Source of the DNA: Nocardioides nitrophenolicus
Lineage (GTDB): Bacteria > Actinomycetota > Actinomycetes > Propionibacteriales > Nocardioidaceae
Assembly (NCBI RefSeq): GCF_016907515.1
Contig: NZ_JAFBBY010000001.1
Span: 5,518,001 to 5,582,000 of the forward strand
Length of the DNA stretch: 64,000 nt
Direction: 5' to 3'
Part shown: positions 1-64,000 of the stretch, in pieces
Layout: each line of letters starts with the position of its first letter
Numbering within the stretch: the first letter of the stretch is position 1
Program-made: the position numbers and the translations under genes
The notes under the pieces: generated by a model
Seen by the model: the letters and a program-made list of their open reading frames with translations, nothing else
What the model was told of the DNA's origin: nothing
The model's database searches: none

Positions 1-18
1 GACGACCAGGACGCCCCC

Positions 19-594
19 GTGGCGAAGGTGATCCCGCTGCGGTCGCTGCCGCGCGCCACGGAGGCCGAGCCGACCGACGGCGAGCTGCTCGCCCGCTGCC
101 GCCAGCGCGACCCGGAGGCCTGGGACCTGCTCGTCGGCCGCTACGAGCGGCTGGTCTACTCGGTGGCGCGCCGCAACGGCCTCTCGGCCGACGACGCCGC
201 CGACATCACCCAGGGCACCTTCCTGACCCTGATCGACTCCCTGGACCGGATCAAGGACGAGGAGCGGCTCGCGTCCTGGCTGATGACCGTCACCCGACGC
301 CAGTCCTGGCGGGTGCGCAACCTCAGCCGGCGCGACGTCCAGCTCGAGGTCGCGCCCGAGGAGGTCGACGAGTCCCAGGAGGACTGGGCCGCGACCCTCG
401 CCCTCCACGACGCGCTCGCCGAGCTCGGCGGCACCTGCAAGGACCTGCTGGAGGCGCTCTACCTCGACCCCGAGTCGCCGAGCTACGCCGAGATCGCCCA
501 GCGCTTCGGGCGCTCGATCGGCGGCATCGGACCGCTGCGCGGCCGGTGCCTCGACAAGCTGCGCGGCATCCTGACCGAGGAAGGTGCCTGGTGA
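19..594 (+). CDS. ECF-type RNA polymerase sigma factor
   Basis: A 191-residue sigma-70 family protein of ECF size. Residues about 30-100 form sigma region 2 (helices around RYERLVYSVARR and the DDAADITQGTF segment), and residues about 130-185 form region 4 with the helix-turn-helix PSYAEIAQRFGRSIGGI. It would direct RNA polymerase to a small regulon. The start is the GTG at 19, giving VAKVIPLR; its promoter would lie at or beyond the window edge. The stop overlaps the GTG of the next gene by four bases, and that gene in turn overlaps a CHAT gene, so the three are probably cotranscribed. The sigma factor may control this operon. Family assignment is firm; the regulon is unknown. Confidence 0.88.
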   Translation: MAKVIPLRSLPRATEAEPTDGELLARCRQRDPEAWDLLVGRYERLVYSVARRNGLSADDAADITQGTFLTLIDSLDRIKDEERLASWLMTVTRRQSWRVRNLSRRDVQLEVAPEEVDESQEDWAATLALHDALAELGGTCKDLLEALYLDPESPSYAEIAQRFGRSIGGIGPLRGRCLDKLRGILTEEGAW

Positions 595-1181
595 CCCGGC
601 GCGCGACGTTCACCGAGATCGTCGACTGGATCGAGGGCCGGCTGCCGGCCGAGCGCGGGCAGGGCGTCGCCGACGCCGTACGTCGCGACGACGAGGCCGC
701 GGAGGCCGCGGCCTGGGTCGAGGACTTCCTGGCGACCACCGAGCGGCTCAAGCTGGAGGCGCCGCCGTCGGACCTGCGCGGCGAGCTGCGCGCGATGTTC
801 CGCGAGCCCGCCAACTTCCCCGCCGACCAGGGCTGGACTCGGGCCCGGCTGCTCTACGACACTCGGGAGCCGCGGGTCGCCGGCGTCCGCGGACCCGACA
901 CGCCGGGCCAGTCGCACCTCGCCTTCGACAGCGACGCCGGGCGCTTCGTGCTCGAGACCGGGCCCGCGTCCGCCGGCCACGTCGAGCTGCGCGGGCTGCT
1001 GCTCACCGAGCGCGCCCCGGTCGCGGCCGAGGTCACCCTGCTCGAGGGCGGCGTCGTACGCCGACGGGCCGTGTCCACCTCCGACGGCCGCTTCGAGTTC
1101 GACCAGGTGCCGGTCGTCGTCGACGAGCTGCGGATCTCGCTCGACGGGGTCCGGGTCGCGGCGCCGCTCGAGCTGGGATGA
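591..1181 (+). CDS. small sigma-factor-linked protein, candidate regulator of the sigma factor
   Basis: A 196-residue protein starting at GTG 591, which overlaps the sigma factor stop (GTGA). Residues 1-70 are helical and acidic (TEIVDWIEGRLP, then a run of E/A/D), as in the N-terminal part of many actinobacterial anti-sigma factors, but the Cys/His zinc motif of the ZAS fold is absent. Residues about 100-196 look all-beta (GRFVLETG, VELRGLLLTE, GRFEFDQVPV), like a carboxypeptidase-regulatory or CHAT-associated beta sandwich. No membrane segment is visible. Its place between the sigma factor and the CHAT protein suggests it links the two, perhaps as an inhibitor or as a CHAT substrate. That is inference; the protein is otherwise unrecognised. 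Confidence 0.7.
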   Translation: MTRRATFTEIVDWIEGRLPAERGQGVADAVRRDDEAAEAAAWVEDFLATTERLKLEAPPSDLRGELRAMFREPANFPADQGWTRARLLYDTREPRVAGVRGPDTPGQSHLAFDSDAGRFVLETGPASAGHVELRGLLLTERAPVAAEVTLLEGGVVRRRAVSTSDGRFEFDQVPVVVDELRISLDGVRVAAPLELG

Positions 1182-3736
1182 ACCGCGCCGACGAGGTCGC
1201 CCGGCTGCTGGACCAGGCCGAGCGGATCCAGCATCAGGACCTGCCTCGCTGCGCGAAGCTGCTCGACCGGATCTCGGCCCTGCTGCAGGACACCGACGAC
1301 CCGGCGAGCCGAGCCCGGCTGGGCGTGCTGCGCGGCGAGATCGAGCTGGACCGCGGCAGCCTCATCGGCGCGATCACGGCGTTCCAGATCGCGCGGATGG
1401 ACTGGCTCGCCGCCGGCCGCACGCTCGAGGCGCGGGAGGCCATGCTCGGGCGCACCGCGGTGATGCTGGCCGCGGGGGAGTATGCCGACGTGGTGCTCGT
1501 CGTCGGCCGGATCCTCACTGGCATCGAGCGGGGCAGCGTCGGCGACGAGGACGTCGCGACCCGGCTCCACGTCCGGGCCCACCAGCAGCTCGGCTCGGCC
1601 CACGCCGCGGTCGGCGACCTGGCCGCCGCCGTGCGCCACTTCGACCTCGCCGACGACCTGGCCCGCCGGATCGGCGATCGGCTGTCCGTGGCGAAGATCG
1701 GGCTGCACCGCGGCCGGGTGCTGGTCGCCGACGGGCTGGTGCACCGGGCGCTGGACGTGCTCTGCGACGCGCGGCGCGAGCTGCTGCGCGAGGGCGCCAC
1801 CCTGGACGCGGCGAAGGCCGTGATCCCGATCGCCGAGGCGCTGGCCGCCGCGGGCACGCCGGTGTCGGCGATGGAGCTGCTGGAGCGGATCGCGCCGACC
1901 CTGGAGGCCCAGGGAGTCGGGCTGGCCGAGCGCGACCGGGTGCTCGCCGAGGCCCTGCTCAGCGCCGGACTGGCGGAGGAGGCGTTGACGCGAGCCGCCT
2001 CGGCCCGCGACAGCTTCCGCGACTCCGGCCGGATCGCCGACCTGGGCCGCACCGAGCTGGTCTGCGCCGCCGCGGCACTGCGGCTCGGACGGACCGACGC
2101 CGCCGCCCGCTCGCTGGACGCCGCCGAGCGGCTCAGCGAGGAGTGCGGCGACGTGGTGACCCGCGACGAGGCGCGGCTGCTGCTGACCCGGATCGCCCAC
2201 CTGGACGGTAACCAGACCGCCGTCGGCATGCGGCTGGCGCGGATCCAGAGCGACGACACCACCCTCGAGGTCAACCGGGTCCGGGCGATGGTGCTCGCGG
2301 CCTGGGCCGCCACCGACCCGGACGAGGCCGAGGCCCGGATCGCGCGCGCCTCGGCGGAGGTCGACCGGCTGGCCCGCCCCGAGCTGCGGATGGAGCTGCG
2401 CCTCGCGCGCGCCCGCTTCCTGCGCCGGGCCGGCCGCACGAGCGACGCCGCCGACGAGCTCCGCGCGGCCTGCGCGATGCAGCCGCTGCTCGCCCAGCGC
2501 CCCCGCGCCACCTCGAGCCGCGGCGGGCTGCTGGCCGAGGCGAGCGACGAGCTGATCGACCTGCTGGTCGCCGACGGCCGCCACTCGACCGTGATCGAGG
2601 CCTGGCAGCGGGTCCGCGCCTCGAAGGCGTCGGCGTTCACCACGCTGCGCGAGCACACCGCCGGCTGGCATGTCGACGACGCGGCCGGCTCGGTCGCGGA
2701 CACCGACGACCTGATCGACGCCGCGCGCCGTCGTACGACGGACCCGGGCCGGGCCGACGCGCCCGACCTGCCGCCCGTGCCGGAGGGGCCGGCGGTCGAC
2801 TACTACGTCATCGGCAACGACGTCATCGCGTTCGTGATCCGCGAGGCGCAGGTGTTCGTGCGCCGACTGACCGGGATCAGCTCCGAGACGGCGCGGCTGG
2901 TCGACGGCTGGCGGCACGAGTGCCACATGGTCGCCGCGCTCGGAGCCACCGGCCCGACGTCCTCCCGCCTGGACGCGCTCTACGAGGTGCTGGTCGCCCC
3001 GCTCGCCGACCTGCTCAGCGACCTCGAGCTGGAGCCGCTCTCGGTCGCCGCGCACCGGCACCTGCTCGGCGTGCCCTTCGACGCGCTGCTCGACGTCGGC
3101 GCGCCGTGGCGCGAGCGGTTCGCGCCGGTGCGCGACCTGGTCGACGCGCCGGTCGAGGCCGCGGCCTGCGGCACCTCGGTGCTCGTGCTCGCGCTCGCCG
3201 ACGAGGACGCGCCCGAGATCGCCACCGAGGCCGACATGATCGCCGCCCTGCTGCCGGACGCCGAGGTGCACCGTGGCGAGGCGGCCACCTCGAAGGTGCT
3301 CGCCGAGCGGATGGTCGACGCCGACGTCGTCCATCTCGCGACCCACGGCCGCTTCCACGCCGGCAACCCGCTGTTCTCCGCGCTCCGCCTCTCCGACGGT
3401 TGGCTGACGGCGGCCGAGCTGGTCGACGGCAGCTACCCGATGCACGACCGGGTGGTCGTGCTCAGCGCCTGTGGCTCGGGCCGCGCGGCCGGCAACCTGG
3501 TCAAGCCGATCGGTCTGGCGTGGGCCTGTCTCAACGCCGGCGCCGCCGGCGTGGTCGCCTCGCTGTGGGTGGTCGACGACGCGGTCACCGTGGAGCTGAT
3601 GACCGAGTTCTACCGGCATCTCGCGGCGGGCGACACACCACGTCGTGCGCTCGGCCTGGCGCGCCGACGGGTCGCAGCGTCCTACCCGCACCCCTACTAC
3701 TGGGCGGCCTTCCGCTACTTCACGCCGGCGTCGTAG
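1178..3736 (+). CDS. TPR-CHAT caspase-like protein
   Basis: An 852-residue protein starting at ATG 1178, inside the stop of the previous gene. Residues about 1-540 are repeated Ala/Leu/Arg-rich helix pairs of the tetratricopeptide type. The C-terminal 250 residues are a CHAT (clan CD cysteine peptidase) domain. The catalytic dyad is present: His723 in the ATHG motif and Cys765 in the LSACGSG motif, followed by AGAAGVVASLWVVDD, typical of the family. CHAT proteins cleave specific partner proteins, and TPR repeats usually sense or hold the partner. The neighbours are an ECF sigma factor and a small protein that could be its target. The family call is firm; substrate and trigger are unknown. A defence role is possible but no other defence gene is nearby. 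Confidence 0.9.
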   Translation: MNRADEVARLLDQAERIQHQDLPRCAKLLDRISALLQDTDDPASRARLGVLRGEIELDRGSLIGAITAFQIARMDWLAAGRTLEAREAMLGRTAVMLAAGEYADVVLVVGRILTGIERGSVGDEDVATRLHVRAHQQLGSAHAAVGDLAAAVRHFDLADDLARRIGDRLSVAKIGLHRGRVLVADGLVHRALDVLCDARRELLREGATLDAAKAVIPIAEALAAAGTPVSAMELLERIAPTLEAQGVGLAERDRVLAEALLSAGLAEEALTRAASARDSFRDSGRIADLGRTELVCAAAALRLGRTDAAARSLDAAERLSEECGDVVTRDEARLLLTRIAHLDGNQTAVGMRLARIQSDDTTLEVNRVRAMVLAAWAATDPDEAEARIARASAEVDRLARPELRMELRLARARFLRRAGRTSDAADELRAACAMQPLLAQRPRATSSRGGLLAEASDELIDLLVADGRHSTVIEAWQRVRASKASAFTTLREHTAGWHVDDAAGSVADTDDLIDAARRRTTDPGRADAPDLPPVPEGPAVDYYVIGNDVIAFVIREAQVFVRRLTGISSETARLVDGWRHECHMVAALGATGPTSSRLDALYEVLVAPLADLLSDLELEPLSVAAHRHLLGVPFDALLDVGAPWRERFAPVRDLVDAPVEAAACGTSVLVLALADEDAPEIATEADMIAALLPDAEVHRGEAATSKVLAERMVDADVVHLATHGRFHAGNPLFSALRLSDGWLTAAELVDGSYPMHDRVVVLSACGSGRAAGNLVKPIGLAWACLNAGAAGVVASLWVVDDAVTVELMTEFYRHLAAGDTPRRALGLARRRVAASYPHPYYWAAFRYFTPAS

Positions 3737-3828
3737 CCCGGGGCGTGCACGCCGAGGTCGTGGTAGCAGGGGTGGCAGCGGCAGCTCGGCTCGGTGGTCG
3801 GGGGTGTGGACGTCGGCCTCATGCACCA

Positions 3829-3857
3829 CTGGTGCGTGGTGGGGCCGGGTCTGATCC
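3829..3857 (-). promoter_or_regulatory. possible minus-strand copy of the EPS box element
   Basis: Read on the minus strand, TGGATCA ends at 3852, exactly 16 bases follow, and then GCACCAG lies at 3835-3829. This matches the spacing of the plus-strand elements, with the same two changes in the second box as the neighbouring plus copy at 3886. No minus-strand gene lies downstream; it points into the 3' end of the CHAT gene. It may be a second divergent site or a by-product of the symmetric GGAAATTCC at 3868-3876 between the two copies. Confidence 0.35.
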
Positions 3858-3860
3858 ACC

Positions 3861-3914
3861 ATCGGGCGGAAATTCCGGGCTCGCGGGATCACGGGGGCCG
3901 GCGGCGCGCACCAG
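3861..3914 (+). promoter_or_regulatory. EPS box element, copy A (divergent variant)
   Basis: GGATCA at 3886-3891, exactly 16 bases, then GCACCAG at 3908-3914. It has the spacing of the other six copies but two changes from GCACTGG and a G rather than T before GGATCA. It is preceded by a possible stem (CGGGC paired with GCTCG, one G-T pair) enclosing GGAAATTCC. The next gene, an acetyltransferase, starts only seven bases later at 3921. The function is unknown; it is the weakest of the plus-strand copies. Confidence 0.5.
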
Positions 3915-3920
3915 TGCGAC

Positions 3921-4424
3921 GTGAGCATGCCGCCGACGTCCCTTCGCGCCGAGGTCCTGCAGGACTGGCGGGCCAACCGACCCGACCCCCGTGGCCGGCT
4001 GGTGCTGGCCGCCTTCCGGCTCGCCCACCGCGCCAGCCGCAACCGGTCCGGGGCCTGGCGGGTGCCCGCGACGGCGTACGGGCTGCTCTACCGGGTGCTC
4101 GTCGAGTGGGTCCTCGGCATCGAGATCCCCTGGAAGACCTCGATCGGGCCCGGGGCCCGGCTGCGCCACGGTGTCGGCCTGGTCGTCAACGACCGCTCGG
4201 TGATCGGCGCGCGGGTGCTGCTGCGGCACGGCGTGACGATCGGCAACGCCCGGGCGGGCGGGCCGTGCCCGGTGATCGGCGACGACGTCGAGATCGGCGC
4301 CGGGGCGGTCATCGTCGGCGGCATCACCGTCGGTGACGGCGCCCGGATCGGCGCCAACGCGGTGATCACCAAGGACGTGCCGGCCGGTGCCGTGGCGGTC
4401 GGCAACCCGATGCGCCTGCGCTGA
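3921..4424 (+). CDS. serine-acetyltransferase-like hexapeptide acetyltransferase
   Basis: A 167-residue left-handed beta-helix acetyltransferase of the SAT/WcaB type. After an N-terminal helical part (about 1-65) come hexapeptide repeats (IGPGARLRHGVG, IGARVLLRHGVTIGN, VIGDDVEIGAGAVIVGG, IGANAVIT) and the usual end AVGNP. Such enzymes transfer acetyl from acetyl-CoA. It is short for a housekeeping CysE and sits at the head of the EPS region, so acetylation of an EPS sugar is more likely than cysteine synthesis. GTG 3921 is used as start; ATG 3927, two codons inside, is the alternative. It stands alone between two copies of the repeated regulatory element. The acceptor is unknown. Confidence 0.82.
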   Translation: MSMPPTSLRAEVLQDWRANRPDPRGRLVLAAFRLAHRASRNRSGAWRVPATAYGLLYRVLVEWVLGIEIPWKTSIGPGARLRHGVGLVVNDRSVIGARVLLRHGVTIGNARAGGPCPVIGDDVEIGAGAVIVGGITVGDGARIGANAVITKDVPAGAVAVGNPMRLR

Positions 4425-4440
4425 GGTCCGAGCGTTGTCG

Positions 4441-4500
4441 GTGATCGGTGAAAGAAATCGGCGATCACTGGATCAGGGCGGGGCCCGGGACGCACTGGTG
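4441..4500 (+). promoter_or_regulatory. EPS box element, copy B, with a 7-bp stem
   Basis: TGGATCA at 4469-4475, 16 bases, GCACTGG at 4492-4498. Directly before it a perfect stem GTGATCG (4441-4447) with CGATCAC (4462-4468) encloses a 14-base AAAGAAAT-containing loop. After it CTGGTG (4495-4500) can pair with CACCAG (4507-4512), a hairpin that overlaps the second box. It precedes the polymerase gene at 4539. Promoter, protein site and structured leader RNA all remain possible. Confidence 0.72.
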
Positions 4501-4538
4501 GAAGGACACCAGCACCCAGCAGAAGGCCCGATCGACCG

Positions 4539-5849
4539 ATGAACGTGCGCGAGCACCCCACCAGCCAGGCGCCCGGCCGGCCGGACGGGCGGCCGCGCTC
4601 GGCGCCCGACCTGCCGACCTGGCCGCTCGGCGTGCTCTTCGCCGGGCTGCCGCTGTGGTGGGCGAGCGGCGTGCTCGACGTGGTGACCATCCCCTTCGCG
4701 CTGCTCATGGCCTGGCTGATGGCCCGCGCCGGCGGGATCCGGGTCCCGCGGGGCTTCGGCTGGTGGGTGCTCTACTGCGCGTGGGCGCTGGCCTCCGTCG
4801 TGATGCTGGACCGCGCGGCCGGGATCGTGCTCTTCGGCTACCGCTGGCTGCTGTGCGTGGCCGCCGGCGTGATCTTCGCCTACGTCTTCAACGCCCGGGC
4901 GACGATCACCTCGCGCTATCTCACCGGCACGCTGACCCTCTGGTTCCTCTACGTCACCGTCGGCGGCTACCTCGGGCTCGCGGTCCCCACCGGATCGCTG
5001 CGCACCCCAGCCAGCCACCTGCTGCCCGGCGCCGCGCGCGCCAACGAGCTGATCGGCCAGATGACGGTCCGGCCGTTCGCCCAGTACAACCCCAACGGCT
5101 TCCTGGAGGTCTCGCCGCGGCCCACCGCGCCCTTCCTCTACACCAACAACTGGGGCAGCGTGTACTCGCTGCTCGCGCCCTTCGTCCTCGTCTACCTGCT
5201 GCACACCTGGCGCACCCGGCGTGGGGCGGCCGTGGCGGTGCTGCTCCTGGTGTCGACGATCCCGGCCTTCCTCACCCTCAACCGCGGCATGTTCATCAGC
5301 CTCGGCATCGCGGTGGCCTACCTGGCGGTGCGGGCCGCGCTCGCGCGCAAGGGCGCGATCGTCGCCGCGGTCGCGCTGAGCGCGGTGCTCGGCGTGGTGC
5401 TGTTCAACGTGCTGCCCGTGAGCGAGCGGATGGGGCTGCGGCTCAACGAGGAGGCCGAGGGCACCAGCAACACCGCCCGGCTCTCGCTCTACGAGCAGTC
5501 GCTCTCGGCGGTGGCCTCATCGCCGCTGCTCGGACACGCCACCCCGATCCCGTCGGCGAACCCCGAGGAGCCGAGCGTGGGCACCCAGGGTCAGCTGTGG
5601 ATGATGCTGGTCTCCCACGGACCGGTCGCGGCGCTGGCGTGGGTCGCCTTCTTCCTGGCGATGTACGCCCGCGGCCGGCACCGAGGAGACCCGCTGGGCG
5701 TCGCCGCGTGCACGACGCTCCTCGTCGGCACCGTCCAGCTGCTGTTCTACGGCATGTTGCCCTACGGCCTGCCGCTCCTCATGATCGCCGCCGCCGTCGC
5801 GGCCCGCGGTCCCGAGCGCCTCGTCCTCACCGAAGGAGACCCCTCATGA
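4539..5849 (+). CDS. O-antigen ligase / Wzy-type EPS polymerase
   Basis: A 436-residue integral membrane protein with about ten to twelve hydrophobic segments and a long external loop near residues 160-205 (the PFAQYNPNGFLE and TNNWG region). This is the layout of the O-antigen ligase/Wzy superfamily. The RxSLY segment and the short GHATPIPSANPEEP loop before the last membrane helices fit the family's second periplasmic loop. It would polymerise undecaprenyl-linked repeat units outside the membrane. It starts at ATG 4539 and its stop overlaps the following GT2 gene by four bases. It is one of three such modules in the window. The leader holds element B. Polymerase and ligase cannot be told apart by sequence alone. 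Confidence 0.82.
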   Translation: MNVREHPTSQAPGRPDGRPRSAPDLPTWPLGVLFAGLPLWWASGVLDVVTIPFALLMAWLMARAGGIRVPRGFGWWVLYCAWALASVVMLDRAAGIVLFGYRWLLCVAAGVIFAYVFNARATITSRYLTGTLTLWFLYVTVGGYLGLAVPTGSLRTPASHLLPGAARANELIGQMTVRPFAQYNPNGFLEVSPRPTAPFLYTNNWGSVYSLLAPFVLVYLLHTWRTRRGAAVAVLLLVSTIPAFLTLNRGMFISLGIAVAYLAVRAALARKGAIVAAVALSAVLGVVLFNVLPVSERMGLRLNEEAEGTSNTARLSLYEQSLSAVASSPLLGHATPIPSANPEEPSVGTQGQLWMMLVSHGPVAALAWVAFFLAMYARGRHRGDPLGVAACTTLLVGTVQLLFYGMLPYGLPLLMIAAAVAARGPERLVLTEGDPS

Positions 5850-6769
5850 CCGCGACGTCCCCGCCCCGCGTCGGCGTGGTGATCCCCACCCGCGCCCGTC
5901 CCGAGCTGCTGCGCCGGGCGATCGCGTCGGTCGTCGCCCAGGACTACCCGGGCGTCGTCGAGACCGTCGTGGTGTACGACGGCACCGCGCCCGACCCGAG
6001 CCTCGCGTCGGCCGAGCCCCGGCGCCCGGTCCGCGTGGTCACGAACCAGCGCACCGCCGGCCTCTCGGGGGCCCGCAACACCGGCATCCTCGCGCTCGAC
6101 ACGGCGTACGTCGCCTTCTGCGACGACGACGACCACTGGCTGCCGTCGAAGGTACGCCGGCAGGTCGCCCGCGCCGAGCAGCCCGACCGGCCCGAGCTGG
6201 TGACCTGCTCGATCACCGTCGACTACGACGGCACCCGCACCGACCGCTTCGCCGGCACCGACACGGTCACCCACGCCGACCTGACCCGGTCGATCTACGC
6301 GATGCTCCACTCCTCCTGCTTCTTCTTCGACCGCCGCGCGCTGGTCGACGAGATCGGCCTGATCAACGAAGAGCTGCCGCAGAGCCAGCTCGAGGACTGG
6401 GACATCAAGCTGCGCGCCGCCGAGCGACGGCCGATCGCCCACCTCGACGAGCCGCTCACCGTGGTGCAGTGGGGCCGAGCCTCCATGTTCGCCCGCCGCT
6501 GGGACTCCAAGAACGCCGCGCTGCGGGCGATCCTGCAGCTCCACCCGGCCATCGCCGCCGACAGCAGGGGCGCCGCCCGGGTCTACGGCCAGCTCGCCTT
6601 CGGCACGGCGGCCGCCGGCGAGCGCGCCGAGTCCTGGCAGTGGATCCGGCGCACGCTGCGCACCGACCCGCGCCAGTGGCGCGCGGCTGTGGCGCTCGCC
6701 GTGCTGCCCCACCCGCCCAACGCGGAGCGGGTGCTCAACACGCTGCACCGGTTCGGGAGGGGCGTGTGA
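5846..6769 (+). CDS. GT2-family glycosyltransferase
   Basis: A 307-residue GT-A fold enzyme starting at ATG 5846 (ATGA overlap). The start VGVVIPTRARPELLRRAI is the family's nucleotide-sugar binding strand, GLSGARNTGI follows, and CDDDDHW carries the DxD-type metal and sugar-nucleotide motif near residue 92. The LEDWDIKLR segment supplies the ED acceptor-side motif. No membrane helix is seen, so it should act at the cytoplasmic face, adding a sugar to the lipid-linked repeat unit. It lies between the polymerase and the Wzz-like gene in one tightly coupled operon. Donor and linkage are not predictable. Confidence 0.88.
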   Translation: MTATSPPRVGVVIPTRARPELLRRAIASVVAQDYPGVVETVVVYDGTAPDPSLASAEPRRPVRVVTNQRTAGLSGARNTGILALDTAYVAFCDDDDHWLPSKVRRQVARAEQPDRPELVTCSITVDYDGTRTDRFAGTDTVTHADLTRSIYAMLHSSCFFFDRRALVDEIGLINEELPQSQLEDWDIKLRAAERRPIAHLDEPLTVVQWGRASMFARRWDSKNAALRAILQLHPAIAADSRGAARVYGQLAFGTAAAGERAESWQWIRRTLRTDPRQWRAAVALAVLPHPPNAERVLNTLHRFGRGV

Positions 6770-8121
6770 GCGCGCCGACGCACACCGAGCAGCAGATCAC
6801 CACCAGCAGAGAGGGAACCCGGACAGTGAGCGCAGACCTGCAGTCCACGGTCGAGATCGGCCGCCTGGTCCTGGTGCTGCGGCGCCGGTGGGCGGTCGTG
6901 GCCCTGGTGACGGCGGGCCTGGTCGTGCTGGCCAGCCTGTGGCTGGTGCTCGCGCCGAGCTCGGCGACCGCGACCACCCAGGTCAACGTCAACGTGATCG
7001 CCACCGACCCGTTCGCGGCCCAGCGCACGTCGTCCGACCTGATCGACGCGGCGACGGAGCGCCAGATCGTGCTGTCGTCGGAGGTCGTCGAGCGGGCCGC
7101 GGCGGACCTCGGCAAGGGCGCCACCGCCCGATCGGTGCGCGCCGGGCTGGACGCCCAGATGGTCACGGGGTCCACGGTGATGCGGATCAGCTGGACCGGC
7201 GCCGACCCACGGCACGCCCAGGAGGTCGCCGACGCGGTCGCGACGGAGTACCTCGCCTACCGCGGCGAGCAGGCCACGGCCCGTCAGCAGGACGCGCTCG
7301 AGCCGCTCGTCGCCCGCCGCGACGCGCTCAACGCCCAGCTCCAGCAGACCGACGCCGGCCGGAGCGCGATCCTCAGCGAGCTGAACCTGGTGCTCAGCCA
7401 GATCACCAAGGTGTCCGGCCTCGCGACCTCCGGCGGCACCGTCCTGGTCAAGGCGAGCGACACCACGCCGGCCACCGGCACCAAGGCGTCCACCCTGCTG
7501 CTCGGCGCCGGCGTGCTGGGGCTGATCCTCGGCGCGGTCGTGGTCGTCCTCGGCGACATCATTCGGCGCCGGGTCTACGACACCGGCGACGTGGTCGACG
7601 GCAACGGCGGTCCGCTGCTCGCCCGGCTCCGGGCCCGCACCATGGCCGACCTCGACGACCCGGCCGACTCCGACGCGCTGCGCTCGGTCTGGCACCGGCT
7701 GCGGATCCAGATCGCCGACGACATCCCGGTGATCCTGGTCATCGGCGCCTCCGTCGGCGCACCCGTCGCCGAGGTGGCCCGGGCGCTCGAGCTCGCCGCC
7801 GCGGCCGTCGACGACGCGAGCCCCCAGGTCTCGCGCCGGGTCCGCGCGCTGGCCGTGCCGGCCGAGGAGGGGTACGCCGTCGCGCTCTCCCTCGCCCCAC
7901 GGGCCACCGTCGTGGTCCTGGTCGCCGAGGACGGGCGCACCACCGTGCGCCGGCTGGCCGTGCTCGCCGACCACCTGCGGGCGGTCGGCGTCGAGCCCGC
8001 CGGGACGGTCGTGGCGCACCGGTTCGCCGAGCCGGTCGCCACCCAGCCGGGCACGGGCTCGCCGGCACCGGCCGAGGCGGCCACCCCGGCCGCCGAGCTG
8101 CAGAAGGGTGAGTCGCGATGA
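6766..8121 (+). CDS. Wzz-like polysaccharide co-polymerase with degenerate kinase-like domain
   Basis: A 451-residue chain-length regulator. Membrane helix 1 is near residues 42-63 (after RRRW), an extracytoplasmic helical part follows, and membrane helix 2 is near 242-263 (TLLLGAGVLGLILGAVVVV). The cytoplasmic 180 residues resemble a bacterial tyrosine kinase (Wzc/CapB) ATPase core, but the P-loop position reads GASVGAPVAEVA with no GKS/T, and no tyrosine cluster ends the protein. It is therefore probably a pseudo-kinase. GTG 6766 overlaps the previous stop; GTG 6826, behind a GAGAGGGA sequence, is an alternative start 20 codons inside. It should set chain length for the neighbouring polymerase. 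Confidence 0.8.
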   Translation: MSAPTHTEQQITTSREGTRTVSADLQSTVEIGRLVLVLRRRWAVVALVTAGLVVLASLWLVLAPSSATATTQVNVNVIATDPFAAQRTSSDLIDAATERQIVLSSEVVERAAADLGKGATARSVRAGLDAQMVTGSTVMRISWTGADPRHAQEVADAVATEYLAYRGEQATARQQDALEPLVARRDALNAQLQQTDAGRSAILSELNLVLSQITKVSGLATSGGTVLVKASDTTPATGTKASTLLLGAGVLGLILGAVVVVLGDIIRRRVYDTGDVVDGNGGPLLARLRARTMADLDDPADSDALRSVWHRLRIQIADDIPVILVIGASVGAPVAEVARALELAAAAVDDASPQVSRRVRALAVPAEEGYAVALSLAPRATVVVLVAEDGRTTVRRLAVLADHLRAVGVEPAGTVVAHRFAEPVATQPGTGSPAPAEAATPAAELQKGESR

Positions 8122-9029
8122 GCATGCTCGCCGAGCGCCGGGAGGCCGCGCCCCGCTGGCTGAAGGACGTCGCCAACCTGACCACCCGCGGCTACGCCCT
8201 CGGGACCTCCGCGACCCGTCCCGGACCGGACTTCCTGGTCGTCGGCACCAAGCGCGGCGGGACCACCTCGCTCTTCAACTACCTGCAGCAGCACCCCTCG
8301 CTGCTCGGGCTCTTCCCGCAGCCCCGCGGCCGCAAGAGCACCGACCACTTCTTCGCCTCCGGGCAGCACAGCGACCGCTGGTACCGCTCCCACTTCCACA
8401 CCGAGGCCTATCGCAGCCGGGTCGCCCGCCGCGAGGGGGAGCGGCCGCTGGGTGGCGAGGCGTCGCCGTACTACCTGTGGGACCCGCGGATCGCCCGCCG
8501 GGTGCACGCCGCCTATCCCCAGGTGAAGGCGATCGCCCTGGTCCGCGATCCCGTCGAGCGGGCCTGGTCGCACTACCAGGAGCGCACCGAGAACGGCGTC
8601 GAGCCGCTCGGCTTCGCCGAGGCGCTGGCCGCCGAGGAGTCCCGCACGGCCGGGGAGCTGGAGCGGATGCTCGCCGACCCGACGTACCACAGCACCGCGC
8701 ACGACTGGTACACCTACCGCGCCCGAGGGGTCTACCTGCCGCAGCTGCGCAACTGGCTCTCGGTCTTCCCGGCCGACCAGCTACTGGTGCTGCGCAGCGA
8801 GGACATGTACGACGACGTGCAGGCCGTCTTCGACCGGATCTGCGCCTTCCTCGGGGTGCGGGAGTACGCACTGCCCGACCTACGACCCCGCAACGCCAGC
8901 CGGACCAAGTCCTCGGTCCCGGAGCCGTGCCGCCGCGAGCTGGCGGAGTTCTTCGAGCCGCACAACCGCGCGCTCGAGGAGTTCCTCGGGCGCGAGCTCG
9001 GCTGGACCGCACCGGGCGCACTGCGATGA
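8118..9029 (+). CDS. PAPS-dependent sulfotransferase
   Basis: A 303-residue sulfotransferase. The 5'-phosphosulfate loop is GTKRGGTTSL at residues 43-52, and the 3'-phosphate binding motif is RDPVERAWSHY at 143-153, both characteristic of the family. No membrane segment is seen. It would transfer sulfate from PAPS to a hydroxyl of a carbohydrate or other acceptor in the cytoplasm. It is fused by a four-base overlap to the Wzz-like gene upstream and to a kinase-like gene downstream, so a sulfated EPS sugar is the natural inference. Sulfated EPS is not a common feature of actinobacteria. The acceptor is unproven. Confidence 0.9.
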   Translation: MSMLAERREAAPRWLKDVANLTTRGYALGTSATRPGPDFLVVGTKRGGTTSLFNYLQQHPSLLGLFPQPRGRKSTDHFFASGQHSDRWYRSHFHTEAYRSRVARREGERPLGGEASPYYLWDPRIARRVHAAYPQVKAIALVRDPVERAWSHYQERTENGVEPLGFAEALAAEESRTAGELERMLADPTYHSTAHDWYTYRARGVYLPQLRNWLSVFPADQLLVLRSEDMYDDVQAVFDRICAFLGVREYALPDLRPRNASRTKSSVPEPCRRELAEFFEPHNRALEEFLGRELGWTAPGALR

Positions 9030-10282
9030 GCGGGGCAGAGCTCGGCGCGCTCGCGCACCTGGTCGAGCAGCTGTGGGCTCCGGCAATCGCCACCGGCGAC
9101 CTGCGCCTCGAGGTCGGCCGCGGTCCGACCCCCGGCTGGACCGACGTGGAGACCTACCAGGCGCTGCCGTCGGTCACGGCCGCGACGATGCTGCTCCCCA
9201 CCGCCGACCGGCGGGTGCTGGCCGGCTCGCTGCTGAACTTCCGCGGGCTGCGGGACCCGCGGACCCGGGCCCAGCGCCGGGTGCTCGGCTCCGTCGTGGC
9301 CGGGGGGCTGCCCCTGCCCTTCCCGCACGTCCGGCTCCAGGCGCGGTCCGGCGCCGGCCGGGTGCCGCTGCCGACCGAGCAGGTCGCCGTCGACCTCGGC
9401 CTGCCGCGGGTGCACGCGTCGATCGGCGTCCGCACCGGCTCCAACCGCAAGGCCACCCTTCAGCTCGTCGACGACGACGGCGCGGCGGTCGGCTTCGCCA
9501 AGTTCGCCTGGGACGAGGCGAGCACCACCGCCGTCGCCACGGAGGCAGCGGCGCTGCACGCCCTCGGCGGTGGCGTCGACGGGGTCCGCGCGCCGCGACT
9601 GCTGGCGCGGGGGACCTGGCTGGGGCGGCCCTACCTGGTCACCGAGCCGCTGCCGGCCGCGAGCCGGCGCCCCGCGGCCGGGGCGCTGCCCAGCGCCGAG
9701 GAGCTGTTCGCGCTGTGCCCGGTCGTGCGCCGGGACCTGGTCGCCCGCTCCGGGCAGTTCCAGGGCCTGCGCGACCGGATCGACGGGCTCCGGGCCGCCG
9801 GCGTCGACGCCGAGCTGGTCGACGCCCTCGACGACCTGCTCGACCGGCTGGCCGACACCGAGGTGCCGGTCGCGGCCCGCTGGCACGGCGACCTCACCGC
9901 GTGGAACACCGCGCGCGACGAGCAGGACCGGCTGTGGTGCTGGGACTGGGAGTCGACCGAGGCGGACGCCGTGGCCGGGCTCGACGCGGTGCACTGGGTC
10001 GCGGGCGGCGCCACCATGACCGGCGCCCGCTACGACGGCGCCCTGCTCGCCGCGGCGCTGCGCCAGGCGGGTCCCGCGCTCACCGCCGCCGGTCACTCAC
10101 GGGCCAGCGCGGCCGTCGTACCGCTGCTCTATGTGGCCTCCCTGGTGGAGCGCGCGGTCGCCCTGGCCGTCGGCAACGGACGGTGGGACGACGCGTGGCT
10201 GCGCCGCGACGAGGCTGTAGCGCTCGTCGCGCACGCCCGCGCGCTCGCACCCGAGCGGACCGGGGCCGATGTCCGCGGTTGA
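9026..10282 (+). CDS. APH-fold kinase of the EPS cluster
   Basis: A 418-residue protein. The C-terminal half is an aminoglycoside/choline kinase fold: the catalytic loop HGDLTAWN is at 287-294 and the metal-binding WDWES at 306-310, with a likely ATP lysine in the GFAKFAW segment near 159. The N-terminal 130 residues are not recognised. It is not a resistance gene by context, since it lies between a sulfotransferase and a flippase, with a 4-bp overlap upstream and a 14-bp overlap downstream. It may phosphorylate a sugar, a lipid carrier or an EPS substituent. A second APH-fold kinase lies at 37743. The substrate is unknown. Confidence 0.75.
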   Translation: MSGAELGALAHLVEQLWAPAIATGDLRLEVGRGPTPGWTDVETYQALPSVTAATMLLPTADRRVLAGSLLNFRGLRDPRTRAQRRVLGSVVAGGLPLPFPHVRLQARSGAGRVPLPTEQVAVDLGLPRVHASIGVRTGSNRKATLQLVDDDGAAVGFAKFAWDEASTTAVATEAAALHALGGGVDGVRAPRLLARGTWLGRPYLVTEPLPAASRRPAAGALPSAEELFALCPVVRRDLVARSGQFQGLRDRIDGLRAAGVDAELVDALDDLLDRLADTEVPVAARWHGDLTAWNTARDEQDRLWCWDWESTEADAVAGLDAVHWVAGGATMTGARYDGALLAAALRQAGPALTAAGHSRASAAVVPLLYVASLVERAVALAVGNGRWDDAWLRRDEAVALVAHARALAPERTGADVRG

Positions 10283-11813
10283 GACCAGCCGGCCGGAGGT
10301 CGGCGCCGAGCTGCGGTCCGCGGCCCGCGGCGGCGTGGTGACCGTCGCCGGCGCCGCGACCAGCACGGCGATGGGCTTCGTGCTCACCATGGTGCTGGCG
10401 CGGCAGTTCGGCGCCACCGGCGCGGGCGTCGTCCAGCAGGTGATCGCCGTCGCGACCCTCGCCCTCGCGTTGGGGCGGGTCGGCACCGACACCACCGCGG
10501 TCTGGCTGCTGCCCCGGCTGCGGACCCAGGACCCCGGCGCCCTGCGCGCCGCGTGCACCACCCTCCTGGTCGTCGCCGCGCTCGGCGGCAGCGTCGTGGC
10601 CCTGGCCTGGCCGGTCGTCGACGCTGCGACCGGCGGGACCGTGCTGGGCGACGCGCGGGTCGACGACGCCTTCTCCGCGGTGGCCTGGGCGCTGCCGTTC
10701 GGCGCGGTGATGATGACCGCGCTGGCCGCCACCCGCGGGTTCGGCGGGGTGCTGCCGTTCAACCTGATCGGCAACATCGCCGTGCCCGGGCTGCGCCCGG
10801 TGATCGTGGTCGTGATCGGCGCGCTCGGCGGCTCCGCCGTCGCCGCGGCGACCGGCTGGGCCGTCGTGCTCGTCCCGGGGGCGGTGCTCGCCGTCCTGGT
10901 GCTCGCCCGCCGGCTGCGCGGCGCCGAGCGGGTGCTCGGCGTACCGGGGACGGGACGGCCGTCCCGGGCGCTGGTGCGCCAGATCCTCGGCTTCGGCGTA
11001 CCTCGCACGGTGTCGACGCTGCTCGAGCAGGCCCTGGGCTGGCTCGACGTCGTCCTGGTCGGCATCCTGCTCGGGCCCGCCGCCGCCGGTGTCTACGGCG
11101 TCGCGTCCCGCTTCGTCGCCGGCGGCCTGGTCCTGATGACCGCGCTGCGCATCGTGGTCGCCCCCCAGTTCAGCGCCCGGCTCGCCGCCGGAGAGAACGC
11201 CGAGGCCGGGCGGCTGTACGCGATCACCTCCACCTGGATCGTCTTCTTCGGCGTGCCGATCTACGTGCTGCTCGCGTGCTTCGCGCCCTTCGTGCTGTCC
11301 ATCCCCGGTCCCGAGTTCGCGGGCGGCCGGACCGCGATGATCGTGCTCTGCGTCGGCGGGGTGGCCCTCCTCGCCGCCGGCAACCTCCAGTCGCTGCTGC
11401 TGATGACCGGCCGCAGCGGCCGGGCCCTGGTCAACAAGGTGGTCGTCGTCGCGACCGGCGTCGGGTGCAACCTGCTGCTCATCCCCGCCTGGGGGATCGC
11501 CGGCGCCGCCGCCACGTGGGCGCTGTGCTGGATCCTCGACGGCCTGCTCTCCGCGGTCCAGGTCAGCCGCCTCACCGGCATCCGTCCCTCCGTCGGCCGG
11601 ATCGCCGCCGGGATCGGCGCCGGCACCGCCGTCACCGCCCCGGCCGCGCTCGTCGGCATCGCCGTCGGCGGCCAGTCGCTCCTCGGCTTCGCCGTCGCCC
11701 TGGTCCTCACCGGTGTCGGCGTCCTCGCCGCGGCCCGGGTGGGCCGGTCCTTCCTGCACCTCGACCAGTTCTCGGGGATCGTGCGGCGGCGGGGCGCGGC
11801 GGGTGGTCCCTGA
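10269..11813 (+). CDS. MOP-superfamily flippase (Wzx-like)
   Basis: A 514-residue polytopic membrane protein of the polysaccharide exporter/MOP family, with about 12-14 hydrophobic segments. The opening (AARGGVVTVAGAATSTAMGFVLTMVLARQFGATGAG) and the SRFVAGGLVLMTALRIVVAPQ segment are typical of Wzx proteins. It should flip undecaprenyl-diphosphate-linked repeat units from the inner to the outer leaflet. ATG 10269 lies inside the end of the kinase gene (14-bp overlap). It is the last plus-strand gene of this operon and ends 29 bp from a convergent GH16 gene. Two other flippase modules are at 30952 and 39646. Confidence 0.85.
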   Translation: MSAVETSRPEVGAELRSAARGGVVTVAGAATSTAMGFVLTMVLARQFGATGAGVVQQVIAVATLALALGRVGTDTTAVWLLPRLRTQDPGALRAACTTLLVVAALGGSVVALAWPVVDAATGGTVLGDARVDDAFSAVAWALPFGAVMMTALAATRGFGGVLPFNLIGNIAVPGLRPVIVVVIGALGGSAVAAATGWAVVLVPGAVLAVLVLARRLRGAERVLGVPGTGRPSRALVRQILGFGVPRTVSTLLEQALGWLDVVLVGILLGPAAAGVYGVASRFVAGGLVLMTALRIVVAPQFSARLAAGENAEAGRLYAITSTWIVFFGVPIYVLLACFAPFVLSIPGPEFAGGRTAMIVLCVGGVALLAAGNLQSLLLMTGRSGRALVNKVVVVATGVGCNLLLIPAWGIAGAAATWALCWILDGLLSAVQVSRLTGIRPSVGRIAAGIGAGTAVTAPAALVGIAVGGQSLLGFAVALVLTGVGVLAAARVGRSFLHLDQFSGIVRRRGAAGGP

Positions 11814-11825
11814 GCCGTCGCGGGT

Positions 11826-11839
11826 GATCGGCGCCGATC
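11826..11839. terminator. palindrome between convergent genes
   Basis: The perfect 14-base palindrome GATCGGCGCCGATC fills most of the 29-bp gap between the flippase and the convergent GH16 gene. It could act as a bidirectional terminator or transcription block, but there is no T-tract on either side. Confidence 0.35.
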
Positions 11840-11842
11840 CGG

Positions 11843-12844
11843 TCAGGCGCCCTTGCGCACCCAGGTGCGGAGCGAGTCGACGAGCATCGTGGCCCGCTGG
11901 CCGGACCAGTCGTCGCCGGGCCGGGGCTGGCCGCCCCAGCCGCCGACCTGGAGGTTGACCCGCAGGCTCCAGCGCTTGCCGGCGTCGTAGTACTCCTCGT
12001 ACCAGCTCGGGGAGCCGGCGCAGAACGCCGAGGTCACCCGACCGTCGATCCACATCACGATCAGGCCGGGGGTCTTGCGGATGACGTAGTCGTGCCAGGC
12101 GGTGCCGGTGCGGTCGCCGAGGTCGGCCAGGTCGAAGCGGCGGGCGGAGACCTGGTGGTCGTCGCCGTACGCCGTGTGGATGCTCTGGCTGACGCGGGGC
12201 GGCTCGCCGGGGCGGCGGGTGGTCTCGACGAGGTCGATCTCCCCGCCGCTGCGGTCGGTGGGGCGCAGCCACAGGGGCGCGGCCCACAAGCCCTGGCGCG
12301 AGGGGGTCTTGGCCCGGATCGCCACCTGGAAGGTGGTGGGGAGGGCGTAGCGGCCGTCGGTGTCGACGTAGCCGGAGGTGTAGCTGCGGCCGCCGGCGGA
12401 CTCCTGGCGGGCGGTGATCGCGAGCCGGCCGTTGCGGGTCGTGACATTGCGCTCGAGCAGGTACGCCGAGTCGTGGTTCAGCAGGGTCTGGTCGCGGGTG
12501 CGCCAGATCCTCGGCCGGAGCCGGTCGAAGTCCTCGGTGAGGTCGGAGCGCCACTTCGCGGAGCTCGCGGGGAGGTCGGGGGAGATGACCGAGCGTGGCC
12601 GGCCGAGGAGGCAGCCGCGGCTCGCGGCGGGGACCTGCCGCAGGTCGGTGAGGGTGAGTGGCCCCGACGGCGTCGGTACGCCGGAGGGCCGGGTGGGCGC
12701 GGCCGGAGCGTCCGCGCCGCCCGCGTCGGCGCCCTCGCCGCGGACGGCCGCCTCGTCGAGTCGTACGACGACCAGCGCGGTCGCGAGGGCGGCGACCAGC
12801 GCCAGCCCGAGCCACACGCGGCGGCGACGGGGCGCGGCGGGCAT
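11843..12844 (-). CDS. GH16 glycoside hydrolase, membrane-anchored or secreted
   Basis: A 333-residue protein of the GH16 (beta-glucanase/laminarinase) family. The catalytic motif EIDLVE places the nucleophile, assisting Asp and acid/base at about Glu202, Asp204 and Glu207. A single N-terminal hydrophobic segment (about 9-28) after a run of arginines is a signal anchor or signal peptide, followed by an Ala/Pro/Gly linker. ATG 12844 has GGAGGG ten bases upstream; ATG 12889, which overlaps the upstream stop, would add 15 residues. It probably cleaves or remodels a beta-glucan-like EPS outside the cell and is cotranscribed with the adhesin-like gene before it. Confidence 0.85.
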   Translation of the reverse strand: MPAAPRRRRVWLGLALVAALATALVVVRLDEAAVRGEGADAGGADAPAAPTRPSGVPTPSGPLTLTDLRQVPAASRGCLLGRPRSVISPDLPASSAKWRSDLTEDFDRLRPRIWRTRDQTLLNHDSAYLLERNVTTRNGRLAITARQESAGGRSYTSGYVDTDGRYALPTTFQVAIRAKTPSRQGLWAAPLWLRPTDRSGGEIDLVETTRRPGEPPRVSQSIHTAYGDDHQVSARRFDLADLGDRTGTAWHDYVIRKTPGLIVMWIDGRVTSAFCAGSPSWYEEYYDAGKRWSLRVNLQVGGWGGQPRPGDDWSGQRATMLVDSLRTWVRKGA

Positions 12845-12885
12845 CGGCCGAAGTCCCTCCCAGGTCGGGCCCGGGGTCAGCCAGG

Positions 12886-15717
12886 TCATCCCGCGTCGGT
12901 CGCGAGTGCCTGCAGCCGGAAGGTCAGGTCCGGCGTCGCCCGGTAGTTGAGGTGCGTCTCGACGGCGATCTCGTTCGCCCCCGCACGCAGGAGGCCCAAC
13001 GGTACCTCGATCACCAGCGGATCCGCGGCAGCCGCGGCGTCGCGGATCGCCGCGGTCGCGTACGTCGTCGAGGTCAGCGGTCCGTCGGGCAGGCCCTTGC
13101 GGCCCACCTCGACCCCGTTGACGTAGACGGCGGCGCCGTCGTTGGCGAGCGCGATCAGCTTGAGCGAGGCGAGCCGGCTCGGGTCGGCGATGTCGACGGT
13201 GCGCCGGAAGTAGGCCGTCAGCGGCCGGTCCTTGGTGGCGGCGAAGGTGTCGATGGGCGTGGTGACCGAGGTGGCTCCCCAGCCCAGCACCGCGGAGCCG
13301 CTGGGCCAGGCGGCGTCGTCGTAGTCCGGCTGCGCCCAGCGGTCACCGGGCGCGGTGCTCTGGTACCACCAGGACCAGGAGGCGTTGCTCGCGACCAGCT
13401 CCCGGACCTGGGCGACGGTGAGCACGGGGGTGCTGGCCGAGACGTTGCCCGCGCCGTCGGCGGCGCGCACGAAGTAGCGGGCGGCTCCGTCGTAGGGGAG
13501 CGTGATGGTGGTGGCGGTCGTGGTGACGATCGGGCGGTCGCCGCGCAGCACCTGGTAGCGCACGCCGCTGGGGTCGCTGCTCGCGTCCCAGCCGAGGGTC
13601 ACCGAGGTGTCGGTCTGGCCGACCACGCGCAGGTTGGTGGGCCGCGACGGCGCGCTGACGTCGCGCGGGCTGAACCGGGCGAACCCGCCGGAGGGGTCCT
13701 TGGCGCTGCGGGCGGACGCGGCGGTCACGATGTCGCCGCCCATCCAGACCCGGCCGTTGGAGTCGGTGGTGATCGCCCAGATGCCGCTGCCGAGGCGCGA
13801 CTTGAGCGTCGGCGTGAAGCCGGGGATCCGCTCGCCGGTCGCGGCGTCGAAGGCACCGGCCCAGTGCACGGTGTCGGCCTGGGTCCACGGGGTGGAGTTC
13901 AGCGGCCAGGTGACGGCGTCGGTGTAGGAGTTGGCGTTGCAGTGGCAGCCGGCGTACATGACGTCGCCGTCGCGGCCGAATGCCTGGAGGTCGCCGTGCG
14001 GGTCGAAGATGGTGGTCCGCTGGCGGGCGAAGGTGGTCGGCGAGAAGCCGAACATGCTGTGCTCCGAGCCGCCGACCCAGACCTGACCGGGCCCGGTGGC
14101 GACGGTGCGCTGGTAGTCGTTGGTGTTGCTCCAGGTCGGGTTCCAGGCCGGGGTGGCCAGGGAGCCCGAGCCCGCGACCAGGACGGCCGCCGCGCGGCGG
14201 GCGCTCACCGCGCCCTTGGCCTGGGAGAAGAAGCCGACGGCGTAGACCTGTGCGGAGTCCTCCGAGCCGGCGACACTGGCGACGGTGCCGTTGAGCTCGG
14301 GATTCCAGCCCGAGACCGGGACCCCGTCGGACGCCCGGAGCAGGGCGAGGTTGCGCATGTAGGACCAGCCGGACTGGCTGTCGGCCTTGAGGTGGGTGAA
14401 GCCCCCACCGACGACGAGCCTGTCTCCGACCACGGCCAGCGAGCGCACGGAGGCGACGCCTCCGGTGAGCCGGTTCTCGACCTGGGTGGACCAGTCGGTC
14501 GCGGTCGCGCCGGTCTGGGGGTCGAGGGCGACCAGGGCGGCCGCGGGCCGGCCGTTGACCTGGCTGAACAGGCCGCCGGCGACGATCCGGCCGTCGGGCA
14601 GGGTCGCGAGGGTGCGGATCTGCTGATCGAAGGTGGGCCGGAAGGAGGAGATCCAGTTGCCGGTGTTCACGTCGAACGCGGCGAGATAGGGCTGCTCCCA
14701 CTGGCTGCCGTCGTCGGTCGTCACGTAGCGGAAGTTGCCGGCGACGAACATCCGGTTGCCGGACTGGGTGAACGCCTGGACCTCGACGTCGCCCTCGGCC
14801 GAGGCGTTGGACGCGAGACCGGAGACGCTCCAGTTGAGCGAGTCGGCCAGCGAGGCCGCCTGGGCCCGCTGCAGGACGGCGGGCGTGCCGCCGTCGGGGA
14901 TCGCGGCGAAGGAGGTCGAGGTGACCCGCGGGCGCAGGTAGACCTGGGTCACCGGCAGCGCACTGCCGGCGTTGGTCGGCGAGTAGAGGTACGCCGACGC
15001 GGCGTTGGACCCGATCGCCTTGGAGCCGTAGGCGAAGCCGTAGTTCCAGCCGGTGATCTCGCGGCTGCGGGTGTCGACCCACTTCCACGTGCTGTCGGTG
15101 CCGAAGGCGTTGGTCGTGCCGCCGGTCTTGACCGTCCCCGCGATCGTGTACGACGACATCGGGTGCAGCGCGTCGAAGTTCCAGACCCAGCGGTCGCGGC
15201 GCGCGAGCTTGAACCGGGTCTCCTGCCAGCTGGAGCCGTCGTTCTTGGCCGCGCGGCGCAGCCGGATGCCGTCGGCGAGGGCGTCGACCCGGCCGCCGTC
15301 GAGGAGCTGGTCGATGGTCGCGCTCGCCATCTGGTGCACGTCCTGCCCGCCGGCGTAGCCGGGGTCGAGCAGGCCGGCGTCGGCGTTGCGGCCGTCGTAG
15401 TCGGTGGTCCAGCCGTTGCGGCCCTTGCCGACCATCACCCAGCCGCCGCCGTCGGTGGTCTGGTCGCAGTAGACCTGCAGCGGCTCGGCCATGGCGGGCG
15501 TCAGCAGCCAGTAGCTGCCGCTCGGCGCGCTCGGGCGCTGCTGCTTGATCTCCCAGCAGGAGCCGGCCGCGGTCTCGGGGGCGTTGCCGAGCTGGGCCGC
15601 CGGGATCGGCTGGCTCGCCACCGCGGCGGTGGCCGGCACGGGGTCGGTGAGGGTGACCAGGCCGGCGGCGAGGGCGAGGGAGCTGAGGACCGCGGCACGG
15701 ACGCGAAGCTTGGGCAA
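12886..15717 (-). CDS. large secreted adhesin-like protein (fibrinogen-like, beta-propeller, FN3)
   Basis: A protein of about 943 residues starting at TTG 15717, with AGGA upstream and a signal peptide ending near ATAAVASQ. Next comes a fibrinogen C-terminal-like region with the hallmark GGGWVMVGKG, then several repeats of the form FVAGNF / VAGGLFSQVNG / VVGGGFTHL, which look like delta-60 or kelch-type propeller blades. After these lie a fibronectin type III domain (SAPSRPTNLRVVG to YFVRAADGAGNVS) and a C-terminal beta-sandwich (VYVNGVEVGR) resembling a galactose-binding domain. It is probably an extracellular carbohydrate- or matrix-binding protein. The GH16 gene follows in the same operon. 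ATG 15759 is an alternative start, but no signal peptide would follow directly. Confidence 0.78.
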   Translation of the reverse strand: MPKLRVRAAVLSSLALAAGLVTLTDPVPATAAVASQPIPAAQLGNAPETAAGSCWEIKQQRPSAPSGSYWLLTPAMAEPLQVYCDQTTDGGGWVMVGKGRNGWTTDYDGRNADAGLLDPGYAGGQDVHQMASATIDQLLDGGRVDALADGIRLRRAAKNDGSSWQETRFKLARRDRWVWNFDALHPMSSYTIAGTVKTGGTTNAFGTDSTWKWVDTRSREITGWNYGFAYGSKAIGSNAASAYLYSPTNAGSALPVTQVYLRPRVTSTSFAAIPDGGTPAVLQRAQAASLADSLNWSVSGLASNASAEGDVEVQAFTQSGNRMFVAGNFRYVTTDDGSQWEQPYLAAFDVNTGNWISSFRPTFDQQIRTLATLPDGRIVAGGLFSQVNGRPAAALVALDPQTGATATDWSTQVENRLTGGVASVRSLAVVGDRLVVGGGFTHLKADSQSGWSYMRNLALLRASDGVPVSGWNPELNGTVASVAGSEDSAQVYAVGFFSQAKGAVSARRAAAVLVAGSGSLATPAWNPTWSNTNDYQRTVATGPGQVWVGGSEHSMFGFSPTTFARQRTTIFDPHGDLQAFGRDGDVMYAGCHCNANSYTDAVTWPLNSTPWTQADTVHWAGAFDAATGERIPGFTPTLKSRLGSGIWAITTDSNGRVWMGGDIVTAASARSAKDPSGGFARFSPRDVSAPSRPTNLRVVGQTDTSVTLGWDASSDPSGVRYQVLRGDRPIVTTTATTITLPYDGAARYFVRAADGAGNVSASTPVLTVAQVRELVASNASWSWWYQSTAPGDRWAQPDYDDAAWPSGSAVLGWGATSVTTPIDTFAATKDRPLTAYFRRTVDIADPSRLASLKLIALANDGAAVYVNGVEVGRKGLPDGPLTSTTYATAAIRDAAAAADPLVIEVPLGLLRAGANEIAVETHLNYRATPDLTFRLQALATDAG

Positions 15718-15828
15718 CGGGGGATCCTGACGTGTCGGGCATGGGAGGGTGTGCCCCATGCGGGCACGAGTGTGGTCGGAGCGGCCGCCCCGCGTCGTCC
15801 ACAAGGTTGTTGAAGAAGAGGTCGAGGA

Positions 15829-16458
15829 ATGGTGAGACAGGTCACGCCGCGGGTCGCGCTCGCGCTGGCGACCGCGGTCCTGGTGGCGGGCTGCTCCGGC
15901 GGCGAGGACCCGGACCGGCCGGCGGCCTCGCCGAGCGCGGACGAGGCCACGTCGTCCTCGGGCTCCGCCCCGAGCGGCGCCCCGAGCGGAGCCCCGAGCG
16001 GCAGCCCGGGCGCCGCGAGTCCGGCGCCGCCCCAGGTCCGCGCCCAGGGCGTGCCGTCGGCGACCGCGTCCGAGGCGTCCGCGACCGTCGGCCAGGCGCT
16101 CGCCTCCCTCAACGCCGCGCTGGGGACGCCGGCCGAGGCGGCCTCGCTCCTCGACGACGCGGTGGTCGCCGGGGCGGCGCGCGAGGCGCTGCTCGCACAG
16201 GCGGCGGAGTACGAGGACAACGGCTGGACCGTCACCGGCCAGCCGTCCATCGTGCGCACGGTGGTGCGGGGCAAGGGCGCGCGGGTCCGGGTCCGGGCCT
16301 GCGTCGACCAGTCCGCCGTCGTGGTCACCGACAGCGCCGGCAACCGGCTGCCGACCGGCACCGGCGCGCCCCGCACCTGGATGATCTTCACGCTGGTGCG
16401 CACCGACGCCGGCTGGCAGGTCGTCGAGCAGACCTTCCCCGCCGACCCCGACTGCTAG
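15829..16458 (+). CDS. secreted lipoprotein of unknown function
   Basis: A 209-residue protein with a lipoprotein signal: a basic start, a hydrophobic core and the lipobox LVAGC with the lipidated Cys near residue 20. A low-complexity Ser/Pro/Gly/Ala linker containing repeated SGAP units spans about 24-65. The remaining 140 residues look like a small alpha/beta domain of the NTF2-like or Mce-associated type (helical half, then VVRGKGARVRVRACVDQ and TWMIFTLVRTDAGWQVVEQTFP). It would be anchored outside the membrane. It is divergent from the adhesin-like gene, with about 110 bp between them. The function is not recognised. Confidence 0.75.
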   Translation: MVRQVTPRVALALATAVLVAGCSGGEDPDRPAASPSADEATSSSGSAPSGAPSGAPSGSPGAASPAPPQVRAQGVPSATASEASATVGQALASLNAALGTPAEAASLLDDAVVAGAAREALLAQAAEYEDNGWTVTGQPSIVRTVVRGKGARVRVRACVDQSAVVVTDSAGNRLPTGTGAPRTWMIFTLVRTDAGWQVVEQTFPADPDC

Positions 16459-16503
16459 GGCTGGTCTCTCAGGTCGGCGTCCTCGTGAGCGGGGTGTCCG
16501 GCT

Positions 16504-16597
16504 GGGGATTCACCACGGGATGTAGGTGAATGACCGCTTCTGTAGTGGAACTCCGCTACGGAACCACGGATTCGCCTACATCCCGTGGTGAATCCCC
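16504..16597. repeat. 94-bp palindromic MITE-like repeat, copy 1
   Basis: Near-perfect terminal inverted repeats of 28 bases (starting GGGGATTCACCACGGG, one mismatch between arms) enclose a second inner inverted repeat, TTCTGTAG with CTACGGAA, so the whole unit can fold as a cruciform. The reverse complement occurs at 45693-45786. It lies between convergent genes. It carries no gene; no transposase is in the window. Confidence 0.85.
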
Positions 16598-16663
16598 ACC
16601 CCACCCCACCGGGAAGCCGGGTCGACGACCACGACCTGACGAACCGGGTACGCCGGGGCCTGC

Positions 16664-17638
16664 TCAGGCGACGTGCGACATCGCGGCCGGCACGGGCACC
16701 AGGGCCGGCCGGCTGCGTCGGGTGACCGCGAGCGTCGCGGCCCGGCGCAGGTGGTCGACGCTCAGCTGGGCCGGGTCGGGTACGGCGACCACCAGCCCGC
16801 GCGCGGCCAGGCTCTGGACCATCCGGACCTGGTGGTCGTCCACGTGCTCGCCGTGGGCGGCGTGCCGCGGCAGCACGACCGGGACCTGGCCCGCGTCGAG
16901 CGCGGTGAGGATGGATCCCGCGCCGCCGTGGGTGATCACGACGTCCGCGGACCGCATCGAGGCCGTCATCTGCTTCGCCGTGAGCCAGCGGTTGCGGTCG
17001 GCGCCGTCGCTGCCGAGGGTCTCACCGACCTGCCAGGTCACCTCGACGCCGGTGGGCACCGCGCGGACGATGGCGTCGACCGCGCGCGGGAACGGGAAGT
17101 GCTCGCTGCCGAGGGCCACCATGGCCCGGCGGAGCGGGAGGTCGGCGTGGCCGGCCGTCACCTCGAAGGCGCTGAACGCGTCGAGACCGTGCTCCCACGG
17201 CGCCGGCCAGCCCGGCTGCGGCGCGAGCAGCCGGGCCTTCGGCAGCAGCGCGGCCAGCCGCCCGGTGACCGACGGGCTGTCCATCCGGGCCACCGACTCG
17301 ACGTACAGGATCGGGGTGCGCAGCAGCGCGGCCGCGACCAGGTGGGGCGTCGACTGGGCGGCTCCGGTCGAGACCACGAGGCGGGGCCGCAGCCGGCGGT
17401 GCAGCGCGACGGCGAAGCCCAGGTTGCGCGCCGCCTTCACGTATTCGCCCGACTGGACCAGCGGGGACCAGGTGACCTGCTCCCGGGCGAGCCGCTCGTC
17501 GGTCTGGATGTGACGGGGCAGCACCCAGTGTCGCTCCGCCCGCGGGATCTCGAGCGCGTCGACGACGAACTCGAGCTCGTTGAAGTGCCCGCCGACGGAG
17601 GACGTCAGCAGGACCGGGTCGAGAGCGGTACGGGCCAT
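16664..17638 (-). CDS. MurG/EpsF-like GT28-type glycosyltransferase
   Basis: A protein of about 324 residues with a GT-B fold. The start VLLTSSVGGHFNELEFV matches the glycine-rich first loop of GT28/Alg14-like enzymes, and ITHGGAGSILTALDAGQVPVVLPR is the C-terminal UDP-sugar binding motif, followed by HVDDHQ. It resembles Alg14-Alg13 pairs fused into one chain, which act at the cytoplasmic membrane face. ATG 17638 is chosen because GGAGG lies 12 bases upstream; TTG 17650 is too close to that site. It is transcribed away from the histidine kinase gene. It probably adds an early sugar to an EPS intermediate. Confidence 0.78.
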   Translation of the reverse strand: MARTALDPVLLTSSVGGHFNELEFVVDALEIPRAERHWVLPRHIQTDERLAREQVTWSPLVQSGEYVKAARNLGFAVALHRRLRPRLVVSTGAAQSTPHLVAAALLRTPILYVESVARMDSPSVTGRLAALLPKARLLAPQPGWPAPWEHGLDAFSAFEVTAGHADLPLRRAMVALGSEHFPFPRAVDAIVRAVPTGVEVTWQVGETLGSDGADRNRWLTAKQMTASMRSADVVITHGGAGSILTALDAGQVPVVLPRHAAHGEHVDDHQVRMVQSLAARGLVVAVPDPAQLSVDHLRRAATLAVTRRSRPALVPVPAAMSHVA

Positions 17639-17678
17639 GCACCGAGGCAACCTCCGCCGATCACCCGAGTGGTGGCCG

Positions 17679-17741
17679 ATCGGAAAGCTTCAACAATCTT
17701 GGCGAAGCCGATGGATCAGATGTGGTCGGTTCCCGCACTGG
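17679..17741 (+). promoter_or_regulatory. EPS box element, copy C, with branched stem
   Basis: TGGATCA at 17712-17718, 16 bases, GCACTGG at 17735-17741. Upstream, ATCGG (17679-17683) pairs with CCGAT (17708-17712) and CTTC (17688-17691) pairs with GAAG (17704-17707) as an inner stem. It precedes the histidine kinase gene at 17808. Confidence 0.68.
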
Positions 17742-17747
17742 AGAGGG

Positions 17748-17768
17748 GAGCGCCGGGTTCGGGCGCTC
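17748..17768 (+). other. leader hairpin after element C
   Basis: GAGCGCC pairs perfectly with GGCGCTC around a 7-base loop, just after the second box and 39 bases before the kinase start. No T-tract follows. It may be part of the same leader structure as element C. Confidence 0.45.
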
Positions 17769-17807
17769 GGTGAGACCCGCTCGACAGCGAGACAGTGAGG
17801 AAGCCCG

Positions 17808-18488
17808 ATGACGACACGCCAGGCCCGGTCGCGTCCCGCCCAGCATCCGAGGCCCGCTCGTCATCCGGGTGGCACCACCGCCGACGCCCAGGTTCGCCGC
17901 TACCAGGCGCAGCTGCACGAGATCAACGCCACCGTCGCCGGGCTCGCCTCGGCGGCCGAGCTGCTGCCCCTGCTGCCCGGCGCCGAGCGCGCGCGCTTCG
18001 AGACGATGATGCTCAGTGAGCTGCGCCGCCTGCAGCGGGTGATCGTCGGCGAGCCCGCGACCGCCTGGGGCGAGATCGTGGTCGACGAGGTGCTCGCCCC
18101 GCTGGTCGCCGCGCACGCCGCCCGCGGGCGGACGGTGCACTGGTCCGGCTGCGGGCTGCACGCGGCCGGCAGCGCCGACGTGCTGAGCGAGGCGGTCAAC
18201 GTGCTCCTCGACAACGCCGCCCGGCACGGCACGCCCGACGACATCCGGATCGACGCCCGCCGGTACGCCGACCGCGTGGAGGTCAGCGTCGTCGACTCCG
18301 GCCCCGGCGTCCCGCCCGAGCTGGGCGCGGAGGTCTTCGGCTGGGGCCGCCACCGGCAGGACTCGCCCGGACAGGGCATCGGCCTCGCCGTGGCCCGGGG
18401 CCGGCTGCGCGAGTGGAATGCCGACCTGCGCCTGGAGGCCGCGCCGCTCACGACCTTCGTCATCGACCTGCCGGTGGGCCGCCGATGA
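17808..18488 (+). CDS. small soluble histidine kinase-like ATPase
   Basis: A 226-residue protein with no membrane or sensor domain. Residues about 30-80 look like a dimerisation helix pair, with His37 in QLHEINAT the likely phosphate acceptor. The HATPase_c domain has the N box NVLLDNAARH (131-140), G1 DSGPGVP (163-169) and G2 GQGIGL (188-193), so ATP binding looks intact. It is half the usual length and must receive its signal through another protein. The stop overlaps the response regulator start by four bases. Element C lies in its leader. It may control the EPS region. Confidence 0.85.
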   Translation: MTTRQARSRPAQHPRPARHPGGTTADAQVRRYQAQLHEINATVAGLASAAELLPLLPGAERARFETMMLSELRRLQRVIVGEPATAWGEIVVDEVLAPLVAAHAARGRTVHWSGCGLHAAGSADVLSEAVNVLLDNAARHGTPDDIRIDARRYADRVEVSVVDSGPGVPPELGAEVFGWGRHRQDSPGQGIGLAVARGRLREWNADLRLEAAPLTTFVIDLPVGRR

Positions 18489-19165
18489 GCACCGTCCAGC
18501 GCCGGGTCGCGATCCTCGACGACCACGAGCTGCTCGCCGAGTCGCTCGAGATCGCGCTCTCCGTCCACGGGTACGACGTGCGCCGGGTCCCGGTGCCCGC
18601 CGACGGCGGCGCGCCCCGGACCCTCGTCGACGCGCTGGTCCGGCTGCGTCCTCGGGTCCTGCTGCTCGACCTCGACCTCGGCAGCTTCGGCGACGCGACG
18701 GTCCTGGTCGCGCCGCTGCGCGCGGCCGGGGTGCGGGTCGTCGTACTGACGGGGGAGACCGACCGGGCCCGGTGGGGCCGGGTCCTGGCCGAGGGGGCAC
18801 ACACGGTGCTGTCCAAGGCCAGCGCGCTGATCGAGGTGATCTCGACGGTGCGCCGCGTCGACGACGGCCATGCCGTGCTGACGCCCGAGGAGCGCGCCGA
18901 GCTGATCGCCGCCTGGCGCGAGCGGCTGGCGGAGCGGGGCGCCGACGAGGTCCGGCTGGCCCGGCTCAGCCCGCGTGAGGCTCGGGTCCTCGGCCTGCTG
19001 ATGGAGGGCATGCACGTGCGCGACATCGCCGTCGACCGGGTGGTCTCGGAGGCCACCGTGCGCTCCCAGGTGCACTCCATCCTGACCAAGCTCGACGTGT
19101 CGTCGCAGCTGGCGGCGGTGACCCTCGCCCACCGCAGCAACTGGCGCCCGCCGGTGCCCGCCTAG
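18485..19165 (+). CDS. LuxR/NarL-type response regulator
   Basis: A 226-residue protein. The receiver domain (about 7-125) has the acidic pair Asp12-Asp13, the acceptor Asp62 in LLLDLDL, Thr89 in VVLTGE and Lys111 in VLSKAS, all the residues needed for phosphorylation. A LuxR-type helix-turn-helix spans about 158-215 (LSPREARVLGLLMEGM, then SEATVRSQVHSILTKLDV). It starts at ATG 18485, overlapping the kinase gene, and is clearly its partner. It should bind DNA as a dimer when phosphorylated. Candidate targets are the EPS promoters of this window; that is inference. Confidence 0.9.
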   Translation: MSTVQRRVAILDDHELLAESLEIALSVHGYDVRRVPVPADGGAPRTLVDALVRLRPRVLLLDLDLGSFGDATVLVAPLRAAGVRVVVLTGETDRARWGRVLAEGAHTVLSKASALIEVISTVRRVDDGHAVLTPEERAELIAAWRERLAERGADEVRLARLSPREARVLGLLMEGMHVRDIAVDRVVSEATVRSQVHSILTKLDVSSQLAAVTLAHRSNWRPPVPA

Positions 19166-19339
19166 ATGACCAACTCCAAGGTCTCGCACGCTCCGCGACG
19201 CTCACCACGCACGCTGACGGCGTTGCCGACGCTCGACGTACGCCCGGTATGCCATCGCGACGGTTCCTTGTCATCGCACGCGTTGAGCGCCGCTCGCTTG
19301 CACGATCCCTTGGAGTCAGTCATCTAGCGACGCCTCGAA

Positions 19340-19385
19340 GAAATCTCCGCCGCGGTGGATCAACGCCCGCCCCGGCCCGCACTGG
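19340..19385 (+). promoter_or_regulatory. EPS box element, copy D
   Basis: TGGATCA at 19356-19362, 16 bases, GCACTGG at 19379-19385, with GAAATCTCC just upstream as in other copies and a short CCG/CGG stem before the first box. The 295-bp gap between the response regulator and the coiled-coil gene at 19461 otherwise shows no gene. Confidence 0.68.
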
Positions 19386-19393
19386 AGGGAGGT

Positions 19394-19425
19394 CAGGTCG
19401 TCCGGCCCCACTTCCGGACGACCTG
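19394..19425 (+). other. strong 12-bp leader hairpin after element D
   Basis: CAGGTCGTCCGG pairs perfectly with CCGGACGACCTG around an 8-base loop, nine bases after the second box and 35 bases before the start codon. No T-tract follows, so it is not a classic terminator; attenuation, RNA stability or protein binding are possible. Confidence 0.7.
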
Positions 19426-19460
19426 GCACCCCATCCCTGACCGACACAGGAGCTGTTCCG

Positions 19461-19868
19461 TTGGCCGACCCGACTGATGACGCCGCCCCGCACCCCGGCG
19501 ACCCCGCCGCGGCCGAGAGGCCGAGCTGGCCGGCGTTCATCCCCCACCGTGAGATCGACGGGCTGCTCGAGCGCATCGAGAACGCCGCCGCCGTCGAGCC
19601 CGCCGAGGCGGCCCGCCTGCTGCGGATGATCTCGAAGGAGGCGCAGCGGCTGCGGGCAATGGCGCTGCGGATGACCACGGAGAAGCTCGCGGAGGCCGAT
19701 CGGGAGGCCAGCGGGATCCTCAGCGAGGCGCTCAGCCACGCCGACACGATGCGCAGCGTCGGGCTCGCGACGCTCAACTCCCGCCTCGACGAGGCGGACC
19801 AGCTGATGGCGACGGTCCGCGAGGCCTTCCGCCTCGAGCTGCGCGCCACCGACCTCAGGGACGCCTGA
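19461..19868 (+). CDS. small coiled-coil protein, paralog of the gene at 22262
   Basis: A 135-residue protein from TTG 19461, with AGGAG upstream. After a Pro/Ala-rich start, residues about 30-130 are one long amphipathic helix pair with heptad-like Leu/Ala spacing (ISKEAQRLRAMALRMTTEKLAEADREAS). It aligns clearly with the 127-residue product at 22262 (shared pattern LR, A-R-R, TTE-L, REA-I, EAD, ELRA). No membrane helix or known catalytic motif is seen. The look is that of DivIVA/Wag31-like scaffold helices. It is the first gene of an operon with a second coiled-coil gene and a Wzz-kinase-like gene, so a scaffold for EPS assembly is a reasonable guess. The function is unknown. Confidence 0.72.
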   Translation: MADPTDDAAPHPGDPAAAERPSWPAFIPHREIDGLLERIENAAAVEPAEAARLLRMISKEAQRLRAMALRMTTEKLAEADREASGILSEALSHADTMRSVGLATLNSRLDEADQLMATVREAFRLELRATDLRDA

Positions 19869-19918
19869 CCGCGTCCACCGCCGCGACCACCCCCGACGAC
19901 CCTTCCCTGGAGGAACCG

Positions 19919-20839
19919 ATGTTCAACCGCCCGCGCAACCAGAGCGGACAGCAGTCCGCGATCGCCTCCGCCTTCGACGACGTGCTCGCCGAGCTCGGCT
20001 CGACGTCCGCCGACGACACGACCGAGGCCGCGGCCACCGACGCCCCCGAGGGCGGCGACGGCGCCGAGGCCACCGCGACCCCGGCCGCCGCCCCGGCTCC
20101 GTCGGTGACCGACCGGATCACCGAGCACGCCGAGACCCTGCGGGCGACTCGCGACGCCCAGCACAAGGCCGAGGAGATGCTCGCCCTCGCCGCCACCGCG
20201 CGCAGCGAGGCCACCGACCAGGCCGAGCAGATCGTGCTCGAGGCGAAGACCGCGGCCGAGCAGGTCCGGGCGGCGGCGGACGAGGAGGCCGAGCGCACCC
20301 GGCTCGAGGCCGTCGAGTGGGTCAAGGAGCAGCGCAGCCGCGTCGAGAGCGCGACCGCGCTGCTGACCCGCAACGCCGAGCGCGACGCCGAGAACATCCG
20401 CACCGAGGCGATGCGCTCGGCGATGATCGAGGCCGAGCAGACCGCCCGGCTCTACGTCGGCGAGGCGGCCGCCCGCGGCGCCCGCGACGCCGAGGAGATC
20501 CGGGGCACGGCCCGCGAGGTGCTGCACCGCGCCGCCGAGCTCGGCTCGGACCTGCAGACCTCCCTCGGCGAGCTGGTGCAGGTCCTCCAGCTGGCGACCG
20601 GGGCCGTGAGCGACCAGCTGCAGGCCATCGACGCCCTCCTCGACGAGGTGCGCCGGGACTCGGCGGCCGCGCCGGCGCCCGCACCCGAGCCCTCGTCCGC
20701 GAGCGACGAGCCGGCCGTCGAGCCGGCCGACGAGCCGGCGGCGCAGACCGACCAGGACACCGCCGCGACGGCCCAGACCGAGGAGCCGGCCGACGGCTCC
20801 CGCAAGCTCGGCGCGCTCTTCCGCGACCAGGCCAGCTGA
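19919..20839 (+). CDS. DivIVA-like coiled-coil protein
   Basis: A 306-residue protein starting at ATG 19919 behind GGAGG. Residues 1-65 are low-complexity Ala/Thr/Pro. Residues about 65-240 are a continuous charged coiled coil (KAEEMLALAATARSEA, EAKTAAEQVRAAADEEAER) of the type seen in DivIVA, in Wag31 and in the ATP-synthase b subunit. The last 65 residues are again Ala/Pro/Glu-rich and end in a short basic motif, RKLGALFRDQ. No membrane segment is seen. It sits between a small coiled-coil gene and the Wzz-kinase-like gene. A polar or membrane-associated scaffold role is inferred, not shown. Confidence 0.7.
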   Translation: MFNRPRNQSGQQSAIASAFDDVLAELGSTSADDTTEAAATDAPEGGDGAEATATPAAAPAPSVTDRITEHAETLRATRDAQHKAEEMLALAATARSEATDQAEQIVLEAKTAAEQVRAAADEEAERTRLEAVEWVKEQRSRVESATALLTRNAERDAENIRTEAMRSAMIEAEQTARLYVGEAAARGARDAEEIRGTAREVLHRAAELGSDLQTSLGELVQVLQLATGAVSDQLQAIDALLDEVRRDSAAAPAPAPEPSSASDEPAVEPADEPAAQTDQDTAATAQTEEPADGSRKLGALFRDQAS

Positions 20840-20885
20840 CCGCTCGCCCCATCACCGCACGCCGTACATCCAGTGAGGACCAGTC

Positions 20886-22226
20886 ATGACCACCACACTC
20901 CTTGACCCCACCGACCAGCCGTCGGTGTCGTCGGTGGCCCGAGGGGGCTTCCGGGCACTGGGCGCCCTCGTCTGGCGCCGCCGCTGGGTGGTCCTGCTGG
21001 TGTTCGCCCTCGTCATCAACGCGGTGGCCGCCGGCCTGGTGATCGCCCCGCGCGAGTACACGGCGTCGGCCCGGGTCGCGGCGACCCCGCCGGCGACGGC
21101 GACCACCGGCTCGCCGGCCAGCTACACCGACCTGCTCGGCACGGTGGCCGACGTCGCCCGGTCCCGTCCGCTCCTCCAGGACGTCGCGGCCCAGGTCTCG
21201 CACCGCTCGGTCTCGAAGCTGCGCGACGAGGTCGAGGGCAAGGTCATCCCCGGCACGGTCATCATCCAGGTCTCCGTCCACGACACCGACCCGGACCGGG
21301 CCGCCGAGATCGCCAACCTGGTGGTCGCCGCGCTGCCCGAGCACGACCCGAGCAGCGGCTCCTTCGAGTTCAAGGTGACCGAGGAGGCCGTCGCCCCCGA
21401 CCGGTTCAGCTCGCCGAACGTGCCGGTGACCGCGCTCGCCGGACTGCTGCTCGCGCTGCTGCTCGCCGTCATCGCGGCCGCCGTGGTCGACCGGCTCTTC
21501 CGCACCGTCACCGAGGCCGAGGAGGTGGGTGCGATCACCCAGACCTCCGTGCTCGGCGTGATCCCCAAGCCCGAGGACCTCGACAGCGTGCCGGCGATCG
21601 AGCCCCGCGCCGACGAGTTCCAGGCGCTGCGGGCGCTGCGGATCGCCATCGAGTTCGCCAGCGTCGAGGACCCGAGCCGGCTGCTCGTCGTGTCCTCGGC
21701 CAGCACCTCCGAGCCGGCCGCCGGCTGGCTCGAGGTCAACGTCGCCGCCGCCCTGGCCGACGTGGGCCACCGGGTGCTGGTGATCAACGCCGACCGCGAC
21801 GCCAAGGTGCACCCCGCGCTGGAGAACCCTGGTGAGCCCGGCCTGTACGACGTGCTCGCGGGCTCCTGCGACCTGCGCGACGTCGTCATCGCCGGCCCGG
21901 CGCCCCGGATCGACGTGCTCCCGCTCGGTCAGGCGCACCTCGCCGCGCCCAGCCTGCTCGAGATGCGCTTCCGCGGGATGCTCGACGACACCGAGGGCCT
22001 CTACGACGTGGTGATCGTCCACGCCGCCTCGGTCGCGAGCTCCGAGGACGCCCGGATCATGGCTATCCACGGCGCGATGGTGCTCACCGTGCCATCGGGC
22101 CGGGTGCACCCCCGCTCGGTGCAGCGCGCCGCGGAGCACCTGCGCACCATCCGGCTGCGTGTCCTCGGCACCGTCCTCGTCGGCGCCCGGCCCGGCCGCC
22201 GCAAGCGTCGTCCCCGCTCTGCCTGA
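20886..22226 (+). CDS. Wzz/BY-kinase-like protein with lost P-loop
   Basis: A 446-residue protein with the layout of a Wzc-type tyrosine autokinase. Membrane helix 1 is at about 33-53, a short external domain follows, helix 2 is at about 180-200, and then comes a cytoplasmic ATPase fold. The expected Walker A region reads VSSASTSEPAAGWLEVN (about 267-284), with no GxGK(S/T). The Walker A' strand VLVINADRD is kept in weakened form. No C-terminal tyrosine cluster is present; the tail is basic (RPGRRKRRPRSA). It is probably a catalytically dead co-polymerase. It lies between the two homologous small coiled-coil genes, which may be its partners. Confidence 0.8.
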   Translation: MTTTLLDPTDQPSVSSVARGGFRALGALVWRRRWVVLLVFALVINAVAAGLVIAPREYTASARVAATPPATATTGSPASYTDLLGTVADVARSRPLLQDVAAQVSHRSVSKLRDEVEGKVIPGTVIIQVSVHDTDPDRAAEIANLVVAALPEHDPSSGSFEFKVTEEAVAPDRFSSPNVPVTALAGLLLALLLAVIAAAVVDRLFRTVTEAEEVGAITQTSVLGVIPKPEDLDSVPAIEPRADEFQALRALRIAIEFASVEDPSRLLVVSSASTSEPAAGWLEVNVAAALADVGHRVLVINADRDAKVHPALENPGEPGLYDVLAGSCDLRDVVIAGPAPRIDVLPLGQAHLAAPSLLEMRFRGMLDDTEGLYDVVIVHAASVASSEDARIMAIHGAMVLTVPSGRVHPRSVQRAAEHLRTIRLRVLGTVLVGARPGRRKRRPRSA

Positions 22227-22261
22227 CGTCTCGGACCGAACATCTCCCAGGAGTGGCACCG

Positions 22262-22645
22262 ATGAGCACCACCACCCAGGCTCCGCCCGACAGCTCGGAG
22301 CGTCCCGAGACCTTCGCCGGCATGGCGGGCTTCCTCGCCCACCTCGAGTACGCCGTCACCGTCGACGCCGACGAGGCGCCGCACGTGCTGCGCTCGCTGG
22401 CCGACCACGCCCGCCGGGTCCGCAGCAGCACCTTCCGCCGGACCACCGAGATGCTCGACGAGGGCAGTCGCGAGGCCGACCGGATCGTGGCGCAGTCCAC
22501 GGCCCAGGCCGAGCGGATCCTGCGCTCCGCACTGGTCGCGCTCGACGACCGGGTCGCGGAGGCCGACCGGGTGACCGCCGCGGCCCGCACCGCCGTCGAC
22601 ATCGAGCTGCGGGCCGAGCGGCTGGATCCGGAGCCCGCGCCGTGA
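22262..22645 (+). CDS. small coiled-coil protein, paralog of the gene at 19461
   Basis: A 127-residue protein starting at ATG 22262, with AGGAG eight bases upstream. Residues about 20-120 form a long helical region that aligns with the product at 19461 (LRSLADHARRVRSSTFRR, TTEMLDEGSREADRIV, IELRAERL). It is followed by a four-base overlap (GTGA) with the priming sugar transferase gene, so translation of the two is coupled. The pair brackets the Wzz-kinase-like gene. It is probably a structural or regulatory partner of the EPS assembly complex. The family is not recognised. Confidence 0.72.
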   Translation: MSTTTQAPPDSSERPETFAGMAGFLAHLEYAVTVDADEAPHVLRSLADHARRVRSSTFRRTTEMLDEGSREADRIVAQSTAQAERILRSALVALDDRVAEADRVTAAARTAVDIELRAERLDPEPAP

Positions 22646-23349
22646 CCGCCCAGCAGAGCTCCCCGGAGCTGCTCTCCGTCGCGGTCCCTCTCGTCCCGGC
22701 CCAGGTCGAGGAGCCCTCGGCCGACGTCCCCTTCTTCCGGGTCCAGCGCCACGGCCGGGTGCGAGGCGTCACCGAGGCCGCTTTGGCCGGCCTGCTGCTG
22801 GTCGCCCTGCTCCCCGTGGTGGTGCTGGTCGCGCTGCTCGTCGTCACCACCAGCCGCGGCCCGGTGCTCTTCCGCCAGGAGCGCGTCGGTCACGGCGGCC
22901 GGGTGTTCGAGGTGCTGAAGTTCCGCACCATGTACGCCGACGCCGAGGCGCGCGCCGCCGAGGTCTTCAGCGCGCACAACGACGGCTCGGGGCCGCTCAC
23001 CAAGCTCCGGTCGGACCCGCGGGTCACCCCGGTCGGGCACTGGCTGCGCCGGGTCTCGCTCGACGAGCTGCCCCAGCTGTGGAATGTCGTCAACGGCACC
23101 ATGGCCCTGGTCGGCCCGCGCCCGAACACGCCGACCGAGGTCGCGCGCTTCGCGCCCGCCGAGCACCGCCGGCACGCCGTGCGCCCCGGCATGACCGGGC
23201 TGGCGCAGGTCAACGGGCGCAGCGACCTGGAGTGGGACGAGGCGATCCGGCTGGACCTGGAGTACGTCGACCACCACTCCCTGAGGATGGACCTGGCCAT
23301 CCTGCTGCGCACGCTGCCGGCCGTCTTCGGTGGCCGCGGAGCGTACTGA
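22642..23349 (+). CDS. priming sugar transferase (PglC/WcaJ catalytic core)
   Basis: A 235-residue bacterial sugar transferase that attaches the first sugar-1-phosphate to undecaprenyl phosphate at the inner membrane. One membrane helix or re-entrant segment lies at about 46-69, followed by the conserved blocks RVGHGGRVFEVLKFRTM (81-97), SLDELPQLWNVVNG, LVGPRP and RPGMTGLAQVNGR. It lacks the four-helix N-terminal domain of WbaP, so it is the small monotopic type. GTG 22642 overlaps the preceding coiled-coil gene. It is the only priming enzyme in the window, and so presumably starts the repeat unit made by the whole region. The sugar specificity is unknown. Confidence 0.92.
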   Translation: MTAQQSSPELLSVAVPLVPAQVEEPSADVPFFRVQRHGRVRGVTEAALAGLLLVALLPVVVLVALLVVTTSRGPVLFRQERVGHGGRVFEVLKFRTMYADAEARAAEVFSAHNDGSGPLTKLRSDPRVTPVGHWLRRVSLDELPQLWNVVNGTMALVGPRPNTPTEVARFAPAEHRRHAVRPGMTGLAQVNGRSDLEWDEAIRLDLEYVDHHSLRMDLAILLRTLPAVFGGRGAY

Positions 23350-23350
23350 C

Positions 23351-24457
23351 ATGCGGGTCCTGCACGTCGTCGAGTCGCTCGGCGGGGGAGTGCTGAGCTC
23401 GGTGCTCAGCATGGTCGACGCGACCTCCGACATCGACCACCAGCTGGCGATCTGGCATCGACGCGAGCATGCCGACACCGGCGACCAGCGCGCCGTGTTC
23501 GGCGGCGTCCACGACCTGCCCGGCCCGCCCCACCGGGCCGCGCGCTCGCTGCGCGACCTGGTGGCCGCGCTGGCGCCGGACCTGGTCCACGCGCACTCGT
23601 CGTACGCCGGCGTGCTGGCCCGCTCGTCGGACCTCGGCGTGCCGGTGGCCTACAGCCCCCACTGCTTCGCCTTCGAGCGCACCGACCTGGGGACGATGAG
23701 CCGGACGGCGCTGCGCGAGGTCGAGCGGTCGCTGGTGCGTCGGACCGACGTCCTGGTGGCGTGCTCGCCCCACGAGGCGGGCCTGGCCGCCGAGCTCGGC
23801 TTCCGGCGGGTGGTGACCGTCCCGAACCGGGCGCTGCACCCGCCGGAGGGCCGGGTCCGCCGTGGTGAGCCGTTCCGGGTCGTGGCCGTGGGCCGGGTCG
23901 CTGCTCAGAAGGACTGGCGCCACCTGATCGCGGTGAAGCGCGAGGCGGACCGGCAGGCGGTCGCGGACGAGAGCGAGCCGCTGCGCTGGGAGTGGCTCGG
24001 GAGCGGCGACGCCGACGGCGAGGACGCCCTGCGCGACGCGGGGGTCGAGGTGTCGGGCTGGCTGCCGCGCACCGAGGTCCTGGCGCGGCTGGGCTCGGCC
24101 CAGGCGTACCTGCACACGGCGGCCTGGGAGGGTGCGCCGGTCAGCATCCTCGAGGCGGCTGCCATCGGTCTGCCGATCGTCGCGCGGGCGCTGCCCACGC
24201 TGGTCAGCGACGACGTCCCCGGCCTGGAGTCCACGGTCGAGGGCCTGGCCGAGCGGCTGCTCGACCTGCGCGGTCAGCTGGCGTGGACCCGTGCCCACCG
24301 GCGCTCCCTGGCCTTCTCCGACGACCATTCGGTGTCCCTCCAGCGCTACCGCCTCACCACCGCCTACCGGCACGTGCCCGCCGCGGCCCGCCGGCGTCCC
24401 GAAATTCCCGGGGCCGGGATGGATCACGACCGGCTTCCCGACGCACTGGTTCGGTGA
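23351..24457 (+). CDS. GT4-family glycosyltransferase
   Basis: A 368-residue GT-B enzyme starting at ATG 23351, one base after the previous stop. The N-terminal loop VVESLGGGVLSSVLSMV and LVHAHSSYAGVLAR fit the acceptor domain; VVAVGRVAAQKDW and the AWEGAPVSILEAAAIGLPIVA motif (the GT4 EX7E region) bind the nucleotide sugar. It is cytoplasmic or peripheral and likely adds a sugar to the repeat unit. Its last 20 codons run through regulatory element E, so the C-terminal end RRRPEIPGAGMDHDR is probably not under protein-level selection. Donor and linkage are unknown. Confidence 0.87.
   Translation: MRVLHVVESLGGGVLSSVLSMVDATSDIDHQLAIWHRREHADTGDQRAVFGGVHDLPGPPHRAARSLRDLVAALAPDLVHAHSSYAGVLARSSDLGVPVAYSPHCFAFERTDLGTMSRTALREVERSLVRRTDVLVACSPHEAGLAAELGFRRVVTVPNRALHPPEGRVRRGEPFRVVAVGRVAAQKDWRHLIAVKREADRQAVADESEPLRWEWLGSGDADGEDALRDAGVEVSGWLPRTEVLARLGSAQAYLHTAAWEGAPVSILEAAAIGLPIVARALPTLVSDDVPGLESTVEGLAERLLDLRGQLAWTRAHRRSLAFSDDHSVSLQRYRLTTAYRHVPAAARRRPEIPGAGMDHDRLPDALVR
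24397..24449 (+). promoter_or_regulatory. EPS box element, copy E, with stem
   Basis: TGGATCA at 24420-24426, 16 bases, GCACTGG at 24443-24449. TCCCG (24397-24401) pairs with CGGGA (24415-24419) around a loop containing AAATTCC, ending directly before TGGATCA. It lies inside the 3' end of the preceding GT4 gene and ahead of the gene at 24508. Confidence 0.72.
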
Positions 24458-24459
24458 CG

Positions 24460-24480
24460 GCCGGCCCCCGACGGGCCGGC
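24460..24480 (+). other. leader hairpin after element E
   Basis: GCCGGCCC pairs perfectly with GGGCCGGC around a 5-base loop, followed by TTCCCCCC. It sits between the stop of the GT4 gene and the start of the fusion glycosyltransferase. It could terminate, attenuate or simply stabilise a 5' end. Confidence 0.6.
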
Positions 24481-24507
24481 TTCCCCCCATCAGAGCGGAG
24501 TACGACG

Positions 24508-26643
24508 ATGACCCCGGTCCTCGATGCCGTGACCGTGCCCGCGGGCGAGCCGCAGCGACTGCGGGTCACCGTGGTCCAGCAGGGCGGCGTGCTCGGCGGG
24601 GCCGAGCGCTGGCAGCTCACGCTCGCCGAGGCCACCGACCGGCTGGACCTCGCCGTGATCGCGCTCGGCGGCGGTCCGACCGCGGACGCCTGGCGGCGCC
24701 GGGGGGTACCGGTGGCGCGGGTGCGCTCCGAGCGGCGAGCCGCACGGATCCCGTTGCTCGCGGCCCGGGTGGGCGCGGCGCTGCGCTCGGCGAAGCCCGA
24801 CGTCGTGCTCGCCCACGGGGTCAAGGCCGCGCTCGCCGCCGCCCCGGCGGCCCGGGCGCTCGGCATCCCCTTCGTGTGGGTCCGCCACGACGGCTCGTTC
24901 GCCGGCTGGCCGACCGCTCTCCTCGACCGGGTCACCGACGGCCAGATCTCCACGGGCTCCTGGCTGTTCGAGGGCCGGCACGCCGCCCGCTCCCTGCTGC
25001 TCAACCCACCCCGCACCACCGACCACCTCACGCGGGACCAGGCGCGTGCCGCGCTCGGCGTCGACCGCCCGGAGGACCGCCTGGTGGCGGCGATGGGCAC
25101 CCGCATCGTCCACGGCAAGGGCATCGACGACGCCATCCGGGCCCTCGCCGATCCCGCGACCGAGGCCTGGGACCTGGTCGTCGCCGGCATCCACGACCCC
25201 GACGACACCGGCGAGCAGGACCGGCTCACCGCACTGGCGGACGAGCTCGGCGTCGGCGGCCGGGTCCGCTTTCTGGGCGAGGTCCCCGGCTTCGGCCGGC
25301 TCGCCCGGGCCTTCGACGCGGTGCTGGTGCTGACCAAGCCGACCGCGACCATGCCCTGGCACCGCGAGGCGTTCGGGATGGCGGCCTTCGAGGCGCTCAC
25401 GGCCGGCGTCCCCGTCGTCGTCACGCCACCGCTGGGCGCGATGGCCCAGGACGGGGGCGTCGAGGTCCGCCCCGGCGCGCCGGCCGACGTGGCGGCGGCG
25501 CTGGTGGCCCTCGCCGACCCCGGCACCCGCGCCCGGCGGGGCGCGACGGGCGCCCGGGTGGCCGCGGCGTATCCCGACGCACCGACGGCGGCCGGCGTCC
25601 TGGTCGACTTCCTCGCGGACCTGGCGCACCGGCCCGGCGTCGGCGAGCGGACGACGGGGCCCGCGATCAGCGTGGTGACCACCGTGCTGAACGACGAGGC
25701 GGCGGCCAAGGAGCTGCTCTCCGCACTCGTGCCCCAGCTCGGCCCCGACGACGAGGTGATCGTCGTCGACGGCGGGTCCCGCGACGACACGGTCGGCGTC
25801 GTGCGGGCCTTCGCCGCGTTCGACGAGCGGGTGCGCCTGATCGTCGAGCCCGGCGCCGGCATCTCGCGGGGCCGCAACATCGGCATCCGCGCGGCCACTC
25901 ACGACCGGATCGCCTGCACCGACGCCGGCTGCGTGCCGGCCCCCGGCTGGCTCACGGCCTTCCGCCGGGCCTTCGCCCGGCACCCCGAGGTCGACCTGTG
26001 GACCGGGACCTACCGGGTCGAGTCGCACCAGCCCTGGGAGCACGCGCTCGCCGCGGTCGGCTACCCGCAGGTCGAGGAGCTGGCCCGGCCGACCCCGCTC
26101 GTCCGCGCCTACGGCCGGCTCTTCGGGCGCGCCTTCGACGCGTCCATGCCGACCGGCCGCTCGGTGGCCTTCGCCCGCGTCGCCTGGGCGAGCGTGGGCG
26201 GCTTCCCGGAGGATCTGCAGACCGGTGAGGACGTGCTCTTCGGGCGCAGCATCGTCGCGGCCGGTGGCACCGCCCGGATGGTGCGCGACGCCGAGGTGAG
26301 CTGGGCGCAGCGCCCGACCCTCCGGGCCAACCTGACCATGTTCCGCCGCTACGGCGAGGGCAGCGGCAACTCGCTCGACCCTCGGCTGCTCGGCCGCGAC
26401 CTCGCCCGGGTGGCCGCCTACACCGCGGCCGCGGGCGTCGCGGTCCGTGGCTCGAGGGGCGCGCGGGCCGCCGCGGCGGCCGGCCTCGCGGCCTACCTCT
26501 CCCTGCCCGTGGCCCGGGCCGTCCAGGGCCCCGACCCGCTGCGCTCCACGGCGCTGGTGCCGCCGATCGCGGCCGCGCGCGACCTCGCCAAGGCGTACGG
26601 CGCACTCGCGGCCGCCTCCCGCCGTCGGAGCCGACCGCGATGA
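24508..26643 (+). CDS. GT4-GT2 fusion glycosyltransferase
   Basis: A 711-residue two-domain protein in one uninterrupted frame. Residues about 12-375 are a GT4 (GT-B) enzyme: VVQQGGVLGGAERW, VVAGIHDPDDTG and the AFGMAAFEALTAGVPVVVTP donor motif. Residues about 390-640 are a GT2 (GT-A) enzyme: ISVVTTVLNDEAAAKELL, VIVVDGGSRDDT, ISRGRNIGI, TDAGCVP and the acceptor-side GEDVLFGR. It should add two successive sugars or one disaccharide to the lipid intermediate. ATG 24508 follows a spaced AGCGGAG. The stop overlaps the polymerase gene. Element E and a hairpin lie just upstream. The fusion is unusual but intact. Confidence 0.85.
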   Translation: MTPVLDAVTVPAGEPQRLRVTVVQQGGVLGGAERWQLTLAEATDRLDLAVIALGGGPTADAWRRRGVPVARVRSERRAARIPLLAARVGAALRSAKPDVVLAHGVKAALAAAPAARALGIPFVWVRHDGSFAGWPTALLDRVTDGQISTGSWLFEGRHAARSLLLNPPRTTDHLTRDQARAALGVDRPEDRLVAAMGTRIVHGKGIDDAIRALADPATEAWDLVVAGIHDPDDTGEQDRLTALADELGVGGRVRFLGEVPGFGRLARAFDAVLVLTKPTATMPWHREAFGMAAFEALTAGVPVVVTPPLGAMAQDGGVEVRPGAPADVAAALVALADPGTRARRGATGARVAAAYPDAPTAAGVLVDFLADLAHRPGVGERTTGPAISVVTTVLNDEAAAKELLSALVPQLGPDDEVIVVDGGSRDDTVGVVRAFAAFDERVRLIVEPGAGISRGRNIGIRAATHDRIACTDAGCVPAPGWLTAFRRAFARHPEVDLWTGTYRVESHQPWEHALAAVGYPQVEELARPTPLVRAYGRLFGRAFDASMPTGRSVAFARVAWASVGGFPEDLQTGEDVLFGRSIVAAGGTARMVRDAEVSWAQRPTLRANLTMFRRYGEGSGNSLDPRLLGRDLARVAAYTAAAGVAVRGSRGARAAAAAGLAAYLSLPVARAVQGPDPLRSTALVPPIAAARDLAKAYGALAAASRRRSRPR

Positions 26644-27950
26644 CGCTCCCGGCCCGCCCTCCGGTGCCCGCGCTGGCGGTCATGGCCGTGATCGCCGTGC
26701 TGCCGTTCGGTGGCGCCGTCTCGATCGTGCTCAGCGTCGCCTTCCTCGCGATGGCGCTGCCCGCCGCGATCGCGCTGTGGTTCCTGGTGACCGACCAGCG
26801 GCCGGTGCCGGCCTCGCTGCTGCTCCTCGGCCTGGGCCTGGGCGTCGTGACCAGCCTGGTCGCCGCGGCCGGGGGAGTGAACCCGGGGGAGGCGGTGATC
26901 CGGGTGGTGATCGCCTGCATCGCCCTGGGCTACGCCGTCGGCATCGCCATGGCCCACCGGCCCGGCTTCGAGCACGGCGGCCTCGACCTGCTGGTGGTGA
27001 TGGGCGGCTGCGTGGGCGCCTACGCGCTGTCGGGCGCCGGCGCGCTGCAGGCGGCGGCCGGCGGCTGGGTCGTCGACGGCCGGCTGACCGGCCCGTTCTC
27101 CCAGCCCAACGAGCTCGGCATCTTCTGCGCCGGCCTGCTGCCGGTCGCCGTCACCTGCCTGGTGACCGCCCGCTCGCGGGCCCGGACCGTCGTGCTCGCG
27201 GTGGCCACGTCGAGCATCGTGCTGGCCTGGGTGCTCAGCATGTCGCGGGGCGCCTGGATCGGCGGCTGCGTGGCGCTCGTCGCCATCGCGATCGCCGTGC
27301 CGCGGACCCGACGGCTGCTGCGGCGGGCGGGCGCGGCCGCGGTCGCGACCTGCGTGCTGGCCCTGGTGCTGCCGACCGGCGTCCCGCTGCTCGGCATCCT
27401 CGGCACCCGGCTGCGCTCGATGGGCAACACCGGCGCCAACGAGTACGACGCCCGTCCGCTGATCTGGGGCGAGGCATGGCGCCAGATCTCCGACCACCCG
27501 TGGTTCGGTGTCGGCCCCGACGGCTACCGGGTCGCCGCGACGGACTCGGTGAGCACCGTCTCGGCGTACGGCGCCGACCACGCCCACGACCTCTACCTCA
27601 CCGTCCTCGTCGAGCGCGGCGTGATCGGCATGACCGCCGGGATCGTCGTCCTTGCCGGCTGCCTGGTCGCCGGTCGTCGGCACCTGCTCGCCCAGGCCGC
27701 CGCGGCCCGCGTCGACGACCAGGAGAGTGCCGTGCTGTCGGCGCGGAGCCTGGCGGTGCTCGCCGGGCTGCTGGCGATCGCCGTCCACGGCGTCTTCGAC
27801 ATGCCGCTGTGGAACCCCATCGTCTACGTCTTCACCTGGACCCTCCTCGGCATGGCCATCGTGGCCGAGACCGTTCCGCTCGCCGGCTCCGCGCGGGCCG
27901 CAGTCCCGACCGTCCGCACCCCCCAGCAAGAAGCGAGGACCACCCCATGA
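26640..27950 (+). CDS. O-antigen ligase / Wzy-type polymerase
   Basis: A 436-residue polytopic membrane protein with about 10-12 hydrophobic segments. GPFSQPNELGIFCAGLLP and the LSMSRGAWIGG segment are typical of the O-antigen ligase family, and the main external loop carries RPLIWGEAWRQISDHPWFGVGPDGYR and HAHDLYLTVLVERG. The conserved H and E residues of the H-D-YL-L-E-G block are present. It should polymerise or ligate lipid-linked repeats at the outer face. It overlaps both neighbours by four bases and is followed by a Wzz-like gene, the usual partner. Confidence 0.87.
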   Translation: MTLPARPPVPALAVMAVIAVLPFGGAVSIVLSVAFLAMALPAAIALWFLVTDQRPVPASLLLLGLGLGVVTSLVAAAGGVNPGEAVIRVVIACIALGYAVGIAMAHRPGFEHGGLDLLVVMGGCVGAYALSGAGALQAAAGGWVVDGRLTGPFSQPNELGIFCAGLLPVAVTCLVTARSRARTVVLAVATSSIVLAWVLSMSRGAWIGGCVALVAIAIAVPRTRRLLRRAGAAAVATCVLALVLPTGVPLLGILGTRLRSMGNTGANEYDARPLIWGEAWRQISDHPWFGVGPDGYRVAATDSVSTVSAYGADHAHDLYLTVLVERGVIGMTAGIVVLAGCLVAGRRHLLAQAAAARVDDQESAVLSARSLAVLAGLLAIAVHGVFDMPLWNPIVYVFTWTLLGMAIVAETVPLAGSARAAVPTVRTPQQEARTTP

Positions 27951-28519
27951 CCACCGCAGGACAGGCCCAACGACAGCGGGACCGATGGCGCTACATCGGC
28001 ATCCTGGTGGGTGGGCTGGCGCTCGCGATCGGCTTCGGGATCCAGCTGATCCTGCTGATCCCCACCACCTACACCGCCACCAGCGCGGTGGCGCTGCGCC
28101 CGCTCGCGGCCGACGTCCCGGCCGACACGGTCGAGATGCTCGCCCACGAGTACGGCGTCTCGCTCAGCTCGGCCGAGACCGCCGACCTGGCCGGCTCCGA
28201 CGCTGCCTCCGGTGGGACGGCCGGCAGCAACGACGCGGACGTGTCGGTGAGCACCGTCCAGGACCCCGGCACCGCCACGCTGCGGATCGTGGTCGCCTCG
28301 ACCAGCCGGAGCGCCGCGATCCAGGTCGCCAACGAGCTGGCGGCGTACGCCGTGGCCCAGGGCGAGGACGACACCACCACCCGCGTGGTCCCCGTCGTCG
28401 AGGCGGGCGTCGCCGGCGTGTCCGCCGTCCCTCCCCGCAAGCTCTACATCGCGGCCCTGCTCTGCCTCGCCGCGCTGGTGCTGGCGGGCGGGCTGTACCG
28501 GATCCGGGAGCGGACGTGA
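27947..28519 (+). CDS. short Wzz-like co-polymerase
   Basis: A 190-residue protein with two membrane helices (about 17-37 and 167-184) and an external domain of about 125 residues containing YTATSAVALRPLAAD and TLRIVVASTSRSAAIQVANEL. This is the minimal Wzz/CapA layout without a cytoplasmic kinase domain. The PRKLY motif just before the second helix is the family's proline-rich hinge. It probably regulates chain length for the polymerase encoded directly upstream. ATG 27947 overlaps that gene's stop and the stop overlaps the deacetylase start. It is shorter than usual Wzz proteins. Confidence 0.78.
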   Translation: MTTAGQAQRQRDRWRYIGILVGGLALAIGFGIQLILLIPTTYTATSAVALRPLAADVPADTVEMLAHEYGVSLSSAETADLAGSDAASGGTAGSNDADVSVSTVQDPGTATLRIVVASTSRSAAIQVANELAAYAVAQGEDDTTTRVVPVVEAGVAGVSAVPPRKLYIAALLCLAALVLAGGLYRIRERT

Positions 28520-29319
28520 GGACCCGCGCACCTGCCCGGGTGCTGATGTACCACGGTGTCGACCACGTCGGTCGCGAGCGCGACCCGCACGGCATGTTCG
28601 TGACGCCGGCCAACTTCCGGGCCCAGATGGAGCTGCTGCTCGAGTCCGGGTTCGTCCCGGTCACCGAGGACGCCTACCTGGCGGCCCTCGGCGGCGACCG
28701 GCTCCCGCGCCGGGCGGTGCTGATCACCTTCGACGACGGCTACCAGGGCGTCGGCGAGCATGCCGCGCCGATCCTGGAGTCGCTGGGGATCCCGAGCGTG
28801 CTCTACGTGCCGGTCGGCCTGCTGGGCGGGCGGGCCGACTGGCTCGGCGACCGGCTCCGCTACCCACTGCTGTCCGCTGGGGAGGTGCAGGGGCTCCGTA
28901 CGCAGGGGATGGCGATCGGAGCCCACGGCCTCGACCACGCGGACCTCACCCGCCTCGGCGACGCGGAGCTGCTCCGCCAGACGCAGGAGACCCGCGACAC
29001 CCTCGCCGAGCTCCTCGGCACCGAGGTGCCGACCTTCGCCTTCCCGTACGGCGCCCATGACGCGCGGGTGCGGGACGCGGTGGCGGCGGCCGGCTACCGT
29101 GCCGCCTTCTCCGTCCACGAGGCCGCGGGCCGGTTCGGCATCCAGCGGGTCGACGTCAACGCGACCGACACCCTGCGCACGCTCCGGGTCAAGCTGCACG
29201 GGCTCTACCCGGCCGCCCGGCGTACCTCGCGGCACGTGCCCCGCGCCAGGCGCCTGGTCCACGACCTGCTCGGCAGCGCCCACGACGACTCCGGCGCGCT
29301 GGCGGTGGCGCGCCCATGA
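28516..29319 (+). CDS. polysaccharide deacetylase (CE4, NodB fold)
   Basis: A 267-residue protein starting at GTG 28516. NodB motifs are visible: LITFDDGYQG (catalytic Asp and metal Asp), GAHGLDHADL (the two metal-binding His) and FAFPYGAHD (the groove). It would remove N- or O-acetyl groups from a polysaccharide. No signal peptide or membrane helix is evident at this start, unlike PgaB or PelA, so it may act inside or leave by a non-classical route. It lies between a Wzz-like and a PslG-like glycosidase gene with four-base overlaps, so it should act on the same polymer. Confidence 0.87.
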   Translation: MRTRAPARVLMYHGVDHVGRERDPHGMFVTPANFRAQMELLLESGFVPVTEDAYLAALGGDRLPRRAVLITFDDGYQGVGEHAAPILESLGIPSVLYVPVGLLGGRADWLGDRLRYPLLSAGEVQGLRTQGMAIGAHGLDHADLTRLGDAELLRQTQETRDTLAELLGTEVPTFAFPYGAHDARVRDAVAAAGYRAAFSVHEAAGRFGIQRVDVNATDTLRTLRVKLHGLYPAARRTSRHVPRARRLVHDLLGSAHDDSGALAVARP

Positions 29320-30452
29320 GGCGGCTGCTGCGCCGGGTGCTCATCGCGGTGGCCGTGGTGGTCCTGTGGGCCGCCGGCACCCTGGTCACCCAGCTGAACT
29401 CCGCGCAGTCGGCGGACCCGCCACCGGCCCGCCCGGCCCCGACGGCGACACCCGACCCGACGCCCGATCCGGGCGAGCCGGCCGCCGCCGCGGTTCCCGA
29501 CCTCCGGCTCGGCGTCCAGCTCTCGGCCCACCACCGGCCGGGCCCCGGATATGCCCGCAAGGTGCTGGCACGGCTGGCGCGGTCGGGCGCGCGCTGGGTC
29601 CGGGTCGACGTCGGCTGGGCCACCCTCCAGCCGAACCGGACCGGCCCCTTCGAGCGGTGGTACGCCGAGCTGATCGACGACGTGCTCGCCGCGGCCCGCG
29701 ACCACGACATCCAGGTGATCCTCGAGTTCTGGCTCACCCCGGCCTGGGCCAGCCCCAACGGAAGCAGCTATGCCCCACCCACCGACCCCGGCGCCTACGC
29801 CGGCGCCATCGGCCGGGCGGCGCAGCGCTGGGGCCACCTCGTCGACGCCTGGGAGATCTGGAACGAGCCCAACTTCGAGGGCTTCTTCGAGGGCGCCGAC
29901 CCGCAGACCTACGTGAACCTGCTCTGCGCGGCGTACCCCGCCGTCAAGGAGTACGACGACGCCCCGGTCCTGTTCGGCGGCATCATGTACAACGACGCGC
30001 CCTGGCTGACCCGGGCCTACGAGGCCGGCGCCGCGGGCTGCTTCGACGCGCTGGCGGTCCACCCCTACATCGGGCCCAGCGACGCGGCCCCCGAGACCGC
30101 GTCGGTCGGCGCCGTGTGGCGGCTGACCAGCACCCCGATGGTGCACGACGTGATGACCACCTGGGGCGACGGCGGCAAGCAGATCTGGATCACCGAGCTC
30201 GGCTGGTCGACCGGCACCGAGAACGACGGCAACGCCTGGAACCGACCGGTCTCCGTCCCGCAGCAGGCCGACTTCCTGCGCCGCGCAGTGCGCCTGGTCC
30301 GGGCGGAGTATCCCTATGTCGGGCCGATCATCTGGTACCGCGACGTCGACGGCCCGACGGAGGCGTACCAGGACGGCTTCGGCCTGCTGCACCCCGACCT
30401 GCGCGCCAAGCCGGCGCTGCGGTCCTTCGAAGCGGCGGTGCGGGGCGAATGA
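29316..30452 (+). CDS. PslG-like clan GH-A glycoside hydrolase
   Basis: A 378-residue secreted or anchored protein. A signal anchor at about 6-26 is followed by a Pro/Thr-rich linker (about 34-58) and then a TIM-barrel glycosidase. The acid/base Glu lies in DAWEIWNEPNF and the nucleophile Glu in QIWITELGWST, the two clan GH-A signatures, closest in style to GH39/PslG proteins. PslG trims the Psl polysaccharide of Pseudomonas in the periplasm. Here, in an operon with polymerase, Wzz-like and deacetylase genes, it probably hydrolyses the nascent or matrix EPS. The substrate is unproven. Confidence 0.85.
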   Translation: MRRLLRRVLIAVAVVVLWAAGTLVTQLNSAQSADPPPARPAPTATPDPTPDPGEPAAAAVPDLRLGVQLSAHHRPGPGYARKVLARLARSGARWVRVDVGWATLQPNRTGPFERWYAELIDDVLAAARDHDIQVILEFWLTPAWASPNGSSYAPPTDPGAYAGAIGRAAQRWGHLVDAWEIWNEPNFEGFFEGADPQTYVNLLCAAYPAVKEYDDAPVLFGGIMYNDAPWLTRAYEAGAAGCFDALAVHPYIGPSDAAPETASVGAVWRLTSTPMVHDVMTTWGDGGKQIWITELGWSTGTENDGNAWNRPVSVPQQADFLRRAVRLVRAEYPYVGPIIWYRDVDGPTEAYQDGFGLLHPDLRAKPALRSFEAAVRGE

Positions 30453-30468
30453 CGAGGTCACCCGGCCG

Positions 30469-30514
30469 GCACTTCGGCCCCCGATGGATCAACCCGGCCC
30501 GCCGCCCGCACTGG
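30469..30514 (+). promoter_or_regulatory. EPS box element, copy F
   Basis: TGGATCA at 30485-30491, 16 bases, GCACTGG at 30508-30514. A short stem, TCGG with CCGA, lies just before. The second box runs directly into the AGGGG ribosome-binding site of the gene at 30524, so the element, if transcribed, lies right at the translation start. Confidence 0.68.
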
Positions 30515-30523
30515 TGAGGGGCC

Positions 30524-30955
30524 ATGGCTGATCCGACGCGCTCGAGCGAGCCCTCCGCGGAGGAGGGCGCCCTCGTGCTGCCCCCGAACGGGGCGGTCGA
30601 GGAGGTCGCCGGCTGGGACCAGGGGCTCGCGTACGTCGAGACGGTGCTGGCCCGGCTGGTTGCCGACCGCACCGAGGCGGCCGACCTGATCCGCGCCCGG
30701 GCGCGGGTGACCGCGGTCGACGAGGCCCAGGCGCGGGCACTGGCCCATGTCGTGGGCGAGGCCGTCCGCGCGGCGCTCCGGGCGGACACGGACCGGGCGG
30801 CCGCGCGGCTCGAGCTGGCCGAGCGGGTGCGAGCGGTGCTGCCGCTGCGGGCCGCCGCGGTCGAGGTGCTCGCGGGACTGGACGCCGCGCTGGCGGCGCT
30901 GCGCGCGGGGGAGCGGGACCTGACGCGGATCCTCGACGAGGAGCGGATCCGATGA
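30524..30955 (+). CDS. small coiled-coil protein of the third EPS operon
   Basis: A 143-residue protein starting at ATG 30524 behind AGGGG. Residues about 28-140 are a continuous Ala/Arg/Leu/Glu-rich helix, probably a coiled coil (VETVLARLVADRTEAADLI, RLELAERVRAVLPLRAAAV). It resembles the coiled-coil proteins at 19461 and 22262 in size, composition and position at the head of an element-controlled operon, but a residue-by-residue match is weak. No membrane helix or catalytic motif is visible. It overlaps the Wzx-Wzy fusion gene by four bases. Its role may be to organise the assembly machinery; that is inference. Confidence 0.68.
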   Translation: MADPTRSSEPSAEEGALVLPPNGAVEEVAGWDQGLAYVETVLARLVADRTEAADLIRARARVTAVDEAQARALAHVVGEAVRAALRADTDRAAARLELAERVRAVLPLRAAAVEVLAGLDAALAALRAGERDLTRILDEERIR

Positions 30956-33723
30956 CGGCCGCCGTCACCACCGGCCCGCCGCGCGTGAGCCCGCCGCCGG
31001 TGAGCCCGGTCGCGGGCTCGGGCTGGCTGGGTCTGGGCGCGGTCGCGGCCAAGACCTGCCAGACGGCCGTCCTGCTCGTGTTCGCCGCGGTGCTGGCGCC
31101 CGACGAGTTCGGGATCATCTCGCTGGCCGCCGTGCTGCTGAATGTGTGCGTCGTGCTCGCCGACCTCGGCACCAGCACCGCCCTGGTGCCGTTCCGGGGC
31201 GACGCCGAGCGGGCGGCGCGCAGTGCGCTGTCGCTCGCCCTGGCCCTGTCGGCGGCCATCGTCGCGGTGGTGTGGCTGGCGGCCCCGTGGCTCGCGGTCC
31301 AGCTCCGGATCGGCGCCGAGGGGGCGGGGGTGCTCCGCGGCATCGTGCTCTGCCTGCCGCTGGCGGCCGCCGCCGGCGTCAGCGCGGAGCTGCTGCGTCG
31401 CTCGCTCGACTTCCGGCGCCGGGTGCTGCCCGACATCGGCGGCAATCTCGTCGGTGCGCTCGTCACGGTCGCGGCGCTCGCGGCCGGTCAGGGCGCGTTC
31501 GCGCTGGTGACCGGCCAGCTCGTGCAGGCGGCGCTGGTGCAGCTGCTGTTCTGGGCGCTGCGCCGTCCGGTGCTCCCGGGCTGGTCCCGCGGCGACGTCC
31601 GCGCGCTGCTCGCCTTCGGGGGCGGCTGGGCCGGCAGCAGCCTGCTGACGCTGCTGATCCTCAACCTGGACTTCCTGCTCGTCGCCCACCGGCTCGGAGC
31701 CCACGACGTCGGTACCTACTCGATGGCGTTCCGGCTCGCGTACATGCCGTACCTGCTCATCGCGATGGTGATCGGCGGCAGCCTGTTCGCCCACCTCAGC
31801 CGGATGCGCGCCGCAGCCGTGGGCCGGGCCGCGGTCGACGCCGCGCTGTTGGTCCACGCGCTCGTCGTCCCGCTGTACGTCGGCCTGCTCGTGCTCGCCC
31901 CGGGCCTGACCCTGCTGGGTGAGCAGTGGGCGCCCGCCGTCCCCGCGCTGCGCTGGCTGGCGGCCTACGGCCTGGTGCTCAGCGCGCTCGAGGTGCTGGT
32001 GGTGGTCCTCAAGGCGGCCGGCCGGACCACGGACGTCCTGGCGCTGACCGGTCTCCACCTGGTGCTGCTGCTCGTGCTGCTGCTCCTGGTCGTCGACCGC
32101 GGCATCACCGCCGTGGCGGCCGCCCAGCTCGGCGCGGTGGTGCTGACCGTCGTCGCGGCGGGCGTCCTGGTCGCACATCGGGTCCCGTCGATCTCCTGGC
32201 CCGAGCTCGGTCGCGGCCTGCTCCCGGTGGCGGCCGGCGGCGGGGCGCTCGGGCTGACCGCCCTCGCCGTCGGCGGCCTGCTGCCCGTCGCCCGCAGCTC
32301 GCTCGTCGGCGTCCTCGCGGCGGGCGGGGCGGCGTCGGTGGCCTACCTGACGACCGTCGTGCTGCTCGACCGGGCCGGCCGCACCGGCCTGGGGCGGGTG
32401 CTGCGCCCGGGCCGCTGGGCCGCGCCGTCGGCCATGATCGCCGGGCTGACCGCGGCCGCGCTCGCCACCGCCGCGTTGGCGGTGCTGGCGCCGGTGCCCG
32501 TCCTCGTCACCCTCGCCGGGGGAGCCGTGGTCGCCGCGGCGCTCGCCCGGCTCGAGTGGGCGGCGGTGCTGCTGGTCGTCGCCGAGCCGTTCGGCGACCT
32601 GCTCCGTGAGGCGCACCCGGAGGCGGTCAAGGCGGTCGGACTGCTGCTCTTCGCCTCCTGGCTGCTGCGCCTGGTCGCCGGCGCGGGCCCGTCCGTGACC
32701 CGGCATCCGGCCGGCGGCGCGCTCGGCGTGATCGTGCTGGCCCTGCTGGCGTCGTCCGTCCTGCGGGGGATGGATCTCGCGGTCGGCCTCGACCACGCGG
32801 TCAGCTATGCGTCGTACGCCCTCGTGGTGGCGGCCCTGGTCGACGCCGTACGCCGGGGCCGCCCGGGTGCCGAGGCGGTCGCGCGGCGGCTGGCCACCTG
32901 CTTCTTCCTCGCGTGCACCGCGGCCGCCGTGGTCGCGACCCTCCGCTTCCTCTCGACGGGTGGCCGGGCCGCCGGCCCGCTGGAGGACCCCAACGACCTG
33001 GCCTTCTTCCTGGTCGCCGCGCTGCCGTTCGGGTTCGTGGTCGCGCACCGGCGCTCGCCGCTGGCGACGGCGGGCGTCCTGGCCTGCGCGGCGGCGCTGG
33101 TCGTGGCGACCTGCGCGACCTTCTCCCGCGGAGCGCTGCTCGCGCTCGTGGTCATGCTGCTCGCGGCGCTCGCGCTGCGCACCCTGCGGCTGACGACCGT
33201 GGTGGGGCTGGGGCTCGCGGCGTCGGCCGCGCTCGGGCTGCTGTGGGCGAGCCATGCCGACCTCGTCGAGCGCAGCATCGCCGAGAAGGAGCACATCGCG
33301 GCCGCCAACGTCGACTCGCGCTACACGACCTGGACGATGGCGGCCGAGATGACCGCCGACAGCCCGCTGCTCGGCCAGGGCCCGGGCGGGTTCGCGGCGG
33401 CGACGCCGGCGTTCGTCCCCGGGGACGTGGCCGCGGTGCCGCAGACGGTGGTGCACAACATGTACCTCGACGTCGCGTCCGAGCTGGGCCTGCTCGGGCT
33501 GGTCGCCTTCCTCGCCCTGCTCGGCTACGCCGCGCGCGGCGCGGCGCGGGCCCGGCGCGTCCCCGAGCGCCGGGTGGTGGCGGACGCGGTGCTCCTCGGG
33601 TTCGCGGGGACGCTCACCGCGGCCTGCTTCCTGAGCGAGCAGTTCTACCTGCCGGTCTGGCTGCTCGTGGCGCTGGGCGTCGCCCTCGACCCGGGGCCGG
33701 TCGCCTCCGAGAGGCGGGTCTGA
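30952..33723 (+). CDS. Wzx-Wzy fusion: flippase joined to O-antigen ligase/polymerase
   Basis: A 923-residue membrane protein in one open frame. Residues about 20-500 are a MOP-type flippase (AKTCQTAVLLVFAAVLAPDEFG, ELLRRSLDFRRRVLPD, NLDFLLVAHRLGAHDVGTYS). Residues about 530-915 are an O-antigen ligase/Wzy module: PLEDPNDLAFFLVAALPFG, CATFSRGALLAL, SRYTTWTMAAEM, SPLLGQGPGGF and VVHNMYLDVASELG, with the family His, Asp and Glu in the last. About 24-26 membrane helices are expected. Flipping and polymerisation would be physically coupled. It is usually two proteins. Start ATG 30952 overlaps the coiled-coil gene; GT4 genes follow. Confidence 0.87.
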   Translation: MTAAVTTGPPRVSPPPVSPVAGSGWLGLGAVAAKTCQTAVLLVFAAVLAPDEFGIISLAAVLLNVCVVLADLGTSTALVPFRGDAERAARSALSLALALSAAIVAVVWLAAPWLAVQLRIGAEGAGVLRGIVLCLPLAAAAGVSAELLRRSLDFRRRVLPDIGGNLVGALVTVAALAAGQGAFALVTGQLVQAALVQLLFWALRRPVLPGWSRGDVRALLAFGGGWAGSSLLTLLILNLDFLLVAHRLGAHDVGTYSMAFRLAYMPYLLIAMVIGGSLFAHLSRMRAAAVGRAAVDAALLVHALVVPLYVGLLVLAPGLTLLGEQWAPAVPALRWLAAYGLVLSALEVLVVVLKAAGRTTDVLALTGLHLVLLLVLLLLVVDRGITAVAAAQLGAVVLTVVAAGVLVAHRVPSISWPELGRGLLPVAAGGGALGLTALAVGGLLPVARSSLVGVLAAGGAASVAYLTTVVLLDRAGRTGLGRVLRPGRWAAPSAMIAGLTAAALATAALAVLAPVPVLVTLAGGAVVAAALARLEWAAVLLVVAEPFGDLLREAHPEAVKAVGLLLFASWLLRLVAGAGPSVTRHPAGGALGVIVLALLASSVLRGMDLAVGLDHAVSYASYALVVAALVDAVRRGRPGAEAVARRLATCFFLACTAAAVVATLRFLSTGGRAAGPLEDPNDLAFFLVAALPFGFVVAHRRSPLATAGVLACAAALVVATCATFSRGALLALVVMLLAALALRTLRLTTVVGLGLAASAALGLLWASHADLVERSIAEKEHIAAANVDSRYTTWTMAAEMTADSPLLGQGPGGFAAATPAFVPGDVAAVPQTVVHNMYLDVASELGLLGLVAFLALLGYAARGAARARRVPERRVVADAVLLGFAGTLTAACFLSEQFYLPVWLLVALGVALDPGPVASERRV

Positions 33724-33725
33724 GC

Positions 33726-34835
33726 ATGCGCGTCCTCCAGCTGATCACCCAGGGCCGGGGCGGCCCGGTCGACCACGCCGTCGAGGTGGCGATCGAGCTC
33801 GCCCGGCAGGGCCACGACAGTCACCTGGCCGGCCCGCCCGGTCCCCACCTCGCCGCGGCCGCCGAGCACGCCGTGACCGTCCACGTCGCGCCCGTCGACC
33901 GGGCCGGCGACCTGCGCGGCGTGGGTGAGGTGCGCCGGGTGCTCGCCGCGGTCGACCCCGACGTCGTCCACCTCCAGGACCGCCGGGCGGGCCTGGTCGG
34001 GCGGGTGCTCGCCGGACCGCGGTCGGTCCCGACGGTCTACACGCTGCACGGCGTCCCCGACCGGCTCGCCGGCCTGGTGCCCGGCAACCTCCCGCTCGCG
34101 CGGCCCCGCCGCCGCGACCGGCTCCGCTACCTGGGCCTCGAGGGCCTGCTCGCCCGGACGCCCCGTTCGGCGGTGGTGACCCCCTGCCAGGCGCTGGCCG
34201 CCTATGCCCGCGACCACGTCGGCATCGCCGGGCACCGGGTGCACGCCGTCCCCAACGGAGTCGGGCGGCACTGGCTCGGCCAGCAGACCGGCCCGGCGGC
34301 GGACCCCGGCCCGGTCCGGGTCGTCTGGCTCGGCCTGATGCAGCCCGTGAAGCGACTCCCCGACCTGGTCGCCGCCGTCGACCGGGTGCCCGGCGTCCGG
34401 CTGCGGCTGGTGGGCGACGGTCCCGAGCGGTCCCGGGTGGAGGCCGCCGCGGCCGGCTCCACCCACCCCGAGCGGTTCGCCTTCGCGGGCTTCGACCCCG
34501 ACCCGGTCCGCGCCCTGCGCGCCGCCGACGTCGTCGCGCTGCCGTCGGCGGCCGAGGCCTTCCCGATGGCGCTGCTGCAGGCGATGGCGCTGGGCCGGCC
34601 GGTCCTCGCCACCCGCGTGGGGGGCGTCCCCGAGCTGGTCCGCCACGCACGCGACGGCCTCCTGGTCGACGCCGGCGACGTCGGTGGGCTGGCCCGGGCC
34701 CTGACCGACCTGGCCACCGACGCCGTGCTCCGGCGCCGCTTGGGCGAGAGTGCCCGGCTCCGGGTTCGCGAGAACTACGCGATCGACCGCACCACCCGGG
34801 CGCTGGTGGACGTCTACGAGGGGGTCGCCGGATGA
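33726..34835 (+). CDS. GT4-family glycosyltransferase
   Basis: A 369-residue GT-B enzyme starting at ATG 33726, two bases after the previous stop. LITQGRGGPVDHAVEVA forms the N-terminal glycine-rich loop, DVVHLQDRRAGLVGR the acceptor-side strand, and VVWLGLMQPVKRLPDLV the start of the nucleotide-sugar domain. The donor motif is AEAFPMALLQAMALGRPVLA, with both Glu/Gln positions near 280. It is similar to EPS enzymes such as EpsD/EpsF. It is followed by a second GT4 gene with a four-base overlap, so the two probably act in sequence on the same lipid intermediate. Confidence 0.88.
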   Translation: MRVLQLITQGRGGPVDHAVEVAIELARQGHDSHLAGPPGPHLAAAAEHAVTVHVAPVDRAGDLRGVGEVRRVLAAVDPDVVHLQDRRAGLVGRVLAGPRSVPTVYTLHGVPDRLAGLVPGNLPLARPRRRDRLRYLGLEGLLARTPRSAVVTPCQALAAYARDHVGIAGHRVHAVPNGVGRHWLGQQTGPAADPGPVRVVWLGLMQPVKRLPDLVAAVDRVPGVRLRLVGDGPERSRVEAAAAGSTHPERFAFAGFDPDPVRALRAADVVALPSAAEAFPMALLQAMALGRPVLATRVGGVPELVRHARDGLLVDAGDVGGLARALTDLATDAVLRRRLGESARLRVRENYAIDRTTRALVDVYEGVAG

Positions 34836-35923
34836 GGATCCTGACCGTCATCCCCGAGCTCGGCGCCGGCGGCGCCGAGGTGGTCGCGCTCACCCTGGCC
34901 CGGGCCGCGACCGCCGACGGGCACCACTCCCGCATCGCCAGCGCCCCGGGCTTCCGCGTCGCCGAGGCCACCGCGGCCGGCATCGCGCACACCGCGCTGC
35001 CCACGATGGGCCGGCGGCCCAGGGACCTGCTGCGCGCCGTCGTGCGCCTGCGCCGGCTGCCCCCGCCCGACCTGGTCCACGCCCACAACCCGAAGGCCGC
35101 GCTGCTCTGCCGCCTCGCGTTCGGACACCGGGCCCCGCTCCTCGTCACCCTCCACGGCGTCGCGGACCACGAGCTCGGGACCGCCGTCCGGATCCTGCGC
35201 CGGGCCGCCGACCACGTCGTCGTGGTCTCCCCGCACCTGCGCGAGCGGCTGCTCGTGCACGGCTTCCCGGCGTACCGGGTCTCGGTGGTGCCGAACGGGG
35301 TGGACCGGCTGCCGGCGTACCCCCGGCAGCGGGCGCGGGCCGAGCTCGGCATCGCGCCCGACGAGGTCGTCGCGCTGTGCCCGGCCCGGCTGGTCGAGCA
35401 GAAGCGCCACGATCTCCTGGTCGAGGCCTGGGCCGCCCTGGACCGGCCGCCGTTGCTTCTCCTCGCCGGCGACGGACCGCGCCGCCCGGACGTCACGGCC
35501 GCCATCGCCCGCCACGGACTGCGCGACCGGGTCCGGCTGCTCGGGGAGCGGGCCGACCTGCCCCGGCTGCTGGCCGCCAGCGACCTGCTCACCCTGGCCA
35601 CGGACTGGGAGGGCCTGCCGATCGCCGTGCTGGAGGCGCTCGGCGCGGGCCTGCCCGTCGTGGCCTCCGACGTGCCCGGCATCACCGACCAGTTCGGTGA
35701 CGCGGTCCACGTCGTCCCGCCCGGCTCCGCCGCCGACCTCGCCGCCGGACTGCGTGCCGTCCTGGTCGAGCCGGCGCTGCGGGCGCGGCTGTCGGCCGCC
35801 GGCACCTTCGCCTTCGACCGGCGCTTCGCCGCCGACCCGATGATCGCGCGCTACCGCGACCTCCAAGCCGCCATGACCGGAAGCTCGGTCCGGATCCCCA
35901 CGACGACGGGAGTTTCACCATGA
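34832..35923 (+). CDS. GT4-family glycosyltransferase
   Basis: A 363-residue GT-B enzyme. VIPELGAGGAEVVALTLAR is the family's first loop, LVHAHNPKAALLCRLA and VVPNGVDRLPAY are conserved blocks, and CPARLVEQKRHDLLVEAW begins the donor domain, with the EX7E-type motif DWEGLPIAVLEALGAGLPVVA. It starts at ATG 34832 inside the previous stop. The order of two GT4 genes, an exported protein and an epimerase suggests a UDP-galactose or related donor made by the epimerase. The specificity is not predictable from sequence. Confidence 0.88.
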   Translation: MRILTVIPELGAGGAEVVALTLARAATADGHHSRIASAPGFRVAEATAAGIAHTALPTMGRRPRDLLRAVVRLRRLPPPDLVHAHNPKAALLCRLAFGHRAPLLVTLHGVADHELGTAVRILRRAADHVVVVSPHLRERLLVHGFPAYRVSVVPNGVDRLPAYPRQRARAELGIAPDEVVALCPARLVEQKRHDLLVEAWAALDRPPLLLLAGDGPRRPDVTAAIARHGLRDRVRLLGERADLPRLLAASDLLTLATDWEGLPIAVLEALGAGLPVVASDVPGITDQFGDAVHVVPPGSAADLAAGLRAVLVEPALRARLSAAGTFAFDRRFAADPMIARYRDLQAAMTGSSVRIPTTTGVSP

Positions 35924-36720
35924 GTCCCACCCGTGACAGCCACAGCCGGTGGCTGCTGTACCTCGGCGCCGGCTGCATCGCCACGGGCCTGGTCACCGGC
36001 CCACTGCTGATGTCGGGCATGCTCGGCGGCGACGGCGGGTCGCACGACGACGCGCCGCCACCGGCGGCCTCGCCGGCCCCCGCGACGCCCGGCGACGGAG
36101 GCGCGACCGCCGGCACCGCCGGAGTCGGTCCCGAGGTGGTGTCCTGGGGCCAGGAGGGCCGCCAGCTCGCCGTCGTCCTGCGCAACGACTCGGACCAGGT
36201 CCTCGACGAGGCCCGGGTGCGGATCACCGGGCGCAGCGCCGCGGGCAACGTCGTGGTGTCGACCAGCGGCCCCGAGAACGACGTGTGCTGCACCGTCTTC
36301 GGCCTCCCGCCGGGTGAGGAGTTCGGGGTCTACGCCCCGATCGACCCGGCCGCCGCCGAGATCACCGACGTGACCGTGGAGTACGTCTCGACCGACTTCC
36401 GCCCGGTCCGCCCGGAGGAGGCGCGGGTGGTCGCGCGCAAGGGCCGGCTCGAGCGCACCGACGACAACACCGTGGTCACCGTGACGCTGCGGGCCACCGG
36501 ACCGGTCGGCGACCACGTCGCCGCCCAGGCGATCCTGGTGGACTCCGCGGGGAACCTCGCGCAGGTGATCTCCGGGCGCTACTGGTGCTACGAGCCCGGC
36601 ACCCGCCGTCGGATCCGGCTCGAGCTCTACCGGCCGGTGCCCGCCGACCTGCGCCTGGACCGCGTGGTGGCGCACTCGATCCCCGACGGCGTGCCCCACG
36701 GTGGCAAGGGCCGGTGCTGA
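35920..36720 (+). CDS. membrane-anchored exported protein of unknown function
   Basis: A 266-residue protein. One hydrophobic segment at about 12-33 (LLYLGAGCIATGLVTGPLLM) is a signal anchor, followed by a Gly/Ala/Pro linker (about 37-67) and a beta-rich outer region, with a possible immunoglobulin-like repeat at about 70-155 (LAVVLRNDSDQVLDEARVRITGR) and a second at about 165-260. Two adjacent cysteines (ENDVCCTVFG) and later single cysteines could form disulfides. It is tightly coupled to the GT4 gene upstream and ends three bases before the epimerase start. It may be an EPS-binding or export-associated protein. No family is recognised. Confidence 0.7.
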   Translation: MSPTRDSHSRWLLYLGAGCIATGLVTGPLLMSGMLGGDGGSHDDAPPPAASPAPATPGDGGATAGTAGVGPEVVSWGQEGRQLAVVLRNDSDQVLDEARVRITGRSAAGNVVVSTSGPENDVCCTVFGLPPGEEFGVYAPIDPAAAEITDVTVEYVSTDFRPVRPEEARVVARKGRLERTDDNTVVTVTLRATGPVGDHVAAQAILVDSAGNLAQVISGRYWCYEPGTRRRIRLELYRPVPADLRLDRVVAHSIPDGVPHGGKGRC

Positions 36721-36723
36721 GCG

Positions 36724-37746
36724 ATGAAGGTCCTGGTCACCGGGGGCGCCGGCTACATCGGCAGCACCGTGGTCTCCGCGCTCCTCGACGCCGGGCACCG
36801 GCCGATCATCCTCGACGACCTGTCCTCGGGACGCGCGGAGTTCGTCCGGGGCCTGCCCTTCCACCGCGGTGACATCGCCGACCAGCCGCTGATACGCCGG
36901 ATCCTGACCGCCCATCCCGACCTCCGCTCCGTGGTGCACTGCGCCGCGCGGGTCGTCGTACCCGAGTCGGTGACCGACCCGGTCGGCTACTACCGCACGA
37001 ATGTCGCCGGCACCCTCGAGCTGGCGGCCGCGCTCGCCGACGGCGGCGTGCGCGACCTGGTGTTCAGCAGCTCCGCGTCGGTGTACGCCGCCGGGCCCGA
37101 CGCCGGGCAGGCCCTCGGCCTGGACGAGGACGCGCCGCTCGGACCGAGCAGCCCCTACGCGCGGACCAAGGCGATGATGGAGGCGGTCCTCGCCGACGTC
37201 AGCGCGGTGACCGGCCTGCGCACCCTCGCCCTGCGCTACTTCAACCCGATGGGGGCCGACCCGGCGCTGCGCACCGGCCCGCAGCAGCCGGTGCCCGCTC
37301 ACGTCCTGGGCCGGCTCGTGGAGTGTGCCCGCCGGGGCGAGCCGTTCCGGCTCACGGGCGTCGACTACCCGACGCCGGACGGCACGGGGATCCGCGACTA
37401 CGTCCACGTCTGGGACCTGGCCCGCGCCCACGTGGCCGCGGTCGAGGACTTCGACCGGGCGCTCGCCGGATCCCGGCACCAGGTGATCAACCTCGGCACC
37501 GGCCGCGGCACCAGCGTCCGCGAGCTGGTCGACACCTTCGCCGCGGTCTCCCGTCGGAGCGTCGAGGTCGTCGAGGCGCCGCGCCGCGACGGCGACGCCG
37601 TGGGTGGCTACGCACGGTGCGAGCGGGCGGCCGAGCTGCTGGACTGGAAGGCCGAGCTGGACCTCGCCGCGGGCGTGCGGGACGCCCTGGCCTGGTCCGT
37701 CCACCGCGGCAGCGTGCTGCCCGATCTCGCGACGGCGGTCCGATGA
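36724..37746 (+). CDS. galE: UDP-glucose 4-epimerase-like SDR
   Basis: A 340-residue extended short-chain dehydrogenase. GGAGYIG at 7-13 binds NAD, SSSASVY (115-121) carries the catalytic Ser/Thr site, and Tyr145 and Lys149 in SPYARTK complete the triad. LRYFNPMGAD and YPTPDGTGIRDYVHVWDLARAH are hallmark blocks of GalE, and the length is that expected. It interconverts UDP-glucose and UDP-galactose or the N-acetyl forms, supplying donors to the GT4 enzymes nearby. ATG 36724 follows AGCG at 3 bp after the previous gene. A copy in an EPS operon need not be the housekeeping GalE. Confidence 0.88.
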   Translation: MKVLVTGGAGYIGSTVVSALLDAGHRPIILDDLSSGRAEFVRGLPFHRGDIADQPLIRRILTAHPDLRSVVHCAARVVVPESVTDPVGYYRTNVAGTLELAAALADGGVRDLVFSSSASVYAAGPDAGQALGLDEDAPLGPSSPYARTKAMMEAVLADVSAVTGLRTLALRYFNPMGADPALRTGPQQPVPAHVLGRLVECARRGEPFRLTGVDYPTPDGTGIRDYVHVWDLARAHVAAVEDFDRALAGSRHQVINLGTGRGTSVRELVDTFAAVSRRSVEVVEAPRRDGDAVGGYARCERAAELLDWKAELDLAAGVRDALAWSVHRGSVLPDLATAVR

Positions 37747-38528
37747 GCCGGCAGCTGCTCGACGACCTCCGCCGGGACCCGTCCCTCGTCATCGACGAGG
37801 CGCGCCGGCCCGCTGACCGGGCCCGGATCCTGCGGGAGGTCGAGGGCCGGCAGTGGGCCGCCGAGCACGGCATCCCGACGGCGGAGACGGTCGCCGTCGG
37901 CCGCCACGGTGCCTGGCTGGTCAGCCGCCGGCTCGAGGACCGGCCGGGCGTCAGCCTGGCGTACCTGCAGGCCGCGCTCGACGTCGCCCAGCGGATCCAG
38001 CACGCCCCCCGCCCGCGGCTGGCCCCCGTGGCCGACGCCTGGAAGGCGCCGCGCTCAGCAGCGGTCGCGAACGCCGCGCGGCTGGCGGCCGGGGGAGTGA
38101 GCCCGCGCGAGTACGTCGCGACCCGCGCCACCGCTCAGCGGGTGCCGAGCACGGCGATGATCCACAACGACTTCCACCGCGACAATGTGCTCGACCTGGG
38201 TGCCGGAGCCGGCGTCGCGGTCATCGACTGGGAGTTCCTGACCCCCGGCCCCCCGCACCGCGACTTCCTCCAGCTCCTGGTCAACGTCCGCGACGACGAC
38301 CTCGCCCACGAGGGCTGGGAGCTGCTGCTCCGCCAGGCTCCGGCCGCCGAGCACGAGCTCATCGGCCGGCAGTTCCCGTGGCTCGCGCTGCGCACCTACG
38401 CCTCGCAGCTCACCGCGGCCGACCCGGACCGCGACGTCGCGCAGCGCGCCCACAACCGCAAGCGTTGGCGGCAGGCCCGGCGGTGGTCGTCGTCCCTGCG
38501 TCGACCGCGTGGATCAAACCGGCCGTGA
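37743..38528 (+). CDS. APH-fold kinase, second copy in the EPS region
   Basis: A 261-residue aminoglycoside/choline kinase-fold protein. The catalytic loop HNDFHRDNV is at 141-149 and the metal site AVIDWEF at 159-165. The N-terminal ATP lobe is short (RILREVEGRQWAAEHG, then LVSRRL), as in small lipid or sugar kinases. It overlaps the epimerase by four bases. The last codons run through element G, where the C-terminal end RRPRGSNRP is encoded. The gene cluster suggests a sugar, carrier-lipid or EPS phosphate donor role. Antibiotic resistance is unlikely by context. Confidence 0.75.
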   Translation: MSRQLLDDLRRDPSLVIDEARRPADRARILREVEGRQWAAEHGIPTAETVAVGRHGAWLVSRRLEDRPGVSLAYLQAALDVAQRIQHAPRPRLAPVADAWKAPRSAAVANAARLAAGGVSPREYVATRATAQRVPSTAMIHNDFHRDNVLDLGAGAGVAVIDWEFLTPGPPHRDFLQLLVNVRDDDLAHEGWELLLRQAPAAEHELIGRQFPWLALRTYASQLTAADPDRDVAQRAHNRKRWRQARRWSSSLRRPRGSNRP

Positions 38529-38539
38529 GCACGCACTGG
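38483..38539 (+). promoter_or_regulatory. EPS box element, copy G, with a 7-bp stem
   Basis: TGGATCA at 38510-38516, 16 bases, GCACTGG at 38533-38539. GTGGTCG (38483-38489) pairs with CGACCGC (38502-38508), one G-T pair, ending one base before TGGATCA. It overlaps the 3' end of the kinase gene; the second box contributes to a GGAGG sequence ahead of GTG 38546. Confidence 0.7.
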
Positions 38540-38545
38540 AGGATC

Positions 38546-39649
38546 GTGACCGAACAGCTGACCGCGGCCCCGCCCTGGACCACGCGGGTCGTGACCGGTG
38601 CCGCGGCCGGCGCCCGGATCCGCGAGCTGGCCGACCACCTCGACGCCGCGAGTGAGGCGTACTGCACGACCGCGGCCTGGCTCACGGCGGCCGCGACCCA
38701 CCTGCCCGGCGAGCCGGTCGTGCTCACGGTGGGCTCCGCCGACGGGCCGGTCGCCGGCGTCGCCGCCCTCAGCCGGACCCGGCGCCGCGGGATCTGGCGG
38801 ATCGAGCTCCTCGGTGGTGAGCTCAACGACTACGGCCGGCTCCACCACGACGACGCCGCGGCCGGCGCGGCCCTCGCCGACGCCCTCGCCGCGTGGGTGG
38901 TGACCGAGCACGCCGCCTGGTCCCTCGACCTGGCGCAGCTGCCCGCCGACGACCCGGTGGTCGCCGGCCTGCTCGCGCGCCTGCCCCGCGCCCGGCTCGA
39001 GCCGGGCGCGCCGATCCCGCAGATCCGCGGCATCGGCACCGACTACCGGGTGAGCCGCAACCGGCGGCGCAAGGCCAACAACGCGCTCAACCGGATCGCC
39101 GCCGACGGGCGCCGCGCCGAGCAGCTCGTGGTCCGCGACCGCGCGGAGCTGGAGCGCTGGCTGCCCGTCGTGACCGACGTTCGACGTCGACGTGACCACG
39201 CCTGCGGGCGGCGCAGCCACCTCGACGATCCCGCGGTCCGCGCCTTCCACGAGGCGTTCGTGCGGGACCTGTGTGCCGCGGGCGCACTCACCCTCGACCT
39301 GCTGCTCGTCGACGACGCCGTCGCCGGCTACGGCATGGTCGTCGAGGAGCGCGGCGTGCACCGGGTGTTCGACGGCCGGGTCGCCGACGGCCTGGAGCAC
39401 TACCGCGGCGCGCTCGTCTGCGACCTCGCCGCCACCGCCCGCGCGGAGGCCGACCCGAGCGTGACCACCTTCGACTGGCTGCGGGGGCGCACCGACGGCA
39501 AGTTCGGCAACCACGAGGAGCGCCGGGTCGGGCTGGTGGCGACCTCCGGGCCGGCGGTGGCACGGCTCGACCGCTGGGAGCGCGCCGCCCGCGACCGGGT
39601 CAAGGCCGCCCTGCCGGGCGCCGCGCTGCGGAGGATCGCCGCGCGGTGA
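38546..39649 (+). CDS. GNAT/FemAB-like acyltransferase
   Basis: A protein of about 367 residues of the BioF2-like GNAT/FemAB fold. The block YRVSRNRRRKANNALNRIAADG is typical of the helical arm, and LTLDLLLVDDAVAGYGMVVEERGVHRVFDGR plus FDWLRGRTDGKFGNHEERR form the C-terminal acyl-CoA type half. Such enzymes add acyl groups to polysaccharides or lipid-linked sugars. GTG 38546 has GGAGG but with a short spacing of three bases; GTG 38525, overlapping the previous stop, is an alternative that adds seven residues. Element G spans this start region. The next gene is a flippase, with a four-base overlap. Confidence 0.78.
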   Translation: MTEQLTAAPPWTTRVVTGAAAGARIRELADHLDAASEAYCTTAAWLTAAATHLPGEPVVLTVGSADGPVAGVAALSRTRRRGIWRIELLGGELNDYGRLHHDDAAAGAALADALAAWVVTEHAAWSLDLAQLPADDPVVAGLLARLPRARLEPGAPIPQIRGIGTDYRVSRNRRRKANNALNRIAADGRRAEQLVVRDRAELERWLPVVTDVRRRRDHACGRRSHLDDPAVRAFHEAFVRDLCAAGALTLDLLLVDDAVAGYGMVVEERGVHRVFDGRVADGLEHYRGALVCDLAATARAEADPSVTTFDWLRGRTDGKFGNHEERRVGLVATSGPAVARLDRWERAARDRVKAALPGAALRRIAAR

Positions 39650-41085
39650 CCACCACGACGAGCGCCCCGCCCGACGACACCCTGCGCCGCACCGGTACGA
39701 CGGTCGCGGCCCTGGCCGCGTCCGAGCTGCTCGGCAAGGTCGCCACCTTCGTGATGTTCCTGCTGCTCGCCCGGGTGCTCGGGCTGGCCGCGTTCGGCGT
39801 GCTCTCCCTCGGCTTCGGCCTGGGCCTGCTGCTCGCCGTGCTGTCCTCGTCGGGGCTCGACTCCCGGCTGATCCAGCTCGGCAGTGCCCAGCCCGAGCTG
39901 CTGGACCGCTGCTACGGCGCGCTGGTCGCGATCCGGGCGGTGCTCAGCGCGGCGATCTGCGTGGTCACCTTCGCCGTCCTGCTGCTGGTGATGGCGCCGT
40001 CCGAGGCGGTGACGGTCGGCCTGGTCGTCGTGGCCTGCCTGCTCGACATCTTCACCGACGCCGCCCGCGGCTGCTGCGGCGCCCGGCAGCAGCAGCACCG
40101 CTCGGCGGTGGTGCTCGTGGTGCAGCGCTTCTTGACCCTGGCCCTGGTCGCCGGCGCCCTCGCCGTGGCGCCGCGGGCCGACCTGGCCGCGCTGGCGTAT
40201 GTCGTCGGCACCCTCGGCGGCGTGGTCGCGATGCACCTGGCCGCCCGCCGCGCCGGGGTCCGCCTGCAGGTGCGGGGCAGCCGCGCGGAGGTCCGGCTGC
40301 TGCTCCAGGCGGTCCCCGTGATGGGCCTGAACGCGTTCGCCTCGATGGGCCTGTTCCGCATCGACACCGCGCTGGTGGGCGTCCTGCTCGGCACCACCGC
40401 GGTCGGCGTCTACTCGGCCAACTACCGGATCTTCGAGACCGTCACCTTCGTGACCTGGACCCTGTCGCGTGGCGTGGTCCCGGTGATGGCGAGCCGGCCC
40501 GACGACCTCGACCACGTCCGCCGGTGGGGCCAGCTGTCGATGCTCGCCATGCTGGCGGTGTACCTGCCCTACGGCGTGCTGATGGCGCTGCGCGGCGACG
40601 ACATCGTCACCGCCCTGCTCGGCGCCGAGTACGCCGACCCGGGACTGCTCGTCGCGCTGGCGCTGGCACCGGCGTTCTTCGGCATCGGGCACCAGTGCGC
40701 CTCACTGCTGCTGGCGCTGCACCCGGACCCGATGGTGCTGTTCGCGAGCGTCCTCGCCCTGGTGGCCAACATCGCGCTCAACCTGGTGCTCATCCCGTGG
40801 TGGGGGCTGCTCGGCGCCGCGATCGCCACGACGGTCTCGTTCGCGATCCAGGCGGTGGTGCTGCTGGTCGTGGTGCATCAGCGGATCGGGTCGCTCGTCC
40901 CACCACGCCGCCTGCTCGGCCTCGCCGTGGGCTGCGCGGCGGCCGCGACCTGGTGCTCGGCCGTCTCGCCGCTGTGGCCGGCGGTGCTGGCCGCCGGGTC
41001 GGCGTACCTGGTCGCGACGGGGGTGGTCAGCCTGGCGGCCGACCCCGCGCTGGTGCGCGACGCCCGCGGGCTGCGTCGCCACTGA
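39646..41085 (+). CDS. MOP-superfamily flippase (Wzx-like)
   Basis: A 479-residue polytopic membrane protein with about 12-14 helices, starting at GTG 39646 (GTGA overlap). TTVAALAASELLGKVATFVMFLLLARVLGLAAFG is the typical Wzx/MurJ-like opening; VYSANYRIFETVTFVTWTLSRGVVPVMA and the LIPWWGLLGAAIATTVSF loop are also family features. It should export lipid-linked repeats. It is the last gene of the EPS region; no polymerase follows. It makes the third flippase module in the window. The weakly supported small gene at 40878-41270 overlaps its end on the other strand. Confidence 0.85.
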   Translation: MTTTTSAPPDDTLRRTGTTVAALAASELLGKVATFVMFLLLARVLGLAAFGVLSLGFGLGLLLAVLSSSGLDSRLIQLGSAQPELLDRCYGALVAIRAVLSAAICVVTFAVLLLVMAPSEAVTVGLVVVACLLDIFTDAARGCCGARQQQHRSAVVLVVQRFLTLALVAGALAVAPRADLAALAYVVGTLGGVVAMHLAARRAGVRLQVRGSRAEVRLLLQAVPVMGLNAFASMGLFRIDTALVGVLLGTTAVGVYSANYRIFETVTFVTWTLSRGVVPVMASRPDDLDHVRRWGQLSMLAMLAVYLPYGVLMALRGDDIVTALLGAEYADPGLLVALALAPAFFGIGHQCASLLLALHPDPMVLFASVLALVANIALNLVLIPWWGLLGAAIATTVSFAIQAVVLLVVVHQRIGSLVPPRRLLGLAVGCAAAATWCSAVSPLWPAVLAAGSAYLVATGVVSLAADPALVRDARGLRRH

Positions 41086-41270
41086 CGCGCGCACCATCCG
41101 ACGCACAGCGCCCAGGCCGCGACCACGAGCAGGTCGTCGAGGTGGACGCCGTGGCTGGCGCTCAGGGTCAGGATGATCGGCCCCGAGAGCCGGGAGCTGC
41201 CGGCCAGGGCGGGGACGCTGATCCCGCTGACGAGAAGGGCGAGCGCGGCCAGCTGGATGCGGTACGACAT
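40878..41270 (-). CDS. small membrane protein, doubtful, overlaps the flippase end
   Basis: Up to 130 residues, but only the first 60-66 lie outside the antisense flippase. These hold two hydrophobic segments (about 5-22 and 46-62, the second LLVVAAWALCVGWC) separated by a short polar loop with GVHLDDLL. The rest is Arg/Ser-rich and is probably just the antisense reading of the flippase. It could be a real short membrane protein, or the surviving N-terminus of a truncated membrane-anchored regulator. No clear ribosome-binding site is seen. The 336-bp region 41086-41421 contains nothing else that I can support. Confidence 0.4.
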   Translation of the reverse strand: MSYRIQLAALALLVSGISVPALAGSSRLSGPIILTLSASHGVHLDDLLVVAAWALCVGWCARQWRRSPRASRTSAGSAARLTTPVATRYADPAASTAGHSGETAEHQVAAAAQPTARPSRRRGGTSDPIR

Positions 41271-41421
41271 GGTCCGGCAATCGTAGTTCCGCGAAGCGGG
41301 GCGAGCCCGTCGATGTCAGATCCGATATCGCGCCGCCGCAAATGCGCGAGCTCGCTTGGCCCGGCAGGGCAATGTTGTCCCGCACGGCGCGGAGTCCGGC
41401 CGGCGAAGGGGGCGCTCGAGA

Positions 41422-42264
41422 ATGTGGGGGATCGTCGCGTCGTTCGAACGACGGGCGGACGGCGACGCGGAGCTGACCGAGGTCTGGTCGCGGGCGGTCG
41501 GCCGTCTCACGGTGCGCCGGGGCGTGCCCGCCCCGCTCGCGCGCGCCGTCGTGGCGAACGCCCTCGCCGTCATCCACTTCGGCGAGCTGTCCGACCTCGA
41601 GCTGCTCGACCGCCTGGTGCGCGAGTTCGGCGGCCGGCAGGTCGCCGAGCTCCAGGACGAGGGGCTGCGGGTCGTCGACGGACCGGACCGCCCCCTCACC
41701 ACCGCCCTGGCCCAGGCGCTCGGACACCATGCCTGGGGCCTGGAGCCGGCACCGGCCGGCGGCGTCGACCTCACCGCGCGCCCGGACCTGGTCACGGCCT
41801 GCGCCGAGGCGGGCATCTGGCTGATGTGCGTCGGAGCGGCGGACCCCGAGCCGCCCGTGCTGACCACCGTCGAGGACGTCCTGGCGGTGTTCCGCGACGG
41901 CGGCGTGCCCGCGTGGCGTGCCCTGGTCGCCGCGAGCCGGGCCGAGCCGTGGTCGGGCGTCAGCGAGGAGCACCTCAAGCTGCTGGACCCGGTGGCGCAC
42001 GCCGCCGAGGTCAGCTGCCTGCGCGCGGTCAGCGAGATGATCCGGCGCATCGTCGAGGACGAGGAGCGCGCCGCCATCGCGGCCCACATCCGCAACGCGA
42101 TCGCCGAGACCGGGCTGACCCAGCGCGAGTTCGCCAGCCTGGTCGGAACCTCCTCGTCGCGGCTCTCGACGTACGTCACGGGGACGGTCACCCCGTCGGC
42201 GGCGATGCTGCTGCGCATCAACCGGGCCGCCCGTCGGGTCCGGCGCGGCGACACCGCTGACTAG
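41422..42264 (+). CDS. DNA-binding regulator with C-terminal XRE-type HTH, paralog 1
   Basis: A 280-residue protein. The C-terminal 55 residues form a helix-turn-helix of the XRE type (IAETGLTQREFASLVGTSSSRLSTYVTGTVTPSAAML). The first 220 residues are helical and have no recognised family. It resembles the next plus-strand protein at 42429 in this tail and in the RPLTT block near residue 90, so the two are a tandem duplication. ATG 41422 follows AAGGGGG. A rho-independent terminator lies directly after the gene. The regulated genes are unknown. Its location right after the EPS region is suggestive only. Confidence 0.75.
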   Translation: MWGIVASFERRADGDAELTEVWSRAVGRLTVRRGVPAPLARAVVANALAVIHFGELSDLELLDRLVREFGGRQVAELQDEGLRVVDGPDRPLTTALAQALGHHAWGLEPAPAGGVDLTARPDLVTACAEAGIWLMCVGAADPEPPVLTTVEDVLAVFRDGGVPAWRALVAASRAEPWSGVSEEHLKLLDPVAHAAEVSCLRAVSEMIRRIVEDEERAAIAAHIRNAIAETGLTQREFASLVGTSSSRLSTYVTGTVTPSAAMLLRINRAARRVRRGDTAD

Positions 42265-42289
42265 AGCGTGTCTCCCAGGTCAAGCCCGT

Positions 42290-42325
42290 CCGTCACCCGA
42301 AGGGGTGACGGATTTTCACTTTTTA
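42290..42325 (+). terminator. rho-independent terminator after the first XRE regulator
   Basis: CCGTCACCC pairs with GGGTGACGG (9 bp) around GAAG, followed by ATTTTCACTTTTT. It is the clearest intrinsic terminator in the window and lies 26 bp after the regulator stop. The A/T-rich stretch after it is unusual here and may hold the promoter of the next gene. Confidence 0.88.
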
Positions 42326-42428
42326 CCTTCTTCTCGCGGAAATCGCGTCATGAAAGCGCGCTCACTCCGTCCAGTGGCTGTCGGCTCGCGCCGGCAGCTC
42401 CTCGGAACTCCCCCTGAAGGTGACCGCC

Positions 42429-43274
42429 ATGACCCGTTCCCCAGCCTCCGTCCCCACCCTGCCGACGGCCGTCCTCCTCGAGGACACCGTGCAGGACGTC
42501 CGCCGCCGAGCGGACCGGATCGAGGCCCGGGATCCCGCGACCGGGGCCGCCTGGGAGCGCTGGGAGGCGGAGCAGGGGCGGAAGGGACCGGCCACCTTCG
42601 CGGCGGTGCTGGCGAGCTTCGTCGCGCTCGCGGTCCTCGACGACCCCGAGGACGTCGACCGGGCGGCCACCCTCGGTGCCGAGCTGGGACTCGAGCGCGT
42701 CGCCCAGCTCCAGCACCGTGCCGGCCGGGTGCTGGAGCTCGACGACGACCGCCCGCTCACCACGACCGTCGTGCACCGGCTGCTGGCCGCACAGGACACC
42801 GCCGACCTGGGCCGGGCCCTGCTGTTCGCCGGCGTCGACGTCGAGACCGGCACGACCCACGAGGTCGCCGCGGTCCGCTCCGCGCTCGTCGCGTTCGCCC
42901 GGGGCGGCTCGGTCGCGGCGGGTCGGCGCGCCCTCGGGCGCCTCGCCGCCGAGCCGTGGGGTCCCCTGGCCGAGGAGCTCGTCGAGGGCGCCGACGCGGC
43001 CGACCTGGAGATCGTCGAGACCCTGGTGGGTTGGAGCCGCGAGTGGCGCACCGACCAGGACCGGCGCCTGGTCGGACGGCAGGTCCAGCGCCTGGTCGCG
43101 CTCAGCGGGGTCACCCAGCGTCAGTTCGCGGCCCGGATCGGCACCTCGCCGTCGCGGCTGTCGAGCTATGTCACCGGCTCGGTGACGCCCTCGGCCACGC
43201 TGCTGCTGCGCATGCAGCGCTCGGCCCGCGCCTTCCGAGGAGAGCTGGGTCCCGCCTCGACCGCCCGCGCGTGA
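42429..43274 (+). CDS. DNA-binding regulator with C-terminal XRE-type HTH, paralog 2
   Basis: A 281-residue protein starting at ATG 42429 with GAAGG eight bases upstream; GTG 42420 would add three residues. The C-terminal helix-turn-helix (LSGVTQRQFAARIGTSPSRLSSYVTGSVTPSATLLL) closely matches that of the previous gene, and the N-terminal helical part shares the DRPLTT block and similar spacing. It is therefore a paralog. An inverted order, with the DNA-binding domain at the C-terminus, is unusual for XRE proteins. It has its own upstream region after the terminator, so it is separately transcribed. The target is unknown. Confidence 0.75.
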   Translation: MTRSPASVPTLPTAVLLEDTVQDVRRRADRIEARDPATGAAWERWEAEQGRKGPATFAAVLASFVALAVLDDPEDVDRAATLGAELGLERVAQLQHRAGRVLELDDDRPLTTTVVHRLLAAQDTADLGRALLFAGVDVETGTTHEVAAVRSALVAFARGGSVAAGRRALGRLAAEPWGPLAEELVEGADAADLEIVETLVGWSREWRTDQDRRLVGRQVQRLVALSGVTQRQFAARIGTSPSRLSSYVTGSVTPSATLLLRMQRSARAFRGELGPASTARA

Positions 43275-43316
43275 GACCCGAGGACCCGGCTGGGAGTGGT
43301 GACGGCGGGCGAGGTC

Positions 43317-43667
43317 TCAGACCGGCACCCGGTCCAGGAAGCCGTGGACGTCGCGGATCCGGCCCTCGGCGTCGAGGACGACGACGTCGAAGCCGATGAC
43401 CACGGGCTCGGCGCCCTCGGGTCCCAGGCCCCACTGGAAGCGCAGCCGGTCGTGGTGGCCGTCCACGGTGCCGACGGGGCTGAAGACGAAGCCCGGGAAC
43501 TGGTCCCGGACGCCGTCGACGAGGGCGTGCAGGGCGGCGCGACCGGACACCTGGGCGAGTGGGTCGGTGTAGCCGACCTCCGGCGCGAAGTGCTCGGCCA
43601 GCAGTCGCTCGCGCTCGGCGGGGGCGGCGTTCCAGGTGGCCAGGTAGGCGTCGACGACGTGGTTCAT
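43317..43667 (-). CDS. SnoaL-like / NTF2-fold protein
   Basis: A 116-residue protein of the SnoaL-like NTF2 superfamily: an N-terminal helix pair (VVDAYLATWNAAPAERERLLAEHFAPEV), then a curved sheet with YTDPL and RFQWGLGPEG and the end GRIRDVHGFLDRVP. Members are small cyclases, isomerases or ligand-binding proteins of polyketide and other pathways. The Asp of the YTDP motif is the commonly important residue. It is divergent from the MmyB-type regulator at 43788, with about 120 bp between them, so that regulator may control it. The substrate is unknown. Confidence 0.82.
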   Translation of the reverse strand: MNHVVDAYLATWNAAPAERERLLAEHFAPEVGYTDPLAQVSGRAALHALVDGVRDQFPGFVFSPVGTVDGHHDRLRFQWGLGPEGAEPVVIGFDVVVLDAEGRIRDVHGFLDRVPV

Positions 43668-43787
43668 GACTCTGCTCCGTTCGTGGTGCGGTGGTGGACG
43701 GGCACCACCGTGGTGCCCCGGACGGCGTCGCGACCATGACCTGCGAGGTCATGGGTGGGCGTCCGCCGGCTGCCTAGGCTGAGCCGC

Positions 43788-44576
43788 ATGACCACCGCCG
43801 TGGAGAGCCCCCGGGTCGGGCCGCTGCTGCGCTCCTGGCGCGAGCGGCGGCGGTTCAGCCAGCAGGAGCTGTCCAACCTCTCGACGGTCTCGACCCGGCA
43901 CCTGAGCCGGGTCGAGACCGGACGTGCGCACCCGACACCCGAGATGATCCTGCACCTCGCGGAGAGCCTCGACGTGCCGCTGCGGGAGCGCAACCGGCTG
44001 CTGCTCGCCGCGGGCTACGCACCCCGCTACTCCGAGCGCTCGCTCGACGACGGCTCGCTGGCCGTGGTGATGGCCGGTCTGCGCGACCTGTTGGACGCCC
44101 ACCTGCCGTATCCGGCGGTGCTCCTCGACGACTACTGGGACATCGTCGACGCCAATGCCGCGACCGGCGTGCTGCTGGCCGGCTGCGCGCCCGCGCTGCT
44201 CGAGCCGCCGATCAACGTGGTGCGGCTCTGCCTCCACCCGGGCGGGCTGGCGCCGCGGATCGCCAACCTCGCCGCGTGGACCGGCCACCTGCACCACCAG
44301 GCGCTGAGCCGGGCCGAGCGCACCCACGACCCCCGCCACCACGCACTGGTCGCCGAGATCGTGGACCTGTCCGGCGGCGCACCCCGGCTCGACCCGGCCC
44401 TCGGGCCGGTGCTCGGGCTGGAGCTGCGCACCGACGCCGGCCTGCTGCGGATGTTCAGCACCTCGGCCCAGCTGACGACCGCCGCCGACGCCGCGCTGGA
44501 GGGGCTGCGACTGGAGACCTTCCTGCCCGCCGACGAGGTCACCCGCGAGATCCTGTCGCGCCAGGTTCGGCGCTAG
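43788..44576 (+). CDS. XRE-family regulator with MmyB-like ligand domain
   Basis: A 262-residue protein. The N-terminal helix-turn-helix at about 10-65 (RSWRERRRFSQQELSNLSTVSTRHLSRVETGRAHPT) is a canonical XRE domain. Residues about 90-255 are an MmyB-like ligand-binding domain (LLDDYWDIVDANAATGVLLAG, PPINVVRLCLHPGGLAPRI, ALVAEI). Such regulators usually control an adjacent NAD(P)-dependent oxidoreductase or hydrolase. Here the SnoaL-like gene is divergent and an MDR-type reductase follows 10 bp downstream. ATG 43788 is chosen over the in-frame GTG 43755 because the XRE domain begins just after it. Confidence 0.85.
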   Translation: MTTAVESPRVGPLLRSWRERRRFSQQELSNLSTVSTRHLSRVETGRAHPTPEMILHLAESLDVPLRERNRLLLAAGYAPRYSERSLDDGSLAVVMAGLRDLLDAHLPYPAVLLDDYWDIVDANAATGVLLAGCAPALLEPPINVVRLCLHPGGLAPRIANLAAWTGHLHHQALSRAERTHDPRHHALVAEIVDLSGGAPRLDPALGPVLGLELRTDAGLLRMFSTSAQLTTAADAALEGLRLETFLPADEVTREILSRQVRR

Positions 44577-44585
44577 GTTCGAAGG

Positions 44586-45602
44586 GTGCAGACCACTCAG
44601 ATCCGCCTCGCCGCCCGCCCCGTCGGAGAGCCCACCGACGACGACTTCGCCTTCGTAACCGAGGACCTGCCGGCCCTGGCCGACGGCCAGGTGCTGCTCC
44701 GCACCCTCTACCTCTCGCTCGACCCCTACATGCGCGGTCGGATGAGTGCCGCGAAGTCGTACGCCGAGCCGGTGCCGGTGGGCGGCGTCATGGTCGGCCA
44801 GACCGTCTGCGAGGTGGTCGAGAGCCGGTCCGAGCGCCGCGCGGTCGGCGACGTCGTGCTCGCCTACACCGGCTGGCAGACGCACGCCGTCGCCGACGCG
44901 CGCCACACCCGCGTCCTCGACCCCGAGGCGGCGCCGGTCTCGACCGCGCTGGGCGTGCTCGGGATGCCGGGCTTCACGGCGTACGCCGGGCTGCTGGAGA
45001 TCGGCCGCCCCCAGCCGGGGGAGACGGTCGTGGTCGCCGCCGCGACCGGCCCGGTCGGCTCGGCGGTCGGGCAGATCGCCCAGCTCAAGGGCGCGCGCTC
45101 GGTCGGCATCGCCGGGGGAGCGGAGAAGGTCCGCGCCCTCACCGAGGAGTTCGGCTTCGACGTGGCGCTCGACCACCGCTCGCCGAGCTTCCGCGAGGAC
45201 CTGGCCGCGGCCACGCCCGACGGCATCGACGTCTACTTCGAGAACGTCGGCGGCCAGGTCGCCGCCGAGGTGACCCGGCGGCTCAACCTGTACGCCCGGA
45301 TCCCGGTCTGCGGGCTGGTCGCCGACTACAACGCGACCGAGGCCCCGGCCGGCCCGGACCGGCTGCCGGCGTTCATGAGCCGGGTCCTCACCTCGAGCCT
45401 CACCGTCCGGGGGTTCATCCAGAGCGAGTTCGAGCCCACCCTGTCCGAGGCGTTCCGCCGCGAGATGACCCCGTGGGTGCGCGAGGGCAGGATCCGCTAC
45501 CGCGAGGACATCGTCGAGGGCCTCGAGAACGCGCCCGCGGCGTTCCGCGGCCTGCTCGTCGGCCGCAACTTCGGCAAGCTGCTGGTGAAGGTCGGGGACT
45601 GA
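44586..45602 (+). CDS. NADP-dependent MDR oxidoreductase (curcumin/zinc-free reductase type)
   Basis: A 338-residue zinc-independent medium-chain reductase. LYLSLDPYMRGRM near residue 40-50 and the GETVVVAAATGPVGSAVGQIAQLKGAR Rossmann loop (about 143-168) identify the prostaglandin/curcumin reductase group; IDVYFENVGGQV is also typical. It would reduce an activated double bond of an alpha,beta-unsaturated carbonyl with NADPH. It starts at GTG 44586 shortly after the MmyB-type regulator, which probably controls it. The natural substrate is unknown. Confidence 0.87.
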   Translation: MQTTQIRLAARPVGEPTDDDFAFVTEDLPALADGQVLLRTLYLSLDPYMRGRMSAAKSYAEPVPVGGVMVGQTVCEVVESRSERRAVGDVVLAYTGWQTHAVADARHTRVLDPEAAPVSTALGVLGMPGFTAYAGLLEIGRPQPGETVVVAAATGPVGSAVGQIAQLKGARSVGIAGGAEKVRALTEEFGFDVALDHRSPSFREDLAAATPDGIDVYFENVGGQVAAEVTRRLNLYARIPVCGLVADYNATEAPAGPDRLPAFMSRVLTSSLTVRGFIQSEFEPTLSEAFRREMTPWVREGRIRYREDIVEGLENAPAAFRGLLVGRNFGKLLVKVGD

Positions 45603-45692
45603 GCCTCTCGGTGATGCGGCCCGCGGGGGTCCAGGGTGGGTGCGCTGGCCTGGTTGGTCATCGACCCGGTTGCGGGCTTGGGGCTGGTGGGC

Positions 45693-45786
45693 GCGGATTC
45701 ATCACGGGATGTCGGCGAACCCATAGTTCTGTAGCGGAGTTCCACTACAGAAGCGGTCATTCACCTACATCCCGTGGTGAATCCCT
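45693..45786. repeat. 94-bp palindromic MITE-like repeat, copy 2 (inverted)
   Basis: This is the reverse complement of the unit at 16504-16597, with a limited number of substitutions clustered in the left arm and next to it (for example GATGTCGG in place of GATGTAGG). The right arm is nearly identical. It lies between the reductase and the AurF-like gene and ends 36 bp before the TGTTAC operator candidate at 45822. Confidence 0.85.
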
Positions 45787-45821
45787 GCCCCGCCGACCCG
45801 CAAAGGCACCCTTGCCTTAGG

Positions 45822-45838
45822 TGTTACTCGCGGTAACA
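45822..45838. promoter_or_regulatory. inverted repeat operator candidate before the AurF-like gene
   Basis: TGTTAC, five bases, GTAACA: perfect 6-bp arms ending seven bases before ATG 45846. The TTAC/GTAA form is common for TetR-type repressors of lipid and oxygenase genes. AAGGCA with TGCCTT at 45803-45818 is a second small inverted repeat just upstream. No tetR gene is adjacent, so the repressor would be encoded elsewhere. Confidence 0.6.
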
Positions 45839-45845
45839 TCTGACC

Positions 45846-46814
45846 ATGGGCATCGGCGTCGACGCGACCAGCTACCAGGACCAGCTCCGGACTCTCTCCG
45901 AGGCCTCGGTCGAGCATCACTTCGACGCCTTCGTCGACATCGCGTGGGACGACCCGGCGTACGCCGTCGACCCGCGGGACCCGCGCTGGATCCTTCCCGA
46001 CGTCGACCCGCTCGGCCGCACCGCGTGGTACCGCTCGCTCCCGCGGGAGCGCCAGATCGAGGTCGGCTTCTACCGCCAGACCAATGTGGTCAAGGTCGGC
46101 CTGCAGTTCGAGCAGGTGCTCATCGCGGGGCTGATGATGTACTGCCTCGACCTCCCCAACGGGCGCGCCGAGTTCCGGTACTCCACGCACGAGGCGACCG
46201 AGGAGTGCCACCACACCCAGATGTTCCAGGAGTTCGTGAACCGGACCGGCCTGGACGTCCCCGGCGCCCACAGCCTGTTCCGGGCGCTCGGGCCGTTCCT
46301 GCCCCTGGCCGCGAAGCACCTGCCCTTCATCTTCTTCGTCGGCGTGCTCGGCGGTGAGGAGCCGATCGACTACGTGCAGAAGGTGATGCTGCGCTCCGGC
46401 GCCCCGATGCACCCGCTGCTCGAGCGGATCAGCCAGATCCACGTCGCCGAGGAGGCCCGTCACATCGGCTTCGCCCACCAGTACCTCGAGCACCGCGCGC
46501 CCCGGCTCAACGCGCTCGAGCGGGCCTTCGCCTCGGTGCTCACGCCGGTGCTGATGCGGGTGCTGTGCGACGCGATTGTGGTGCCCGGCCCGAAGGCGAT
46601 CCGCGCCATGGGCATCCCGCGCGAGGTCGCGCGTGAGGTGTGGTGGCGCAGCCCGGAGTCGCGAAAGTTCCTGCGCGACATGTTCGGCGACGTCCGGATG
46701 CTGGCCGAGGAGACCGGCCTGATGAACCCGGTCGCGCGCCGGGTCTGGCGGGCGCTCGGCATTGCCGGCCGACCGAACCGGTTCCGCAGCGAGCCGGCGC
46801 CGGCGGCCGACTGA
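45846..46814 (+). CDS. AurF-like diiron oxygenase
   Basis: A 322-residue protein of the AurF (p-aminobenzoate N-oxygenase) family. The ferritin-like helices carry the metal ligands: FEQVL (first Glu), EATEECHHTQ (Glu and His), and EEARHIGFAHQYLEH (Glu and His near residues 204-217). GGEEPIDY is another conserved acidic block. The family oxidises arylamines or similar substrates, but many actinobacterial members have no known product. ATG 45846 lies directly behind a perfect TGTTAC inverted repeat. No biosynthetic cluster is nearby, so the role is open. Confidence 0.85.
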   Translation: MGIGVDATSYQDQLRTLSEASVEHHFDAFVDIAWDDPAYAVDPRDPRWILPDVDPLGRTAWYRSLPRERQIEVGFYRQTNVVKVGLQFEQVLIAGLMMYCLDLPNGRAEFRYSTHEATEECHHTQMFQEFVNRTGLDVPGAHSLFRALGPFLPLAAKHLPFIFFVGVLGGEEPIDYVQKVMLRSGAPMHPLLERISQIHVAEEARHIGFAHQYLEHRAPRLNALERAFASVLTPVLMRVLCDAIVVPGPKAIRAMGIPREVAREVWWRSPESRKFLRDMFGDVRMLAEETGLMNPVARRVWRALGIAGRPNRFRSEPAPAAD

Positions 46815-46848
46815 CATCGGGCGATCTCCGAGAGCGAGACCTACGCTA

Positions 46849-46875
46849 TTCTCAATAGAGACGCTCCAATGAGAA
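46849..46875. promoter_or_regulatory. 27-bp inverted repeat operator candidate before the Fic gene
   Basis: TTCTCAATAGAG, ACG, CTCCAATGAGAA: 12-bp arms matching at 10 positions around a 3-base centre. It ends 19 bases before ATG 46895. The region is far more A/T-rich than its surroundings and probably includes the promoter. The Fic protein has a winged-helix tail that could bind here. Confidence 0.68.
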
Positions 46876-46894
46876 CAACGGCTACACTGTTCCC

Positions 46895-48106
46895 ATGTCC
46901 ACCTCCGGCGTGGCCGTGCATCTCTCCGTTCCGGCCCACGGGGCCCGGGAGGTCCCTTGGCGCCAGGCGCACCGCGGCGGCACCGCCGAGGACCGGAAGC
47001 TGCGGGCCGTGGTCACCTCGATCCCGCCGGAGATCGCGGCACTCGACCTGTGGCTGCCGGCCGCGCTGGCCGCGGAGTGTGACGAGGCGATCCGCGCCGT
47101 CGCCGCCCTCGACGCGACGCGCGGCGACCACCTGCGCCCCCTCGCCACCCTGCTGTTGCGCGCCGAGTCGGTCGCGTCGTCCAAGATCGAGCACGAGGAG
47201 GCCTCGATCGAGGACTATGCGCGCGCCCTCCACGGGAGCCGGGCGAATGCGTCGGCCACCGCGATGGTGGCGGCCGGGGGAGCGGTCGACGCCCTGCTCG
47301 CCGGCGCGATCGACGGCGCCGGCCTGAGGCGGGCGCACGGCCTGCTGATGGCGGCCGACCCGAGCGAGACGGCGTACGCCGGGCGCTGGCGGGACCTGCA
47401 GAACTGGATCGGTGGCTCGAACCACTCACCGCGCGGGGCGCTCTACGTGCCGCCGCCCCCCACGATGGTCGAGCGGTTGATGGACGACCTGGTCCAGTTC
47501 GCCCACCGCACCGACGTGCCCGTGATCCTCCAGGCGGCGGTGGCGCACGCACAGTTCGAGTCCATCCACCCGTTCACCGACGGCAACGGCCGGATCGGCC
47601 GGGCGCTGGCCGCGGCCGTCGTACGCCGCCGCGGCGTCGCCCGCCACGTGGTCGTCCCGACCGCGTCGGCCCTCGTCGCCCAGCGTGAGCGCTACTTCTC
47701 CGCGCTCGACGCCTACCGGGCCGGTGACGCCGCTCCGGTGGTACTGGCGGTCGCGCGCTCCGCCCGGATCGCGGCCGAGGAGGCGCATGCGACGGCGGAC
47801 CTGCTCGCGGCGCTTCCCTCCGGCTGGCGCGAGCAGGCCGGTCGCCCCAAGGCCGGTACCGCGGCCGCGCGGCTCATCGATGCGCTCGGGGCCGAGCCGA
47901 TCTTCACCACCGACGAGGTCGAGCGCCGCCTCGGCGTGCCGACCGCCAGCGCCTACCGCGCCGTCGAGCGGCTCGCGTCGGCCGGGATCGTCCGCCGCCT
48001 CACCGACCGCAGGCGCAACCAGGTCTGGGGAGCCGCCGACGTGCTCGACGAGCTCGACGACCTCGGGGTCCGGATCGGCGTCCGGGCCCGGCGCGAGCTG
48101 GGCTGA
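46895..48106 (+). CDS. Fic-domain AMP-transferase with winged-helix tail
   Basis: A 403-residue protein. The Fic catalytic loop HPFTDGNGRIGR lies at 225-236, with all key residues (His225, Asp229, Gly-Asn-Gly, Arg236), so AMP transfer from ATP to a protein hydroxyl is likely. The upstream segment ESVASSKIEHEE (91-102) resembles the inhibitory (S/T)xxxE(G/N) helix, with His in place of the last Gly/Asn. Residues about 320-395 are a winged helix (FTTDEVERRLGVPTASAYRAVERLASAGIVRRL). No antitoxin gene lies next to it. A large inverted repeat precedes the gene. Confidence 0.9.
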   Translation: MSTSGVAVHLSVPAHGAREVPWRQAHRGGTAEDRKLRAVVTSIPPEIAALDLWLPAALAAECDEAIRAVAALDATRGDHLRPLATLLLRAESVASSKIEHEEASIEDYARALHGSRANASATAMVAAGGAVDALLAGAIDGAGLRRAHGLLMAADPSETAYAGRWRDLQNWIGGSNHSPRGALYVPPPPTMVERLMDDLVQFAHRTDVPVILQAAVAHAQFESIHPFTDGNGRIGRALAAAVVRRRGVARHVVVPTASALVAQRERYFSALDAYRAGDAAPVVLAVARSARIAAEEAHATADLLAALPSGWREQAGRPKAGTAAARLIDALGAEPIFTTDEVERRLGVPTASAYRAVERLASAGIVRRLTDRRRNQVWGAADVLDELDDLGVRIGVRARRELG

Positions 48107-48132
48107 GACTGTATTCACCCGGCTGAACCTGC

Positions 48133-49158
48133 TCACGAGCGATACCAGTCCGGCAGCTCGCTGGGACGCAGGTCGGTGTCGTCGCCGGGCCGGGTGAGGG
48201 TCAGCACCGCCCGCACGATCTCCGGCCGCTCGTGGAGGGCGTCGGCGACCGCGCCGAGCCGCTCGGCGACATCGGACTCCGGGGCGTCGCCGACCAGGTC
48301 GACGGCGGCGACCAGGAAGATCCGGTCGGCGCCGACCCACTCCATGTGCAGGTAGCTGATCCGCGCGATCTCGGGATGCTCGAGCAGGGCCCGCAGGGCG
48401 ATGTTGCGGGCCAGGGGCGTGACCGCCTCGCCGGTGAGGAAGTCCATGTTGCGACGGATCAGGAAGAGCGCGACCGCGCCCAGGAGCACGCCGACCAGGA
48501 TCGACCCGATCGCGTCCCAGACCGCGTCGCCGGTGAGCTGGTGGAGCAGGATGCCGACGAAGGCGATCGCCAGGCCGACCAGGGCGGCGAAGTCCTCGGC
48601 GAAGACCGCGCGCAGCATCGGGTTGGAGGTGATGTGGAGGTAGCGCAGCGGATGCAGCCGGCGGGGTACGGCGGCGTCGCGGGCCTGGCGCAGCGCCTGC
48701 AGGAAGGAGGTGCCCTCGAGCAGGAAGGCCAGGCCGAGCACGGCGTACGCCCAGGCGTACGACGGCGCCTCCTCGGTCGCGTGCAGCGACTGCACGCCGT
48801 GCCAGATCGACACCGCGGAGCCGACCGTGAACAGGCCGAACGCGGCGAACATCGACCAGATGTAGCCGACCCGGCCGTAGCCGAGGGAGTGCTCGGCGTC
48901 GGGTGGCCGGGCCGCCTTGCGCTCGCCGACGAGCAGAAAGACCTCGTTGCCGGTGTCGGCCCAGGAGTGCGCGGCCTCGGCGGTCATCGACGCCGAGCCG
49001 GTGACCCCGGCGGCCACGGACTTCGCGAGCGCGATCAAGGCGTTGGCGCACAGTGCGACGAGCACGGTCACCAGGCTCTCGCTGCGCTCGCCACCGGCGC
49101 CGCCGGCCGCGCTCCCGCCCCCGCCGTCGTCGATGGCCGCGTGCTCGGGGGTGCTCAT
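48133..49158 (-). CDS. CDF-family cation efflux protein
   Basis: A protein of about 341 residues starting at ATG 49158. After a Gly/Ala-rich N-terminus come six membrane helices, with the metal-site motif [14 protein letters not shown] in helix 2 (the HSxxD pattern) and [16 protein letters not shown] in helix 5. The C-terminal 90 residues are the cytoplasmic zinc-transporter dimerisation domain ([22 protein letters not shown]). It should export Zn, Fe or Mn in exchange for protons. It is convergent with the Fic gene and codirectional with the PaaX-like gene upstream. The metal cannot be assigned. Confidence 0.87.
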
Positions 49159-49175
49159 CCAGCCATTGTGCTGGC

Positions 49176-49910
49176 TCAGCCGGCGCCGTCGGCGAGGCTG
49201 CGCCGCATGTCGACCACCCACTGCTTGTAGGCGACGTGGGAGGCGCGCAGCGCGTCACCGGGCCAGTCGTCGGGCAGGAGCGAGGGCGGCAGCACCGGAT
49301 CGGCGAGCAGGTGTCGTCCGGAGGTGGCGCAGGCGGTGAACCGGAGCACCGGATCGTCGGTGGCGGTCGCGTCCAGCAGCAGGCGGGCGGTCGCGGCCCA
49401 GCCGTCGAGGTCCCACAGGCGGGCGGCGAGGGCCCGGGGGTCGGCGGCCGGAGCGGCGCCGGTGAACCGCTCGCACACCTCGCTGACCGCCTCCGGCCAG
49501 GCCAGGTCGAGGTTGGCCGGCCGGGTCCACAGACCCTCGCGGAGCTCGCCGAGCCGGAGCTCGGTCAAGGCGGTGCGCAGCTCCGCCCGGTCGCTCGCCG
49601 TGCGGCCGGCGGTGGTGACGGCGACCAGCTCCCAGGTGCCGTCCCAGGGGCGCAGCGACGGATGGGCGGCCTCCTCCTGCCGGCGCTGGCGCGCCGCGAG
49701 GCGCTCCGAGAGCTGGTAGCAGCCCTCCTCGTCGCGCACGACGTCGCCGGCCGTGGTCATCCGCGAGAGCGCCACCCGCACCGTCGCCTCGGCGAAGCCG
49801 ACGAGCGACGCACCCGCGACCAGCTCGCGGGTGCTCAGCCGCGGCACCTCCGCCCCGAGGAGCAGGGTGAGCAGCGCGGACCGGGTGGAGACGGGCTTGA
49901 GGACAGACAT
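49176..49910 (-). CDS. PaaX-family transcriptional regulator
   Basis: A 244-residue protein of the PaaX family. The N-terminal winged helix ([39 protein letters not shown]) is followed by the central ferredoxin-like domain ([30 protein letters not shown]) and the C-terminal helical part ([19 protein letters not shown]). In enteric bacteria PaaX represses phenylacetate degradation in response to phenylacetyl-CoA. No paa catabolic genes are in the window, so this copy probably controls the divergent SDR/hotdog pair. A spaced inverted repeat lies between them. Confidence 0.88.
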
Positions 49911-49922
49911 GACGCCGGCGAT

Positions 49923-49972
49923 GTTACAGATCCGACGCGACTGTCGGCGAGCTGTTGTGATCTGTGTCTAAC
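49923..49972. promoter_or_regulatory. spaced inverted repeat between the PaaX and SDR genes
   Basis: GTTACAGATC (49923-49932) and GATCTGTGTCTAAC (49959-49972) are inverted copies that share GATC, TGT and TAAC spacing only partly, about 26 bases apart in the divergent intergenic region. A role as a PaaX-type operator is plausible but weakly supported. Confidence 0.4.
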
Positions 49973-50012
49973 GCTCTTGGCGCGGCTGTCGCTGATGTGT
50001 AACGGTGCCGCC

Positions 50013-50855
50013 ATGACGAAGCGACTCGAGGGACGAACCCTGATGATGTCCGGCGGCAGCCGGGGGATCGGGCTGGCGATCGGACTGGCGGCGGCGCGTG
50101 AGGGCGCGAACGTCGTCCTCCTCGCGAAGACCGACGTTCCGGACCCGCGGCTGCCCGGCACCGTGCACACCGCCGCCGCCGAGATCGAGGGAGTCGGCGG
50201 TCAGGCGCTCGCGGTCGTCGGCGACGTCCGCGACGAGGCGTCGGTGGCGGACGCCGTGGCCCGGGCCGTCGAGCGCTTCGGCGGCATCGACATCTGCCTC
50301 AACAACGCCTCGGCGATCGCGCTCGACCCCACCGAGGAGCTCCCGGTCAAGCGCTTCGACCTGATGACGCAGATCCAGCTGCGCGGGACCTACCTGCTCA
50401 CCCGCGCCTGCCTGCCGCACCTGCGCGGGGGGAGCAACCCGCACGTGCTCTCGCTGAGCCCGCCCCTCAACCTGTCGCCCGAGTGGCTCGGCAAGCACCC
50501 GGCGTACACGCTCGCGAAGTACGGCATGTCGCTGCTGACCCTCGGCTGGGCGGCGGAGTACGCCGAGGCCGGCGTCGCCGCCAACTGCCTGTGGCCGCAG
50601 ACCCTGATCGCCACGTCGGCGGTGCAGAACCTGCTCGGCGGCGACACGGCGATGCGGAAGGCCCGGACCCCCGAGATCATGGCCGACGCCGCGATCGAGG
50701 TGCTGACCCGGCCTTCGCGGGAGTTCACCGGCAACGCCGTGCTCGACGTCGACGTGCTCCGCGAGGCCGGCGTGAGCGACCTGTCGGCGTACGGCGGCAC
50801 CGGCGAGCTGGAGTACGACATCTTCGTGGACCCGCCGTCGGGAGCCGGCCGGTGA
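50013..50855 (+). CDS. short-chain dehydrogenase/reductase
   Basis: A 280-residue SDR. SGGSRGIGLAI binds NAD(P) near residues 14-24, NNAS is the structural Asn motif, and HPAYTLAKYGMS carries the catalytic Tyr and Lys, with the preceding LSLSPP giving Ser. The chain resembles the HSDL2/2-hydroxy-acyl dehydrogenase group found in actinobacteria and mitochondria. It would oxidise or reduce a hydroxyacyl or steroid-like substrate. It is divergent from the PaaX-like gene and overlaps the hotdog gene by four bases, so the two act together. The substrate is unknown. Confidence 0.87.
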   Translation: MTKRLEGRTLMMSGGSRGIGLAIGLAAAREGANVVLLAKTDVPDPRLPGTVHTAAAEIEGVGGQALAVVGDVRDEASVADAVARAVERFGGIDICLNNASAIALDPTEELPVKRFDLMTQIQLRGTYLLTRACLPHLRGGSNPHVLSLSPPLNLSPEWLGKHPAYTLAKYGMSLLTLGWAAEYAEAGVAANCLWPQTLIATSAVQNLLGGDTAMRKARTPEIMADAAIEVLTRPSREFTGNAVLDVDVLREAGVSDLSAYGGTGELEYDIFVDPPSGAGR

Positions 50856-51223
50856 GCGGCCCCCGTGACGCGTACGCCGCCACCCTGGGCGTCGAGGTCG
50901 TCGGCCACGGCGGCGGCCGGGCCGAGGCCCGCGTCGTGGTCACCGAGGACCACCTGAACCCCCACGGCACCGCGCACGGCTCGTTCCTGTTCTCGCTGGC
51001 CGGCATCGCGCTGGCCGCCGCGGCCAACGACGCCGAGCACTCGGGTGTGGTCAGCGCGGTCCACATCGACTACGTGCGACCCGCGCGGGTGGGCGATGCG
51101 CTGCTGGCCACCGCCGAGGTCGCCGAGCGGCTGGCCAAGGAGGACCTGTTCGTCGTCCGGGTCACCCACGGCGCCGAGCTCGTGGCGCGGGCCAACGGAC
51201 GCGCCAACCGGCGTACCCGCTAG
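50852..51223 (+). CDS. PaaI-like hotdog thioesterase, catalytic Asp altered
   Basis: A 123-residue hotdog-fold protein starting at GTG 50852. HGTAHGSFLFSLAGIALAAAAN is the PaaI-type central helix region and VSAVHIDYVRPARVGDALLATAEV the following sheet. In PaaI enzymes this region normally reads LAD, with Asp as general base; here it reads LAG, so the usual catalytic aspartate is missing. The protein may have altered activity or a binding role. It is coupled to the SDR gene and faces the PaaX-type regulator. It ends three bases from the convergent P450 gene. Confidence 0.82.
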   Translation: MSGPRDAYAATLGVEVVGHGGGRAEARVVVTEDHLNPHGTAHGSFLFSLAGIALAAAANDAEHSGVVSAVHIDYVRPARVGDALLATAEVAERLAKEDLFVVRVTHGAELVARANGRANRRTR

Positions 51224-51226
51224 GTC

Positions 51227-52435
51227 CTAGGACTCCAGGGCGAGCCGGAGCCGGGAGAGCCGACGGACGAGGATGCTCGGTACCCAGGCGGCGGCCTCCT
51301 CCTCGGGGCCGTCGAGCCGGAAGGACCGGGTCCGGGTGAGCAGCGCGCGGACCGCGACGGTCGCTTCCAACCGGGCGAGAGCCGAGCCGACGCAGAAGTG
51401 GATGCCGCGCCCGAAGGCCAGGTGCTGGCGTACGCCGCTGCGGCCGAGGTCGAGCTGGTCCGGCTCCTCGAACCGCTCCGGATCCCGGTTGGCGGCGCCC
51501 CAGAGCAGCAGCAGGGTGCCGCCCGCGGGCAGGTCGACCCCGCCGAGCCTGGTCTCGCGGGTGACGTGCCGGTAGTGGCCCCGGAAGGGCGACTCGAGGC
51601 GCAGGCACTCGTCGAGGAAGGCGTCCACCAGGTCCGGCTGCCCGCGCAGCAGGTTCTGCAGGCAGCGATCCGTGGCGAGCCGATGGGCAGCCGTCCCGAG
51701 CAGGCCGGCCGTCGACTCGCCGCCGGCACCCACCAGCTGGAGCAGCACCAGCACTGCCGTCTCGGGCGCGAGCTCCCCGAGCCGGACGCGGAGCGCCAGC
51801 TCGCCCATCAGGTCGTCTCCCGGCCGGTCGAGAGCCGCGTCGAACCGCTCGGACAGGTAGCGGTGCAGGTCCAGCGAGGCGCGCACCGTCGCGTCGAGCC
51901 GGCCCTCGGCGAGCCAGCCGCCGAGCATCTCGGTGCTGTCGTAGGCCCACCGCAGCAGGTCCGGGACGTCCTCGGCCGGCAGCCCGATCAGCTCGGCGAC
52001 GAGCACGAGCGGGAGGCGGTCGGCCAGGTCCGCCGCCCAGTCGCCGCTCGCCCCCGAGAACGAGGACGCCCACAGTCGGTCGACCTGCCCGGTGACCGGC
52101 TCCTCGAGCGCGCGGATCCGGCGGCCGATGGTGCCGAGCACCGCCGAGCGGTGCACCTGGTGGCTCGGGGCGTCCGCGGTCGCCAGCACCTGCTCCACCG
52201 CGCCGCCGCCGTCCATCGGCAGGGTGGTGGTGCTCCCGTCCGGCCGACGGAGCAGGACCGAGCGCAGGTGCGACGAGTAGGTCTCCGGCGCCGCCAGCAC
52301 CTCCTGGACCAGCGCCCACGACGACACCAGGTGGACGTCGGTCCCCGCGACCCGGTGCACGGGTGCGCGGGACCGCAGCCGGGCCAGCGCGGGGTACGGG
52401 TCGGCGACCAGGGCCGGGTCGAAGACGTCGAACAT
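51227..52435 (-). CDS. cytochrome P450
   Basis: A 402-residue bacterial P450 starting at ATG 52435. The I-helix motif is LVGAGGESTAG, the ExxR of helix K is in DECLRLESP, and the heme loop FGRGIHFCVGSALARLE places the thiolate at Cys348. It is a soluble, class I type enzyme that would hydroxylate a small molecule with electrons from a ferredoxin and reductase encoded elsewhere. It is divergent from a TetR gene at 52566 and its promoter region carries inverted repeats. Ferredoxin genes are not adjacent. The substrate is unknown. Confidence 0.92.
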   Translation of the reverse strand: MFDVFDPALVADPYPALARLRSRAPVHRVAGTDVHLVSSWALVQEVLAAPETYSSHLRSVLLRRPDGSTTTLPMDGGGAVEQVLATADAPSHQVHRSAVLGTIGRRIRALEEPVTGQVDRLWASSFSGASGDWAADLADRLPLVLVAELIGLPAEDVPDLLRWAYDSTEMLGGWLAEGRLDATVRASLDLHRYLSERFDAALDRPGDDLMGELALRVRLGELAPETAVLVLLQLVGAGGESTAGLLGTAAHRLATDRCLQNLLRGQPDLVDAFLDECLRLESPFRGHYRHVTRETRLGGVDLPAGGTLLLLWGAANRDPERFEEPDQLDLGRSGVRQHLAFGRGIHFCVGSALARLEATVAVRALLTRTRSFRLDGPEEEAAAWVPSILVRRLSRLRLALES

Positions 52436-52541
52436 GGGATCAGGGTCGAGCCACCGGGACCCGCCGTCAACGGAACCGGACAGGTGCTCCGGACCGGTCC
52501 GGACGGGTGTCTCATTCCAGGCGGGAGCCTGGTCAGGACCT

Positions 52542-52556
52542 GTCTCGGTGCGAGAC
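52542..52556. promoter_or_regulatory. inverted repeat operator candidate for the TetR/P450 pair
   Basis: GTCTC, five bases, GAGAC (52542-52556), with a similar half-site TGTCTCATT at 52509-52517. It ends ten bases before the TetR start and lies in the shared divergent promoter region. It is probably the TetR operator. Confidence 0.6.
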
Positions 52557-52565
52557 GCTCGCGCC

Positions 52566-53120
52566 ATGCCGACCACCGACTGGCTGCTCGCCGACGGCCG
52601 CCGCGCGAGCGCCGTAGGACGCATCCACCGCGCCGCCCGCGAGCTCTTCCTCGAGCGCGGCATCGAACGCACCACCGCCGACGCCGTCGCCCGGCGCGCC
52701 GGCTGCTCCCGGGCGACCTTCTACCGCCTCGTCGGCAGCCGGGCCGCGCTGGTCGACGCACTGCTCGCCGCGGGCGGGGCGGCCGTGGTCGCCCGGGTCG
52801 AGGAGGCGACCGCGGGTCTCGACGGCGCCGACCGGGCGACGGAGGCCGTCGTCACGGCTGCCGCGGCGATCCGCGCGGACCGGGTGCTGACCGCGTGGCT
52901 CCGGGACCGCGGCAGTCTCGACGACGTGCTCGGCGGCCCACAGGGCAGCGCCGCGATCGCCCGCTCGCTCACGGGGATCGTCGGCGCGGGCGACCGCGAC
53001 GGGGAGTGGATCGTCCGGTCGGTGCTGGCGCTCGTGGCGATGCCGGGGCGGGACGCCGACGCCGAGCGGGAGCTGGTGGCGAGATATGTCGTCCCGCCGC
53101 TCGGGCTCACCCCCGGCTGA
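52566..53120 (+). CDS. TetR-family repressor
   Basis: A 184-residue protein. The N-terminal helix-turn-helix (RIHRAARELFLERGIERTTADAVARRAGCSRATFYRLVGSR, about 18-58) is a standard TetR DNA-binding domain. The rest is helical and should bind a ligand and form the dimer. ATG 52566 is used. It is divergent from the P450 gene, the common arrangement for a ligand-responsive repressor of an oxygenase, with a GTCTC/GAGAC repeat just before its start. Its last 14 bases overlap the convergent metallopeptidase gene. The ligand is unknown. Confidence 0.88.
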   Translation: MPTTDWLLADGRRASAVGRIHRAARELFLERGIERTTADAVARRAGCSRATFYRLVGSRAALVDALLAAGGAAVVARVEEATAGLDGADRATEAVVTAAAAIRADRVLTAWLRDRGSLDDVLGGPQGSAAIARSLTGIVGAGDRDGEWIVRSVLALVAMPGRDADAERELVARYVVPPLGLTPG

Positions 53121-54444
53121 TCGCCCGCTCGGTGCCGAGGCTCGCCCGCGCGGCGGCGCGGGTGCCGGCGTCGCGGGAGCCGGGCGCGGCGTGCCCGGCG
53201 TGCGCCGCGCCCTTCCAGGTGCCGCGGATGCCGTGGTCGCGCTGCATCCGGCCGAAGTAGTCGACCACCTCGACCTCCCGGGCCCGGATCGCGAGCTCCG
53301 TCGACGTCGGCCCGTCGACCACCGGGGCGTCGGCGGCCACCGCGGCGGCGCGGGCCGCCGCGCGGGCCCCGGCGAGCCGCTCGCCGACGTGGTCGGCCCA
53401 GGCCTCGTAGAACGCCGCCCGGGCGGTCGAGCCGTGCACCGGCTTGAGCTCCCACCGCCGGCGGCGGGCGTTCCAGACCTCGCGCTGGTCGGCCTTGTGG
53501 GCGCCCGAGCGCAGGTGGGCGTCGCCGTCGGCGACCATCTGGGTCACCAGCGTGGCGTAGAGCGCCTGGACGACCGCGATGTCGGAGGGGAAGCCGTAGA
53601 GCGTGACCCGGGTGTTGCTGGTGTAGATCGCCACCCGGACGTCGTTGGCGCGCGCGATCTCCAGGATCAGCCGGACGTAGCGGGCCAGGGAGCGCTTGCC
53701 GGTCTCGCCGATGAGCACCGTCTCCCAGGTGGGCTCCTCGCGCCTCTCCTCGGCCCCGGCCGTGGCCCGGGCGACGGCCAGCGCGATCTGGTGGCGGGTG
53801 GCGAGGGACTGGGCCTTGGCGAAGAAGGCCTCGCGCTCGGCGGCGTTGGACGTGCGCTCCGCCTGCCGCAGCAGCCGGCCGATCCGCAGCAGGGTGCGGT
53901 CCTCGCCGTCGACGCCGGTGTCGAGTCCGTGGAGCCGGTAGGCGGTGTGGAGCAGGTCGGCCAGCACGGGCATGCCGACGTCCTCGAGCAGCCGGAGCTG
54001 GGTCGTGCGGAACTCCGGTCCGTGGCCGACCGGGCCGGCCAGGTGGTGGGCGAGCTCGTGGAGCACCACCGCCGCGCGCAGCGACCAGGCGCCGCCGACC
54101 TCGCGCGGCGGGATCGCGATCACCCCGCGGGCCGGGAGCTCGTCGTACTCGTAGTGGGCGCGGGTGTGGCCCCGCCGGGCCCGGACCAGGACCGGCACCG
54201 AGGCCAGGTCGCGGCCCGCGCCGTCGTCGTAGGCGCTGCCGGTCGCGACCAGGTGGGCCAGCACCCGGTCGACGAACTCCTGGACGTGGGCCGGGTCGGT
54301 GAACCGCGGCTCGGTCTCGGGCTCGAAGGACTGCACCGCCGACCCGACCTGGATCCGCAGCGGCCGGCCAGGGGCACGGGACGCCTCGTCGAGCCAGCCG
54401 GCGTACAGGTCCTCGGCGGCGTAGACGTCGGGGGTGTCGGGCAT
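53107..54444 (-). CDS. zinc metallopeptidase-like protein with DUF2786 domain
   Basis: A 445-residue protein starting at ATG 54444. The zinc-binding motif HELAHH lies at 129-134, with a third ligand probably His141 in HGPEF, as in SprT-like or WLM-type proteases. A DUF2786-like helical region follows (RLLRQAERTSNAAEREAFFAKAQSLATRHQI, about 190-225), a domain also found in phage and plasmid proteins. The C-terminal 100 residues are basic and Ala-rich. No signal peptide is visible, so it should be intracellular. It could act on DNA-bound proteins, by comparison with SprT. It is cotranscribed with nothing obvious. Confidence 0.82.
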   Translation of the reverse strand: MPDTPDVYAAEDLYAGWLDEASRAPGRPLRIQVGSAVQSFEPETEPRFTDPAHVQEFVDRVLAHLVATGSAYDDGAGRDLASVPVLVRARRGHTRAHYEYDELPARGVIAIPPREVGGAWSLRAAVVLHELAHHLAGPVGHGPEFRTTQLRLLEDVGMPVLADLLHTAYRLHGLDTGVDGEDRTLLRIGRLLRQAERTSNAAEREAFFAKAQSLATRHQIALAVARATAGAEERREEPTWETVLIGETGKRSLARYVRLILEIARANDVRVAIYTSNTRVTLYGFPSDIAVVQALYATLVTQMVADGDAHLRSGAHKADQREVWNARRRRWELKPVHGSTARAAFYEAWADHVGERLAGARAAARAAAVAADAPVVDGPTSTELAIRAREVEVVDYFGRMQRDHGIRGTWKGAAHAGHAAPGSRDAGTRAAARASLGTERAISRG

Positions 54445-54457
54445 GGGGCCCAGCCTG

Positions 54458-55606
54458 TCAGGCAGCCCCGACAGTTCCCTCGACACCCGTCGCCAGCTCG
54501 CCCCGCAGCCGGTCGCGCAGCTCGACCAGCTCGGTGACCGCCTCCACGAAGCGCACCGTGCTGTCGCCGACCCCGTTGTCGTCGAAGTAGTGGTGCCTCA
54601 TCGCGGCCCGGGCGATGCGGTGCTCGTCGTGGTCGAGGCGGTCGGCGAGGAGCTCGGTCAGGCCGGGCAGGTCGTCGGTGTCGATGACGTCGGCACACCG
54701 GCTGACCGGGACCTCCTGGCGCAGTCGCTCGGCGTCGTGGTGCCGGTCGGTGATCAGGATCGGCTTGTCGGTCTGGAGGTAGAGCCAGTCCAGGCCGACC
54801 GAGGAGACGTCGGTGACCATCGCGTCGCAGCCCGGGAAGACCGCGAGGATGTCGCCCTGCCAGATCGCGGCGTGCCCGGCCTCGGGCTCGCGCTCGGCGG
54901 CCCGCTCGACCAGCTCCAGGATCGCCTGGTGCGCCTCCCGGATCGCGGGAGTCAGGCTGGTGGTGACCTTCGGGTGCGGCTTGTAGACCAGCCGCACGTT
55001 CGGGACCGCCAGGACCGAGCGCACGATCTGCACGCCGAACACGTCGACCGAGGTGTAGTCGTTGTAGTCGGCGTCGCCCTCCCAGGTGGGCGCGTAGAGG
55101 ACCGTGCGCCGCTCGCTCGCCGGCAGCAGGGGAGCGGGGCGCAGGTCGAGCTGGGGACGCCCGATCCGCACCAGGCGGTGCTCGTCGAGCTCCATCAGCG
55201 CCGCGCGGTGCCGCTGGACGGCCGCCTCGCCGGCCACGAACACCCGGTCGTAGGCCTTCGCGTTGTTGGACACCATCGACTGCTTGTCGCTCTCGCCGTG
55301 GTTGATGTGCACGTGCAGCATCCGGCCGTCGAGCAGCGAGTTGAAGTTGAGCATCGAGTTGTTGCAGTAGAGGACGACCTTGGCGTCCAGCCCGTCGTAC
55401 GTCGCCGCGAGGTCGGCGAAGCCCGGCGCGAAGTGCACCGGCAGCGAGGTGCGCTCCTCGACGACCTCGCGGGTGCGCTGATCGCGAGTCAGGATGCCCA
55501 CGGGATGGGTGTCATCGAGCCGTTCCAGCACCGGGATCCACTGGAGGAGCTGGTAGACCCGGGTCGGGTCGTCGGCGAAGTAGGCGATGACGTGAGGCTT
55601 CTGCAC
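54458..55606 (-). CDS. CDP-glycerol glycerophosphotransferase-like (TagB/TagF type)
   Basis: A 382-residue GT-B-like enzyme of the Glyphos_transf family. INHGESDKQ (a His near 105), YAPTWEGDADYNDY, YKPHPKVTTS and VTDVSSVGLDWLYLQTDKPILI are the typical blocks, including the His and Asp of the active site and the SS(D/V) CDP-binding segment. Such enzymes build glycerol- or ribitol-phosphate polymers or substituents. It is divergent from the acyltransferase gene at 55687, and so may decorate a wall polymer or EPS. No other teichoic acid gene is nearby. The product is unproven. Confidence 0.82.
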   Translation of the reverse strand: MQKPHVIAYFADDPTRVYQLLQWIPVLERLDDTHPVGILTRDQRTREVVEERTSLPVHFAPGFADLAATYDGLDAKVVLYCNNSMLNFNSLLDGRMLHVHINHGESDKQSMVSNNAKAYDRVFVAGEAAVQRHRAALMELDEHRLVRIGRPQLDLRPAPLLPASERRTVLYAPTWEGDADYNDYTSVDVFGVQIVRSVLAVPNVRLVYKPHPKVTTSLTPAIREAHQAILELVERAAEREPEAGHAAIWQGDILAVFPGCDAMVTDVSSVGLDWLYLQTDKPILITDRHHDAERLRQEVPVSRCADVIDTDDLPGLTELLADRLDHDEHRIARAAMRHHYFDDNGVGDSTVRFVEAVTELVELRDRLRGELATGVEGTVGAA

Positions 55607-55686
55607 CGCCAGATGATACGGCCACGAACGGTGGGTGGACGAACTCGCCGGGGCCGCCGAATGTTGCTTTTCGGTAACCTCTGCCG

Positions 55687-56349
55687 GTGCTCGATCTCCG
55701 GCGCCCGCTCCGCCGCCTCCTCAACCGCTCCGTGCATGCCGCCTGGCGCTGGGCCGAGCACGTCGGCGACGTGGCGCCCGGCACCGCGCTGGCCGACGAC
55801 TTCGGGAGCTTCGGGCCGGGAGCGTGCCTGGCCTTCCCGCTGTCCGACGTCGTCAACGCGCGCGCGATCCACGTCGGCCGCGACACCCTGATCGGCAAGT
55901 ACGCCACGCTCTCGGTGGGCTACGGGCCCACCCAGGAGGTGCTGCCGGAGCGTGGCCTGGTGATCGGCGAGCGGTGCGTGCTGGGTGCGCGGATCACGAT
56001 CACGGCCCACGAGTCGATCGAGATCGGCGACGACGTCTGGTTCGGGCAGGACGTGTTCGTCTCCGACGCCAGCCACGGCTACGCGGACCCGACGGTCCCC
56101 GTCGGCCTCCAGTTCGGCGCGCACCAGCCGATCTCGATCGGCTCCGGCACCTGGGTCGGCCACGGCGCGATGATCCTTCCCGGTACGACGATCGGCCGCA
56201 ACGTCGTCGTCGCGGCGGGCTCGGTGGTCCGCGGCGAGGTGCCCGACCACGCCGTGGTGGGCGGGGTCCCGGCCCGGCTGATCCGTCGCCTCGACGCCGA
56301 CGGCGGCTGGTCCCGGGTGCGCGACGACGCGCCTACGCTGACCTCATGA
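55687..56349 (+). CDS. hexapeptide-repeat acyltransferase (maltose O-acetyltransferase-like)
   Basis: A 220-residue left-handed beta-helix acyltransferase starting at GTG 55687. Repeats include IHVGRDTLIGKYATLS, LVIGERCVLGARITIT, IEIGDDVWFGQDVFV and ISIGSGTWVGHGAMILPGTTIGRN. The family active-site region DASHGYADPT and the end PARLIRRL are present. It should acetylate a sugar or a sugar-containing lipid using acetyl-CoA. It is coupled by a four-base overlap to acetoacetyl-CoA synthetase and divergent from the TagF-like gene, so its acceptor could be a wall or EPS component. The acceptor is unknown. Confidence 0.82.
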   Translation: MLDLRRPLRRLLNRSVHAAWRWAEHVGDVAPGTALADDFGSFGPGACLAFPLSDVVNARAIHVGRDTLIGKYATLSVGYGPTQEVLPERGLVIGERCVLGARITITAHESIEIGDDVWFGQDVFVSDASHGYADPTVPVGLQFGAHQPISIGSGTWVGHGAMILPGTTIGRNVVVAAGSVVRGEVPDHAVVGGVPARLIRRLDADGGWSRVRDDAPTLTS

Positions 56350-58205
56350 GCCGGATCGAGGAGCTTGCGCGCTTCGTCGGCATCGACGGCGACTACGACG
56401 ACCTGTGGGCCTGGTCGGTCCGCGACCTCGACGGCTTCTGGTCCGCGGTGGCCCGCCACCTCGGCTTCGACCTGCCCGGACCGGTCCTCGCCGAGGAGCG
56501 GATGCCCGGTGCGGTCTGGTTCCCCGAGGCGCGGGTCAGCTACCCGGCGGCGGTGCTCGGCGGGCGCCCGGACGACGAGGTCGCGGTCGTCGGCGCGAGC
56601 GAGGACCCGGCCGCGACGGTCGAGCTCACCTGGGGCGAGCTGCGCCGGCGCACGGCGAGCCTGGCCGCGACCCTGCGCGGGCTCGGCGTCGGGGAGGGCG
56701 ACCGGGTGGTCGGCTTCCTGCCCAACACCCCCGACACGATCGTGGCCTTCCTCGCCACCGCCAGCCTGGGCGCGGTCTGGTCGGTGTGCGGCATGGACTA
56801 CGCCGGCTCGGCCGCGCGCTCCCGCTTCGAGCAGCTCGACCCGGTCGTCCTGGTCCACGCGTCGTCCTACGTCCACGGCCAGCGGGTCCACGACCGCGGT
56901 GACGTCGTCGCCGAGCTGCGGGCCGCGCTGCCCACGCTGCGCGCGGTCCTCGAGGTCGGCACGCCGGCCTGGGAGGAGGCGCTGGGCGCCGACGTCGCCT
57001 TCGAGCCGGTGTCGGTTGCCTTCGACCACCCGCTGTGGGTGCTGTTCTCCTCGGGCACGACCGGCCGGCCGAAGGGAATCGTCCACGGCCATGGCGGTGC
57101 GCTGCTCGAGCAGGCCAAGGTGGCGGCGTACCACTTCGACCTCGGGCCCGGCGAGCGCCTGCTCTGGTTCACCACGCCCTCGTGGATGATGTGGAACTTC
57201 GTGGTCGGCGCCCTGCTCACCGGCGCCGGCGTGGTCACCTACGACGGCAGCCCGACGTACCCCGCGACCGACGGCCTGTGGGCCCTCGCCGCGCGGCACC
57301 GGGTCAGCGTGGCCGGGATGAGCCCCGGCTACATCGCCGCCTGCCAGAAGGACCGGGTCGGGCCGCGCGGGCACGACCTGACGGCCCTGCGCCAGGTCGG
57401 CGTGTCCGGGTCCGCCTTCCCGGCGACCAGCCAGGAGGCACTGCAGGCCGAGCTCGGCCCCGAGGTGCGGATCGGGTCGATCAGCGGCGGCACCGACGTG
57501 GTCAGCGCCTTCGTCGGTCCGGCCCCGACCCTTCCGGTGTGGCCCGGCGAGCTGTCCCGGCCCTGTCTCGGCGTAGCCCTGGACGCCTACGACGAGGCGG
57601 GGCAGCCGGTGCGCGGCGAGGTCGGCGAGCTGGTCGTGACCCGGCCGATTCCCTCGATGCCGCTGTACTTCTGGGCCGACCCCGACGGCAGCCGCTACCG
57701 CGAGGCCTACTTCGACGTCTATCCCGGGGTGTGGCGCCACGGCGACTGGATCACCATCACCGACCACGGCTCGGTCGTCATCCACGGCCGCTCCGACGCC
57801 ACCCTCAACCGCAACGGCGTCCGGATGGGCAGCGCCGACATCTACGAGCCCGTCGAGGCCCTGCCCGAGGTGCGCGAGGCGCTGGTGATCGGCCTGGAGG
57901 AGCCGGACGGCGGCTACTGGATGCCACTGTTCGTCGTGCTCGCCGACGGCGTCGTGCTCGACGAGGCCCTGGCCGCGCGGATCCGGGAGGCGGTGCGCAC
58001 CCAGGCCTCGCCGCGGCACGTGCCGGACGTCGTGCTCGCCGCGCCGGGCGTCCCGCACACCCGCACCGGCAAGAAGCTGGAGGTGCCGGTGAAGAAGGTG
58101 CTGGCGGGTCAGGACCTCGGCGGCTCCTACGATCCCGGTAGTGTGGACGACCCAGAGCTGATCGACTGGTACCGAACCGTGGGCAGGAGCCGCAGAACCC
58201 GATGA
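56346..58205 (+). CDS. acetoacetate-CoA ligase
   Basis: A 619-residue ANL-family adenylating enzyme. SSGTTGRPKGIVHGHGG (A3/P-loop), WVLF before it, GSISGGTDVVS (A5) and GDWITITDHGSVVIHGRSDATLNRNGVRMG (A7-A8) are all clear, and the C-terminal Lys is in RTGKKLEVPVKK. The length and the TPSWMMWNFVV block match acetoacetyl-CoA synthetase, which forms acetoacetyl-CoA from acetoacetate, CoA and ATP. It is coupled by four-base overlaps to the acyltransferase before and the CNNM-like gene after. Its role may be ketone-body use or supply of building blocks. Confidence 0.88.
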   Translation: MSRIEELARFVGIDGDYDDLWAWSVRDLDGFWSAVARHLGFDLPGPVLAEERMPGAVWFPEARVSYPAAVLGGRPDDEVAVVGASEDPAATVELTWGELRRRTASLAATLRGLGVGEGDRVVGFLPNTPDTIVAFLATASLGAVWSVCGMDYAGSAARSRFEQLDPVVLVHASSYVHGQRVHDRGDVVAELRAALPTLRAVLEVGTPAWEEALGADVAFEPVSVAFDHPLWVLFSSGTTGRPKGIVHGHGGALLEQAKVAAYHFDLGPGERLLWFTTPSWMMWNFVVGALLTGAGVVTYDGSPTYPATDGLWALAARHRVSVAGMSPGYIAACQKDRVGPRGHDLTALRQVGVSGSAFPATSQEALQAELGPEVRIGSISGGTDVVSAFVGPAPTLPVWPGELSRPCLGVALDAYDEAGQPVRGEVGELVVTRPIPSMPLYFWADPDGSRYREAYFDVYPGVWRHGDWITITDHGSVVIHGRSDATLNRNGVRMGSADIYEPVEALPEVREALVIGLEEPDGGYWMPLFVVLADGVVLDEALAARIREAVRTQASPRHVPDVVLAAPGVPHTRTGKKLEVPVKKVLAGQDLGGSYDPGSVDDPELIDWYRTVGRSRRTR

Positions 58206-59551
58206 CCGCCTGGCTACTGCTGGGACTCGCCATCCTCCTCGTGCTCGCGTGCGGCCTGTTCGTCGCGGCCGAGTTCGCCTTCGTCACCGTCGACCGCGGC
58301 CAGGTCGACCGGGCGGCCGCCGAGGGCGACGTGTCGGCCATCGGGCTGCAGAAGGCGCTGCGATCCCTGTCGACCCAGCTCTCCGGAGCCCAGGTCGGCA
58401 TCACCATCACCAACCTGGCCATCGGCTTCCTCGCCGAACCCGCGATAGCCGAGCTGCTGCGCGGCCCGCTGGAGTCCGCGGGCGTCGCGGAGAGTGCGGT
58501 CCGCCCGGTCGGCGTGGCGCTCGGACTCACCCTGAGCACCCTGCTGACCATGCTGATCGGCGAGCTGGTGCCCAAGAACGTCGCCATCGCGCTGCCGCTC
58601 ACCACCGCACGGCTCACCCAGCGCCCGATGCGCGCCTTCACCGCGGTGTGCCGCGGCCCGATCAGGGTGCTCAACGGCAGCGCCAACGCCATCGTGCGCC
58701 GCCTCGGCGTCGAGCCGCAGGAGGAGCTCCGGTCCGCGCGCAGCTCCACCGAGCTGGCCTCCCTCATCCAGCACTCCGCCGACGAGGGCACCCTCGACGC
58801 CGACACCGCGGAGCTGATGGAGCGCTCGGTCGAGTTCGGCACCCGCACCGCCGGCGAGATCATGACCCCGCGGGTGCGGACCCGCTCGCTCGACGCCAAC
58901 GACCGGGCGAGCGCGGTGATCGCCCTGGCCCGCGAGTCGGGCAACTCCCGGTTCCCCGTCCTCGACGACACCGACGCCGTGGTCGGCACCGTCCACGTCA
59001 AGAACGCCGTCGCGCTGCCGCTCCACGAGCGGGCGACCACCAAGGTCAAGCACCTGATGGCCAAGCCGATCCTGGTGCCCGACTCGCTGCGCCTCGACCC
59101 GCTGCTCGCGCTGCTGCGGGCCGACGGCTTCCAGATGGCCATCGTCCTCGACGAGTACGGCGACCACGCCGGCATCGTCACCCTGGAGGACGTCATCGAG
59201 GAGATCGTCGGCGACATCGCCGACGAGCACGACCGGCTCGGCAGCCGCGGCCGGCTGCGCCGCGACGGCACCTGGTCGCTCTCCGGCCTGCTGCGGCCCG
59301 ACGAGGTCGAGGACCTCACCGAGATCGAGCTCCCCGAGAGCGAGGACTACGACACCGTCGCCGGGCTGGTGCTCAAGGTGCTCGGGCGGATCCCGCAGCC
59401 GGGCGACGCGGCCGTCGTACCGCTCCCGTCGAGCGGGGAGGACGACGACGAGCCGCTGCGCCACGCCGTGCTCACCGTCGACCACATGGACGGCCTGCGC
59501 ATCGACCGGCTCTCCCTGCGCGTCGAGGAGGTGACCCCGACCGATGGGTGA
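58202..59551 (+). CDS. CNNM/TlyC-like membrane protein (DUF21-CBS-CorC_HlyC), first of two
   Basis: A 449-residue protein. The DUF21 membrane domain (about 1-190) has three to four helices, starting with WLLLGLAILLVLACGLFVAAEFAFV. A CBS pair follows at about 215-335 (MTPRVRTRSLDANDR, then the EYGDHAGIVTLEDVIEEIVGDIADEHD block), and the C-terminal CorC_HlyC transporter-associated domain covers about 355-440. The family acts in magnesium or cobalt transport, and the name hemolysin is historical. The next gene is a second member with an eight-base overlap, and the two may work as a pair. Similar tandem genes occur in mycobacteria. Confidence 0.88.
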   Translation: MTAWLLLGLAILLVLACGLFVAAEFAFVTVDRGQVDRAAAEGDVSAIGLQKALRSLSTQLSGAQVGITITNLAIGFLAEPAIAELLRGPLESAGVAESAVRPVGVALGLTLSTLLTMLIGELVPKNVAIALPLTTARLTQRPMRAFTAVCRGPIRVLNGSANAIVRRLGVEPQEELRSARSSTELASLIQHSADEGTLDADTAELMERSVEFGTRTAGEIMTPRVRTRSLDANDRASAVIALARESGNSRFPVLDDTDAVVGTVHVKNAVALPLHERATTKVKHLMAKPILVPDSLRLDPLLALLRADGFQMAIVLDEYGDHAGIVTLEDVIEEIVGDIADEHDRLGSRGRLRRDGTWSLSGLLRPDEVEDLTEIELPESEDYDTVAGLVLKVLGRIPQPGDAAVVPLPSSGEDDDEPLRHAVLTVDHMDGLRIDRLSLRVEEVTPTDG

Positions 59552-60602
59552 CCTCGCCGGAGTCCTGCTGGCCGTCTTCCTGCTGGCCGCCAACGCCTTC
59601 TTCGTGGGTGCGGAGTTCGCGCTCATCTCGGCCCGGCGCAGCCAGATCGAGCCGCGCGCCCAGGCCGGGTCGCGGATGGCCCGGATCACGCTCACCGCGA
59701 TGGAGCGGGTCTCGGAGATGATGGCCGGCGCCCAGCTCGGCATCACCATCTGCTCGCTCGGCCTCGGTGCCGTCGGCGAGCCGGCCCTGGCCCATCTCAT
59801 CGAGCCGGTGTTCCACGAGCTGCACGTGCCCGACGAGTGGCTGCACCCGGTCGCGTTCGTGATCGCGATGACGATCGTGGTCTTCCTCCACGTCGTGCTG
59901 GGAGAGATGGTCCCCAAGAACATCGCCATCGCCGGCCCCGACCGGGCGGCGCTGATCCTCGGCCCGCCGATGCTCGGCATCGTCACCGTGCTCCGCCCGA
60001 TCATCGCCTCGGTCAACGCGATCGCCAACGGCATCCTGCGGCTGCTCCGGATCGAGCCCAAGGACGAGATCGGCAGCACCTTCACCCGCGAGGAGGTCGC
60101 CGCGCTGGTCGAGGAGTCCCACGGCGAGGGCCTGCTGGCCGAGGACGAGTACGACCGGCTCTCCGGCGCGCTCGGCTTCACCGAGAAGACCGTCGCCGAG
60201 GTCACCATGCCGCCCGGTTCGCTGGCCACCGTCGTCCGCGGGTCCACGGGTGCGGACGTCGAGGCCCTGTGCGCGGCCACCGGCTTCAGCCGGTTCCCGG
60301 TCCGCGCCGCGGGGGAGGAGCTCGACCTGCTCGGCTACCTCCACATCAAGGACGTGCTCGAGCCCGACGAGGAGCGTCGAGAGCGCCCCGTCGCCGACCG
60401 CTGGATCCGGCCGTTCGCGACCGTCACCGGCGACACCCTGCTCCACGACGCGCTGGAGGTGCTCCAACGTCGCGGCGCCCACATGGCGCGGGTGGTCGAC
60501 CCCGACGGTACGACGCTCGGCGTGGCCGCCCTCGAGGACGTGATCGAGGAGCTGGTCGGCGAGATCCGCGATGCGGCGCACTCCGAGGAGTCATCATCGT
60601 GA
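59544..60602 (+). CDS. CNNM/TlyC-like membrane protein, second of two
   Basis: A 352-residue protein with the DUF21 membrane domain (AEFALISARRSQIEPRA near 25-45, MVPKNIAIAGPDRAAL near 125-140) and a CBS pair (about 215-345), but it stops before the CorC_HlyC domain seen in its upstream neighbour. It is therefore shorter and may depend on that neighbour for a complete transporter. ATG 59544 lies eight bases inside the previous gene. It is followed with a four-base overlap by the CDP-alcohol phosphatidyltransferase gene. Cation transport is the family role; the ion is not known. Confidence 0.87.
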   Translation: MGDLAGVLLAVFLLAANAFFVGAEFALISARRSQIEPRAQAGSRMARITLTAMERVSEMMAGAQLGITICSLGLGAVGEPALAHLIEPVFHELHVPDEWLHPVAFVIAMTIVVFLHVVLGEMVPKNIAIAGPDRAALILGPPMLGIVTVLRPIIASVNAIANGILRLLRIEPKDEIGSTFTREEVAALVEESHGEGLLAEDEYDRLSGALGFTEKTVAEVTMPPGSLATVVRGSTGADVEALCAATGFSRFPVRAAGEELDLLGYLHIKDVLEPDEERRERPVADRWIRPFATVTGDTLLHDALEVLQRRGAHMARVVDPDGTTLGVAALEDVIEELVGEIRDAAHSEESSS

Positions 60603-61168
60603 CCGTGTGGACGCTGCCGAACCTGATCAGCTTCCTCCGGCTGCTCGGTGTGCCGCTGTTCCTGTGGCTGGTCCTGGGTCCGGAGGCCGACGTGCTCGCG
60701 CTCGTCGTGCTGATGGCCTCGGGCGTCACCGACTTCCTCGACGGCTGGCTGGCCCGTCGGCTGGACCAGACCTCCGAGCTCGGCAAGCTGCTCGACCCGA
60801 TCGCCGACCGGCTCTACATCCTCGCCGTCGTCGTCGGGCTGGCGATGCGCGACATCATCCCCTGGTGGGTGGCCCTCTCGCTGCCGCTGCGCGACCTGCT
60901 GCTGTGGGGCCTGGTGCCCCTGCTGCGCACCCGCGGCTACAGCGCGCTGCCGGTCCACTTCCTCGGCAAGGCCGCCACCTTCAACCTCCTCTACGCGTTC
61001 CCGCTGCTCCTGCTCGGCGACGGCGAGGGCCGGGTCGCGACCCTGGCGCAGGTCTTCGGCTGGGCGTTCGCGCTGTGGGGGATCGGCCTGTACTGGTGGG
61101 CCGGCGTCCTCTATGCCTGGCAGGTGCGCCGGCTGCTCGCGACGACCGAGCGACCGAGCCATGCCTGA
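60599..61168 (+). CDS. CDP-alcohol phosphatidyltransferase (PgsA-like)
   Basis: A 189-residue membrane protein starting at GTG 60599, with GAGGAG eight bases upstream. The signature Dx2DGx2ARx8Gx3Dx3D is complete: Asp45, Asp48, Gly49, Ala52, Arg53, Gly62, Asp66 and Asp70 (DFLDGWLARR, then SELGKLLDPIAD). Five or six membrane helices are expected. It would make phosphatidylglycerophosphate or a related lipid from CDP-diacylglycerol. It corresponds by position to the mycobacterial pgsA2 gene ahead of two DUF881 genes. The head group accepted is not certain. Confidence 0.87.
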   Translation: MTVWTLPNLISFLRLLGVPLFLWLVLGPEADVLALVVLMASGVTDFLDGWLARRLDQTSELGKLLDPIADRLYILAVVVGLAMRDIIPWWVALSLPLRDLLLWGLVPLLRTRGYSALPVHFLGKAATFNLLYAFPLLLLGDGEGRVATLAQVFGWAFALWGIGLYWWAGVLYAWQVRRLLATTERPSHA

Positions 61169-62018
61169 GTCGCTCGACCGGGCGCGCACGCCCCTGCTGA
61201 CGCTGATCACGCAGGAGGCGCTCGACCGCGACTACCAGGTCGCGGCGTCCAAGGCCGGTCCCGCGCGCGCGGAGACAGGCGTCCGCCGCGGCTACCGGGT
61301 CGGCGTCGTCGTCGTGGTCGGCGTGTTCGCGATGCTCGTCACGGTCGCCGGCGTGCAGACCTCCCAGAACGCCGACGTCGACGACGCGAGCCGGGCCAGC
61401 CTGATCGAGCGGATCGAGGCGCGGCGAGCCAATGTCCGCCGCCTCCAGGACGAGCTGGCCCAGCTGCGGGCGGCCAACGCCGCGGCCGAGGACACGCTGC
61501 GCACCCTCGGCCGGCGGGTCAGCGACCTGCAGAGCCGCCGCATCGCGCTCGGCGGCCTCACCGGCTTCGGGCCGGTCACCGGTCCCGGGGTCCGCGTGAC
61601 GCTCGACAACCCGCCGTACGCCGGTCCCAACGAGCAGCTGCGCGACTCCGACCTCGCCCTCCTCGTCGACGGGCTGTGGGCCGCGGGCGCCGAGGCGATC
61701 TCGATCAACGGCCAGCGGCTCAACTCCCACGGCGGGATCACCAACGTCGGCGAGGCGATCGAGGTCAACGGGATGGGCGTGGCCCCGCCGTTCACGGTGC
61801 TCGCCATCGGCGACCGCAAGACCCTCGCCTCGAAGTTCGCCGAGAGCCAGGCCGGGCTGCGCTTCTTGAGCCTGGCCCAGCAGTACGGCTTCGAGCAGAA
61901 GATGGACAATGTGGACGACCTGCACCTGCCTGCCGCGCCCGGCGCGCTCGCACGGCTACGGTCGGCCGAGCAGAAGAAGAAGAAGCCCCAGGGGCAACAA
62001 GGAGGTGACGCGCCGTGA
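61161..62018 (+). CDS. DUF881 membrane-anchored protein, first copy
   Basis: A 285-residue protein starting at ATG 61161. One membrane helix (about 49-69, VGVVVVVGVFAMLVTVAGV) is followed by a coiled coil at about 85-125 (RIEARRANVRRLQDELAQLRAANAAAED) and the DUF881 domain (LTGFGPVTGPGVRVTLDNPP, AEAISINGQRLNS, PFTVLAIGDRKTLASKF). The fold resembles FtsQ/DivIB-like or SpoIIIAH-like external parts. It overlaps the pgsA gene by eight bases and SBP by four. The three-gene block is conserved in actinobacteria and near cell division genes in some; its role is unknown. Confidence 0.87.
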   Translation: MPESLDRARTPLLTLITQEALDRDYQVAASKAGPARAETGVRRGYRVGVVVVVGVFAMLVTVAGVQTSQNADVDDASRASLIERIEARRANVRRLQDELAQLRAANAAAEDTLRTLGRRVSDLQSRRIALGGLTGFGPVTGPGVRVTLDNPPYAGPNEQLRDSDLALLVDGLWAAGAEAISINGQRLNSHGGITNVGEAIEVNGMGVAPPFTVLAIGDRKTLASKFAESQAGLRFLSLAQQYGFEQKMDNVDDLHLPAAPGALARLRSAEQKKKKPQGQQGGDAP

Positions 62019-62347
62019 TCGCGGTTCTCGGACTCGTCGTGGGCGTCGTCCTCGGCTTCGTCTTCCAGCCCGACGTGCCCCGCACGATCGAGCCCTACCT
62101 GCCGATCGCGGTGGTGGCGGCTCTCGACGCGGTGTTCGGGGCGCTGCGTGCCTACCTCGACGGCATCTTCGACGACAAGGTCTTCGTCGTCTCCTTCCTC
62201 AGCAATGTCGTGATCGCGGCCGGGATCGTCTACCTCGGCGACCGGCTCGGCGTCGGGGGACAGCTCTCCACCGGCGTCATCGTGGTCCTCGGCATCCGGA
62301 TCTTCACCAACGTCGCCGCCATCCGCAGGCACATCTTCCATGCCTGA
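62015..62347 (+). CDS. small basic protein (DUF1290, SBP)
   Basis: A 110-residue membrane protein of the small basic protein family, starting at GTG 62015. Three hydrophobic segments are visible: about 2-18, 28-44 (IAVVAALDAVFGALRAYLDG spans the polar turn) and 56-75 (VVSFLSNVVIAAGIVYLGDRLG). The end RIFTNVAAIRRHIFH is the conserved C-terminal block. The family is found near cell division genes in Gram-positive bacteria. It overlaps both DUF881 genes, which flank it as in mycobacteria. Its molecular role is not known. Confidence 0.88.
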   Translation: MIAVLGLVVGVVLGFVFQPDVPRTIEPYLPIAVVAALDAVFGALRAYLDGIFDDKVFVVSFLSNVVIAAGIVYLGDRLGVGGQLSTGVIVVLGIRIFTNVAAIRRHIFHA

Positions 62348-63098
62348 GCAGGACGCCGAGCCCGGCGCGGTCGCTCCCGGTCCCGAGCAGGGCCCGGTCG
62401 ACCGGCTCAAGGTCGCGCTGCTGCGCCCCTCGCGCCGGCAGCTGGTGGCCGCGGCGCTCCTCGCCCTGCTCGGCTTCGGCGCCGTCACCCAGGTCCGCAC
62501 AGCCGGCACCGACGACACCTACGCCGGCCTGCGCGAGCAGGAGCTGATCGACCTGCTCAACGGCCTGGCCGGCACCCGCCAGCGCACCGAGACCGAGATC
62601 GACCGCCTGGACGAGGTGGCCAGCGGGCTGCGGGACGACTCGTCCAAGCGGCAGACCGCGATCGACCAGGCCGAGGCCGAGGTCGACGACCTCAACATCC
62701 TGGCCGGCCTGGTGCCCGTGACCGGCCCGGGCCTGCGGGTCACCATCGAGGAGGAGGACGGCCGGGTCCGGCTCGGCTCGCTGCTCGACACCATCCAGGA
62801 GCTGCGCACGGTCGGCGCCGAGTCGATCGAGATCAACGGCACGGTCCGGGTGGTCGCGCAGACCTCGTTCGCGGAGTCCGACGGCGGCTTCCTCGTCGAC
62901 GGGGAGCGGATCGAGGCGCCGTACGTCATCGTGGCGATCGGCGAGCCCGGGGCGCTCGCCAACGCGATGACCTTCGCCCTCGGCCCGAAGAAGCAGCTCG
63001 AGGAGGACGGCGCCGTGGTGGCCGTCCAGCAGCTGCGCACGGTCGACATCGAGTCCGTGGTGCGCCGCGAGCAGCCTTCGTTCGCCGTTCCCGACTAG
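62340..63098 (+). CDS. DUF881 membrane-anchored protein, second copy
   Basis: A 252-residue paralog of the first DUF881 protein. A membrane helix at about 36-53 (LVAAALLALLGFGAV) is followed by a coiled coil at about 60-110 (TETEIDRLDEVASGLRDDSSKRQTAIDQAEAE) and the DUF881 domain (LAGLVPVTGPGLRVTIEEED, AESIEINGTVRV, PYVIVAIGEPGALANAM). ATG 62340 overlaps the SBP gene by eight bases. The intergenic gap of 84 bp after it, with a GC-rich inverted repeat (CGCGCGC and GCGCGCG), separates this operon from gcvH. Confidence 0.87.
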   Translation: MPEQDAEPGAVAPGPEQGPVDRLKVALLRPSRRQLVAAALLALLGFGAVTQVRTAGTDDTYAGLREQELIDLLNGLAGTRQRTETEIDRLDEVASGLRDDSSKRQTAIDQAEAEVDDLNILAGLVPVTGPGLRVTIEEEDGRVRLGSLLDTIQELRTVGAESIEINGTVRVVAQTSFAESDGGFLVDGERIEAPYVIVAIGEPGALANAMTFALGPKKQLEEDGAVVAVQQLRTVDIESVVRREQPSFAVPD

Positions 63099-63182
63099 GA
63101 AGTCGCGCGCACGGGTGTGTCGTCGCGCGCGGAGCAGGTGTCACCTACCCGCGCGATCTCCCCGGGCAGTAGCCTTCGGGCC

Positions 63183-63572
63183 ATGACGAACCCCGCGGAC
63201 CTGAAGTACACCGTCGAGCACGAGTGGCTGCGGCAGCCCGGCGAGTCGGCCGGCTCGGTGCGGGTCGGGATCACCGACTACGCCCAGGACGCCCTCGGCG
63301 ACATCGTCTACGTCTCCCTGCCCGAGGTGGGCGCGACGGTCACCGCCGGCGACTCGTGCGGCGAGCTCGAGTCGACGAAGTCGGTCAGCGACGTGTACGC
63401 CCCCGTCTCCGGCGAGGTGGTCGCCGTCAACGAGGCTCTCGACGCCACGCCCGAGCTGGTCAACAACGACCCCTACGGCGCCGGCTGGCTCTTCGAGGTG
63501 GTGCCGGCCGACGCCGCCGATCTCGACGGGCTGCTCGACGCCGCCGCATATGAGGCCCAGCTCGACAACTGA
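63183..63572 (+). CDS. gcvH: glycine cleavage system H protein
   Basis: A 129-residue lipoyl-carrier protein. [40 protein letters not shown] and the lipoylation site [10 protein letters not shown], with Lys66, are diagnostic; [10 protein letters not shown] closes the domain. It carries the aminomethyl group between the P, T and L proteins of glycine cleavage, in the cytoplasm. The other gcv genes are not in the window. ATG 63183 has a plausible promoter (TAGCCT-like) close upstream. The order gcvH then FHA protein is conserved in actinobacteria (gcvH-garA). Confidence 0.95.
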
Positions 63573-63612
63573 TCCGGTAGGTTCGTAACAGACCCACCGT
63601 GAGGAGCAACTG

Positions 63613-64000
63613 ATGCCGTTCTGCACCGCCTGTGGTCGGCAGAACCCCGATGACGCCCGCTTCTGCTCGCAGTGCGGGAACCGCCTGGTCGCCCCCGAGC
63701 CGGCGCCCGTGAGCGACGCGACCGCCACCATCCAGTTCGGCGGCGGAGCCGGCGCGAACGCCGGCGTCGAGACGTCCGACCGCGCCCTGAGCCCGGTCGA
63801 CGCCGCGGCCGTCGACGCGCTCCCGGTCGGCCATGCGCTGCTCGTCGTCCAGAAGGGGCCGGGCTCCGGCAGCCGGTTCCTGCTCGACGCCGACGAGGTC
63901 AGCGCCGGCCGCCACCCCGAGAGCGGGATCTTCCTCGACGACGTCACGGTCTCGCGTCGGCACGCCGTGTTCCGCCGTGACGGCGACAACTTCACCGTCG
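63613..64000 (+). CDS. zinc-ribbon and FHA-domain protein (GarA-like), partial
   Basis: At least 129 residues, cut by the window end. It starts at ATG 63613 after GAGGAG. The first 25 residues form a zinc ribbon with four Cys (CTACG near 4-8 and CSQCG near 18-22). An Ala/Gly/Thr-rich linker follows, then an FHA domain from about residue 72: GR at 99-100 and SRRH at 114-117 are the phosphothreonine-binding residues. GarA of mycobacteria regulates glutamate metabolism through its FHA domain after kinase phosphorylation; the zinc ribbon is not in that protein. The role here is by analogy only. Confidence 0.85.
   Translation, partial: MPFCTACGRQNPDDARFCSQCGNRLVAPEPAPVSDATATIQFGGGAGANAGVETSDRALSPVDAAAVDALPVGHALLVVQKGPGSGSRFLLDADEVSAGRHPESGIFLDDVTVSRRHAVFRRDGDNFTV

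Follow-up and report, generated by a model that had tools for sequence, protein, structure and literature searches.

A two-box element ahead of EPS genes in Nocardioides nitrophenolicus as a probable promoter of an ECF sigma factor encoded at the same locus

Organization of the locus

The window, that is the whole stretch of 64,000 nucleotides analysed, begins inside the gene of an ECF sigma factor, which is followed by genes for a 196-aa protein and a TPR-CHAT protease and then by an EPS locus, where copies of an element composed of two boxes, GGATCA and GCACTGG, stand ahead of genes. These features are listed below together with the transcription start points (+1) predicted from the geometry of the copies.

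1..594, plus strand: gene of the ECF sigma factor, proposed reader of the boxes; predicted ATG at L033:13959, 42 bases beyond the left end of the window
591..1181, plus strand: 196-aa anti-sigma-like protein with N-terminal helices resembling ChrR and a C-terminal beta sandwich
1178..3736, plus strand: TPR-CHAT protease with His723 and Cys765 at the positions of the CHAT dyad
3829..3857, minus strand: promoter copy with box 2 GCACCAG (two mismatches), divergent from 3886; predicted +1 at 3822 is the A of the ATG of a 35-codon ORF
3868..3878, no strand assigned: AT-rich box GGAAATTCCGG flanked by the divergent promoters 3829(-) and 3886(+)
3886..3914, plus strand: promoter copy with box 2 GCACCAG; predicted +1 at 3921 is the G of the GTG of a hexapeptide acetyltransferase gene (leaderless)
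4470..4498, plus strand: promoter copy; predicted +1 at 4505 (G), a 34-nt leader, then the Wzy_C-domain gene 4539
17713..17741, plus strand: promoter copy; predicted +1 at 17748 (G), a leader, then histidine kinase 17808 and LuxR-type regulator 18485
19357..19385, plus strand: promoter copy; predicted +1 at 19392 (G), a leader that starts with a strong hairpin, then coiled-coil gene 19461
24421..24449, plus strand: promoter copy in the 3' end of GT gene 23351-24457; predicted +1 at 24456 (G), then GT4-GT2 fusion 24508
30486..30514, plus strand: promoter copy; predicted +1 at 30521 (G) and ATG at 30524, then ORF 30524 and flippase-polymerase fusion 30952
38511..38539, plus strand: promoter copy; predicted +1 at 38546 is the G of the GTG of a GNAT acyltransferase gene (leaderless)

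The sigma gene was recognized by TIGR02937 (70 bits), and region 4 of its product is near invariant across 14 homologues. In the protease the CHAT domain scored 146 bits; TPR families exceeded the cut-off in homologues, while the window protein itself gives weak TPR-like matches only. The N-terminal helices of the 196-aa protein resemble structurally, though weakly, those of the anti-sigma factor ChrR, and its C-terminal domain is an Ig/MG1-like sandwich. A profile built from 15 homologues of this protein matched no solved chain by sequence at E ≤ 1, and its match to CarboxypepD_reg is weak, under the Pfam cut-off.

The two-box element in the window and in the genome

Six exact matches to GGATCA-N16-GCACTGG were found in the window, all on the plus strand (4470, 17713, 19357, 24421, 30486 and 38511), and a seventh copy, 3886(+), has GCACCAG as box 2, thus differing by two mismatches. 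The gap of 16 bases is constant in every copy and six of the seven have a T directly before box 1, just as had been described in an earlier note on this DNA. The statement of the same note that all copies lie on the plus strand is correct for the seven that it listed, while the minus-strand copy 3829..3857, forming with 3886(+) a divergent pair around one shared AT-rich box, had been overlooked. Overlap of two copies with the 3' ends of coding sequences, also claimed there, was observed again for 24421 and 38511, and copy 17713 does precede a histidine kinase gene, i.e. not a biosynthesis gene.

Base composition predicts 0.0016 exact matches in the window, where about 0.002 had been estimated before, and 0.14 in the whole genome. 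None arose in first-order Markov simulations (n=300) of the window. With up to three mismatches allowed, the window contains 43 matches versus 23 expected, and loose matches alone therefore say little. In the entire chromosome of 5,815,017 bases there are six exact copies, all inside the window at the EPS locus. A refined pattern gave 13 matches: nine at the EPS locus (3829(-), 3886, 4470, 17713, 19357, 24421, 30486, 38511 and, 3.5 kb beyond the left end of the window, the GGATCT variant G000:C1:5514494), one at 812854, which adjoins a paralogous sigma gene, and three with GCACCGG as box 2, all within coding sequences. Box 2 is GCACTGG or GCACCAG, other endings being rare, and the reversed pattern has no match in the whole genome in either its exact or its refined form. 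The possibility raised in the earlier note that the motif might be equally common before non-EPS genes of this genome was not borne out by the whole-genome scan, since it is not common elsewhere.

Promoter-like geometry of the copies

The relation of the boxes to the genes behind them was analysed on 39 curated copies from this genome and its relatives, many of them orthologous to one another. Box 2 is directly followed by A or T in 39/39, and a purine stands as the seventh base behind it in 39/39, opening an ATG or GTG codon in 26 of them and being G in the remaining 13. By the author's reading of each copy's origin, 13 of the 39 stem from scans requiring a start codon, and the other 26, found without this requirement, follow the same rule (26/26 A/T at the first base and 26/26 purine at the seventh, with 13 start codons and 13 G). 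For 50 uncurated box matches, a set that includes four G166 duplicates of real copies, the corresponding numbers were 15/50 and 28/50. One further intergenic match that fits the rule, in the EPS region of G002 (L016 2871, minus strand), is omitted from the curated set.

With this seventh base counted as +1, GGATCA falls at −35 to −30 and GCAC(TG/CA)G at −13 to −7. In this register A occupies position −11 in all 39 curated copies, and an A at −11 is important in sigma-70 promoters. The copies share an AT-rich stretch near −50, with the A+T content at −51 to −48 ranging from 59 to 77% in a window that is 74.5% GC overall; the segment near −53 to −48 probably acts like an UP element. The 16-base spacing is kept in all copies, and those of the EPS locus, including the divergent pair, are oriented toward their gene, as expected of ECF (sigma-70 family) promoters, whose two boxes stand about 16–17 bp apart. 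Thus, judged by sequence features, the two-box element looks like a promoter, often a leaderless one, with a predicted +1.

Genes standing behind the copies of relatives turned out to be orthologues of window genes and of the upstream GTPase:

acyltransferase 38546: G100, G142, G181
glycosyltransferase fusion 24508: G100
coiled-coil 19461: G142, G181, G228, G230
flippase-polymerase 30952: G014, G165, G216, G226
sugar transferase 22642: G226
polymerase 26640: G100
coiled-coil 19919: G002, G230
upstream GTPase: G230

Five of the 22 target proteins (those of G206, G033 and G164 and the cut-out translations from L278 and L279) had no match in the window. The target protein of G206 gave a weak match to JmjC_2.

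Distribution of the element and the sigma gene among relatives

Sigma homologues (E ≤ 1e-30) were detected in 23 of 215 genus genomes and the pattern GGATCA-N16-GCACYRG-N6-RTG in 20 of 215. The two go together: the pattern is present in 14/23 sigma-positive versus 6/192 sigma-negative genomes (Fisher p=7e-12). In the nine sigma-positive genomes devoid of the pattern sigma identities are 47–68%, except for G031, where the sigma gene lies on a 5.7-kb contig. The exact 14-base pattern matched 29 of the 215 genomes, many of these matches being recurring coding sequence, and at least two matches were registered only in G000, G014, G165, G166, G226 and G230, all six of which are sigma-positive. One of the two exact matches in G014 looks like chance in coding sequence. 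Exact matches obtained in 24 of 58 relatives' genomes look mostly like chance in coding sequence (e.g. recurring WINA..KHW codons), that of G002 and one of the two in G014 being EPS-linked, and the viral-contig scan, with 71 stretches having one match each, was likewise taken for chance.

Copies in G002, G206, G226, G230 and G014 lie within homologous EPS regions, and G165 and G166 have four of their five copies in the orthologous EPS cluster, the fifth standing alone. Homologues of the sigma factor or the CHAT protein share the examined region with EPS genes in G002, G014, G206, G226, G230 and G165. In the EPS regions of G013 and G016 (~60 kb each) no element differing from the 15-base pattern by at most two mismatches was found; these clusters are more distant, with the Wzz-like protein at 41% and 36% identity, respectively. 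The other condition that would have spoken against the earlier note, absence from the EPS loci of close relatives, was not borne out: the motif is present in EPS loci of relatives, though mainly where a close sigma relative exists.

Beyond the family, the matched sigma segment is preceded by elements that start 110–430 nt upstream of it in L277, L276 and L279, labelled as MAGs of Nostocoides, Propionibacteriaceae and Quadrisphaera, respectively, and in L364, a class member; their scores are 21–31 versus a background maximum of 13.1–14.5, L277 being in the training set. The element of L279 precedes a CoA_binding_3 protein, a domain that occurs in EPS-initiating sugar transferases. A class-wide scan gave a sigma match at E ≤ 1e-25 in 27 of 394 genomes, and only one of 25 new loci (L364), looked at with at most 1.5 kb of flank, has the element; the promoter therefore tracks close relatives of the sigma factor.

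Among 32 loci (L263–L294), several of which come from the same genomes as those with G handles, the sigma gene was located by gene finding in 15. A CHAT protein is encoded two genes after it in nine of these, and a tenth locus, L278, has there a 947-aa protein unflagged by the pattern. In all nine loci where the three genes were seen, a protein of ~195–215 aa lies between sigma and CHAT. The element accompanies eight of the nine sigma-CHAT loci, and L278 has a weak one. In the Aeromicrobium locus L272 the trio is present and no element scores at least 13.5; in L271, L273, L275 and L291 neither CHAT nor the element was seen. Locus L270 ends before CHAT and has box 1 with one mismatch. Most likely, related soil bacteria share the same sigma-promoter wiring.

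Reading of the element and proposed mechanism

The boxes, their geometry, conservation of the regulon and co-occurrence with the sigma gene are seen directly in the sequences, and they make it highly probable that the element serves a single ECF sigma factor as its promoter, the factor whose gene lies at the window's left edge and which is the likely reader of the boxes. Part of the earlier proposal of “promoter/operator or leader RNA” is thereby retained, as a promoter coordinating EPS genes and with a specific candidate sigma factor, and its leader-RNA part falls away. A riboswitch, antitermination or translation-control element within 5' untranslated regions would agree with the position of the copies just ahead of genes, on the coding strand, and a hairpin does lie downstream of the boxes in three of the four window leaders that were folded. 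Compared with shuffles, however, only the leader 19392–19460 is clearly distinguished (z −4.6; −1.24 for 24456–24507, −0.04 for 17748–17807 and +1.20 for 4505–4538), 24 copies aligned without gaps contain no consensus pairs, so that hairpins first noticed by eye yielded no common structure, and the window has no Rfam match at gathering thresholds. Four window copies stand 40–75 nt from the start codon and therefore have no fixed ribosome-site role. The NusG family (PF02357) has a single match in the genome, so that no RfaH/LoaP-like paralogue was seen and antitermination by such a protein was rejected. Together with the start-codon geometry, this leaves a leader-RNA function very improbable. 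An operator for another activator acting over a housekeeping promoter is also very improbable, if slightly less so. It is suggested by regulators encoded inside the locus (LuxR-type 18485 or XRE 41422/42420) and by the place of copy 17713 before the kinase/regulator pair, but among eight relative regions from seven genomes, each with the element, the two-component pair is confined to G165/G166 and the XRE pair to G165, although the short G166 region may hide an XRE pair. In the compared regions these in-locus regulators do not accompany the element consistently; moreover, the two boxes are not repeats of each other, the EPS copies point toward the next gene and their distance to the predicted +1 is constant.

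For the sigma-dependent promoter one can assume that the sigma factor would read GGATCA (−35) and GCAC(TG/CA)G (−10), behind which come A/T at −6 and the purine of +1, and would switch on, as a single regulon, the EPS operons, the two-component system of the locus, the upstream dynamin-like GTPase genes and the small divergent ORF. Less well supported is a role of the 196-aa protein encoded between sigma and protease, which may keep the sigma factor inactive until the TPR-CHAT protease, on a signal, cleaves the 196-aa protein and sets sigma free. The whole picture, in which TPR-CHAT of soil actinobacteria senses a signal, cleaves a soluble anti-sigma factor and releases an ECF sigma for a largely leaderless EPS regulon, as a CRISPR-free counterpart of Craspase, is proposed tentatively and with some doubt. 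The same promoter might also serve a sigma factor degraded by CHAT itself, the 196-aa protein being no anti-sigma. Such a scheme appears rather unlikely given the protein of ~195–215 aa kept in every complete trio and the weak resemblance of its N-terminal helices to ChrR.

Comparison with known systems

As a short conserved element of EPS operons, the two boxes are similar to those of the ops/JUMPstart-RfaH, LoaP and EAR systems. Elements of those systems work as RNA or within the elongation complex and depend on a NusG paralogue or on RNA structure, neither of which was found for the two-box element. With SigE-ChrR the locus may share a soluble anti-sigma factor built of N-terminal helices and a C-terminal beta domain, as the weak structural match suggests. 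The C-terminal domain of ChrR is a cupin, in contrast to the Ig/MG1-like sandwich of the 196-aa protein, and here a CHAT protease is encoded in the operon.

ECF promoters and group ECF54 are already known kinds. ECF54 of Actinobacteria has been described as a group of ECF sigma factors that neighbour CHAT, carboxypeptidase-like and subtilase proteins (PMC8999054). The window locus resembles this group in having CHAT and a weak carboxypeptidase-regulatory-like match, the comparison being made by gene neighbourhood. It differs in that its CHAT gene is followed by the EPS locus rather than by a subtilase, none of which was detected among 38 window genes scanned (those left of 43274), although a subtilase does follow CHAT in the homologous loci L277, L278 and L279; it also differs by the conserved anti-sigma-like protein and by a promoter and regulon that could be assigned. 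In the accessible part of the literature searched, no promoter, target genes or EPS role was found for a CHAT-linked sigma factor; a predicted motif may stand in the ECF classification papers. Thus CHAT-neighboured ECF sigma factors have already been classified in print, and one of them would here gain a precise promoter, a base-level start prediction and a conserved EPS regulon.

In type III-E CRISPR systems Csx30 (565 residues) was shown to inhibit CASP-sigma, and Csx29 is a TPR-CHAT protease (PMC10028731). Among the same 38 window genes scanned with Pfam no CRISPR effector (Cas7-11) was detected. A homologue of Csx30 was not found either: the middle protein has 196 aa versus 565 residues, and its profile lacks a match to solved structures. 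What the two systems have in common is an ECF sigma factor, a separate inhibitor (as proposed here) and a TPR-CHAT protease with the His-Cys dyad, the CHAT domain of the window protein showing a weak sequence match to Csx29. The trio of sigma factor, anti-sigma-like protein and TPR-CHAT protease may also offer a CRISPR-free setting for asking how CHAT proteases control transcription.

Predicted transcripts from the probable promoter copies

The minus-strand promoter copy of the window faces a short reading frame, the start of which lies exactly at the inferred +1 (the seventh base after box 2):

3715-3822, minus strand, 35-codon ORF

Its product is a Cys-rich peptide with the core CRCHPCYHDLGVHAPG, which was found in genome G165 of the same genus too; the ORF may encode a genuine small protein belonging to the regulon. 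In the leader of the coiled-coil operon (19392-19460, plus strand) a 14-pair hairpin without interruption begins from the inferred +1, with a folding score z of -4.6 relative to shuffled sequences. The leader at 17748 also has a stem at its opening, but this one is no better than those of shuffles.

Among the exact copies of the element in two relatives, one per genome, at G165:C1:1490924 and G166:C1:4426922, is distant from every predicted start codon and has a palindromic spacer (GCACTCCGGGGAGTGC). These two represent either chance matches or a different element.

Genes in and around the EPS locus

The genes considered here are located within the window and in L033, the region of the source genome running left of it:

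L033 10619-12265, first dynamin-like GTPase, ahead of the sigma operon
L033 12283-13776, second dynamin-like GTPase, ahead of the sigma operon
30952-33723, plus strand, 923-aa fusion protein with two domains, Polysacc_synt_3 (flippase) and Wzy_C (polymerase/ligase)
41422-42264 and 42420-43274, plus strand, two adjacent, mutually similar proteins with C-terminal XRE helix-turn-helix, downstream of the EPS genes

Homologues of both GTPases lie within EPS regions of G014 and G226, while that of G230 contains a homologue of the first one, the gene of which has a promoter copy in the source genome, G165 and G230. Both XRE proteins are conserved in G165. Farther left (L033 9629-10270) a 213-aa protein is encoded, with 30-32% identity to homologues of the 196-aa anti-sigma-like protein.

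In other loci, a conserved peptide gene adjoins a paralogous sigma/CHAT operon:

L267 9320-9445
L268 9248-9376
L270 7396-7512

The peptide, present in loci L269 and L175 as well, is 38-42 aa long, secreted-looking and ends with GCC, and a divergent promoter copy is situated about 260-310 nt upstream of its start.
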